Positions 1 to 42,024 of a DNA stretch of 42,024 nt are shown one piece after another. The stretch is from Rhizobiales bacterium Ga0077556 (GTDB lineage: Bacteria > Pseudomonadota > Alphaproteobacteria > Rhizobiales > Phreatobacteraceae). Where the stretch lies: the NCBI GenBank assembly GCA_001464235.1, contig LNFH01000370.1, positions 1-42,024 on the forward strand, written 5' to 3'. Positions within the stretch are counted from its first letter, which is position 1; each line of letters opens with the position of its first letter. The position numbers and the translations under genes are program-made. Under the pieces are notes generated by a model. It had not been told where the DNA came from, did no database searches, and saw nothing but the letters and a program-made list of their open reading frames with translations.

Positions 1-122
1 GGTGACGGCGGCGCCCCGCCGCCGAGATAGCGGGCGAGGGCGGCTCGCAGGGCGGCGGTCGCCTCGTCGTAGAGGGCTTCCAGGCGGTCGACGGCGGCTT
101 CGGGTGTCAGGCGTTCGGACAT
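1..122 (-). CDS. amn: AMP nucleosidase, N-terminal fragment (runs off the window)
   Basis: The first 40 codons of a minus-strand gene are visible, beginning at an ATG whose complement lies at 120-122; the rest lies outside the window. The peptide begins MSERLTPEAAVDRLEALYD and continues with an alanine/leucine-rich helix ending ALARYLGGG. This resembles the N-terminal helix of alphaproteobacterial AMP nucleosidases, which hydrolyse AMP to adenine and ribose 5-phosphate. The call rests on this short stretch only, so it is tentative. The gene reads in the same direction as truA-fmt-def, 52 bp downstream of truA, and could be the last member of that transcription unit. Confidence 0.5.
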   Translation of the reverse strand, partial: MSERLTPEAAVDRLEALYDEATAALRAALARYLGGGAPPS

Positions 123-174
123 GGCGCAGGTTTAGCACGATCGGGTGGCGGTGCGACCCGCGACCCGCCCCCAC

Positions 175-957
175 TCACCGCTCCGGCGTGTCGGGAAGCG
201 GCTGCCAGCTGTCCGGATAATCCACCTGCGTCAGGTAGAGCGCATGGGCCGGGCCGACCGTGCCGCAGGCCTTGCGGTCGCGGGCGGCGAGGGCTTCGGC
301 GAGGTCCTCGGCCGTCCACAGGCCCTCGCCGACCAGCTTCAGCGTGCCCACCATGGAGCGCACCTGGTTGTGCAGGAAGGAGCGGGCGTCGAGGCGACAT
401 TCGATGCCGGTCTCGGTGCGCTCGACGTCGAAGCAATCGAGGTTGCGCACCGGCGACTTCGCCTGGCACTCGGTGGAGCGGAAGGTGGTGAAGTCGTGCC
501 GGCCGATCAGCACGCGCGCCGCGTCCTGCATGCGGTCGACGTCGAGGGCCTTGGGCGACCACCAGGCGCGCTGGCGCTCCAGCGTCAGCGGGGGGCGGCG
601 GTCGATGATGCGGTAGAGGTAGTGGCGGCGGACGGCAGAGAAGCGGGCGTCGAAATCGTCCGGCATCTTCTCGACGGCGACCACGGCGACGGCCTCGTCC
701 TTCAGGTAGCGGTTGGTGGCGTCGCGCACCACGCGGTTCGGCCAGTCGCGGGTGAGGTCGACATGGGCGACCTGGCCGGTGGCGTGCACGCCGGCATCGG
801 TGCGGCCGGCGCCGCCCACCGTCACGCTCTCGCCGGAGAACTCACCGATGGCGCGGACGAGCTCGCCCTGCACGGACTTGCCGAAGCTCGCGCCCTGCAT
901 CTGCCAGCCGAGATAGGGCCCGCCGTCATATTCGATGGTCAGCCTGTAGCGCGGCAT
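175..957 (-). CDS. truA: tRNA pseudouridine(38-40) synthase TruA
   Basis: A 260-residue protein, the usual length for TruA, which isomerises uridines 38-40 of the tRNA anticodon arm to pseudouridine in the cytoplasm. The family motif GRTDAGVHA is at residues 51-59, with the catalytic aspartate at D54. The N-terminus [15 protein letters not shown] and the later segments [10 protein letters not shown] and [14 protein letters not shown] are also typical. It starts at an ATG at 957 and is the third gene of a minus-strand run def-fmt-truA. The 61-bp gap to fmt holds no convincing terminator, so co-transcription is likely. This gene order is common in Rhizobiales. Confidence 0.96.
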
Positions 958-1018
958 GGGAGCGTTTTCAGCAAAAGGGGACGCCGGCTTTGCGGTTCGA
1001 AAACGCGACCCGCGACGA

Positions 1019-1951
1019 TCATGTGAAGACCGTGCCGGGTCCGACCTTGGCGCCGTTGAGGAAGTCCGCCGCGGTCATGGCCCTGGCGCCGGCGCGCTGG
1101 ACCTCGACGAGGCGCAGGGCGCCGGTGCCGCAGGCGACGGTGAGATCCTCCGCGAGCAGCGTTCCCGGACGGCCGGCGCCGGCGGCGAGTGCGGTGCGCA
1201 GCACCTTGACCCGCTCCGGGCCCTTGCCGAGATCGGCCTCGAACCAGGCGCCGGGAAAGGGCGAGAGGCCGCGCACCTTGTCGTGGATTTCGGACGCCGG
1301 TCGCGTCCAGTCGATCCGCGCCTCGGCCTTGTCGATCTTGGCGGCGTAGGTGACGCCCTCCTCGCCCTGGGGCGCGAAGCCGAGGGATCCGCGGTCGAGC
1401 GCGGCGAGGGCCCGCACCATCAGGTCGGCGCCGAGCATGGCCATGCGGTCGTGCAGGTCCTGCGCCGTCATGTCGGGTCCGATGGCGATCTTCTCGACCA
1501 TGGCGACCGGGCCGGTGTCGAGGCCCTCGTCCATCTTCATGACCATGACGCCGGTCTCGGCATCGCCCGCCATGATCGCCCGCTGGATGGGGGCGGCGCC
1601 GCGCCAGCGCGGCAGCAGCGAGCCGTGCAGGTTGAGGCAGCCGAGCGGTGGCGCGTCGAGCACGGGTTTCGGCAGGATGAGGCCATAGGCGACGACCACC
1701 GCGACATCGGCGCCGAGCGAGGCGAAGTCGGCCTGGGCCGCGGCGTCGCGCAGGGTGCGGGGCGTGAAGACGGGAATGCCGAAGCCGTCGGCGAGGCGGT
1801 GCACGGGCGTCTTCTGCTCGGCCATGCCGCGCCCGGCGGGCTTCGGCGCGCGGGTGTAGACCGCCACCACCTCGTGGCCCTGGCCGATGATCTCGGAGAG
1901 GGTGGGCACCGCGAAATCCGGCGTGCCCATGAAGACGACGCGCAGGCTCAC
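1019..1951 (-). CDS. fmt: Methionyl-tRNA formyltransferase
   Basis: A 310-residue enzyme that transfers a formyl group from 10-formyltetrahydrofolate to Met-tRNA(fMet), making the bacterial initiator. The formyltransferase fold begins [14 protein letters not shown]. The catalytic triad is visible as N107 and H109 in [15 protein letters not shown] and D145 in EGLDTGP. The C-terminal tRNA-binding domain is present and full length. It starts with GTG at 1951, and the GTGA there overlaps the def stop codon by 4 nt, which implies translational coupling with the deformylase that later removes the same formyl group. Confidence 0.97.
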
Positions 1952-2466
1952 GCGAGCGCCTCGCGGCGGGCGGCCTTGGTGAACTTCTTGATGACGCGCT
2001 CGCGCTTCAGGCGGGAGATGTGGTCGATGAAGAGGACGCCGTTGAGGTGGTCGACCTCATGCTGGACGCAGGTCGCCATCAGGCCCTCGCAGTCGAGTTC
2101 CTGCAGCTTGCCGTCGAGGTCGAGATAGCGGACGCGGCACTTCGCCGGGCGCTCCACCTCCTCGTAGTATTCGGGGATGGAGAGGCAGCCCTCCTCGTAG
2201 ACGGAAAGCTCGTCCGAGCTCCAGACGATCTCGGGATTGATCAGCACCACCGGCTTCTTCGGCTCGTCCTTGCGGGCGAGGTCGATGGTGACGACGCGCT
2301 GGGGCACGGCGATCTGGATCGCCGCGAGGCCGATGCCGGGCGCGTCGTACATGGTCTCCAGCATGTCGTCGGCGAGTTTCCTCACCTTGGAGTCGACGGC
2401 TGCGACGGGCTCGCAGACGAGCTTCAGTCGCGGATCGGGAAGGACGATGATCTCGCGCAGGGCCAT
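1948..2466 (-). CDS. def: Peptide deformylase
   Basis: A 172-residue metalloenzyme that removes the N-formyl group from nascent proteins. All three family motifs are present: GIGLAAIQ at residues 44-51, EGCLS with the metal-binding cysteine C94, and QHEVDHLNG with ligands H136 and H140 and catalytic E137. The start is the ATG at 2466. It is the first gene of the def-fmt-truA operon and overlaps fmt by 4 nt. The 71 bp between it and the pobA stop hold nothing else recognisable except, presumably, its promoter. Confidence 0.97.
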
Positions 2467-2537
2467 GGTGGTTCGGTCCGGAAGGCTCGGAAAACGCCTG
2501 AGTTAAGCGTCCGGGCCGGCAGGGTCAATGACGGGGA

Positions 2538-3734
<1,197 letters not shown>

Positions 3735-3926
3735 TCACCGGCGCCTTGGCGCCATGCCGCCACGGGCCCGTCTCCGGAGCAAGTCCTTTTGCGCACGCAT
3801 GGCGGGTCCGTCCCCAGAATGAGGCCTGCGGCTGGCCTCGCTGCCTGCAATGTGGTCACATGCGCGCTTTCCGCCCCCCGCCCCCGGGCCGGCGGAGATG
3901 CTTTCAAGACGTGTGGAGACATCACC

Positions 3927-4898
3927 ATGACCATCGACCGCAGGCAGTTCACGGCGCTCGCCGGCGCTTCCGGCCTCGCCGCGCTGCTGGCGCCGGGCGC
4001 CGCCCTCGCCCAGGCCAAGCAGTTCTTCCGCATCGGCACGGGTGGTACGGCGGGAACCTACTATCCGATCGGCGGCCTCATCGCGAACGCCATCTCCACC
4101 GGCACGCTCGACGCCTCGGCGGTCGCCACCAACGGTTCCGTGGCGAACGTCAACGGCATCGTCGGCGGCTCCATGGAATCGGGCTTCAGCCAGTCCGACG
4201 TCGCCAGCTGGGCCCATTCCGGCACCGGCGTGTACCAGGGCCGCCCGAAGGTCGAGGTGCTGCGCGCCATCGCCAACCTCTATCCGGAATCGCTGCATGT
4301 CGTGGTCAAGAAGGGCCTCAACATCCGCTCGATCGCCGACCTCAAGGGCAAGCGCATCTCCATCGACGAGCCGGGCTCGGGCTCGATCATCAACGCCAAG
4401 GCGATCCTCGCCGGCTACGGCATCCGCGACGCCGACTACCGCGCCGAGAACCTGAAGCCCGGCCCCTCGGCCGAGAAGCTGAAGGACGGCGGCCTCGACG
4501 CCTTCTTCATGACCACCGGCTGGCCGACGGCGGCGCTCACCGAACTCGCCACGACGACGGGCATCGAGCTCCTGCCGATCGACGGCGAACCGGCGAAGAA
4601 GATCATGGCCGAGTTCAAGTTCTTCGCCGAGGACGAGATTCCGGACGGCGCCTACAAGGACGTGAAGGGCGTGAAGACCCTGGCGGTGGGCGCCCAGTGG
4701 GTGACCTCGACCCGCATGAGCGCCGACCTCGTCTACGAGGTCACCAAGGCGCTGTGGAGCGACAAGACGCGCGCCCTGCTCGATGCCGGCCACGCCAAGG
4801 GCAAGTCGATCCGCAAGGAGACGGCGCTGCAGGGCATCGGCATTCCGCTGCACGACGGCGCGGCGCGCTTCTACAAGGAAGCGGGGCTGCTGCGCTGA
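3927..4898 (+). CDS. TAXI-family TRAP transporter solute-binding protein
   Basis: A 323-residue periplasmic solute receptor of the TAXI class. It binds a small organic acid and hands it to the fused TRAP permease encoded next. The N-terminus MTIDRRQFTALAGASG, then a hydrophobic run ending ALAQ, looks like a twin-arginine signal (R5-R6) with cleavage near residue 29. The mature part begins FFRIGTGGTAGTYYPIGG, the TAXI hallmark; LKGKRISIDEPGSGS is also typical. The ATG at 3927 is preceded by GGAG at 3914-3917. A strong hairpin follows the stop before the permease gene. The substrate cannot be read from sequence; aromatic or dicarboxylic acids are plausible given divergent pobA. Confidence 0.92.
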   Translation: MTIDRRQFTALAGASGLAALLAPGAALAQAKQFFRIGTGGTAGTYYPIGGLIANAISTGTLDASAVATNGSVANVNGIVGGSMESGFSQSDVASWAHSGTGVYQGRPKVEVLRAIANLYPESLHVVVKKGLNIRSIADLKGKRISIDEPGSGSIINAKAILAGYGIRDADYRAENLKPGPSAEKLKDGGLDAFFMTTGWPTAALTELATTTGIELLPIDGEPAKKIMAEFKFFAEDEIPDGAYKDVKGVKTLAVGAQWVTSTRMSADLVYEVTKALWSDKTRALLDAGHAKGKSIRKETALQGIGIPLHDGAARFYKEAGLLR

Positions 4899-4929
4899 GC
4901 GCAGCGGTCCATCCTGCTTGACGACGATG

Positions 4930-4960
4930 GGCCGCGCGGTTACCGCGCGGCCTTCTCGTT
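4930..4960 (+). terminator. Hairpin between TRAP receptor and permease genes
   Basis: A perfect 10-bp stem, GGCCGCGCGG (4930-4939) and CCGCGCGGCC (4943-4952), closes a TTA loop and is followed by the T-rich run TTCTCGTT. It lies 31 bp after the receptor stop. It is probably a partial terminator or an mRNA-stabilising structure that keeps receptor expression above permease expression. That function is inferred from its position. Confidence 0.6.
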
Positions 4961-5014
4961 CCTGGCGGCGCACCGCCGGGAACCCCCGCACTCCCGACAC
5001 GCGCGAGACGGCCG

Positions 5015-7161
5015 ATGAAGATCGAGGCGATGGACCCGAACGCCCTCCAGAAGCTGGAGGAGGAGTTCGATTCCGAAGTGCGCTTCCGGCCGCTCCTGCC
5101 GGCCACCGCCTGGCTGGTCGCGGGCCTGCTCTTCGCGCTCTCGGCCTTCCACTACTACACGGCCGGCTTCGGCCTGCTGCGCGAAGCGACCCATCGCGGC
5201 ATCCACATGGCCTTCGTGCTGGGCCTGATCTTCCTCGTCTTCCCGCTCTTGAAGCGCGACCACCAGACGCCGCCGCAGTCCGGCGTCCTCGCCCCCGGCG
5301 GCATCGCTCTCTACGACTGGGTCCTGGCGGCCGGCGCCGTCGTCGCCAGCCTCTACATGCCGTGGATCTACGACGACCTCGCCTTCCGCGTCGGCAATCC
5401 GGAGCCGCTCGACGTCGCCATGGCGACCACCGCCATCCTCGTGCTGCTGGAAGCGACGCGGCGCAGCGTCGGCTGGCCGCTGCCGATCATCGCCATCTCG
5501 CTGATGGTCTATGCCATGTACGGCCAGTCGCTGCCGGGCATCCTCGCCCATCCCGGCAACAGCTGGTCGTCGGTGGTCAACCACCTCTACCTCACCAGCA
5601 ACGGCATCTACGGCATCGCGCTGGGCGTCGTGGCGACCTACGTCTTCCACTACGTCCTGTTCGGCGTGCTGGCGACGCGCATCGGCCTCGGACGCCTGTT
5701 CATCGACCTCGCCACGGCCCTCGCCGGCCGCTACTCGGGCGGCCCGGCCAAGGTGTCGATCTTCGGCTCGGCCATGTTCGGCATGATCTCGGGCTCGTCG
5801 ATCGCCAACACGGTGACGGTCGGCTCGCTCACCATCCCCGCCATGATGCGGCTCGGCTATCCGCGCCACATGGCCGCCGCCATCGAATCCACCGCCTCCA
5901 CCGGCGGGCAGATCACGCCGCCGATCATGGGGGCCGCGGCGTTCCTGATGATCGAGTTCCTCAACCTGCCCTACCAGTCCATCGTGCTGGCGGCGCTCAT
6001 CCCGGCCTTCATGCACTTCTTCGGCGTGTTCTGGCAGGTGCATTTCGAGGCGAAGAAGAACGGCCTGAAGGGCATCCCCGCCGCCGACCTGCCCAAGGCG
6101 CGCGAGGTCATCGCCCGCGACTGGCCGGCCGCCGTCCCGCTCATCGTGCTGCTGATGGTGCTGTTCTCCGGCTTCACGCCCTATCTCGCGGCCTTCTGGG
6201 GCATCACCGCCTGCGTGCTCGTCGGCTTCACCCGCCGCAATCCGGTGGTGGCGGTCGGCTACCTCGCCGTGATGATCGCCGCCATCGCCGCCGGCCTCCT
6301 CACCGAGGGCTGGGCGACGATTGCCATCGCCGCCGGCGTCGCCGTGGTCTGCACCGCCTTCGCGCTGCGCGACCCGGAGGGCAAGTTCCTCACCGCCGAC
6401 ATGATCGACGCCTTCGTGGTGGGCGCCAAATATGCCATCGCGGTCGGCGCCGCGGCCGCCACCGTCGGCATCATCGTCGGCGTCGTGACGCTGACCGGCG
6501 TCGGCTTCAAGATCTCCAACATCGTGACGAGACCGGCTCGATCCTGCCGGCCTGGGCCTACGACGCCAAGGGCATGACCCTGTTCTACACGCTGGTGATG
6601 ACGGCAATCGTCTGCATCCTGCTGGGGTGCGGCGTGCCGACGACCGCCAACTACATCATCATGGTGACGGTGGCGGCGCCGGCGCTCGCGCTGCTCGGGG
6701 TCGAGCCCATCGTCGCCCACTTCTTCGTCTTCTACTACGGCGTCCTCGCCGACATCACGCCACCGGTGGCGCTCGCGGCCTATGCCGCGGCCAGCATGGC
6801 GGGGGCCGATCCGTTCAAGACCGGCAACACCGCCTTCCGCCTCGGCCTCGCCAAGGCGCTGGTGCCCTTCGTCTTCGTCTACGGGCCCTCGCTGCTCATC
6901 GTCACCAAGGGCTTCACCTGGACCGACTTCGTGGTGACGGCAGCCACCTGCGCCCTCGGCGTCTTCATCCTGGCGGCGGCGCTGACCGGCTATGCCTTGG
7001 TGCGCATGCCGCTGTGGCAGCGCCTCTCCCTCGGCCTCTCCGGCCTCCTCCTGATGGCGCCGAACATCCCCGCGAGCCTCCTCGGCATCGCCGTGGCCTT
7101 GCCGGCGCTGCTCGCCCAGATCGCCGCAAGCAAGCGGGAGGCCGCCGCGCCGGCGGCGTGA
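5015..7161 (+). pseudogene. TRAP transporter permease, fused 4TM/12TM type, frameshifted
   Basis: This encodes the membrane part of the TAXI-TRAP system, with small (DctQ-like) and large (DctM-like) subunits fused; about 715 residues across both frames. The first frame runs from the ATG at 5015 through motifs such as GSSIANTVTVGSLTIPAMM and STASTGGQITPPIMG to TGVGFKISNIVT near 6528. From 6529 the family match continues one frame over with ETGSILPAWAYDAKG, then CGVPTTANYIIM and ADITPPVALAAYAAA, to the stop at 7161. The first frame instead ends at 6577. A loss of 1 nt, or 1 plus a multiple of 3, explains the break. No slippery heptamer is seen, so programmed frameshifting is unlikely. Either the gene is broken or the assembly is wrong here. 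Confidence 0.88.
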
Positions 7162-7222
7162 CGGCATCGGGGAACCGCCGGAGAGCGTGCCGCGTTACCT
7201 GCGGCTCTCTCCGGAGGATTCC

Positions 7223-7708
7223 ATGCTCGACACGCTCATCGCCACGGCACGGGCCGACCTCCTGCCGCATCTCCTGGCGCTGAGCGTCGCCTACGTGCTG
7301 GTGCTCCCCATCGGCTGGGACCGCGAGAAGGAGGACCGCAGCGCGGGCCTGCGAACCTTCCCGCTGGTCGCCATCGCCTGCTGCGGCTTCGTCCAGGCGG
7401 CGGAGATGAAATACGGCGCCCATCCCGACGCCATGGGCAAGATCGTCGAGGGCCTCATCACCGGCATCGGCTTCATCGGCGGCGGCGCCATCCTCAAGCA
7501 GGGGGCCTCGGTGCGCGGCACGGCGACCGCGGCGAGCCTGTGGGCGACGGGCGCCATCGGCACGGCGGTCGGCCTCGGCGCCTATGGCGTCGCGATGCTG
7601 GTGGCGGTGTTCACGGTCATCACGCTGAAATGGCTGACGCCGCTGAAGGAGGAAGCGCGGGAGCAGGGCGCCGCCGAACCCGGTGACGGCGGCGAGGCGC
7701 AGCGCTAG
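7223..7708 (+). CDS. MgtC/SapB family membrane protein
   Basis: A 161-residue inner-membrane protein covering only the conserved N-terminal membrane domain of the MgtC/SapB family. Visible hallmarks are LPIGWDREKEDRSAGLRTFPLV and the glycine-rich GIGFIGGGAILKQG followed by VRGTATAASLWATGAIG, with four or five hydrophobic helices. The start is the ATG at 7223 because GGAGG at 7213-7217 is well spaced; an upstream ATG at 7187 lacks such a site. True MgtC, tied to magnesium limitation and virulence, has an extra cytosolic C-terminal domain that is absent here, so the role is uncertain. It lies 62 bp after the TRAP permease and may be expressed separately. Confidence 0.9.
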   Translation: MLDTLIATARADLLPHLLALSVAYVLVLPIGWDREKEDRSAGLRTFPLVAIACCGFVQAAEMKYGAHPDAMGKIVEGLITGIGFIGGGAILKQGASVRGTATAASLWATGAIGTAVGLGAYGVAMLVAVFTVITLKWLTPLKEEAREQGAAEPGDGGEAQR

Positions 7709-7724
7709 CGCGTGGGCAAGGAGC

Positions 7725-7798
7725 TGGAGCGGGTGAAGGGAATCGAACCCTCGTATGCAGCTTGGGAAGCTGCCGTTCTACCATTGAACTACACCCGC
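7725..7798 (-). tRNA. tRNA-Gly (anticodon CCC)
   Basis: On the minus strand the sequence folds as a full tRNA: acceptor GCGGGTG paired with CACCCGC, D-arm with AGTTCAATGGTAGA, anticodon stem GCAGC/GCTGC around the loop TTCCCAA (anticodon CCC), and T-arm GAGGGTTCGATTCCCTT. The 3' CCA is encoded (7725-7727). It reads GGG glycine codons. It stands alone between the MgtC-like gene and the damaged catalase gene. Confidence 0.97.
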
Positions 7799-8014
7799 GG
7801 GAGACGATCCGGTGTCCCGGGTCCGTCCGCAACCCGTCAGGCCCGTGACCGGGCCTTCGGAAGTCCGTTCTTGTAGCCTTTCCGACCGCGGGGGATCAAG
7901 AGCCGTCGGGGTCCCCGCGAGCCGCCCGAACCCTTCCGTAACACTGTCGTCGCCCTCGGCGTATCACATCCCAGCGCTGCGAGATCATCGCAGCGGCGAG
8001 GGAGGACGATACCC

Positions 8015-8981
8015 ATGAAAGCCCTTTGTGCAGCCGCTGCGGCCGGGATGGCCGCGAGCCTTTTTGCCCCGGCGGTCCCAGCCCTTGCGCAGGATGCCGA
8101 CCCGACGCCCATCGTCGAACTGATGCGGACCTTCGCAGGCCCCGGCACCCATCGTCCGAGCGGCGTTCGTTCCCAACGCCGCCGCCCAGGCCCTGTCCAA
8201 AGCGGTGATCCTGACGCGCAATTCGCAGGCGCTCATCCGCTTCTCGGTGGGCGGCGGAAACCCCGCCGTCGCGGACGGCTCGCGTGGCGGCAACCGGGGC
8301 CTCTCCGTCCGCATCGACGGCGACGGCCCCGGCCAGACCGAATTCGTGATGGTCAACGCGCCGGTGAATTTCGCGCGGACGCCGGCCCAGATGCTGGGTT
8401 TCCTCGAAGCCCGCCGGCCGGGCGCCAACGGCCAGATGGACCCGGAGAAGGTGCGCGCCTTCACCGAGGCCAATCCGGAGACGACGGGCCAGGCGCGCTA
8501 TCTCGCCAGCAAGCCCATCCCGGGATCGTGGGTCGGCGTGAACTACTGGGCCCTCCACGCCTACACCCTGACCAACGCCAGCGGCGCCGCGCAGGTGGTC
8601 AAGTTCCGCATGGATCCGCTCGACGGCACCGTGAACCTGACCGACGACGAGGCCCGGGCACGCCCGCGCGACTTCCTCGCCGACGAGCTCGCCGGCCGGC
8701 TCTCCGCCTCCAGGCCCGCCGGGTTCAGGATGGTGGCGATCATCGGCCGCCCCGGTGACCCGACCAACGACGTCACCCGGATGTGGGAGGGGGAGGACAG
8801 CCGGCCCGTCGTCGAGCTCGGCACGCTGCATGTGCGCGCCGCAGCCGACGCGGCCCGCTGCGACGGCACGATCTTCGCCCCGACGATCCTCGCCGACGGC
8901 ATCGCGGGACCGGCCGACGACCCGATGTTCGCGATCCGCACCCCCGCCTATGCGATCTCGATCACCAAGCGGCAGAACTGA
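8015..8981 (+). pseudogene. Catalase-family peroxidase (SrpA-like), frameshifted and lacking the active-site block
   Basis: This is a periplasmic haem peroxidase of the short catalase family, broken near its N-terminus. From the ATG at 8015, preceded by GGGAGG, the first frame encodes a signal peptide ending PALAQDADP and then ELMRTFAGPGTHRPS. Around 8150-8165 the match jumps frames to AAFVPNAAAQALSKAV and then RFSVGGGNPAVAD, and continues to TPAYAISITKRQN at the stop. In intact relatives the region between these parts carries the HAKG-type block with the distal haem-pocket histidine; that block is absent in every frame. The loss is therefore larger than one base. The downstream haem-domain sequence looks intact, including GVNYWALHAYTLTN. 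As written the product cannot be an active catalase. Confidence 0.85.
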
Positions 8982-9017
8982 GCGCCGCGCGCCGGCTGCG
9001 GGGCGCCCCGCATGAGA

Positions 9018-9047
9018 AACGGCCCGCGGCGACAACCGCGGGCCGTT
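9018..9047. terminator. GC-rich 12-bp hairpin, copy 1 of a repeated element
   Basis: AACGGCCCGCGG (9018-9029) pairs perfectly with CCGCGGGCCGTT (9036-9047) around CGACAA. It sits between the catalase stop and the convergent TadG-like gene, so it could end transcription from both sides, although no long T-run follows. A near-identical copy lies at 10538-10568. Confidence 0.55.
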
Positions 9048-9078
9048 CCATGTCGCGATGAGGAGACCGCGGCGGGCG

Positions 9079-10293
9079 CTACTGCGTCAGCCGAACGCTG
9101 GTCGTGTTCGAGGACGAGGACGACAGGCCGCTGTTGGTCGAGAGCTTCCAGTCTAGGCTGTTGAAGATGATCGTGTTGGAGACGATCTGGATCCGCGAGC
9201 CGTTGACCGTGGAGGTCGAGTTCCACGTGAGGTCGCGCCGCGGCAGGTAGATGAGCCCGGAGATCTCCTCGCTCACCGAGGAGTTGAACACATACTGGGT
9301 CGTGTTCGTGCTGGTGCTCGGCTCGAACATGAGGATGTTCGCATAGGTGCCGGTGGTCGGGGCAGAGAGCTTGGCGGTGAGACCGCCGTTGAAGCGGATC
9401 TCCGAATTGGTGTCGGAGAAATAGAAGGTGACGCCGGTGCCCTCGATGACGGCGTTGGAATTGATCACCATCCGGCCCTTGATGATGTGCAGGCCCGGCT
9501 GGAAGACGATGCGCGGCGAGCCGTTGAAGTTGATGTCGCACCACACCGAGCCGGCCGGCATGGTGTGCGCCCCGCCGCCCGCCGGCGGATCGTAGACCTG
9601 CTTGGTGTTGGTGCAGGCGCCGACGGTGGGTTTGGGCAGCTTGCCCGCATAGGGATCGGTCGCGGCGGCGCAGCCCGTCTGGATCGGCAGCGGGCTGGAC
9701 GTGTTCTTGATGATGTTGGTGCCCTGGATGCAGAAGGTCTTCAGGTTCAGCGTGGTGCCGGCGTTGAAGATGGCGGCGGGGGACGCGGTGGAGCGGACGT
9801 GAACCTCGCAGTCCGGCGCGTTGATCCTCGCGCCGGAATTGACCAGCAGCGACTGCGACGTGTTGGGCGCCAGCGCGAAGATGCAGGGCATGGCGGCGGC
9901 GGCCGTGGACGAGGTCGAGCGCACCGCGGCGGCCTTTGCGGTGATCGCCACCGACGTGGTGCCGACGACGGCCATGAAGGTGGTGGGGACGGTGGCGCTG
10001 GCCGTGCCGCTCACCTTGGTGCCGTCGACCTGGAACTGGGCCGTGGCGCCGGCCACGGTGGACTGCCCCGTGAAATAGCCGGATGCGGTGGAGATCTCGG
10101 TGCCGACGGCGCGGGCCCCGGCGAGAACGGAGGCGTCCAGGGTCGCCTGCATGGCGGTGCGTTGCTGGGCGACCCGTGAATAGTCGACGCCGGCGCCCAC
10201 CGTCGCCAGGAGCGGCAGGGCGGCGATTGCGAAGGTGGTCGCGATATTGCCGCGACCGTCGTCAAGGAAACGGCGAACCATCCGAACCGGCAC
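9079..10293 (-). CDS. TadE/TadG-like pilus-assembly family protein
   Basis: About 404 residues. The N-terminus, FLDDGRGNIATTFAIAALPLL then GAGVDYSRVAQQRTAMQATL, is the membrane-anchored TadG-type start: a positive patch, one transmembrane helix, then a helix rich in alanine and glutamine. The remainder is a serine/threonine-rich extracytoplasmic domain with several cysteines and a beta-rich look. Proteins of this kind work with Tad/Flp pili at the envelope, but no tad core genes are in the window. The GTG at 10293 is preferred because GGAG stands 7 nt upstream; an ATG at 10281 is the alternative. The gene is flanked on both sides by copies of the same 30-bp hairpin. Confidence 0.75.
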   Translation of the reverse strand: MPVRMVRRFLDDGRGNIATTFAIAALPLLATVGAGVDYSRVAQQRTAMQATLDASVLAGARAVGTEISTASGYFTGQSTVAGATAQFQVDGTKVSGTASATVPTTFMAVVGTTSVAITAKAAAVRSTSSTAAAAMPCIFALAPNTSQSLLVNSGARINAPDCEVHVRSTASPAAIFNAGTTLNLKTFCIQGTNIIKNTSSPLPIQTGCAAATDPYAGKLPKPTVGACTNTKQVYDPPAGGGAHTMPAGSVWCDINFNGSPRIVFQPGLHIIKGRMVINSNAVIEGTGVTFYFSDTNSEIRFNGGLTAKLSAPTTGTYANILMFEPSTSTNTTQYVFNSSVSEEISGLIYLPRRDLTWNSTSTVNGSRIQIVSNTIIFNSLDWKLSTNSGLSSSSSNTTSVRLTQ

Positions 10294-10457
10294 GTCCAAG
10301 CTCCGCTGTCGTCTCAGTCTTGGCGACAGTGTTACCGGGAGCGGATGAATCCAAGTTTAAGACAACCGCGACCAGATGCGTGGGCTCGTCTCTCGCGTTG
10401 CTGGCTGACGCGATCCTGTTGCCTGTCCGCGCCGTCCCGTGTCGGCTTCGGCACAGT

Positions 10458-10478
10458 ATTGCCTATGATATAGGCAAT
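10458..10478. promoter_or_regulatory. Perfect 21-bp palindrome, candidate operator
   Basis: ATTGCCTAT (10458-10466), the spacer GAT, then ATAGGCAAT (10470-10478) form a perfect two-fold symmetric site of the size bound by homodimeric repressors such as the MarR, GntR or TetR types. It lies 165 bp upstream of the TadG-like start. The regulator is unknown and no regulator gene lies nearby. Confidence 0.5.
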
Positions 10479-10537
10479 CAGCTACCGCCGTCAGATGCGC
10501 AGCCTCTGCGGCATGAACCTTGGCTCCGCCCAGAGAG

Positions 10538-10568
10538 AACGGCCCGCGGCGACAACCCGCGGGCCGTT
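10538..10568. terminator. GC-rich hairpin, copy 2 of a repeated element
   Basis: AACGGCCCGCGG (10538-10549), then CGACAAC, then CGCGGGCCGTT form the same hairpin as at 9018-9047, with one extra C in the loop and the same trailing CCATG. It does not directly follow any visible gene, so it may be a mobile or duplicated structural element and not simply a terminator. Confidence 0.5.
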
Positions 10569-10827
10569 CCATGCGGGCGGCCATGAGGAGCATGGGGACA
10601 GGCCGCCCCGCCGCCCGGCGGCCCCGCTCTTCATGGCGGCGCTCAGATCACGGACGGGTCTGGTGCCGGGACGCGTCCACGTCCCGGCAGGGCACGCCGC
10701 CGTCCCGTTCCGGAACATCCGGCGGCCCTTGTGCGGTACATCGCAAGGGGAGGGCCCGGACGCGGGTTTCGTGCCATTCCGGCCTGTCCCGCTTGCGGAC
10801 GGGGTGAAGGAACCGTAAACGCCGCGC

Positions 10828-13287
10828 GTGTCCCATCCGGCCCTCCCCATCGATGCCGTCATTCCCGACCTGACGCGTGCGCTCGCGGCCGGTCCGCGCG
10901 CCGTGGTGGTGGCGCCGCCGGGGGCCGGCAAGTCGACGCGCGTGCCGCTCGTGCTGATGGAGGAGTCCTGGACCGGGACGGGCAAGATCCTCGTGCTGGA
11001 GCCCCGGCGCATCGCCGCGCGGGCCGTCGCCGACCGCATGGCGCGGACGCTGGGGGAAGAGGTCGGGGGCCGGGTCGGCCTCCGCGTGCGCTTCGGTTCG
11101 AAGGTGTCGTCGCGGACGCGGGTCGAGGTGGTGACCGAGGGCATCTTCACCCGCATGATCCTCGACGACCCCGCGCTGACGGGGGTTGCCGCGGTGCTGT
11201 TCGACGAGTTCCACGAGCGCAGCCTCGACGCCGATCTCGGCCTCGCCCTGGCGCTCGACGCGCAGGGGGCCCTGCGCGAGGACCTGCGCATCCTCGTCAT
11301 GTCGGCGACGCTCGACGGCGCGCGGGTGGCGCGGCTCCTTTCCGATGCGCCCCTCATCGAGAGCGCCGGCCGCGCCTTTCCCGTAACGACGCGCCACGTG
11401 GGGCGGGATCCCGCGGCCCGGCTCGAGGACGAGGTGGCGCGGGTGGTGCGCCGGGCGCTGGCGGAGGAACCCGGATCGGCGCTGGTCTTCCTGCCGGGAG
11501 CCTCCGAGATCCGCCGCACAGCCGATCTCCTCGCCGCGACGGTGAAGGACCCGGCCGTCGACGTCGTCCAACTCTTCGGCGCCCTGGACCGGGCGGACCA
11601 GGACCGCGCCATCGAGCCGGCGCCGGCCGGGCGGCGCAAGGTGGTTCTGGCGACCTCCATCGCCGAGACCTCGCTGACCATCGAGGGCGTGCGGATCGTC
11701 GTCGATTGCGGCCTCGCCCGCGTCCCCCGCTTCGAGCCCGACCTCGGGCTGACGCGGCTCGAGACGGTGCGCGTGTCGCGCGCCGCCGCCGACCAGCGCC
11801 GCGGCCGCGCCGGCCGCACCGAGCCCGGCGTCTGCTACCGGCTGTGGGACGAGGCGCAGGAGGGTGCCTTTCCGGCCTATGCGACGCCCGAGATCCTCGC
11901 CGCCGACCTCTCCTCCTTCCTGCTCGACTGCGCCGCCTGGGGCGTCGGCGATCCGACGAGCCTCGCCTTCCTCGATCCGCCGCCGAAGCCGGCGCTGGCG
12001 GAGGCGCACGCGCTGCTCGATAGCCTCGCCGCCCTCGACGCGGACGGTCGCATCACCGCCGAGGGCAAGGTGCTGCGCGGCCTGCCGCTCACCCCGCGCC
12101 TGGCCCGCATGGTGGTGGACGCGAGCGCCCGCGGCGAGGGACGGCTCGCCGCCGATCTCGCCCTGCTGGTGTCCGAGCGTGGCCTCGGCGGCGAAGACGT
12201 CCATCTCGGCCACCGGCTCGACCGGCTGCGCACCGACCGCTCGCGCCGCGCCGAGGACGCCCGGCGGATGGCGGCCGGCTGGCTGCGGGAGGTGAAGGGC
12301 GCGCCCGACACCGGGTCGGGTCCGGAGCGGGCCGGTGCGGTGCTGGCGCTGGCCTTTCCCGACCGCATCGCCCGGGCGCGCGGCAAGGACGGAGACTTCG
12401 TCCTCGCCAACGGCCGCGGCGGGTCGGTCGATCCCGCCTCGCCGCTCGCCCGGGAGACCTTCCTCGCGGTGGCGGAGATCGGCGGTGTCGCGGCCAGGGC
12501 GCGCATCCTCTCGGCCGCGCCGATCAGCCTCGCCGAGATCGAGGAGGGTTTTGCCGACAGGATCGAGACGCGCGAGGACGTGACCTTCGACAAGGCCGCC
12601 GCGGCGCTGCGGTCGAAGCGCTCGCGCCGGCTCGGGGCCGTCAATCTCGGCGAACAGACCCTCGCCGTGCCGGCGGACGAGGCGAGCGCCGCCAGGCTCG
12701 CCGAGGGCATCGCCCAGATCGGCCTTCACCGCCTGCCCTGGACCAAGGCGCAGCTGGCGCTGCGCCACCGCGTCGCCTTCCTGCGCCGGGTGGACGAGAG
12801 CTTTCCCGACCTGTCGGACGAGACCCTGGCCGCCACAGCCGCCGACTGGCTGGCACCGCACATCCTCGGCAAGTCGGCATTGTCGCAGATCGGCGCTGAT
12901 GATCTCGGCAACGCCCTCGACCAGTTGGTGCCGTGGGACGTGAAGCGGCGGATCGAGACCGACCTGCCCAGCCACTTCGACGCGCCGTCCGGCCAGCGCC
13001 ACCCCATCGACTACGAGGGGGAGGAGCCGGTGCTGTCGATCCGGGTGCAGGAGCTGTTCGGCCTCGCCGTCCATCCGAGCGTGGCGCGCGGCAAGATCCC
13101 CCTGGTCGTGGAGCTCCTGTCGCCGGCGCACCGGCCGGTTCAGGTGACGCGCGACCTCCCGGGATTCTGGAAGGGCTCATGGCAGGCGGTGAAGTCAGAG
13201 ATGAAGGGCCGCTATCCGCGCCATCCCTGGCCCGACGACCCCGCTGCCGCCGCTGCGACGCACCGGGCGAAGCCGCGGGGGACGTGA
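10828..13287 (+). CDS. hrpB: ATP-dependent helicase HrpB
   Basis: An 819-residue DEAH-family helicase at the usual HrpB length. Walker A APPGAGKST is at residues 29-37, the DEFH box at 126-129 (LFDEFHERS), motif III is MSATLDG, and motif VI is QRRGRAGR. The HrpB-specific C-terminal domain is present and ends RYPRHPWPDDP. The protein is presumed to unwind RNA or nucleoprotein complexes; its cellular role in alphaproteobacteria is poorly defined. It starts at GTG 10828 with no clear ribosome-binding site, so a slightly different start is possible. It converges on the TPR lipoprotein gene with only 7 bp between stop codons. Confidence 0.95.
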   Translation: MSHPALPIDAVIPDLTRALAAGPRAVVVAPPGAGKSTRVPLVLMEESWTGTGKILVLEPRRIAARAVADRMARTLGEEVGGRVGLRVRFGSKVSSRTRVEVVTEGIFTRMILDDPALTGVAAVLFDEFHERSLDADLGLALALDAQGALREDLRILVMSATLDGARVARLLSDAPLIESAGRAFPVTTRHVGRDPAARLEDEVARVVRRALAEEPGSALVFLPGASEIRRTADLLAATVKDPAVDVVQLFGALDRADQDRAIEPAPAGRRKVVLATSIAETSLTIEGVRIVVDCGLARVPRFEPDLGLTRLETVRVSRAAADQRRGRAGRTEPGVCYRLWDEAQEGAFPAYATPEILAADLSSFLLDCAAWGVGDPTSLAFLDPPPKPALAEAHALLDSLAALDADGRITAEGKVLRGLPLTPRLARMVVDASARGEGRLAADLALLVSERGLGGEDVHLGHRLDRLRTDRSRRAEDARRMAAGWLREVKGAPDTGSGPERAGAVLALAFPDRIARARGKDGDFVLANGRGGSVDPASPLARETFLAVAEIGGVAARARILSAAPISLAEIEEGFADRIETREDVTFDKAAAALRSKRSRRLGAVNLGEQTLAVPADEASAARLAEGIAQIGLHRLPWTKAQLALRHRVAFLRRVDESFPDLSDETLAATAADWLAPHILGKSALSQIGADDLGNALDQLVPWDVKRRIETDLPSHFDAPSGQRHPIDYEGEEPVLSIRVQELFGLAVHPSVARGKIPLVVELLSPAHRPVQVTRDLPGFWKGSWQAVKSEMKGRYPRHPWPDDPAAAAATHRAKPRGT

Positions 13288-13294
13288 GAAGGCC

Positions 13295-14161
13295 TCACCC
13301 CCGAGGAGCGGGGGGCGTGGCGGCAGCGGCCGGAGCGGCCGGCGCCTGCGCACCGGGGCGCTGGGCCTGCCCGCGCCGCTCGCTCTGGCGGATCTGCGCC
13401 CACGAGTTCTGCTGCGTCACCATGGAGCGCAGGTAGGCGACGTTCTGCTCGGCCTCGGCGGGCGGCAGGTCCTTGCGGGCGATCTCCTCGGCCTCGGCGA
13501 AACGGCCCTGGAGGCCGACGACGAGGGCGAGGTTCTGGCGCACGCGCTTGTCGGCCTGGGGATGGCCGGCCGCCTGGCGCAGGGCCTGCTCGGCCTGGGG
13601 GAGCTGGCGCGAGAGGGCGTAGGACAGGCCGAGGTTGGAGAGGATCGCCGGCTCGCCCGGGGCGATCTTCAGGGCGTCGTTGTAGAGGGCCTGGGCCTCT
13701 TGAGGCCGGCCCATCTGGTCGTAGATGGAGGCCTGGACGTTGATGATGCGCCAGTCAGGCTGATCGGGCCGGTGGGCGCGACCGAGCACCTGGAGCGCCT
13801 GGTCGTGGCGGCCCGCATCGGCGAGCGCGCGGCCGAACTCGCCCATCAGCGTGAGGTTGCGGGGCTCGCGGATGGCGACGCGCTCCAGCACCGCGACCGC
13901 CTGGACGGACTGGCCGGTGGCGCGCAGGGCGCGGGCATAGCGCATGGCGTTGCCGGTGTCGGTCGGCGTCGAGCGGTAGCGGGCGGCGAGGCCCTCGATC
14001 TCGCTGCGCGCCGCCTGCTCGCCATAGGGCGCCGACGGCACCGAGCCGGTGATGTCGCCGCCACCGCCGCGGCGGGCGCTCAGCGAACAGCCGCCCGAGA
14101 CGAGGGCGGCGAGGGTGACGACGAGGACGAGGGGCCGGACAGACAGGGACGCATTCGGCAT
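13295..14161 (-). CDS. TPR-repeat lipoprotein, TadD-like
   Basis: A 288-residue protein that starts at ATG 14161. The N-terminus has a hydrophobic signal ending VSGGCSLS, a weak lipobox with a lipidation cysteine near residue 25. It is followed by a glycine-rich linker and then four or five tetratricopeptide repeats, for example LGRAHRPDQPDWRIINVQAS and YNDALKIAPGEPAILSNLG. The C-terminus is a disordered Ala/Pro/Gln tail. This layout matches TadD, the pilotin-like lipoprotein of Tad pilus systems, which fits the TadG-like gene 3 kb away. Since the remaining tad genes are absent, a generic outer-membrane TPR lipoprotein is the alternative. Confidence 0.75.
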   Translation of the reverse strand: MPNASLSVRPLVLVVTLAALVSGGCSLSARRGGGGDITGSVPSAPYGEQAARSEIEGLAARYRSTPTDTGNAMRYARALRATGQSVQAVAVLERVAIREPRNLTLMGEFGRALADAGRHDQALQVLGRAHRPDQPDWRIINVQASIYDQMGRPQEAQALYNDALKIAPGEPAILSNLGLSYALSRQLPQAEQALRQAAGHPQADKRVRQNLALVVGLQGRFAEAEEIARKDLPPAEAEQNVAYLRSMVTQQNSWAQIRQSERRGQAQRPGAQAPAAPAAAATPPAPRG

Positions 14162-14209
14162 GACGGACTCCGCGGGACAGGACGTGCGGCTGGTCGTCAG
14201 GTCATAATC

Positions 14210-14223
14210 CGTTAACGTTAACG
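14210..14223. promoter_or_regulatory. 14-bp palindrome upstream of the TPR lipoprotein gene
   Basis: CGTTAACGTTAACG is perfectly symmetric and contains two GTTAAC units. It lies 49 bp upstream of the TadD-like start and is AT-rich against its surroundings, so it may be an operator or part of the promoter. The spacing does not fit a full CtrA site (TTAA-N7-TTAA). Confidence 0.35.
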
Positions 14224-14238
14224 AGCCGCTAAGACGGC

Positions 14239-15597
14239 TCAGTCGCGGCGGCGGCTGCGGGCCGGCGGCTGCACCCAGCGCAGCGCCTGGTCGGCGGCAC
14301 GCTCTCCGGAAGCCCAGGCGCCGCCCACCGTGCCCCAGAGGCCCTCGTCGGTGGCTTCGCCGGCGAAGAGGATCCGCTGGCCGACGGGCTCGGCGAGGCG
14401 CAGCCGCTGTCCCGTGGCGCCGGGCCCTGCGACGGACCAGGCGCCGCGGACGAAGGGGTCGGTCGCCCAGGAGGTGACGTGGACCTCGCCCATGACGCGG
14501 CGGGCCTGCGGGCCGAACTCGTTGCCGATGAACTCCGCCGCGAAGGCCTTCATGGTGGCCGGGCCCGCCGTGGCGAGATCGCGGGCGAAGCTGCCGCCGA
14601 CGTCGAGATACCACCAGTCGGAGCCGCCGATGCGGGCGAGCGGCTTGGCGGTGGCGGCGGTATCGGCCTTGACGACGAAGGGCTCGTCGGCCTGAGCCTC
14701 CAGCGGATTGCCGGGCAGGTGGACGATGAGATGCTCGTAGGCGCCGCAGGTGAGCGCGGCGATGGCGTCGGCCTGGCGCTTCGGCAGGGCGGGCGTGAAG
14801 CGGATGACTCCGGCGGCGAGGACGGCGGTGGAGACTGTGACGACGGCGGCGCGGGCGCGGATGGTGCCGCCCGGCGTCTCCACGACGACGCCCCGGCCCG
14901 ACCAGTCGACCCGCGTCACCGCCGTCGACAGGCGGATCGGCAGGCCCTCGGCGAGCTTCGCCAGAATCGCGCCGTAGCTCTGGCGGCAGAACAGGTCGCG
15001 CGTCTCGACGGCGTTGTAGAAGTCGACGCAGGAGATCTCGGCGATCTCCTTGCCGGAATCCCACGCCCCCTTCAGGAAGGCCACGGTCGCCTGCCAGTCG
15101 CGCAGGTTGGTGGGCATGGCGGCGGCGAGCGAGATCTCGCGGCCCGCCTCACCCGCGTCGAGGATGGCGCGCTGGGCGCGGGTGAGGGCCGAGGCATAGG
15201 CCTCCCACTCGCCCTCGCGGGGACGGCGGCCCTTGACGAGAAGGCGCGCCCGCTCGGGATCGTCGTAGAGCTGGAAGCCGCTCGCGCGCGCCAGCGGCAC
15301 CAGCGGATTCTCTTCCGGCGCGTGAATCCAGTGGGCGCCGAGGTCCATCGGCACGCCGAAGTTGACGGTGTCGGCAATGCAGCGGCCGCCGGCCCGGTCC
15401 TTGGCCTCGAGCACGATCACCGTGCGCCCGGCCGCGGTCAGCTTGCGCGCTGCGGCGATGCCGGCGGCGCCCGCGCCGATCACCACCACGTCCACCTCGG
15501 CGGGCGAAGGGCGCGTGCCCTGGCCGAGCGCGGGGGTTGCGGGGACGAGCGCGGAGGCGGCGAGCAGGTGGCGCCGGGTCATCAACGGTCCGTTCAT
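14239..15597 (-). CDS. Flavin monoamine oxidase family protein, Tat-exported
   Basis: A 452-residue FAD enzyme of the amine oxidase family, which oxidises primary or polyamines to aldehydes with release of H2O2. The start MNGPLMTRRHLLAASALVP gives a twin-arginine signal with a cut near ALGQ; translation may instead begin at the second ATG (15582). The FAD-binding motif is VVIGAGAAGIAAARKL followed by LEAKDRAGGRC, and the C-terminal FAD motif is LFAGEATDEGLWGTVGGAW. It lies 77 bp downstream of the TadD-like gene's start, on the same strand and upstream of it in transcription. The exact amine substrate cannot be told; some family members are tryptophan or lysine oxidases. Confidence 0.88.
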   Translation of the reverse strand: MNGPLMTRRHLLAASALVPATPALGQGTRPSPAEVDVVVIGAGAAGIAAARKLTAAGRTVIVLEAKDRAGGRCIADTVNFGVPMDLGAHWIHAPEENPLVPLARASGFQLYDDPERARLLVKGRRPREGEWEAYASALTRAQRAILDAGEAGREISLAAAMPTNLRDWQATVAFLKGAWDSGKEIAEISCVDFYNAVETRDLFCRQSYGAILAKLAEGLPIRLSTAVTRVDWSGRGVVVETPGGTIRARAAVVTVSTAVLAAGVIRFTPALPKRQADAIAALTCGAYEHLIVHLPGNPLEAQADEPFVVKADTAATAKPLARIGGSDWWYLDVGGSFARDLATAGPATMKAFAAEFIGNEFGPQARRVMGEVHVTSWATDPFVRGAWSVAGPGATGQRLRLAEPVGQRILFAGEATDEGLWGTVGGAWASGERAADQALRWVQPPARSRRRD

Positions 15598-15747
15598 CGT
15601 GCTGGGCGATTCCCGATCATGGCTGACGCCTATAACAGGCAAATGGCAGCTTCGCGGCGATCGGGACGGCAAACGTGAACCCCTTGTCAACCCGGGGCGA
15701 CAGAGACTTTGCCGTCCGCAAAAGGACGTCCCTGGGGAGGGACCACC

Positions 15748-16543
15748 ATGGGAGACCGCATACTCGATGCCTTGGGGCGGCGCATCGCCGCCGTCCTGGA
15801 CAAGCGCTCGCCCGGCTACGAGCCGACGACGCCGAGCGACCCCAACGCGCTGCGCGCCGCGCTCCGCCCGGGGGACATCCTGCTGGTCGAGGGCGACACG
15901 CGCATCTCGGCCGTCATCAAATACCTGACACAGTCGACCTGGTCGCATGCGGCCATGTATGTCGGCCCCATCGAGGGCCTTTGCGAGCCCGACGGCGAAC
16001 CCCACGTGCTGGTGGAGGCCTATCTCGGCGAGGGCGTCATCTCCGCGCCGCTGTCCAAGTATCGCGAGTTCCACACCCGCGTCTGCCGGCCCGTGGGCCT
16101 CACCGAGGCCGACCAGCAGCAGGCCTGCCGGTTCATGATCGAGCGCATCGGCCTCGACTACGACCTGAAGAACATCCTCGACATGCTGCGCTTCCTCATC
16201 CCCCTGGATGATCGCCTTCGGCTCGGGCGATCCGACGCGGGCGATCTGCTCGACGCTCATCGCCCAGGCCTTCGAGACGGTGCGCTACCCGATCCTCCCG
16301 AAGGTGGAGCGCTGCGCGAAGGACGGAGAGCAGCGGGTGAAGGGACAGGCGGCGCGGCGGGAGATCCTGCACATCCGCCACCACTCGCTCTACGCGCCGC
16401 GCGACTTCGACATCTCGCCCTATTTCGCCATCGTCAAGCCGACGATCCAGCGCGGCTTCAACTACAAGAAACTGCGCTGGGGCGACGCCCCGGCCGAGCC
16501 GGCCGGCGAGGACGCCGCGCCGACCCTCAGCAGCGTCGCCTGA
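15748..16543 (+). pseudogene. YiiX/YebB-like permuted NlpC/P60 (papain-like) cysteine hydrolase, frameshifted
   Basis: A lipoyl-hydrolase or peptidase-like protein of the circularly permuted papain fold. From ATG 15748, with GGGGAGG at 15734-15740, the first frame carries LRPGDILLVEGDTRIS and WSHAAMYVG with the presumed catalytic His67. Near 16203-16208, after LRFLIP, the match moves to the next frame with MIAFGSGDPTRAICSTLIAQAF, where the presumed catalytic Cys lies, and ends at 16543 after SPYFAIVKPTIQRGF. In relatives as I recall them, a short basic block (a TPPVP-RWRRR type) stands between these parts; here it is missing. So the loss is a short deletion of more than one base, splitting the catalytic pair between frames. 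Confidence 0.82.
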
Positions 16544-16553
16544 GCCGTAGTCG

Positions 16554-17216
16554 CTACAGCAGGCCGTGCTTGCGGAAGGCCTCGGCGAGCGACATGCCCG
16601 CCTCGAGATCGGCGCGCATGCGCCGCTCGCCGGTGATCTTGGTCATGGCGGTGGAGAGCACGGCGAGCGCCTGGGCGCGCGGCACGACCACCACGCCGTC
16701 GACGTCGCCGACCAGCACGTCGCCGGGCGCGATGGTGACGCCGCCGATGGTGATCGGCACGTCCTTCTCCACCATCATGCCCCGGTACTGGGTGTCGGCG
16801 GGCGACAGCGCCGCGGTGAAGACCGGAAAGCCCATCGCGCGGATGGCGACCACGTCGCGGGCGGCGCCATCGGTGAGGAAGCCGGCCGCCTCGAGATGAC
16901 GGGCGCGGGTGGAGAGGAGTTCGCCCCAAGGGCCGATGTCGGTGTTGCCGCCGGTCGCCATGACGCAGACCTCGCCGGGCTTGAGGTCGTCGACGAGGGC
17001 GATCTCGAGGTCGTAGATGCCCTCGACGAAACCGCTGATGACCTTGTAGCCGCCGGTGCGCGCCGGGCCGAAGAGAACGGTGCCGTCGTCCACCGGCCGG
17101 ATGGAGGGCGGCAGGATCTGGTGGTGCAGGCCGTGCTCGTCGAGCGCGTCCGACACGGGCGCGGCGGCGATGACGGGCCGTGCCGCGGCGATGATGTCGT
17201 CGAAGGTGTCGGTCAT
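16554..17216 (-). CDS. RraA family protein (putative 4-hydroxy-4-methyl-2-oxoglutarate aldolase-like)
   Basis: A 220-residue protein starting at ATG 17216. It shows the RraA/dimethylmenaquinone-methyltransferase fold signatures: GPARTGGYKVISG, the metal-pocket region TGGNTDIGPWGELLSTRA, then GFLTDGAARDVVAIRAMGFP and GDVLVGDVDGVVVVPRAQA. Characterised relatives are either regulators of RNase E (RraA) or class II aldolases acting on 4-carboxy- or 4-hydroxy-4-methyl-2-oxoglutarate, both intermediates of protocatechuate breakdown. Context favours a metabolic enzyme: it is the last gene of a minus-strand cluster with a racemase and an enoyl-CoA hydratase, and pobA is about 13 kb away. It converges on the YiiX-like gene with a 10-bp gap. 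Confidence 0.85.
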   Translation of the reverse strand: MTDTFDDIIAAARPVIAAAPVSDALDEHGLHHQILPPSIRPVDDGTVLFGPARTGGYKVISGFVEGIYDLEIALVDDLKPGEVCVMATGGNTDIGPWGELLSTRARHLEAAGFLTDGAARDVVAIRAMGFPVFTAALSPADTQYRGMMVEKDVPITIGGVTIAPGDVLVGDVDGVVVVPRAQALAVLSTAMTKITGERRMRADLEAGMSLAEAFRKHGLL

Positions 17217-17269
17217 GCGGGCTGTTCCTCCTGTTCGTTGCCGGGAGGATAGGGCGTTCAGCGCCGGTG

Positions 17270-18031
17270 TCAGCCCGCCTTCTTCGCAAGGAAGGCGCGC
17301 ACACCCTCCATGAAGGCCGGCTTGACGATGAGGCCGATCTGCGTCTCCCGCTCCGCGTCGAGCTGGGAGGCGAGGTCGCTCGTCTCGGCGCGGTCCATCA
17401 GCCGGCGGATCTCGAAGAAGGCTTCCGCCGAGCCGCGGCCGAGCCGCGTGGCGAGGGCGCGCGCCGCGGGGAGGCACTCGGCGTCGTCGACGCAGGTCCA
17501 GACGAGGCCCCATTCGGCCGCCTTCTCGGCCGGCAGCTTGTCGCCGAGCAGCGCGAGGGCACGGGCCCGGGCGCGGCCAATGGCGCGCGGCAGAAACCAG
17601 GTGACGCCGAGATCGGGGACGAGGCCGAGCTGCGGGCCGAAGGTCAGCACGAAGGAGGCGGAGCGGGCCGCCACCGCGATGTCGCAGGAGAGCGCGAGGC
17701 CGACGCCGGCGCCGGCGGCCACCCCGTTGATGGCGGCGACGGTCGGCTTCGGAAAGTCGTCGATGGCGAGGATCAGCGGGTTGTAGAGGTCGCGCATGGC
17801 GGCGTTGACCCCCTCGCCGGTGGGGGCGAGGCCGCCGGCGAGGTCGGCGCCGGCGCAGAAGCCGCGGCCGTTGCCTGTGAGCACCAGCGCCTTGACCGCG
17901 GGATCGACACGCGCCTCGGCGAGGGCCTTCAGGGCGCCGCGGACGAGGTCGTCGTTGAAGGCGTTGAGACGGTCCGGGCGGTCGAGGGTCATCGTCGCGA
18001 TGCCCTCTGAGACCTCATAGGTGACGGCCAT
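17270..18031 (-). CDS. Enoyl-CoA hydratase/isomerase family protein
   Basis: A 253-residue crotonase-fold enzyme. The oxyanion-hole regions are visible as GRGFCAGADLAG and AAINGVAAGAGVGLAL, followed by FGPQLGLVPDLGVTWFLPR. The pattern of an aspartate in the second active-site loop (LVPDLG) in place of the glutamate pair of true hydratases resembles the PaaG-type isomerases, so a 2,3-dehydroacyl-CoA or epoxyphenylacetyl-CoA isomerase role is possible. The start is ATG 18031, 3 bp after the racemase stop, so the two are certainly cotranscribed. The cluster looks like a branched or aromatic acyl-CoA degradation unit. Confidence 0.9.
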   Translation of the reverse strand: MAVTYEVSEGIATMTLDRPDRLNAFNDDLVRGALKALAEARVDPAVKALVLTGNGRGFCAGADLAGGLAPTGEGVNAAMRDLYNPLILAIDDFPKPTVAAINGVAAGAGVGLALSCDIAVAARSASFVLTFGPQLGLVPDLGVTWFLPRAIGRARARALALLGDKLPAEKAAEWGLVWTCVDDAECLPAARALATRLGRGSAEAFFEIRRLMDRAETSDLASQLDAERETQIGLIVKPAFMEGVRAFLAKKAG

Positions 18032-18034
18032 GGT

Positions 18035-19154
18035 TCAGGTCCTTTCGGCGACGAGGCCTGCGGTGAGCGCCGCGTCGATTTCGGTTTGGGAGAGGCCGGC
18101 CGCGGCGAGCACGGCGCGCGTTTCGGCGCCGGGTCCGCGGGCGGGCGGCGCGGCCTCGGTCGGCGTGCCGGAGAAGCGGGGCGCGGGCCGCGGCACCGGG
18201 CCCTCGGGCGTCTCGAGGAAGGTGCCGCGGGCGACGTTGTGCGGGTGGGTCGCGGCCTCCCGCGGATCGAGCACCGGCGCGTAGCAGATCTCCCGGCCGT
18301 CGAGCAGGGCGGTCCATTCGTCCCGCGTCTTCGACCGGAAGGTCGCGGCGATGGCCTCGCGCAGGTCCGGCCACATGGCCTTGTCCCACTGTTTCGCGAA
18401 GCGCGGATCGGAGAGGTTCAGGCCCTTCAGCAGCTCGGCGTAGAACTGCGGCTCCAGCGAGCCGATGGAGACGTACTTGCCGTCGGCGGTGTCGTAGACG
18501 CCGTAGAAGGGCGCGCCGCCGTCGAGCATGTTGGCCTCGCGCGCCACCTTCCAGGTGCCGGCATTGATCATGCCGAAGATCATGGTGCCGAGCACCGCCG
18601 CGCCATCGACCATGGCGGCGTCCACCACCTGGCCGCGGCCGGTGCTCTTCGCGCCGTAGAGGGCGGCGACCATGCCGAGCGCCAGCATCATGCCGCCGCC
18701 GCCGAAATCGGCCGCGAGGTTGAGCGGGGGCACCGGCGGGCGGTCGGCGGGTCCGAGCGGCCAGAGCATGCCGGAGAGGGCGAGGTAGTTGATGTCGTGG
18801 CCCGGCGCCGGGCCATAGGGCCCGTCCTGGCCCCAGCCGGTCATGCGGCCGGCAGACGTCGGGTCCGAGGCCGAGGCGCTCCATGACGCCGGGGCGGAAG
18901 CCCTCCAGCAGGGCGTCGGCACCGGCGATGATCTTCAGCACGAGGTCGGCGGCGCCCGGCTTCTTCAGGTCGACGGCGACCGAGCGGCGGCCACGGCCGA
19001 GGGCATCGCCGGCGTTCCAGGCGGCGCTGCCGGCCCGGTCGATGCGGATGACGTCGGCGCCGAGGTCGGCCAGCATCATGGCGCAGAAGGGCCCGGGGCC
19101 GAGGCCCTGGAACTCGACGATGGTCACGCCGGTAAGCGGGCCGCTTCTGGTCAC
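18035..19154 (-). pseudogene. Alpha-methylacyl-CoA racemase (CaiB/BaiF family), frameshifted
   Basis: This encodes a racemase that inverts the 2-methyl centre of branched acyl-CoAs before beta-oxidation. The start is GTG 19154, with GGGGAGGA a few bases upstream. The first frame reads LTGVTIVEFQGLGPGPFC to FRPGVMERLGLGPDVC at about 18852. From about 18850 the match continues in another frame with GRMTGWGQDGPY, then GHDINYLALSG with the catalytic His and NLAADFGGGGMM with the catalytic Asp of this family, to the stop at 18035. Relatives have roughly nine more residues between GPDVC and GRMTGWG, so a short deletion that shifts the frame fits best. The gene heads the racemase/hydratase/RraA operon. 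Confidence 0.87.
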
Positions 19155-19297
19155 TTGGGTTCCTCCCCGGCCGCCGTGCTGCGGCCCCATGCTTTGGGCG
19201 AAACGCTAAAGCCGGACCGGCGACAGTCAAGGCGACGGCAACCGGCCTTCCGGGGGAGGCCGAAGGGCGGACGCGGGGGCGCGCGACCAAATGGGCG

Positions 19298-19326
19298 TTG
19301 CATTTTGAGCCCGAGCGGCCATCTAT
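19298..19326 (+). promoter_or_regulatory. Possible sigma-70-type promoter of the chaperedoxin gene
   Basis: TTGCAT (19298-19303) and ATCTAT (19321-19326) are separated by 17 bp and lie about 60 bp upstream of the ATG at 19388. The match to TTGACA/TATAAT is partial, and support is by position only. Confidence 0.3.
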
Positions 19327-19387
19327 GCGACGACTGAAACGGTGCATGCGCGGTGACCCGGGGGGCTCCCGCGCGAGGGAGAGGTCC

Positions 19388-20374
19388 ATGAGCGGCAACG
19401 GCAGCGCGAAATTCGGCGCGTCCTTCGGCGGTTCCTATGGCGGCAGCTTCGGCGGCATGGCGCCCCAGGCGGCCCCGGCCCCGGCCGCCGCGGCGGCTGC
19501 GCCCGGCGACCTCATCAAGGACACCACGACCCGCGACTTCGTGAAGGACGTGCTGGAGGAATCGAAGAAGCAGCCGGTCCTCGTCGACTTCTGGGCCACC
19601 TGGTGCGGCCCCTGCAAGCAGCTCACCCCCGTGCTCGAGAAGGTCGTGCAGTCCTTCAAGGGCAAGGTGAAGCTCGTGAAGATGGACATCGACAAGCACC
19701 CGGAGATCGCCGGCCAGCTCGGCATCCAGTCGATCCCCGCGGTCATCGCCTTCGACAAGGGCCAGGGCATCGACGGCTTCATGGGCGCCCTGCCCGAGAG
19801 CCAGGTGAAGGCCTTCATCGACAAGCTGGTGGGCGGCAAGGTAAGCCCCGACATCGCCGAGATCCTCGCGGCAGCCGATGCGGCGCTGGTGGAGGGTGAC
19901 GCGGCGGGCGCCGCCCAGGTCTATGCCCAGGTGCTCGGCGCCGAGCCGGAGAACCTGCATGCCCTCGCCGGCCTCGCCCGCTGCGCCGTGGAGACGGGCG
20001 ACCTCGACCAGGCCAAGGCGATCCTGGAGCAGGTGCCGGCCGACAAGGCGAACGACAAGTCGGTGGTGGCGGCGAAGGCGGCCCTCGATCTGGCTGCGCA
20101 GGCCGCCGATCTCGGCCCGATCCACGAGTTCGAGCACCGCCTCGCCCAGAACCCCGCCGATCACCAGGCGCGCTTCGACCTCGCCGTGGCCCTCAATGCC
20201 CAGGGCAAGCGCGAGGAGGCCGCCGACCATCTGCTGGAGATCTTCAAGCGCGATCGCACCTGGAACGACGACGGGGCGCGCAAGCAGCTGGTGCAGTTCT
20301 TCGAGGCCTGGGGCCCGATGGACGAGGCGACGCTCTCCGGCCGGCGCAAGCTCTCCTCGCTGCTCTTCCGCTAG
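19388..20374 (+). CDS. cnoX: Thioredoxin-TPR co-chaperone (chaperedoxin) CnoX
   Basis: A 328-residue fusion of a thioredoxin domain and C-terminal tetratricopeptide repeats. After a Gly/Ser/Ala-rich head of about 40 residues, the thioredoxin fold carries VDFWATWCGPCKQ with redox cysteines C73 and C76 and the cis-proline loop GIQSIPAVIAF. Residues from about 155 onward form TPR helices such as LVEGDAAGAAQVYAQVLGAE. E. coli CnoX, which passes oxidised clients to GroEL, has lost one cysteine of this pair; the alphaproteobacterial form here keeps CGPC and should be redox active. The start is ATG 19388 after GAGGGAGAGG. Upstream sequence is shared with the divergent racemase operon. Confidence 0.93.
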   Translation: MSGNGSAKFGASFGGSYGGSFGGMAPQAAPAPAAAAAAPGDLIKDTTTRDFVKDVLEESKKQPVLVDFWATWCGPCKQLTPVLEKVVQSFKGKVKLVKMDIDKHPEIAGQLGIQSIPAVIAFDKGQGIDGFMGALPESQVKAFIDKLVGGKVSPDIAEILAAADAALVEGDAAGAAQVYAQVLGAEPENLHALAGLARCAVETGDLDQAKAILEQVPADKANDKSVVAAKAALDLAAQAADLGPIHEFEHRLAQNPADHQARFDLAVALNAQGKREEAADHLLEIFKRDRTWNDDGARKQLVQFFEAWGPMDEATLSGRRKLSSLLFR

Positions 20375-20494
20375 GCGGTCGCGGCGCCCGAGGGCGCTGC
20401 GGCAGGTCACGCCGTCGGGAGGCTTGGCCTTCCGCGGTCGCGTGCCGGCGGGCCCCGACCGGGACCCGCGCCGGAAACCCATGCCCGTCCCTGA

Positions 20495-21475
20495 CTACGG
20501 CGTGATGAGGATCGCCCCCGTCGTCGCCCGCGCCTCCGCCGCCCTGTGGGCTGCGGCGATGTCGCCGAGAGCGAAGCGCGCGCCGATGTCGACCGACACG
20601 TGGCCCGCCGCGATGGCGGCGAAGAGCTCGGCGGCGTTCTCGCGGAAGACGGCCGGGTCGGCATTGTGCGGGAAGACCGAGGGGCGGGTGAGGAAGAGGC
20701 AGCCCTTCTTGTTGAGGAGTTCGGGGTGGATGTCCGGCGCCGGGCCCGAGGCCGCGCCGTAGGACACCATCAGGCCGAAGGGTTGGATGCAGTCGAGCGA
20801 CTTCAGGAACGTGTCCTTGCCGACCGCGTCATAGACCACCCGCGCCTTGCGGCCACCGGTGGCGGCGAGCACGGCGGCCGGCCAGTCCTCCTGCCGGTAG
20901 TCGACGGCGTGGTCGGCGCCGATGCGCTTGGCCAGCGCGCATTTCTCCGGTCCGCCGGCCGTGGCGATCACCTCGGCGCCGAGCGCCTTGCCCCAGCGCA
21001 CCAGGATCTGGCCGACGCCGCCGGCGGCGGAATGGACGAGGATGAGGTCGCCCGGAACCACGCGGTGGGTCTTGCGCAGCAGGTACTGGGCCGTCAGCCC
21101 CTTGAAGATGAGGGTCGCCGCGGCGGCGTCCGACACCGCCTCGGGCAGGATCACCAGCCGCTCGGCCGGCACGATGCGGCGGTCGGCATAGGCACCGATG
21201 CCGGCATTGATGTAGGCGACGCGGTCGCCGGGCTGCAGCGCGGTGACGCCCTCGCCGACAGCCTCGACGACGCCGGCCGCCTCGTGGCCGAGGCCCGTCG
21301 GCGTGGGGAGGGGATAGGTGCCGCGCCGCTGGTAGACGTCGATGAAGTTGAAGCCGATGGCGGTCTGGCGGATCTGCACCTCGCCCGGACCGGGCGGCGG
21401 CAGGTCGATGGTCTCGATCGCCATCACCTCCGGGTCGCCGAAGCCGTGAAGCCGAACCGCGCGTGCCGTCGCCAT
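20495..21475 (-). CDS. Quinone oxidoreductase, zinc-independent MDR family
   Basis: A 326-residue NADPH-dependent quinone reductase of the QOR1 type. Visible features are the N-terminal GroES-like fold (AVRLHGFGDPEVMAIETID), the segment GFNFIDVYQRRGTYPLPTPTG, and the nucleotide-binding motif HSAAGGVGQILVRWGKALG. Zinc-binding cysteines are absent, as expected for QOR. It reduces quinones by one electron and helps detoxify electrophiles. It starts at ATG 21475 and is divergent from the HMG-CoA lyase frame across 139 bp. The C-terminus TGAILITP is complete. Confidence 0.92.
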   Translation of the reverse strand: MATARAVRLHGFGDPEVMAIETIDLPPPGPGEVQIRQTAIGFNFIDVYQRRGTYPLPTPTGLGHEAAGVVEAVGEGVTALQPGDRVAYINAGIGAYADRRIVPAERLVILPEAVSDAAAATLIFKGLTAQYLLRKTHRVVPGDLILVHSAAGGVGQILVRWGKALGAEVIATAGGPEKCALAKRIGADHAVDYRQEDWPAAVLAATGGRKARVVYDAVGKDTFLKSLDCIQPFGLMVSYGAASGPAPDIHPELLNKKGCLFLTRPSVFPHNADPAVFRENAAELFAAIAAGHVSVDIGARFALGDIAAAHRAAEARATTGAILITP

Positions 21476-21614
21476 GGGCGTGTCTCCCTCGTGTCGTCTC
21501 GTCGTTGCCGCCGGGGGCGGGGGCGAAGCTATGCCATGGCGCCGGGCTCGCCGCCATCCGGCCGTCTTGCCACGGCCCCCATCCTTGCCGACAAAGGCGG
21601 CCGGAGGATCGCCC

Positions 21615-23489
21615 ATGACCCAGACGCCACGTTCCGTCGCCATCATCGAGGTCGCGCCGCGCGACGGTCTGCAGAACGAGAAGGTGATGGTCTCGACGGA
21701 GGACAAGATCAGCCTCGTCGAGCGCTCCTTCGCCGCCGGATTCCGCCACGTGGAGGCGGTGTCCTTCGCCAATCCGAAGCGCGTGCCGCAGATGGCGGAT
21801 GCGGAAGCGGTGATGGCGGGGCTTAGCCCCCGCTATGCCGACCGCAACCTCATCGGTCTCGCGCTCAACGCCCGCGGCGCCGAGCGGGCCGTGGCGGCGA
21901 AGTGCAGCCAGATCAACTATGTCGTGGTCGCCTCGGAGACCTTCGCCAACCGCAACCAGAACGCCTCGGTCGCCGATCTCGTCGACGGCACGCGGGATGT
22001 CGCGGCCATCGCGCGCGCGGCGGGCGTGCCCATGTCGATCTCGCTCGCCACCGCCTTCGGCTGCCCCTTCGACGGGGAGGTGCCGGTGGAGCGGGTGATG
22101 GGCATCGTGGAGGCGCTGCTGAAGAGCGATCCCTTCGACATCGGCTTCGCCGACACGATCGGCTGCGCCGTGCCGCCGCAGGTCACCGACATGCTGGCGC
22201 GCGCACGGGCTCTGTCGACCTCGGTGAAGTGGCGCTGCCATTTCCACGACACCCGCAACACCGGCGTCGCCAACGCCATCGCCGCGGTGGAGGCCGGCGT
22301 CGACTTCCTCGACGCCTCGACCGGGGGCGTCGGCGGCTGCCCCTTCGCCCCGGCGGCGACCGGCAACGTCGCGACCGAGGACCTCGTCTACGTCTTCAAC
22401 CGCATGGGCATCGAGACCGGGCTCGACATCGACACGCTGCTCGACACCTCGCGCTGGCTCTCCGGCGTGCTCGGCAAGCCGCTGCCCTCGGCGCTCGGCC
22501 GGGCCGGCGTGTTTCCGGCCTTCACCCTCGAGGACCTGCGCGCCGCCCACGCCCTGGTGCAGACGGCCATGCCGCCGACGCCGGCCTTCGCCTGGCCGCT
22601 GCTCGCAGCCCGCTTCGGCTGCGAGGTGGTGGTCAAGCACGAGAACCATACGCCGACCGGCGCCTTCAAGGTACGGGGCGGCCTCGTCTACATCGACCGC
22701 CTGAGGCGCGAACGGCCGGAGGTGAGGGGCATCGTGTCGGCGACGCGCGGCAACCACGGCCAGAGCCTCGCCTTCGCCGCGCGGCGGGCCGGCCTGCCCG
22801 TGGTCATCGTCGTGCCGCACGGCAATTCGGTGGAAAAGAACGCGGCGATGCGGGCCTTCGGCGCCGAGCTGGTGGAGCACGGCCGCGACTTCGACGAGGC
22901 GCGGGCGCGCGCCGTCGAGATCGCGGGGGAGCGCGGCTACGAGTTTGCCGCCTCCTTCCAGCGCGATCTCGTCATGGGGGTGGGGACCTATGCGCTGGAG
23001 CTGTTCACGGCGCATCCCGACCTCGACGTGGTCTATGTGCCGATCGGCCTCGGCTCGGGCATCTGCGGGGTCATCACGGCGCGCGACCTCCTGGGCCTGA
23101 CCACGGAGGTCGTCGCCGTCGTGGCCGAGAACGCGCCGGCCTATGCGCTGTCGCTGGCGGCGGGCCGGGTGGTGGAGACCAACGACGCCGCGAGCTTCGC
23201 CGACGGCATGGCGGTGCGCATCCCCAACGCGGAGGCTTTCGCGATGATCGCCCGCGGGGCGGCGCGCTGCGTCACCGTCGGGGAGGACGCCATCGCCGAG
23301 GCCATGCGCATCTACTGGACCGACACCCACAATGCCGCCGAGGGGGCGGGGGCCGCGGCCCTGGCGGCGCTGGCGCGGGAGGCGGCCGGGTTGAAGGGCC
23401 GCAAGGCCGGCGTCATCCTGTCGGGCCAGAACGTCGATCTGGCCGTGATGGGCGAAGTGCTGGCGGGGCGGACGCCGGTGGCGGCCTGA
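21615..23489 (+). CDS. Hydroxymethylglutaryl-CoA lyase joined in frame to a threonine dehydratase
   Basis: One 624-codon frame encodes two apparently complete enzymes. Residues 1 to about 302 are an HMG-CoA lyase, which cleaves HMG-CoA to acetoacetate and acetyl-CoA in leucine breakdown: VAPRDGLQNEKV, the metal-binding HFHDTRNTG, and GGVGGCPFAPAATGN with the catalytic Cys. From about residue 303 it is a PLP threonine/serine dehydratase: HTPTGAFKVRGG with PLP lysine K352, SATRGNHGQSLAF, and GLGSGICGV. The join at 22518-22523 reads FPA then FTLEDLRAAH. FPA looks like a lyase C-terminus and FTLEDL like a dehydratase N-terminus lacking only its Met. I know of no such natural fusion, so a short in-frame deletion that removed stop, spacer and start is likely. 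Start: ATG 21615 with GGAGG upstream. Confidence 0.88.
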   Translation: MTQTPRSVAIIEVAPRDGLQNEKVMVSTEDKISLVERSFAAGFRHVEAVSFANPKRVPQMADAEAVMAGLSPRYADRNLIGLALNARGAERAVAAKCSQINYVVVASETFANRNQNASVADLVDGTRDVAAIARAAGVPMSISLATAFGCPFDGEVPVERVMGIVEALLKSDPFDIGFADTIGCAVPPQVTDMLARARALSTSVKWRCHFHDTRNTGVANAIAAVEAGVDFLDASTGGVGGCPFAPAATGNVATEDLVYVFNRMGIETGLDIDTLLDTSRWLSGVLGKPLPSALGRAGVFPAFTLEDLRAAHALVQTAMPPTPAFAWPLLAARFGCEVVVKHENHTPTGAFKVRGGLVYIDRLRRERPEVRGIVSATRGNHGQSLAFAARRAGLPVVIVVPHGNSVEKNAAMRAFGAELVEHGRDFDEARARAVEIAGERGYEFAASFQRDLVMGVGTYALELFTAHPDLDVVYVPIGLGSGICGVITARDLLGLTTEVVAVVAENAPAYALSLAAGRVVETNDAASFADGMAVRIPNAEAFAMIARGAARCVTVGEDAIAEAMRIYWTDTHNAAEGAGAAALAALAREAAGLKGRKAGVILSGQNVDLAVMGEVLAGRTPVAA

Positions 23490-23503
23490 GGTCGGAGCGA
23501 GAC

Positions 23504-23664
23504 AAGGCCCCACCCCTACCCTCCCCTCGCGGGGCGAGGGGAGGGGGACTACGGCGCTGCGCTCCGTCCGGCTTCGGCGGTGCCAGGCGCAAGGGTCGAA
23601 GAGAAGCGGTACGCAGTAGTCCCCCTCTCCGCGCGGAGCGCGGGGAGGGTAAGGGTGGGGCCTT
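23504..23664. repeat. 161-bp composite palindromic intergenic element
   Basis: Two outer arms of about 49 bp are inverted copies. Each begins AAGGCCCCACCC, continues TACCCTCCCC and ends GGGGGACTAC, with a variable GC-rich small inner palindrome in between (CTCGCGGGGCGAG-like in the left arm, CGCTCCGCGCGGAG-like in the right arm). About 63 bp separate the arms. It lies between the dehydratase stop and fxsA. The layout resembles the mosaic palindromic or MITE-like repeats common in Rhizobiales intergenic DNA. It has no coding capacity and may also act as a terminator or mRNA-processing site. Confidence 0.8.
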
Positions 23665-23758
23665 CTCTTCTCTCATCCTCCCCACCTCGCCCCTGCGACG
23701 GCGCGCGCGCTTGCGAAAGGGCGAGGGAACGACCAGCTATGACGGCGGAGATTTCTCG

Positions 23759-24223
23759 ATGATCCACCTTCGCTGGCTGGTGTTCGGCCTGATCGCGCTG
23801 CCCTTCCTGGAGTTCGCCACGTTCTTCTTCGTGGCGGGCAAGATCGGCTTCATCGGCGCGTTGCTCGCGGTGTTCCTCACGTCCTTCCTCGGCATCGTGC
23901 TGCTGAAGGGCGGGGCGAAGCTGCTGTTCGCCCAGGTCATGCGCTCGGGCGGCGTGGTGCTGATGAGCGGGGAGGCCGCCCGCAGCGGCATGCTCACCGC
24001 CTTCGCCGGCCTGCTCCTCGCCATTCCCGGCTTCGTCACCGACATCATCGCCGTGATCCTGCTCGTGCCGGCGCTTCGCGGCTTCCTCATGGGGCGCGGC
24101 GTCGTCACGACCGGCCAGCGCCCGCCGCCGCCCGGCGTCGTCGACCTCGAACCCGCCGACTGGCGCGAGGAGCGGCGCTCGCCCCCTGCCGACCCGCGGC
24201 TCGGCCCTCCCGGAAAAGGCTGA
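23759..24223 (+). CDS. fxsA: FxsA family membrane protein
   Basis: A 154-residue inner-membrane protein. The hydrophobic core includes [32 protein letters not shown] and the hallmark [20 protein letters not shown], giving three or four transmembrane helices, then a proline-rich cytoplasmic tail typical of alphaproteobacterial members. In E. coli, FxsA overproduction suppresses the F exclusion of phage T7; its normal job is unclear. The ATG at 23759 has GGAG 10 nt upstream. It is followed after 89 bp by secB in the same direction. Confidence 0.9.
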
Positions 24224-24312
24224 TCGGCCCCGCCCGCCTTGCCCGCACGGGTTCCCGCGTGCTAGCGAGCCCGCCACGGATCGACCGATCAGGCGCCACC
24301 GGAGATTTCCTG

Positions 24313-24798
24313 ATGACCCCGAACGGCGACACCGCCCTCGAAGCGGCCCCGCAGCTCAACGTCCTCGCCCAGTACGTGCGCGACTTCTCCTTCGAGAACC
24401 GCAATGCCCCGCGCTCGCTGATGCCGCAGAGCGACCAGCCGGCGATCAACATCCAGATCAACGTCAACGCCAATCCGATGAGCGAGCAGGAGTTCCAGAT
24501 CGAACTCACCATCGAGGGCGACGCCAAGACGAAGGAAATGACGCTCTTCAAGTTCGAGCTCGTGTTCGGCGGCATCTTCCGCATCGCCAACGTGCCGCAG
24601 GAGGCCGTCCACCCGATCGTGCTGATCGAGTGCCCGCGCCTGCTCTTCCCCTTCGCGCGCCAGATCATCGCCAACGCCACCCGCGACGGCGGCTTCCCGC
24701 CGCTCTATCTCGACCCGGTCGACTTCGCCGCCCTCTACCGCCAGCGCATGGCCGAGACCGGCGGCCAGATGCCGGGCGGCGCGCCGCTGACGCAGTGA
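24313..24798 (+). CDS. secB: Protein-export chaperone SecB
   Basis: A 161-residue cytosolic chaperone that holds preproteins unfolded and delivers them to SecA. Diagnostic segments are [39 protein letters not shown] and [20 protein letters not shown], followed by the usual flexible C-terminal tail. The start is ATG 24313, with GGAG at 24301-24304. In alphaproteobacteria secB is usually found near fxsA and dnaQ; the fxsA link is kept here. A strong intrinsic terminator follows 27 bp after the stop. Confidence 0.97.
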
Positions 24799-24825
24799 GC
24801 GCCTTCGGATCGCGACACGATGAGA

Positions 24826-24850
24826 GCCGGGCCCTGTGCCCGGCTTTTTT
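24826..24850 (+). terminator. Intrinsic terminator after secB
   Basis: GCCGGGC (24826-24832), loop CCTGT, GCCCGGC (24838-24844), followed by TTTTTT (24845-24850), is a textbook rho-independent terminator for the fxsA-secB unit. Confidence 0.9.
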
Positions 24851-24880
24851 CGTCGCGCTGGCCCGCACGGGGGCCGGCCG

Positions 24881-25540
24881 ATGACCGGGCCGATCCTCGA
24901 CCGCGCCGCCTTCATCCGCACCCATACGCGCCTCCTCACCACGCCGCATGCGCCGGAGATCTCGCTCCACCTCGCCGACGAGGCGACGGCGCTGTGGCAG
25001 AAGACGGAGGACGAGCTCGGCGAGATCGGCCTGCCGCCGCCGTTCTGGGCCTTCGCCTGGGCCGGCGGGCAGGCGCTGGCGCGCTACGTCCTCGATCACC
25101 CGAAGATCGTGGTGGGCAAGCGCGTTCTCGACGTCGCGACCGGCTCCGGCCTCGTAGCCATCGCCGCCGCGAAGGCCGGCGCGCGGGCGGTGACGGCGGT
25201 GGACATCGACGCCTTCTGCGCCGTGGCCGTCGGGCTCAATGCGGCGGCGAACGGGGTCCATGTCACGGCCGAGACGCGCGATCCCGTCGGCAGCGACGAG
25301 GGGTTCGACGTGATCCTCGCCGGCGACATCTGCTACCAGCGCGACATGACGGACGCGATGATGGGCTGGCTCAAACCGCTCGCGGCGCGCGGGACTGTCG
25401 TGCTGATCGGCGATCCCGGGCGCACCTACCTGCCGAAGACCGGGCTCGAGAAACGCGCCGAATACGAGGTGCCGGTGACGCGGGCGCTGGAGGACCTCGA
25501 GATCAAGCGCACGGCGGTCTGGGCCCTCTCCGGCGCTTAG
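24881..25540 (+). CDS. Class I SAM-dependent methyltransferase (protein lysine methyltransferase-like)
   Basis: A 219-residue methyltransferase. The SAM-binding motif I is GKRVLDVATGSGLVAIAAAKAG, motif II includes VTAVDIDAFC, and the catalytic-loop region is VILAGDICYQRDMTD. N-terminal FIRTHTRLLTTPHAPEI and LPPPFWAFAWAGGQALARYV match the ETFB-lysine/calmodulin-lysine type family that methylates lysines on proteins. The substrate here is unknown. The ATG at 24881 is chosen because an upstream in-frame ATG at 24836 lies inside the secB terminator hairpin. Confidence 0.85.
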   Translation: MTGPILDRAAFIRTHTRLLTTPHAPEISLHLADEATALWQKTEDELGEIGLPPPFWAFAWAGGQALARYVLDHPKIVVGKRVLDVATGSGLVAIAAAKAGARAVTAVDIDAFCAVAVGLNAAANGVHVTAETRDPVGSDEGFDVILAGDICYQRDMTDAMMGWLKPLAARGTVVLIGDPGRTYLPKTGLEKRAEYEVPVTRALEDLEIKRTAVWALSGA

Positions 25541-25614
25541 CCGGCTGCTCGCAAATCTTTGATCATTCCACGAAAATTGCGGGGATGCGCCACAGTGTCG
25601 CCGCGACCATCTGG

Positions 25615-25656
25615 TCCCTTGGCGCCGTCGTATCACCGTCGCCGAGCCAAGGGAGG
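25615..25656 (+). promoter_or_regulatory. Hairpin that sequesters a ribosome-binding site
   Basis: TCCCTTGGC (25615-25623) is perfectly complementary to GCCAAGGGA (25646-25654) across a 22-nt loop. The 3' arm contains most of the ribosome-binding site AAGGGAGG, which stands 5 nt before the ATG of the 64-aa gene. Folding would hide this site, so translation may respond to temperature, a ligand or an RNA partner. This is inferred from complementarity only. Confidence 0.5.
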
Positions 25657-25661
25657 CCACA

Positions 25662-25856
25662 ATGCAGCTGACAGCGGAAGTTCGTCCGAGCGCTTTCGAG
25701 GGCAAACCCTTCAAGGTCGTGTTCCGCAAGGCCGACCAGGTCGTGGCGGAATGGCCGGTCTCGTCCGTCAAGGCCGGCGAGGAACGGATCGCCGAGACGC
25801 TCGGCGCCATCGCCTGCGCCAAGGCGCCGAAGGGCACGCCCTGCCACGCGGGCTGA
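25662..25856 (+). CDS. Small protein of unknown function (64 aa)
   Basis: A 64-residue reading frame with an excellent ribosome-binding site (GGGAGG, 5 nt spacing) and alphaproteobacterial codon use. The sequence reads as a short beta-strand region (TAEVRPSAFEGKPFKVVFRK, then VVAEWPVSSV), a helix (AGEERIAETLGAIACAK) and a C-terminal GTPCHAG. It has two cysteines, no signal peptide and no membrane helix, so it is probably cytosolic. I do not recognise a family. Its ribosome-binding site is buried in a 9-bp hairpin. It lies between a methyltransferase and a transporter, neither with an obvious link. Confidence 0.65.
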   Translation: MQLTAEVRPSAFEGKPFKVVFRKADQVVAEWPVSSVKAGEERIAETLGAIACAKAPKGTPCHAG

Positions 25857-25934
25857 CCCGTGCTCCCGCGCTTGACCCGCCCGGCCGGGCGGTGACAGAC
25901 AGGTGCCGATGCAGCCTGCGGGGACCCGACACAC

Positions 25935-27464
25935 GTGACCTCACCGACGAGCGGCGCACCCGATCCCGTCGCGCCGCAGCCGCATGAGGCGGGGGCGATC
26001 GCCTCCCGCCTCGCGGCCGTGTGGCACGACAACGTGGCGCGCCCCGTCCGCGCGCTGAAGACCGCCTACCTGCCGCTCCTGCTCGTCTATTTCGCCTATG
26101 GCGCCCTCGGCGTCATCGACGTGGCGCGGGACATGTGGGTCAAGGAGAGCCTGTCGCTGTCGCCGGCTGAACTCGCCGGCATCGGCGTCTGGCTGAGCCT
26201 GCCCTGGACCATCAAGATGGTCTTCGGCCAGCTGGTGGACAGCGTTCCCCTCTTCGGCTCGCAGCGGCGGGCCTATGTGCTGATCGGCGCCGCGCTGGTG
26301 GCGCTGGGGCTGCTGACGCTCGCCGGCTCCGCGGGCGGATGGCTCGGGGCGCTGAGGCCGGATCAAGCCTTCGTCCTCGGCGCGCTGCTCATCGTCCTCG
26401 GCGCCGTCATCCAGGACGTGGTGGCCGACGCCATGTCCTCGGAGGTGGTCGCCCGCACCGACGAGAAGGGCGAGCCGCGGCCCGACGGCGAGATCCGCGC
26501 CGAACTCGGCATGGTGCAGGTGCTCGGCCGCCTGGCGCTGGGCATCGGCATCCTGTCGGTCGCAGGCCTCTCCGGCTGGCTTGCCCAACACCTCACCCGC
26601 GAGCAGGTGTTCCTCTGTGGCCTCGTCATTCCGGCCGTGTCCGCCATCGGCATCCTCGCGGCCTCGACGGAGACCGCCGAGCGGCGGCCCCTCGACTGGC
26701 GCATCCTCGGCGGCGGCATCGCCTTCGGCGGCTTCGTCGTCGCGGTGGCGCTCCTCGGCGTGCCCTATGCGCAGGAGGTGGTCTTCGTCGGCTCCATGGC
26801 GATCGTGCTGACGATGCTGCACCTCGTCACCCGCGACATCGACCCGAAGACGCGGCGCGCCATCATTTTCGCCTCGGTGATCATCTTCGCCTTCCGGGCG
26901 ACGCCCGGCGTCGGCGACGGCTATTTCTGGTGGTCGCTGGACGTGCTGAAGTTCGACGAGGCCTTCTACGGCGTGCTGCGGCAGACCGGGGCGGTGCTGG
27001 CCATCGCCGCCATGTGGCTGTTCTCCAAGCAGCTGACGGAATATTCGGTCACCACTGTGCTGTTCTGGATCGCGGTCGCCGGCACGATCCTGTCGCTGCC
27101 CAATATCGGCCTGTTCTACGGCCTCGCCGACTGGACGCAGGCGACCTTCGGCTTCGGCGCACGCACCATCGCGGTCGTGGATGCGGCGACCTCCTCGCCC
27201 TTCGCGCAGCTGTCGATGATCCCGCTGCTCACCCTCATCGCCTACTACGCGCCGGAGGGACGGCGGGCGACCTGGTTCGCGCTGATGGCCTCGCTGATGA
27301 ATCTGGCGCTGGTGGCCGGGCAGCTGCAGACCAAGTACCTCAACCAGATCTTCACGGTGGGCCGCGGCAACTATGCCGAGCTCGGCGAGCTCCTCATCAC
27401 CGCGACGGTCATCGGCTTCGTCGTGCCCGTCGCGGTGATTCTGATGTTCAGGAAGCGCGTGTGA
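25935..27464 (+). CDS. MFS-type transporter, folate-biopterin transporter (BT1)-like
   Basis: A 509-residue integral membrane protein with about 12 hydrophobic helices. LSLSPAELAGIGVWLSLPWTIK, followed by FGQLVDSVPLFGSQRRAYV, and VIQDVVADAMSSEVVAR match the BT1 branch of the major facilitator superfamily, whose known members carry folates or pteridines. Bacterial members are mostly uncharacterised, so the substrate is unknown. The frame starts at GTG 25935 with no clear ribosome-binding site. It ends 4 bp before the convergent DUF1579 gene. The shared intervening sequence TGAGGCCTCA is itself palindromic. Confidence 0.85.
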   Translation: MTSPTSGAPDPVAPQPHEAGAIASRLAAVWHDNVARPVRALKTAYLPLLLVYFAYGALGVIDVARDMWVKESLSLSPAELAGIGVWLSLPWTIKMVFGQLVDSVPLFGSQRRAYVLIGAALVALGLLTLAGSAGGWLGALRPDQAFVLGALLIVLGAVIQDVVADAMSSEVVARTDEKGEPRPDGEIRAELGMVQVLGRLALGIGILSVAGLSGWLAQHLTREQVFLCGLVIPAVSAIGILAASTETAERRPLDWRILGGGIAFGGFVVAVALLGVPYAQEVVFVGSMAIVLTMLHLVTRDIDPKTRRAIIFASVIIFAFRATPGVGDGYFWWSLDVLKFDEAFYGVLRQTGAVLAIAAMWLFSKQLTEYSVTTVLFWIAVAGTILSLPNIGLFYGLADWTQATFGFGARTIAVVDAATSSPFAQLSMIPLLTLIAYYAPEGRRATWFALMASLMNLALVAGQLQTKYLNQIFTVGRGNYAELGELLITATVIGFVVPVAVILMFRKRV

Positions 27465-27468
27465 GGCC

Positions 27469-27942
27469 TCAGGCCGCGCGGCGGTAGTCCGAGCGCATGA
27501 AGACGTGCCACGAGCCGTCCGGCTGGCGCACCTGCCCGCGGAACTCGTAGTGGTCGTCGGACTTCACCTCGATGATGTCCTGGTAGGTGGCCGTCGTACC
27601 GTCGCCGGAGAAGGACGGCCCGTCCGCCTGCAGCGTCAGCACCTTGCCGGCGGCGTCGAGTTCGCCGTCATAGACCCAGAGGTTCGCCATCATCGAACCG
27701 ACCCAGGTGCCGACATAGCGGCCCGTCGCCGGATCGTAGCCGATGGTCAGCAGCATGTTCGCCTCGCCCCCGCCCGGCATCTCGCCGGTGCCCTGACCGA
27801 CGATCCAGAACCCGCCGAGGGAGGTGAAGGTCTGCCGGCCCTTGAGCTTCTTTCCCGGATTTTCCGGGCAGTCGTGGTCGTAGTCCCAGGTGCCGATGAA
27901 GCGCTGCAGCCAGGCGTGCTCCTTCTGCGGTTCTCCGAACAT
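27469..27942 (-). CDS. DUF1579 family protein
   Basis: A 157-residue lipocalin-like beta protein. Typical segments are FIGTWDYDHDC, LGGFWIVGQGTGEM, MLLTIGYDPATGRYVGTW and DGSWHVFMRSDY. The function of the family is unknown; it often sits beside SRPBCC and VOC proteins under ArsR-type control, exactly as here. It is the last gene of a three-gene minus-strand operon. There is no signal peptide, so it is cytosolic. It starts at ATG 27942. Confidence 0.9.
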   Translation of the reverse strand: MFGEPQKEHAWLQRFIGTWDYDHDCPENPGKKLKGRQTFTSLGGFWIVGQGTGEMPGGGEANMLLTIGYDPATGRYVGTWVGSMMANLWVYDGELDAAGKVLTLQADGPSFSGDGTTATYQDIIEVKSDDHYEFRGQVRQPDGSWHVFMRSDYRRAA

Positions 27943-27989
27943 GGCGTTTCTCCTCTTGCCGGTTGGTCTTGGGGGGAACTCGTGAGGCG

Positions 27990-28511
27990 TCAGCCCTCCG
28001 CGCGCCGCTTGAGGGCGGCGAGGCCGGCCTCGAAGTCGGGACCCACCATGCGCTCCATGCTGAAGACGAGGCTCATCAGCTTGGCGACGAAGGGCTGGGG
28101 TCCGGACATGGCCCAGGTGACGCGGGTGCCGGCAGCCTCGGGGGCGAGGGTGAATTCGGCGAGGTTGTGGGCCTCGAAGGGTTTGAGGAAGTCGAGCTTG
28201 ATGGCGACGCGCCGCGGCGCGTCCTCGACGATCTCCATGCGGCCGGTGCCCACCTGGCCGTTGCCCTCCCAGCCGTAGACGGCGCCGACGCCGGCCTCTG
28301 CACCCGACAGGGTGCGCTTCATGGCGGGGTCCTTGGCCTCCCAGGGCGACCAGTCGCGCCAGGCGCGGAAGTCGGCGATCAGCGGGCGGATGGTCTCAGG
28401 CGGCGCGGCGATCACGGTGGACCGCTCGAGGCGGAAGTGGTCCGGCCGGGTCGCGGCATAGGCGAGAAGGCCGCCGATGGCGATGAGGACGGCGGCGAGC
28501 GCGTAGAGCAT
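27990..28511 (-). CDS. SRPBCC family protein with N-terminal membrane anchor
   Basis: A 173-residue protein with one N-terminal transmembrane helix (ALAAVLIAIGGLLAYAA), then a START/Bet v1-like domain: STVIAAPPETIRPLIADFR, DWSPWEAKDPAMKRTL and GWEGNGQVGTGRMEIVE. Such polyketide-cyclase-like domains bind hydrophobic ligands; the ligand is unknown. The start is ATG 28511, 22 bp after the VOC gene, and DUF1579 follows after 47 bp, forming one operon. An ATG farther upstream (28610) would overlap the VOC gene and is not preferred. Confidence 0.88.
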   Translation of the reverse strand: MLYALAAVLIAIGGLLAYAATRPDHFRLERSTVIAAPPETIRPLIADFRAWRDWSPWEAKDPAMKRTLSGAEAGVGAVYGWEGNGQVGTGRMEIVEDAPRRVAIKLDFLKPFEAHNLAEFTLAPEAAGTRVTWAMSGPQPFVAKLMSLVFSMERMVGPDFEAGLAALKRRAEG

Positions 28512-28533
28512 GGGCCCTCTCCAGGTCACCGGG

Positions 28534-28950
28534 TCACGCCTTCGCCGGCAGGGCGCTGGCGAAGCTCCAGGAATGGCCGAAAGGATCGACGATCTGGGCA
28601 TAGCGGTCACCCCAGAAGGCGTCGTGGGGCGCGATGACCGTGGTGGCGCCGGCCTTCATGGCGCGATCGTACCAGGCGTCGCAGTCGTCCACGACGAGGT
28701 GCATGGTGACGGAGACGCCGCCGACGCGGGGCGGCGGGCCGAAATTGGCGCCGGGAAAGACGTGCTCGGGGAAGTCGTCGTGGAGGAAGACCGTGGAGCC
28801 GTTGATGGTGAGCGCGGCGTGCAGCAGCCGCTTGCCGTCGTCCGCGGGAACCCGCGCCAGTTCGGTGGCGCCGAGGGCGGTCGCATAGAAGGCGATGGCC
28901 TCGGAGGCGCCCTCGACGTTCAGGTGGGGGATGACGGCTGTTCCGGCCAT
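28534..28950 (-). CDS. VOC family protein (glyoxalase/PhnB-like)
   Basis: A 138-residue protein made of two beta-alpha-beta-beta-beta modules: IPHLNVEGASEAIAFYATAL at the N-terminus and VTMHLVVDDCDAWYDRAMKAG, then DRYAQIVDPFGHSWSFA at the C-terminus. This is the PhnB/YdcJ-like branch of the vicinal-oxygen-chelate superfamily; catalytic activity is unknown. It is the first gene of the VOC-SRPBCC-DUF1579 operon, with GAGGAG before the ATG at 28950. A perfect inverted repeat lies 24 bp upstream of the start. Confidence 0.9.
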   Translation of the reverse strand: MAGTAVIPHLNVEGASEAIAFYATALGATELARVPADDGKRLLHAALTINGSTVFLHDDFPEHVFPGANFGPPPRVGGVSVTMHLVVDDCDAWYDRAMKAGATTVIAPHDAFWGDRYAQIVDPFGHSWSFASALPAKA

Positions 28951-28973
28951 GGGGCTCTCCTCGACGGTCTTTC

Positions 28974-28993
28974 ACTTAACTCATAGGTTAAGT
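28974..28993. promoter_or_regulatory. Inverted repeat, likely ArsR-type operator of the VOC operon
   Basis: ACTTAAC (28974-28980), spacer TCATAG, GTTAAGT (28987-28993). Similar TTAAC/GTTAA palindromes precede SRPBCC/VOC operons controlled by small ArsR-family repressors. The matching repressor gene is not in this operon, so it must act from elsewhere. Confidence 0.55.
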
Positions 28994-29049
28994 ATCTGGG
29001 GGCGGGGATGTCAAGCCGGGACGGCGATCGCCCGCCGCCCCGGCCGGGG

Positions 29050-29337
29050 TCAGCCCCGGAACCAGAAGCCCGCGACCATGCCGACTGCGAAGATCACCAG
29101 CACGGCGTTGCGGTAGAGCCGGTCCCAGCGGTCGTAGCGCACCGGTGCCAGTTTCAGGACGTCGAACTCCTCGCGGCCAGCCGGCGCGGGCTGCGGCTTC
29201 GCCGCGCCGCCGGCTTCGGAGGGGGGCGCGGCAGGCTTCGGACGGTCGGGTGTGGGGGGCCTTGGAACCTCGGTGGCGGTCAGGTCGATGGTGACCGGCG
29301 CCGGTGTGCGGCGGGTGTCTCTCTGCTGGATGGACAT
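29050..29337 (-). CDS. Small proline-rich single-pass membrane protein of unknown function
   Basis: A 95-residue protein starting at ATG 29337. Residues 1 to about 60 are disordered and rich in proline, alanine and lysine; the C-terminus has one hydrophobic helix (NAVLVIFAVGMVAGFWF) ending in RG, preceded by VRYDRWDRLYR. This suggests a C-terminal tail anchor in the inner membrane with the disordered part in the cytoplasm. I do not recognise a family. It is followed, 106 bp upstream in the genome, by another small gene on the same strand. Confidence 0.6.
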   Translation of the reverse strand: MSIQQRDTRRTPAPVTIDLTATEVPRPPTPDRPKPAAPPSEAGGAAKPQPAPAGREEFDVLKLAPVRYDRWDRLYRNAVLVIFAVGMVAGFWFRG

Positions 29338-29443
29338 GGATAGCTCTGTGTCGAAAGCCACGGGTCGCGACGGCGCGCGACGCCCCCGGCGCCGCAGGGC
29401 GGCCGGTCGGGTGGCATGAAGGGAAAGGGGTGGAGTGCGGGCG

Positions 29444-29857
29444 TCAGGCCGCGGGGGGCGCGCGCGCCTCGGGCCGCAGCCGCACGCCGGGGCGGTGCGG
29501 GGCTGAGGCGGCGACGGGCTGCGTGGCTTCGCTCGCGGTGAGCGCCTGCCCGGGCCGGCGGGGCGGCGGCGCCGCACCGGGATCGTCGGGGCCGCCGGCG
29601 CGGTCGTCGGCCGCCAGTCGGCGCTTGAGGGCGGGCGCCTCGCTCTGGCGCAGGACCGCGACGTCGCCCGCCGCGCGCTCCAGCACGGCGCCGCCCGGAA
29701 CGGGGGCGTGGAAGCGCGCCTGGGGGGCGCCGGCCGCGAGGCCCGCCGCGAGCAGGACCAGGGCCGCCAGCCACAGCCGCGCGCGGCCGAGGCCGGCCGC
29801 CCAGGGCGGCAGACGGAGGCTGGCCTTCGCTGGTGTCGGTCCCCTCGGGTCGGTCAT
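29444..29857 (-). CDS. Hypothetical protein with one membrane helix (137 aa)
   Basis: A 137-residue frame from ATG 29857. After a basic N-terminus (MTDPRGPTPAKASLRLPPW) comes one hydrophobic segment (LWLAALVLLAAGLAAG), then a low-complexity Ala/Pro/Arg-rich remainder including PGGAVLERAAGDVAVLRQ. It may be an anchored or secreted envelope protein. No family is recognised, and its composition is also what a chance GC-rich frame would give, so it is a weak call. It is divergent from rsfS. Confidence 0.4.
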   Translation of the reverse strand: MTDPRGPTPAKASLRLPPWAAGLGRARLWLAALVLLAAGLAAGAPQARFHAPVPGGAVLERAAGDVAVLRQSEAPALKRRLAADDRAGGPDDPGAAPPPRRPGQALTASEATQPVAASAPHRPGVRLRPEARAPPAA

Positions 29858-29946
29858 CGCCCGTTTCTGTGCACCGAATCCGGCGGAAATGCGAGGCCCG
29901 GGCCGGCTGCGTGCCGATGGCTGCAGTGCCTGTCGCACGCTTCCGT

Positions 29947-29975
29947 TTTCCAAACGTCACGTTTTCGGCTATGAT
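29947..29975 (+). promoter_or_regulatory. Candidate sigma-70 promoter of rsfS-rlmH
   Basis: TTTCCA (29947-29952) and TATGAT (29970-29975) are 17 bp apart. Transcription from here would start near 29982, leaving about 40 nt of leader before the likely rsfS start at 30022. The ATG at 29971 lies inside the -10 box and so cannot be the start codon if this promoter is right. Confidence 0.45.
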
Positions 29976-30021
29976 GCGTGCTTGTGGCGCCCTCGCGGCG
30001 CGAAGCAGAGAGGATTGGACC

Positions 30022-30435
30022 CTGTCCACCACAACCCTGCCGGGGCCGACCGCCAGCGCGTCGCCCTCCGGGACTCCGACGGCTAGCCCCGCTCCCGCGG
30101 ACGTCCTCCAGCTCGTCCTCGACACCTTGGAAGAGAACAAGGCCGAGGAAATCCAGGCCATCGACCTCAAAGGCAAGACCTCCATCGCCGACGCGATGGT
30201 GGTGGCCTCCGGGCGTTCGCATCGCCACGTCGGCGCGCTGGCCGACTATCTGATGAAGGCGCTGAAGGAAAAGGGCGTCGGACAGCTCCGCGTCGAGGGC
30301 CTGCCGGCCTGCGACTGGGTGCTGGTGGATGCCGGCGACGTCATCATCCACGTGTTCCGGCCCGAGGTGCGCACCTTCTACAATCTCGAGAAGATGTGGT
30401 CCGCGGCCCGTCCGGGCGACCGGCTGGCCGGCTGA
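30022..30435 (+). CDS. rsfS: Ribosome silencing factor RsfS, probable CTG start
   Basis: RsfS binds ribosomal protein uL14 on the 50S subunit and blocks subunit joining in starved cells. The conserved core is complete: IDLKGKTSIADAMVVASGRS, then VEGLPACDWVLVDAGDVIIH and FRPEVRTFYNLEKMW. There is no ATG, GTG or TTG between the promoter-like -10 box and the conserved part. AGAGAGGA (30007-30014) stands 7 nt before a CTG at 30022 that begins LSTTTLPGP, so a rare CTG start giving 137 residues is the best choice. The alternative is ATG 29968 or 29971, which would add about 18 residues without similarity. rlmH follows after 28 bp. Confidence 0.88.
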   Translation: MSTTTLPGPTASASPSGTPTASPAPADVLQLVLDTLEENKAEEIQAIDLKGKTSIADAMVVASGRSHRHVGALADYLMKALKEKGVGQLRVEGLPACDWVLVDAGDVIIHVFRPEVRTFYNLEKMWSAARPGDRLAG

Positions 30436-30463
30436 TCGCTGCGCCTCGATCCGGAGCGCCGGC

Positions 30464-30940
30464 ATGCGGCTGATCGTCGTCGCCGTCGGGCGCGCCAAGG
30501 CGGGGCCTGAGAGCGAGCTCGCCGCCCGCTACCAGGAGCGTGCGGCCAAGGCCGGCAAGAGCCTCGGCTTCCGCGCCGTAGAGACGGTGACCCTCGACGA
30601 GAGCCGCCTGCCGGACACCGCTGCCCGCAAGGGCGAGGAGGCGGCGGCCATCCGCCGCGTGCGGGCCGGGCGGCTGATCCTGCTCGACGAGCGCGGAAAG
30701 AGCCTCGGCAGCGCCGATTTCGCCGCGTTGCTCGGACGCTGGAAGGATTCCTCCGAGGAGGCGGCGACGCTGGTCGTCGGCGGGCCCGACGGGCTCGACC
30801 CGGCGCTGCGGGCCGAGGCGGACCTCGTCCTCTCCTTCGGCGCGATGACCTGGCCGCACCAGCTCGTGCGGATCATGGCGCTGGAGCAGCTCTACCGCGC
30901 CGTCACCATCCTCGCCGGCCATCCCTATCATCGCGTCTGA
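30464..30940 (+). CDS. rlmH: 23S rRNA (pseudouridine(1915)-N3)-methyltransferase RlmH
   Basis: A 158-residue SPOUT-fold methyltransferase that methylates pseudouridine 1915 in helix 69 of 23S rRNA on the assembled 70S ribosome. The knotted SAM site is visible as ATLVVGGPDGLDPALR, and the C-terminus MTWPHQLVRIMALEQLYRA then GHPYHRV is diagnostic. It starts at ATG 30464. Pairing with rsfS is the normal order in most bacteria and gives a small ribosome-related operon. About 96 bp after its stop the Pho box of the ugp operon begins. Confidence 0.97.
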   Translation: MRLIVVAVGRAKAGPESELAARYQERAAKAGKSLGFRAVETVTLDESRLPDTAARKGEEAAAIRRVRAGRLILLDERGKSLGSADFAALLGRWKDSSEEAATLVVGGPDGLDPALRAEADLVLSFGAMTWPHQLVRIMALEQLYRAVTILAGHPYHRV

Positions 30941-31036
30941 CGGTACCGGGGCCTTCCAGGCTCTCCCGACGCGTCGCGTCCTGTGGACAAAGGCCCTGCG
31001 GACGCCGCCGCGGGTCTCGACAGACAGGCTCTTACG

Positions 31037-31065
31037 CTGTCATCCAACCTTCACTAAAGTGTCAC
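31037..31065 (+). promoter_or_regulatory. Pho box (PhoB-binding direct repeats) before ugp
   Basis: Three heptamers stand at exact 11-bp steps: CTGTCAT (31037-31043), CCTTCAC (31048-31054) and GTGTCAC (31059-31065). The first is a perfect match to the PhoB consensus half-site, and the others keep T-CA. The site lies about 90 bp upstream of ugpB. In E. coli and rhizobia the ugp transporter belongs to the phosphate-starvation regulon, so biology and sequence agree. Confidence 0.72.
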
Positions 31066-31155
31066 GCGTCCGTCGTCTGGCGGACCCAGAACGGCGCGGC
31101 CCTTGCCGCAAGCCGCACCGCCGCCGCAAGGCGTCTGTTGGGAGGACTATTTCCG

Positions 31156-32453
31156 ATGTTCAACCGTCGTTCGATGTGCTGGCCGCGAGCCCCGCCGCAG
31201 CGCAGGTCGAGATCCAGTGGTGGCACGCCATGACCGGTGCCAACAACGAGGTCGTCAACAAGCTGGCGCAGGACTTCAACGCCTCGCAGCGCGAGTTCCG
31301 GGTCGTGCCGACCTACAAGGGCTCCTATCCCGACACGATGAATGCCGGCATCGCCGCGTTCCGCGCCGGCAACGCCCCGCACATCCTCCAGGTCTTCGAG
31401 GTGGGCACCGCGACGATGATGGCCGCCCGCGGCGCCATCAAGCCGGTGTTCCAGCTCATGGCCGAGGCCAACGAGCCCTTCGATCCCAAGGCCTACCTGC
31501 CGGCGGTCGCTGGCTACTATTCGACCTCGCGCGGGGAGATGCTGTCCTTCCCGTTCAACTCGTCGTCCTCGGTGATGTGGTACAACAAGGACGCCTTCCG
31601 CCGGGCTGGCCTGAACCCGGACCAGCCGCCGAAGACCTGGCCGGAAGTGTTCGATGCCGCCAAGAAGCTGCGCGCCGCCGGCTATGACAAGTGCGGGTTC
31701 TCCTCCGCCTGGATCACCTGGCTGAACATCGAGCAGTTCTCGCTCTGGCACAACGTGCCGCTCGCCACCCGCGCCAACGGCATCGACGGCTTCGATACGG
31801 AGCTGCGCTTCAACTCGCCGCTGCACGTGCGCCACCTGCAGAACCTCATCGACCTGCAGAAGGACAACACCTTCTCCTATTCGGGCCGCACCAACACCGG
31901 CGAGGGCCGCTTCACCTCCGGCGAGTGCCCGATCTTCCTGACCTCGTCGGGCTTCTACGGCAACGTCAAGGCGAACGCGAAGTTCGACTGGGCCAATGCG
32001 CCGATGCCCTACTATCCGGATGCGGCCGGCGCGCCGCAGAACTCGACGCTGGGCGGCGCCTCGCTCTGGGTCATGGGCGGCAAGCCCGCCGCCGAGTATC
32101 GCGGCGTTGCCAAGTTCTTCGCCTTCCTGTCGCAGACCGAACGCCAGGCGAAGCTGCACACCGACTCCGGCTACCTGCCGATCACGCAGGCCGCCTACGA
32201 GCAGGTGAAGGCCTCCGGTTTCTACCGCGAGAACCCCTATCTCGAAACGCCGATCCTGCAGCTCAACAACAAGCCGCCGACCGAGAACTCGCGCGGCCTG
32301 CGCCTCGGCAACATGGTGCAGATGCGCGACGTCTGGGCCGAGGAGTTCGAGGCGGCGCTGGCCGGGCAGAAGAGCGCCCAGGCGGCGCTGGACGCGGCGG
32401 TCTCGCGCGGCAACGTGATGCTGCGCCAGTTCGAGCGCACCGTCTCCCGCTGA
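31156..32453 (+). pseudogene. ugpB: sn-glycerol-3-phosphate ABC transporter, binding protein UgpB, frameshifted in the signal peptide
   Basis: The periplasmic binding protein for glycerol 3-phosphate and its diesters. The ATG at 31156, with GGAGG at 31141-31145, begins MFNRRSM. Around 31173-31179 the match moves frame to VLAASPAAAQVEIQWWHAM and continues to the stop at 32453, with FPFNSSSSVMWYNKDAF, GRTNTGEGRFTSGECP and LGGASLWVMGGKPAAEY. The mature part is complete. What is missing is the middle of the hydrophobic signal core, so the initiating ATG is out of frame with the rest. A longer frame entering from upstream would have a non-signal-like leader and is unlikely. As written the receptor would not be made or exported normally. 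Confidence 0.87.
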
Positions 32454-32470
32454 GATCACACACATCCGGC

Positions 32471-32506
32471 ACCGGGGCGGGTCCGACCCGCCCCGGTCCG
32501 TCTTTT
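32471..32506 (+). terminator. Hairpin between ugpB and ugpA
   Basis: ACCGGGGCGGGT (32471-32482), loop CCG, ACCCGCCCCGGT (32486-32497), then CCGTCTTTTC. This 12-bp perfect stem with a short T-run lies 18 bp after ugpB. It probably reduces read-through so that the binding protein is made in excess of the permease, as in many binding-protein operons. Confidence 0.65.
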
Positions 32507-32518
32507 CGGGGGACCTGA

Positions 32519-33400
32519 ATGGAAAAGCGCGTTGTCTTCGACGGCAAGCTGCTGCCCTACGCGCTTCTGATGCCGCAGCTCCTCATCACCATCATCTTCT
32601 TCTACTGGCCGGCGGCGCAGGCGGTCTGGCAGTCCTTCTTCATCCAGGATGCCTTCGGCCTGACGATGCAGTTCGTCTGGTTCGAGAACTACAGCGTCCT
32701 CTTCGCCAATCCCGACTATTACCGCTCGATGGTCACGACGCTGGTCTTCTCCTGCCTCGTCACCTTCTTCTCGCTGTCGATCGCGCTGATGTTCGCGGTC
32801 CAGGCCGACAAGCACATCAAGGCCGCGGGGGCCTACAAGACCTTCCTGATGTGGCCCTATGCGGTCGCCCCGGCGATTGCCGGCGTGCTCTGGCTCTTCA
32901 TGTTCCAGCCCTCCCTCGGCCTCGTCGCGCAGGCGATCCGCGCGCTCGGCGTCGACTGGAACCCGCAGCTCAACGGCGGCCACGCCATGACGCTGGTGGT
33001 GATGGCCGCGACGTGGAAACAGATCAGCTACAACTTCCTCTTCTTCCTCGCCGGCCTGCAGTCGATCCCGAAGAGCGTCATCGAGGCCGCCGCCATCGAC
33101 GGGGCGCGGCCGGCGCGGCGGTTCTGGACCATCATCTTCCCGCTGCTGTCGCCGACCACCTTCTTCCTGCTGGTCGTCAACATCGTCTACGTCTTCTTCG
33201 ACACGTTCGGCATCATCGACTCGGTCACCGGCGGCGGCCCAGCCCAGGCGACCACGACGCTGGTCTACAAGGTCTTCTCCGACGGGCGCCTGGGCGGTGA
33301 CCTCGGCGGATCGGCCGCCCAGTCGGTGATCCTGATGATCCTCGTGATCGGCCTCACCGCCATCCAGTTCCGCTACATCGAGCGCAAGGTCCAGTACTGA
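32519..33400 (+). CDS. ugpA: sn-glycerol-3-phosphate ABC transporter permease UgpA
   Basis: A 293-residue inner-membrane permease (E. coli 295) with six helices. The N-terminus VVFDGKLLPYALLMPQLLIT and the ABC-permease EAA loop PKSVIEAAAIDGARPARRFW are typical, as is IDSVTGGGPAQATTTLVYK. It forms a heterodimer with UgpE and works with UgpB and UgpC. The start is ATG 32519. Its TGA overlaps the ugpE ATG by one base (TGATG at 33398-33402), so the two are translationally coupled. No damage is visible. Confidence 0.95.
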   Translation: MEKRVVFDGKLLPYALLMPQLLITIIFFYWPAAQAVWQSFFIQDAFGLTMQFVWFENYSVLFANPDYYRSMVTTLVFSCLVTFFSLSIALMFAVQADKHIKAAGAYKTFLMWPYAVAPAIAGVLWLFMFQPSLGLVAQAIRALGVDWNPQLNGGHAMTLVVMAATWKQISYNFLFFLAGLQSIPKSVIEAAAIDGARPARRFWTIIFPLLSPTTFFLLVVNIVYVFFDTFGIIDSVTGGGPAQATTTLVYKVFSDGRLGGDLGGSAAQSVILMILVIGLTAIQFRYIERKVQY

Positions 33401-34207
33401 TGGTCGAGCGCCAGAGCCTCTTCTCGTTCCTGCCGCACGTGATCCTGCTCATCGGGATCTTCATCGTCGCCTTCCCGGTCTATGTGGCCTTCGTCGCCTC
33501 GACCTGGGACCCGGCGACCATCTCCAACGGGCAGATGCCGCTGTGGCCGGGGCCGCATCTCGTCGAGAACTACACGCAGACCCTGTTCCAGGGCACGGCC
33601 AAGTCGTCACGCGAGCCGGTCGGCATGATGATGCTGAACAGCCTCATCATGGCGCTGACGATCGCCATCGGAAAGATCGCCATTTCGATCATCTCGGCCT
33701 TCGCCATCGTCTATTTCCGGTTTCCCTTCCGGATGGCGGCGTTCTGGGTGATCTTCGTCACGCTGATGCTGCCCGTCGAGGTGCGCATCTATCCGACCTA
33801 CAAGATCGTCGCCGATCTCGGCCTGCTGGACAGCTATCTCGGCCTCACCGTGCCGCTGATCGCCTCCGCAACCGCGACGCTGCTGTTCCGTCAGTTCTTC
33901 ATGACCGTGCCCGACGAGCTGGTGGAGGCCTCGAAGATCGACGGGGCGAGCGCCATGCAGTTCTTCAAGGACACGCTGCTGCCGCTGTCGATCACCTCGA
34001 TCGCGGCGCTGTTCGTCATCCAGTTCATCTACGGCTGGAACCAGTATCTCTGGCCGCTGCTGATCACCACCCGCGAGAGCATGGGACGCCCTGACGGAGT
34101 GGCAGATCGCCATGGCGACCGCCGTGCTGGCCATGCTGCCGCCGGTGCTGGTGGTGATCCTGATGCAGCGGCTCTTCGTCAAGGGCCTGGTCGAGACCGA
34201 GAAGTGA
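33400..34207 (+). pseudogene. ugpE: sn-glycerol-3-phosphate ABC transporter permease UgpE, frameshifted near the C-terminus
   Basis: The second permease of the ugp system. From ATG 33400 the first frame is normal through the EAA loop (DELVEASKIDGASAMQFF) and YGWNQYLWPLLITTRESM at about 34083. From 34085 the family match continues in another frame with DALTEWQIAMATAVLAML and [20 protein letters not shown], ending at 34207. Relatives have a loop of about 14 residues ending in a glycine cluster between these two parts, so a short frame-shifting deletion is the simplest reading. The first frame alone would end at 34221 with a nonsense tail and lose the last helix. Confidence 0.88.
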
Positions 34208-34217
34208 GGCAATTCCG

Positions 34218-35294
34218 ATGAGCGAGGTCGTTCTCGACAAGGTGCGGAAGGTCTATGCCGGCGGGGTGGAGGCCGTGCGCGGCGTCGACATCCACGTGCC
34301 GGCGGGCGCCTTCTGCGTGCTGGTCGGCCCCTCCGGCTGCGGCAAGTCCACGCTGCTGCGCATGATCGCGGGGCTGGAGACCATCACCGGCGGCGAGTGC
34401 CGCATCGGCGCGCGGCGGGTCAACGAGCTGGAGCCGGCCGAACGCGACATCGCCATGGTGTTCCAGAACTACGCGCTCTATCCGCACATGAGCGTCTACG
34501 ACAACATGGCCTATGGCCTGAGGAACCGCGGGACGCCCAAGCCGGAGATCGACGAGCGGGTGAAGGAAGCCGCGCGGATCCTCGAGATCACGCCCTTCCT
34601 CGACCGCAAGCCGCGGGCGCTCTCCGGCGGCCAGCGCCAGCGCGTCGCCATGGGCCGTGCCATCGTGCGCAAGCCGCAGGTGTTCCTGTTCGACGAGCCC
34701 CTGTCCAACCTCGACGCCAAGCTGCGCATCCAGATGCGCGTCGAGATCAAGAAGCTGCAGCGGGCGCTGGCGGTCACCTCCGTCTACGTCACCCACGACC
34801 AGCTGGAGGCCATGACCCTCGCCGACGTGCTGGTGGTGATGAACAAGGGCGAGGTCGAGCAGACCGGCGCGCCGCTCGACATCTACGAGAAGCCGGCCTC
34901 CACCTTCGTCGCCAGCTTCATCGGCGCGCCGCCGATGAACCTCGTGCCCGTCGAGGCGGGGGAGAACCGGCCGAAGGCCGAGGGCCTCACCGGCGGCCTC
35001 GGCCTGGCGGTGCCCCCGGGCGGGGCGATCCTCGGCGTCAGGCCCGAGCATCTCATGGTGGTGACGGGCGCGGTGCCGGAGGACTCTCTCGGCATCACCT
35101 TCCCCGTCTCGGCGGTGGAGGCGGTGGGCGCGGAGACCTTCGTCTACGGCCCCATCGGCGGCACCGGCCAGGACATCATCGCCCGCCTGCCCGGCAAGGC
35201 GCTGCTGGCGCCGGGAACGCCGGTGTCGGTGGCGGCGAGCGCCGAGCATCTGCACCTCTTCGACAGGCAGACGGGCAAGCGCATCGGGCCGTGA
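34218..35294 (+). CDS. ugpC: sn-glycerol-3-phosphate ABC transporter ATP-binding protein UgpC
   Basis: A 358-residue ATPase driving the ugp transporter. Walker [10 protein letters not shown] is at residues 37-45, the signature LSGGQRQRV, Walker [13 protein letters not shown] and switch histidine VYVTHDQ are all intact. The C-terminal TOBE/MalK-like regulatory domain follows ([22 protein letters not shown]). The start is ATG 34218, 10 bp after ugpE. The operon is ugpBAEC; no ugpQ phosphodiesterase follows. Confidence 0.95.
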
Positions 35295-35380
35295 GACCCG
35301 CGGCACCGCCGCGCACGGCTTCAACTCCTCCCGTCCCGGCCAACCTTGCGAGCGGGCGGACCCGTCGCCATATTCGGGAA

Positions 35381-35451
35381 GCGCCGGTGGTTTCCGGCGC
35401 GCCGGGTGCCTTCGGGGCCCGGTCGATGTCGCTCACACGAGGACTTCGCCC
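35381..35451 (+). promoter_or_regulatory. ROSE-like RNA thermometer before hsp20
   Basis: Three hairpins in series lead to the hsp20 start. The first is GCGCCGG (35381-35387) with CCGGCGC (35394-35400). The second is CCGGGTGCC/GGGCCCGG around a TTCG loop (35402-35422). The third pairs TCGCT (35429-35433) with AGGA (35440-35443), leaving one bulged G and a 6-nt loop. This last element, U(U/C)GCU opposite the ribosome-binding AGGA, is the defining feature of ROSE thermosensors upstream of rhizobial small heat-shock genes. AGGA is 8 nt from the ATG. Melting at high temperature would free it for ribosomes. Confidence 0.65.
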
Positions 35452-35880
35452 ATGTCGCGCGTGCCGTCCCTGTCATCGCCCTTCCTGCTGGGCTTCGACC
35501 AGCTCGAGAGGGTCCTGGACCGGGTCACCAAGGGGGCCGAGGGCTATCCGCCCTACAATATCGAGCGCATCGCCGCGTCGACCCAGGGGCCTGAACGCCT
35601 GCGCATCACCCTCGCCGTCGCCGGCTTCACGCGCCAGCAGCTCGAGGTGACGGTGGAGGAGAACCAGCTCCTCATCCGCGGACGCCAGCAGGACGACGCC
35701 GACGAGCGCGACTATATCCACCGCGGAATCGCGGCACGCCAGTTCCAGCGGGTCTTCGTTCTCGCTGATGGCATGGAGGTCATGGGAGCCGACCTGAAGA
35801 ACGGGCTCCTCTCCGTCGATCTCGCGCGCCCCGAGCCCGAAAGGATCGTGCGGCGGATCGACATCGCGGCACAGGACTGA
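35452..35880 (+). CDS. Small heat-shock protein, Hsp20/alpha-crystallin family
   Basis: A 142-residue small heat-shock protein of the IbpA-like class A. The alpha-crystallin domain spans about residues 35-135, with YPPYNIERI, RITLAVAGFTRQQLEVTV and the signature DLKNGLLSVDL near its end. It forms oligomers that hold aggregated proteins for refolding by DnaK and ClpB. The start is ATG 35452, preceded by AGGA inside a ROSE-like thermosensor. A DUF1150 gene follows after 53 bp, an arrangement repeated across Rhizobiales. Confidence 0.95.
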   Translation: MSRVPSLSSPFLLGFDQLERVLDRVTKGAEGYPPYNIERIAASTQGPERLRITLAVAGFTRQQLEVTVEENQLLIRGRQQDDADERDYIHRGIAARQFQRVFVLADGMEVMGADLKNGLLSVDLARPEPERIVRRIDIAAQD

Positions 35881-35933
35881 CCCACGACGGTGAGTTCGTT
35901 CCGCTCCAACCTGCCTTCAAGGAGGTTCGACCC

Positions 35934-36182
35934 ATGATCGACCGTTCCCCCATCACTCCCGAAACCCTGGCCCAGCTCGGCGTGGCGAAGGTCGCCTATG
36001 TGAAGCCGATGCGCTCGGACGAGATCACGCGGATGTTCCCGCAGGCGCCGGCCCTGCCGCCGGGCCTCGATCTCTTCGCCCTGGTCTCCGCCGACGGCAT
36101 GCCGATCATGGTCACCGACCGTCGCGAAGACGCGGTGGCGAACGCCTGGCAGAACGAACTGGAAACGGTCAGCCTGCACTGA
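35934..36182 (+). CDS. DUF1150 family protein
   Basis: An 82-residue protein starting at ATG 35934 after an excellent AAGGAGG. The segments LAQLGVAKVAYVKPM, LFALVSADGMPIMVTDRRED and ANAWQNELETVSLH are the family hallmark. The function is unknown, but members almost always follow an Hsp20 gene in alphaproteobacteria, so a role in the heat-shock response is likely. It is probably cotranscribed with hsp20. Confidence 0.92.
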   Translation: MIDRSPITPETLAQLGVAKVAYVKPMRSDEITRMFPQAPALPPGLDLFALVSADGMPIMVTDRREDAVANAWQNELETVSLH

Positions 36183-36216
36183 CGACGATGACGGCGGGCC
36201 GGGGAGACGCGGCCCG

Positions 36217-37311
36217 TCAGCCGTTCGCGGCCGAGCTCTCCCGCACCTGCCAGAAGCGCAGGACGCGCAGGGCCGTATGCGTCGTGAGTTTCGAATAGCT
36301 CTCGCGCGCCTCTTCCAGCGTCGCGGGAGCGAGCCCTGTGGCTCCCGGCCGCGTCTGCAGGATGGCGCGCAGGGTCGGCCAGGAGAGCCCGGCGGCCCGG
36401 GCGAGGATCAGGATCGGATCCGGCCGGTCGCCGACGAACAGACGCTCCACCATCTCCAGGGGGACGCCGCAGAGGACGGAGAGGCTGCACACGGTCTCAT
36501 CGAACTTGCCGGCCTCCGCATAGGCGCGCAGCTCGTCCTCCCCGAGGGCGCCGCGGCCGTGCTGGACGACGATGGCGCGGTGAATGGCGGTGTAGTCCCG
36601 CGCGCCGTCCGCCGTGCCGACGGCGATGCGGTCGGCGACGCCGGCGATGGCGCCGGGGAGCTGCACCTTCTCGCGCGCCGTGGTGGAGGCCACCAGGCGC
36701 TTGCGCACCTCCTCGCGGGCGGAGGAGAGAATGACGCGGAACAGATAGGGCGGGATGTCCTTGCGCAGGCCGACGCACTCGGCCAGCAGATCGTCGTCCC
36801 TGGAGCGCTCCACCAGCGCGTCGTAGCCCTTGGCGGAGAAGCGGGCGCCCTCGTTGGCGGCCACCGACATGGCGACCCGCGAATCGCCGCGCTCCACGAG
36901 AACGTCGGTCACCTTCTCGGCCACCGTCTTGCGACCGGCGATGGCGAGCATGTGCTCCTGGCTCTTGGTGCGGGCGATGGAGGCGAGGGTGGTGTCGTCG
37001 AGCTGGGAGGACAGCATCAGGATGGGGCGGGCGACGTCGATCTCGTCGTCCTGCGCGAGGCTGCGGATGATCGTCTTCGGGGCGCTCATCACGGGAGCGA
37101 GGCGCTCGGCCAGCTCGCGGCGAACCGCCTTCTCCATGGCGCTGGACAGGCGGAGGATGACGTCGTCGAAGAGTTCGATCTGGGATTCGGTGTAGCGCTC
37201 GGCGTCGCGCAGGAAGAGGTCCGTAACCCGCCTCAGCGTCTCGACGCGCCGGCCGCTGGTGCCGCGCGAGATCGCATCTTCAAGTTCCTCGATGATGGAT
37301 GCCGACGGCAT
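36217..37311 (-). CDS. DUF2336 domain-containing protein
   Basis: A 364-residue all-helical cytosolic protein. It begins IIEELEDAISRGTSGRRVET and carries the conserved DUF2336 segments FDDVILRLSSAMEKAVRREL, LAQDDEIDVARPIL, IARTKSQEHMLAIAGR and VTDVLVERGD, built like HEAT-type repeats. The family is restricted largely to alphaproteobacteria, and its function is unknown. It starts at ATG 37311. It converges on the DUF1150 gene with a 34-bp gap and is not part of the heat-shock unit. Confidence 0.9.
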   Translation of the reverse strand: MPSASIIEELEDAISRGTSGRRVETLRRVTDLFLRDAERYTESQIELFDDVILRLSSAMEKAVRRELAERLAPVMSAPKTIIRSLAQDDEIDVARPILMLSSQLDDTTLASIARTKSQEHMLAIAGRKTVAEKVTDVLVERGDSRVAMSVAANEGARFSAKGYDALVERSRDDDLLAECVGLRKDIPPYLFRVILSSAREEVRKRLVASTTAREKVQLPGAIAGVADRIAVGTADGARDYTAIHRAIVVQHGRGALGEDELRAYAEAGKFDETVCSLSVLCGVPLEMVERLFVGDRPDPILILARAAGLSWPTLRAILQTRPGATGLAPATLEEARESYSKLTTHTALRVLRFWQVRESSAANG

Positions 37312-37573
37312 TTCCCTGTAATTCCCTCACAATACTTGCGAAATATGCACAGGCGAATGGTATCGACCGCGCATTAAGAAGAGGTTGCAGGAAACCCGCG
37401 GAAACGATGCGGACCCCACGACGGCCGCGGATCGGCGCTCCCGGCGGGCGTCGCGACGGGGGTGTGAAAAACTTCGCGCGATGCGCTTGATGCCCGCAAC
37501 GAAATATGCAAAACACGCGCTCCTTGAGCGGCGAGCCCGCTCGAGCACCCGGCGGACGACCCATCATCCGCCC

Positions 37574-37587
37574 GTTCCCGCGGGAAC
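37574..37587. repeat. 14-bp perfect palindrome upstream of tRNA-Ala
   Basis: GTTCCCGCGGGAAC is perfectly symmetric and ends 4 bp before the tRNA-Ala gene. It may be part of the tRNA promoter or a processing hairpin. The 280 bp between the DUF2336 start and the tRNA otherwise hold no gene I can support. Confidence 0.4.
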
Positions 37588-37591
37588 AATT

Positions 37592-37667
<76 letters not shown>

Positions 37668-37875
37668 AACCCTCCCTCAGCCGTTCTGCCAGAACCGACG
37701 TGAGCCATCGCGTCGCGCCCCACCGCCGTGTCCGTCAGCCGACGGCGTGCGCTGCGCCCTGTTCAGAGCGATTCCAAGGTCAGGATGATCCTGTTGCGGT
37801 CGTCCTCCAGTTGATCCATAAGACCTTCCGCGTTTCGGCTGCCATTCGACAGACGAACTGCCCAAGCCTGACTGG

Positions 37876-37905
37876 CCCGCTGCGATAATCGCAGCGGGTC
37901 TTTTT
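37876..37905 (+). terminator. Strong intrinsic terminator with no obvious gene
   Basis: CCCGCTGCGA (37876-37885), loop TAA, TCGCAGCGGG (37889-37898), then TCTTTTT. It is a textbook plus-strand terminator 209 nt after tRNA-Ala. Either the tRNA primary transcript is long, or an uncharacterised small RNA ends here. Confidence 0.85.
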
Positions 37906-38183
37906 CATGATTCAAAAGAACTGCGGCGTGTTACATTCGAATACGCAAAAGTTTCGTGCTGTTGTCGTGTTGCAACAGCGGTAAAACTTGCTACGTCGTG
38001 GTGGGTTGCCGCACGGTCCCCGTGTCGCTGACTCGTTGAGCCATGCTGCGCCCGGCGCCGCGGATGTCACCGCATAGAAACTCTCATGTATGACGATCAA
38101 TCGAGTCAAGGATGACGACGAGCGACGACCATTCGCTGGAATCATTCAGTCTTAATGCGCGACGTTTGTAACAATCGATGGCT

Positions 38184-38202
38184 ATTATATTCATCATATA
38201 AT
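38184..38202. promoter_or_regulatory. AT-rich inverted repeat upstream of the TonB receptor
   Basis: ATTATAT (38184-38190), spacer TCATC, ATATAAT (38196-38202): a perfect 7-bp inverted repeat about 155 bp before the receptor ATG, and it contains a TATAAT-like -10 box. It could be a metal- or haem-responsive operator. It does not match the Irr, RirA or classical Fur consensus that I know. Confidence 0.4.
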
Positions 38203-38269
38203 GTGGCAGAGACAATTTATAATAGGTCGAAACTGGTGACGTCCTCAAAAATCGCATTGGAACCGTGAA

Positions 38270-38291
38270 GGCCGGCTGTTATGCGCCGGCC
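38270..38291 (+). promoter_or_regulatory. Leader hairpin before the TonB receptor
   Basis: GGCCGGC (38270-38276) pairs with GCCGGCC (38285-38291) around an 8-nt loop, 65 nt upstream of the ATG. No T-run follows, so a leader structure is more likely than a terminator. Confidence 0.35.
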
Positions 38292-38356
38292 ATGGGCCCG
38301 TTCAACCTGCCGGCACACGGCCCGGTTTCGCCCTCGCATTTCAAAGGTTTGCGCTC

Positions 38357-40375
38357 ATGACACGTTTCGCCCGTTCCCTGACGGCCAGCACGGCTGTCGG
38401 GCTGATCGTCGCGGCAGGTTGCCTGCCGTCCCTCGCCCAGGACGGCGCCGCCGGCGCCACGTCCGAGATCGTCGTCGTCGGGCGCGGCGAGGGAGAAGGT
38501 CCCGGTACCCCCGCCACGCAGGTCAATTCCGAGCGGCTGGACCAGGAGGGCCGCCAGCGCCTCGACAACACGCTGAGGACCGTCCCCGGCGTCTTCACCC
38601 GACAGAACGCCCAGCAACCCGGCGTGGCGGTGAACATCCGCGGCTTCGAGGGATCGGGCCGCGTCAACATGTCGATCGACGGCGTGCGCCAGAACTTCCG
38701 CTTCACCGGCCACGAGGCCGGCGGCTTCACCTATGTCGATCCCAATTTGCTGGCGGGCATCGACGTGGTGCGCGGCGAGGTGACGGGCGTCGGCGGCGGC
38801 GCCCTCGCAGGCCGCGTCAACTTCCGCACCCTCGACGTTCAGGACGTCGTCTTCGGCAACAAGAACTGGGGTGTGCTCAGCCGCTTGTCCATCGGCAGCA
38901 ACGGGGCCGGCCTGTCGGAGATGATCTCGGGCGCCTACCAGGGCGCCAATGTCGGCGTCATCGGGGCCGTCAGCAAGCGCAACTCGACCGACTATCGCAG
39001 CGGTGACGGCACGCTGGTCGCCAATTCCGGGCAGGACCTGGTGTCCGGCCTGTTCAAGACCAATCTCGCCTTCGGCGAGGGACACACGCTGCAGCTCGGC
39101 GGGGTCGTCTACAACAACGACTTCTTCGCCAACTCCTACTTCCAGACGCTGCAGAACCAGACCTTCACGCTGAAGTACCGCTACGACGCGCCGAGCCCGC
39201 TGGTCGATCTCCGGGTCAACGTCCACTACAACAACCTGCGCATGCACTATACGGGATCGGCGACGGGCACCGGCTCGGCGCTCGGCCGGAAGATCCAGGA
39301 CAGCGGGATCGGCTTCGACGTCTCGAACGTCGCCCTGTTCGACGTCGGCGCCGTCGGCATCCGCAACCAGACGGGCGTCGAGTATTTCCACGACACCGTC
39401 ACCGGCGACACCAGCGGCGTGAACCCGTCGAGCGGGCGCAGCTCCGTCGGCGGCGTCTTCACCGACACCACGTTCCGCTATGGGATCGTCGATGTGGTCG
39501 CCGGCCTGCGCTACAATTTCTACACGCTGCGGGGCGAAGGCACGCTGCCGCCGCTCGGCGCCTACAGCGTCGACCAGTCCCGCGGCAGCGTCGATCCGAA
39601 GCTGACGCTGGCGGTCAACGTGCTGCCCTGGCTGCAGCCCTACGTCACCTGGGGCCGCTCCATGCGGGCGCCGACGTTGCAGGAGACCATGCTGGGCGGC
39701 AGCCATCCGGGCGGCGCCACGGCGACCATGTACCCGAACCCCAACCTCGTGCCGGAGAAGTCGCAGGGCTGGGAGCTCGGCTTCAACGTGCGCCGTGAAG
39801 GGATCTTCACGGCGAGGGACCGGTTCCGCGGCCGCGCGAACGTCTACCTGAAGAACGTCGAGGACTACATCGTCGGGCAGTATCTCGGCACTGCGAGCCC
39901 GGCCGGCACCTATTACGTCAACGTGGCGGGCACCAGCCGGGTCCAGGGCGTGGAGCTGGAAGCCGACTACGACGCCCGGGTGGTCTTCGCCCGGCTCGGC
40001 TATGCCCATGCCGACAGCAAGCTGCCGTCGCAGTTCGCGGGCCTGGGAGCAGGCCAGTACCTGCCCAAGCACACCCTGACGATCACCGCCGGCGCGCGGC
40101 TGCTCGACGAGCGCCTGACGGTCGGGGCGCAGTACAAGTACGTCTCGGCAGGCCTCGTCGCCGGCTACAATTCCACCTTCACCGGCGGTCTCGCCGTGCA
40201 GGGCGGGATTCCCTACCACCTGGTCGACCTGTTCTCGACCTACAAGTTCAGCGAGCAGCTCGAGGTGTCGCTGAAGGTCACCAACCTGTTCAACGTGCAG
40301 TACACGCCCTTCCTCAACACGACGGGCGCCGGCGCGGGGCGGACCTTCCTCGCCTCGACGCAGGTGCGGTTCTGA
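38357..40375 (+). CDS. TonB-dependent outer-membrane receptor, haem/haemoglobin type
   Basis: A 672-residue outer-membrane receptor that imports iron-bearing ligands, most likely haem, using TonB-ExbB-ExbD energy. The signal peptide ends LPSLAQ near residue 28, followed by a TonB-box-like EIVVVG. The plug domain includes RTVPGVFTRQNAQQPG and VNIRGFEGSGRVNMSIDGVR. The long beta-barrel ends in a terminal phenylalanine (FLASTQVRF), as needed for BAM insertion. The YVTWGRSMRAPTLQETMLGG and PNPNLVPEKSQGWELGF motifs fit the haemoglobin/transferrin/lactoferrin receptor family. No haem-ABC genes lie next to it. The AT-rich upstream region suggests iron-dependent control. Confidence 0.88.
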   Translation: MTRFARSLTASTAVGLIVAAGCLPSLAQDGAAGATSEIVVVGRGEGEGPGTPATQVNSERLDQEGRQRLDNTLRTVPGVFTRQNAQQPGVAVNIRGFEGSGRVNMSIDGVRQNFRFTGHEAGGFTYVDPNLLAGIDVVRGEVTGVGGGALAGRVNFRTLDVQDVVFGNKNWGVLSRLSIGSNGAGLSEMISGAYQGANVGVIGAVSKRNSTDYRSGDGTLVANSGQDLVSGLFKTNLAFGEGHTLQLGGVVYNNDFFANSYFQTLQNQTFTLKYRYDAPSPLVDLRVNVHYNNLRMHYTGSATGTGSALGRKIQDSGIGFDVSNVALFDVGAVGIRNQTGVEYFHDTVTGDTSGVNPSSGRSSVGGVFTDTTFRYGIVDVVAGLRYNFYTLRGEGTLPPLGAYSVDQSRGSVDPKLTLAVNVLPWLQPYVTWGRSMRAPTLQETMLGGSHPGGATATMYPNPNLVPEKSQGWELGFNVRREGIFTARDRFRGRANVYLKNVEDYIVGQYLGTASPAGTYYVNVAGTSRVQGVELEADYDARVVFARLGYAHADSKLPSQFAGLGAGQYLPKHTLTITAGARLLDERLTVGAQYKYVSAGLVAGYNSTFTGGLAVQGGIPYHLVDLFSTYKFSEQLEVSLKVTNLFNVQYTPFLNTTGAGAGRTFLASTQVRF

Positions 40376-40382
40376 ACGACAT

Positions 40383-40448
40383 GCGGCGGGTCTGAAGGCC
40401 CGCCGCCGGCCGCAGGACTGGCCTGCCGGGGCTACCGTCCCGGCAGGC
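40383..40448 (+). terminator. Tandem hairpins after the TonB receptor
   Basis: GCGGCGGG (40383-40390) pairs with CCCGCCGC (40399-40406), and GCCTGCCGGG (40421-40430) pairs with CCCGGCAGGC (40439-40448). Together they probably end or stabilise the receptor transcript. Neither is followed by a T-run. Confidence 0.5.
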
Positions 40449-40487
40449 GCGATCCGTGCTAAAGGCGGCGGCAATGGACGCCGCCCC

Positions 40488-41714
40488 ATGACCTCGACCC
40501 CCACTGCCTCTCCGGTCCGCGGGACCACGCAGTCCGCCGAACGCCTCTTGCTCGGGCAGGTGTCGCTCGCCCATCTGGTCAGCCACGTCCACATCATGAC
40601 GGTGCCGGCCCTGCTGCCGCTGCTGCCCGGGCATTTCGGCCGCAGCTTCGTGGAAATCGGCGCGGCGCTGACGCTGTTCAACCTGGTCTCGCTGGTGGTG
40701 CAGGCGCCGATGGGCTTCGTCAGCGACCGGCTGGGCGCCCGGCGGGTGCTGATCGCCGGCCTGGTGCTCGGGGGCCTCAGCTTCCTCACCCTCGCTTTCG
40801 CGCCGGGCTACGGCATGCTGCTCGCGGCCATGGCGGCGGCAGGCCTCGCCAACGGCGTCTATCACCCGGCGAACTATGCGCTGCTCGCCCGCGGCATCGA
40901 CGGCAAGCGCATGGGCAAGGCGTTCTCCATCCACACCTTCGCCGGCTATCTCGGCACCGCCATTTCGCCGCCGCTCCTGCTGGGCGCCGCCGCCCTGTTC
41001 GGCGTGTCGAGGGCCTTCGCCGTGGCGGGCGTCCTCGGGATCGGCGTCGGCCTGCTGATGCTCGCGACGGGACGGGAGGCGCCGGCCGCACGGCATGAGC
41101 CGCGCGCCTCGGAAGGGACGGAGCCGACACCCCGGCCTCCGCGCGCCCGCCTCATCACCGGCACGGTGGTCGCGCTCATGGGCATGTTCGTGCTCCTGAA
41201 CCTGTCGACCGGCGGCATCCAGTCCTTCTCCGCCTCGGCTCTCGTCATGGGCTACGGCATCGATCTCGCCGGCGCCAACGCGGCTCTGACCCTGTTCCTG
41301 TTCATGAGCGCGGGCGGCGTTCTCGCGGGTGGAACGCTCGCAGACCGCACCAGCCGTCACGGGGTGGTGGCGGCGGCCGCCTTTCTGGCGACGGCGGTGA
41401 TCGCCGGCATCCTGGCGACGACGACGCCGACGGTCCTCGTGGCGACCCTGCTGCTCGGCCTCGCCGGCTTCCTGTCGGGGATCATCACGCCCTCGCGCGA
41501 CATGCTCGTGCGCGCGGCGGCGCCCAAGGGAGCCGAGGGCATCGTCTTCGGCATCGTCTCCACCGGCTTCAACATCGGTGGGCTCGTCGGGCCGCTGCTC
41601 TACGCGGCGCTGCTCGACCAGGGCCAACCCCGCGCGATCTTCGCCGTGGCGTCAGGGTTCATGCTGCTGACGGTGGTGCTGACCCTCGTCCAGGACCGGC
41701 GGGCGCGCGCCTAG
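40488..41714 (+). CDS. MFS transporter, fosmidomycin resistance protein (Fsr)-like
   Basis: A 408-residue exporter with about 12 transmembrane helices. SLAHLVSHVHIMTVPALLPLL, followed by FVEIGAALTLFNLVSLVVQ and GFVSDRLGARRVL, match the Fsr branch, as does NGVYHPANYALLARGIDG. E. coli Fsr exports fosmidomycin and related compounds; the natural substrate here is unknown. A long basic cytoplasmic loop (about residues 195-225) separates the two halves. It starts at ATG 40488. Its TAG stop shares the four bases CTAG with the stop of the convergent 55-aa gene. Confidence 0.9.
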   Translation: MTSTPTASPVRGTTQSAERLLLGQVSLAHLVSHVHIMTVPALLPLLPGHFGRSFVEIGAALTLFNLVSLVVQAPMGFVSDRLGARRVLIAGLVLGGLSFLTLAFAPGYGMLLAAMAAAGLANGVYHPANYALLARGIDGKRMGKAFSIHTFAGYLGTAISPPLLLGAAALFGVSRAFAVAGVLGIGVGLLMLATGREAPAARHEPRASEGTEPTPRPPRARLITGTVVALMGMFVLLNLSTGGIQSFSASALVMGYGIDLAGANAALTLFLFMSAGGVLAGGTLADRTSRHGVVAAAAFLATAVIAGILATTTPTVLVATLLLGLAGFLSGIITPSRDMLVRAAAPKGAEGIVFGIVSTGFNIGGLVGPLLYAALLDQGQPRAIFAVASGFMLLTVVLTLVQDRRARA

Positions 41715-41878
41715 CCGGCCGGCGGTTCGGAATCCTTGGTGCCGGGCTCGGGGAACATGCCCGATCCCGGCGTCTTCTCGCGATCGATCTGGTCCTCACG
41801 GGCGTGGGGGCCCTCCGGCGGCGTCTTCGGCTTGTGCGTGCCGGGGTCGAGATGAGGCTTCTTCGGATCCTTGGTCAT
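41711..41878 (-). CDS. Small hydrophilic proline/lysine-rich protein (55 aa)
   Basis: A 55-residue frame from ATG 41878 to a TAG at 41711-41713. It begins MTKDPKKPHLDPGTHKPKTP and ends GTKDSEPPAG; it is rich in Pro, Lys, Asp and Glu, has no hydrophobic stretch, and is almost certainly disordered. Short proteins of this composition are common and uncharacterised in Rhizobiales genomes. Codon use fits the genome. It overlaps the convergent transporter gene by 4 bp at its stop. The 146 bp beyond its start to the window end hold nothing I can call. Confidence 0.55.
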   Translation of the reverse strand: MTKDPKKPHLDPGTHKPKTPPEGPHAREDQIDREKTPGSGMFPEPGTKDSEPPAG

Positions 41879-42024
41879 GCTGCATCAATGCGCGCCAGCC
41901 CGGCCGGTTCCGCGGGCCGGCGACCGCCGCCCGACGGCCGACTCGACGGGGCGCGCGGCTGTCGTCATTCTCGCGCGCCGCCGCCATCCATCCTGCCCCG
42001 GCGCCATGAGGATCCTGCCCGTGA

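Follow-up and report, generated by a model that had tools for sequence, protein, structure and literature searches.

The frame breaks and the gene fusion in this stretch of DNA are, judging from sequence comparisons, very probably artefacts of assembly (we put the probability at about 95%), arising at joins that dropped about 25 nt each. The window, 42,024 nucleotides long, is the whole of one contig (C370) of a draft genome (G000; 4.42 Mb in 483 contigs, completeness 89.5%). We compared it with stretches of ten relatives from the same genus (G001 to G010). The complete genomes among these are G006, G007 and G008 (4.97, 4.49 and 7.35 Mb, respectively), and the closest to the window is G007, a single contig with about 91% identity to it. 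A protein search for named relatives gave 80 loci with a best identity of 71%, plus one partial match at 78%; these were too distant and were not used. A plasmid search with the window found short or distant matches only. Contigs of G000 under about 3 kb were read as N (masked) and lie outside all searches, while neither the window nor the 495,026 unmasked bases of G000 outside it contain any N.

A preliminary description of the window claimed seven lesions, and all seven are present as clean, blunt losses when the genes are aligned to orthologues in the same genus. Six of them, in coding sequence, each shift the frame a single time, and the seventh, a 24-nt loss, joins two genes into one; every switch or fusion falls at a block that is absent from the window and present in relatives. 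We counted a window loss as clean if, in at least one relative, 14 or more of the 20 bases on both flanks matched; in the multiple alignment, not every lesion site is covered by every relative. Pfam agrees with the gene names that had been proposed.

The first lesion lies in a TRAP transporter large permease (DctM; 5015..7161, plus strand), which has lost 25 nt after 6531; DctM Pfam matches lie on both sides of this position, and the block is present in G007, G003, G001 and G009. A catalase-family gene (8015..8981, plus strand) has lost 26 nt after 8165. Its second part carries the Catalase Pfam match, its N-terminal piece was found separately, and the block is held by all five relatives with a match here (G003, G009, G001, G005 and G010); the window's catalase region has no alignment to G007 at this place. 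The G001 copy (L075) shows an apparent in-frame stop and a 1-nt gap in the alignment, and this catalase may be decaying naturally in G001.

Two further 26-nt losses are each filled in G007, G003, G001, G005 and G010. One follows 16205 in a YaeF/YiiX-like C92 amidase (15709..16543, plus strand), with Peptidase_C92 (PF05708) on the first part and no Pfam match on the second. The other, at 18850/18851, splits a CoA-transferase family III gene of the CaiB/racemase type (18035..19190, minus strand) with CoA_transf_3 matches on both sides. The fusion is a 671-aa open reading frame (21474..23489, plus strand) that holds both an HMGL-like and a PALP Pfam domain. The 24 nt lost after 22518 (22 nt when measured against G001) comprise the stop, spacer and start between the two genes, which have a separate stop and start in G007, G003, G001, G009, G005 and G010; beyond this site, on the downstream side, the DNA of G004 and G006 is different.

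The last two coding lesions lie in transport genes. A solute-binding protein (31156..32453, plus strand; called ugpB in the preliminary description; Pfam SBP_bac_8 and SBP_bac_1) has a loss after 31176, within its signal peptide, of 25 nt against G007 and 22 nt against G005, G010 and G004. An ABC permease (33400..34207, plus strand; previously called ugpE; BPD_transp_1) has lost 41 nt after 34083, leaving its C-terminal piece in another frame, and all ten relatives shown hold the block. We also found an intergenic loss of 19-20 nt (17-20 nt in the count of clean losses) at 24291..24292 that had gone unlisted; this site is less certain, as it is variable among more distant relatives. Other gaps were not counted as lesions: 18 nt at 19469 is a gap against G003 only, and losses against G007 of 51 nt at 167, 17 nt at 30441 and 27 nt at 31008 are ragged at their flanks and differ from one relative to another. 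Relative to G007, the window also carries a 62-nt insertion at 956-1017.

The losses are private to this one assembly. Counting gaps of at least 16 nt for which 15 or more of the 20 bases on both flanks matched, and summing over the ten window-relative pairs, we found 35 in the window and two in the partners (both in G006). The window gaps number 7, 7, 4, 4, 6, 5, 2, 0, 0 and 0 against G007, G003, G001, G009, G005, G010, G004, G006, G008 and G002, respectively. Among the relatives themselves, 42 of the 45 possible pairs (three with less than 5 kb aligned were left out) together hold nine such gaps, four of them not multiples of three. G009 is likewise a fragmented draft (330 contigs), and in comparisons with eight relatives it shows no such gap that is its own. 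Pseudogenization would leave several decay lesions per gene, or the same lesion in sister genomes; instead, each named window gene has one such lesion, and none was seen in the relatives compared.

Lesions of the same class occur elsewhere in G000. Our sample outside the window comprised the 495,026 unmasked bases, in 32 sequences, of which 86,131 aligned to 1.2 Mb of G007 (alignments longer than 1500 bp and above 84% identity). These aligned bases contain ten clean losses of at least 16 nt (17, 19, 20, 23, 23, 24, 25, 28, 28 and 29 nt) and one further, ragged loss of 50 nt. They also contain eight insertions of at least 16 nt, of which four are clean (18, 18, 21 and 34 nt; one of these four is not a multiple of three). 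Together with the few clean gaps between relatives, the four clean insertions make it plain that natural indels of similar length do occur. A 13.2-kb contig of ribosomal-protein genes (C480) has no such lesion.

A reference-free scan, using codon usage to detect places where the frame changes on one strand with no stop close by, gave 20 frame breaks in the 495,026 bp of G000 and none in 600,000 bp of G007. The scan recovered three of the six frame-shifting coding lesions in the window, so 20 is probably an underestimate. Scan breaks on aligned contigs (C100, C220, C238 twice and C424) match losses seen in the alignment to G007; the missing block was matched for the breaks on these contigs rather than for each of the 20.

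The sample also places lesions in genes that are indispensable to a cell. On C424, rpoA is split into two frames by a 20-nt loss, and a search for RpoA in G000 finds only these two out-of-frame parts and the gene start on the neighbouring C480. On C472, rplJ is split by a 28-nt loss in the only copy found in G000, and a 19-nt loss removes the end of the following gene, which we read by eye as rplL. Similarly, fabD is split on C259, with a single copy found of its first part, and purC is split on C238 by a 29-nt loss. NCBIfam names the broken pieces rpoA, L10, fabD and purC. Growth requires RNA polymerase alpha, L10 and FabD. Within the unmasked sequence, rpoA, rplJ and fabD are broken as single-copy essential genes; a second copy could hide in the masked contigs (those under about 3 kb), although none is expected. 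Since a growing cell cannot carry them, at least the lesions in rpoA, rplJ and fabD are artefacts. The window lesions share their size, bluntness and indifference to frame, which extends the same reading to the window. The Pfam domain RNA_pol_Rpb2_6 (rpoB) was not found in G000; C472 seems by eye to enter the start of rpoB, and the remainder of this gene probably lies in an assembly gap or among the short contigs that are masked.

Taken together, the 18 clean losses (eight in the window and ten in the sample) have a median of 25 nt and a mean of 24.9 nt (SD 5.2). They range from 17 to 41 nt, mostly 19-29 nt, close to the 25-45 bp that the preliminary description had estimated. Only two of the 18 are divisible by three, as expected without selection on the reading frame. 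Microhomology, which that description had proposed looking for, does not exceed chance at the 17 junctions studied (mean 0.71 against 0.77 for random placement; the catalase junction lies outside this set). These junctions therefore show neither the overlap at the join that overlap-based gap closers, and they alone, would leave, nor the microhomology or direct repeats of a real short-deletion process.

GC-rich DNA had been suggested as a cause, and this part of the earlier proposal is not supported: the missing blocks have 68.7% GC against 69.6% for the region (17 blocks), and hairpins are not in excess. A few blocks contain perfect hairpins, but the 17 fold energies are uniformly distributed relative to random stretches (KS p 0.84). 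Error-rich contig tips can also be set aside, with mismatches at 10 of 102 positions within 3 nt of the junctions and 26 of 340 at 11-20 nt; the sequence is accurate up to the junctions. No adapter-like sequence common to the blocks was seen by eye. As microhomology, GC content and fold energies are all at chance level and the sequence is accurate to the junction, the joins are blunt rather than overlapping, and independent of hairpins and GC.

The contig ends carry a trace of how the assembly was made. Among 25 contigs compared, the ends of C480 and C424 overlap by exactly 98 bases, and C472 and C480 share 98 identical starting bases. These two pairs point to a short-read de Bruijn graph assembly, with k probably 99. 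Such a graph would have broken at each lesion, and the broken ends would afterwards have been joined directly, during scaffolding, gap closing, end trimming or the removal of N runs, with the intervening bases dropped and no N left behind. Contig ends that were first trimmed and then joined directly would fit, as would deletion of N runs.

Some observations count against the artefact reading. Overlap-based gap closing predicts overlaps at the junctions, and there are none beyond chance; random coverage gaps do not predict so tight a size range, which is the one property that this reading leaves without explanation. C480 is free of lesions, and some natural indels have a similar size. The indels and gap-closing faults familiar from short-read drafts are similar in that they produce private frame breaks in conserved and essential genes on several contigs, and exact shared contig ends of k-mer size, but the G000 losses vary unusually little in size (median 25 nt, SD 5.2, n=18). 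Because of this uniformity, and because the junctions lack overlap beyond chance, we could not match them to the error of any named program. The homopolymer indels of long-read assemblies likewise inflate frameshifts across a genome, although these are 1-2 nt long and lie in homopolymers, in contrast to blocks of 17-41 nt. In the accessible portions of the general literature on genome assembly and annotation that we consulted for assembly errors, a class of blunt losses of about 25 nt is not described.

The losses could instead be present in the sequenced DNA but not in the cells, through chimeric or skipped templates formed during amplification or library preparation and taken up where coverage was low. 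Such losses would likewise be private, frame-blind and scattered. However, chimeric templates usually use short homologies, of which we saw none beyond chance, and sizes clustered so tightly near 25 nt would not be expected, so that we regard this origin as unlikely.

The preliminary description had left two explanations standing, an assembly fault or a genome that suffers frequent deletions of 25-45 bp. The first is supported, as single-copy rpoA, rplJ and fabD are broken and the lesions are private to G000; on the same grounds the second is not. That the organism truly undergoes frequent short deletions, as a mutator or by slippage, would agree with lesions that are alike in size and recent, with intact flanks, and deletions by slippage or microhomology are also tens of bases long. 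Yet essential genes are not spared, microhomology does not exceed chance and hairpins are not in excess, making this very improbable. We give equally little credence to the idea that the sequenced DNA really went through a burst of blunt deletions of about 25 bp, independent of repeats and caused by some process whose footprint is fixed, as might happen in a population that is dead or dying.

Ordinary gene decay has the attraction that several of the affected genes are dispensable transporters and enzymes, but codon periodicity is kept on both sides of the lesions, core genes are affected and no breaks occur in 600 kb of the close relative G007; as a general account, decay is contradicted by the lesions in rpoA and rplJ, and its probability is negligible. 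Single-base sequencing errors also shift frames, but they can practically be dismissed, as the preliminary description had argued, since relatives keep a block of 24-41 nt at the very place of every coding break in the window.

We therefore regard the lesions, read as faulty joins, as a warning about data quality rather than a biological feature, with low interest beyond that. G000 serves as one species genome of its collection. Extrapolated to 4.4 Mb, the 18 clean losses seen across about 120 kb of alignment suggest that its false frame breaks may number several hundred, along with some false fusions. What it seems to show about lost genes, numbers of pseudogenes, fusions or completeness cannot be relied on. 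Other drafts can be searched for the same signature: blunt losses of about 25 nt that ignore the frame and also strike essential genes.

Apart from the lesions, a 7-kb segment of the window (13326-20372) has a different location in relatives: in G007 it lies about 0.9 Mb away, and in G003, G001, G005 and G010 it is on other contigs. Its flanks (13.29 kb and 20.50 kb) lie 82-97 bp apart in G007 and G001, 6 bp apart in G006 and about 1.8 kb apart in G003, G009, G005 and G010. The old site is closed up in G000, on C471, so the segment seems to have truly moved. Beside the moved segment in G007, an intergenic repeat (L071:826-1191) matches dozens of places in G000, with palindromic CTCTCCCC...GGGGAGAG-like sequences nearby, and this repeat may have taken part in the move. 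The window also encodes a tRNA-Gly (ccc) at 7725-7798 and a tRNA-Ala (ggc) at 37592-37667; beside the former, the region at 7.8-10.5 kb has no local alignment to G007 and aligns to G001 (7997-13288).
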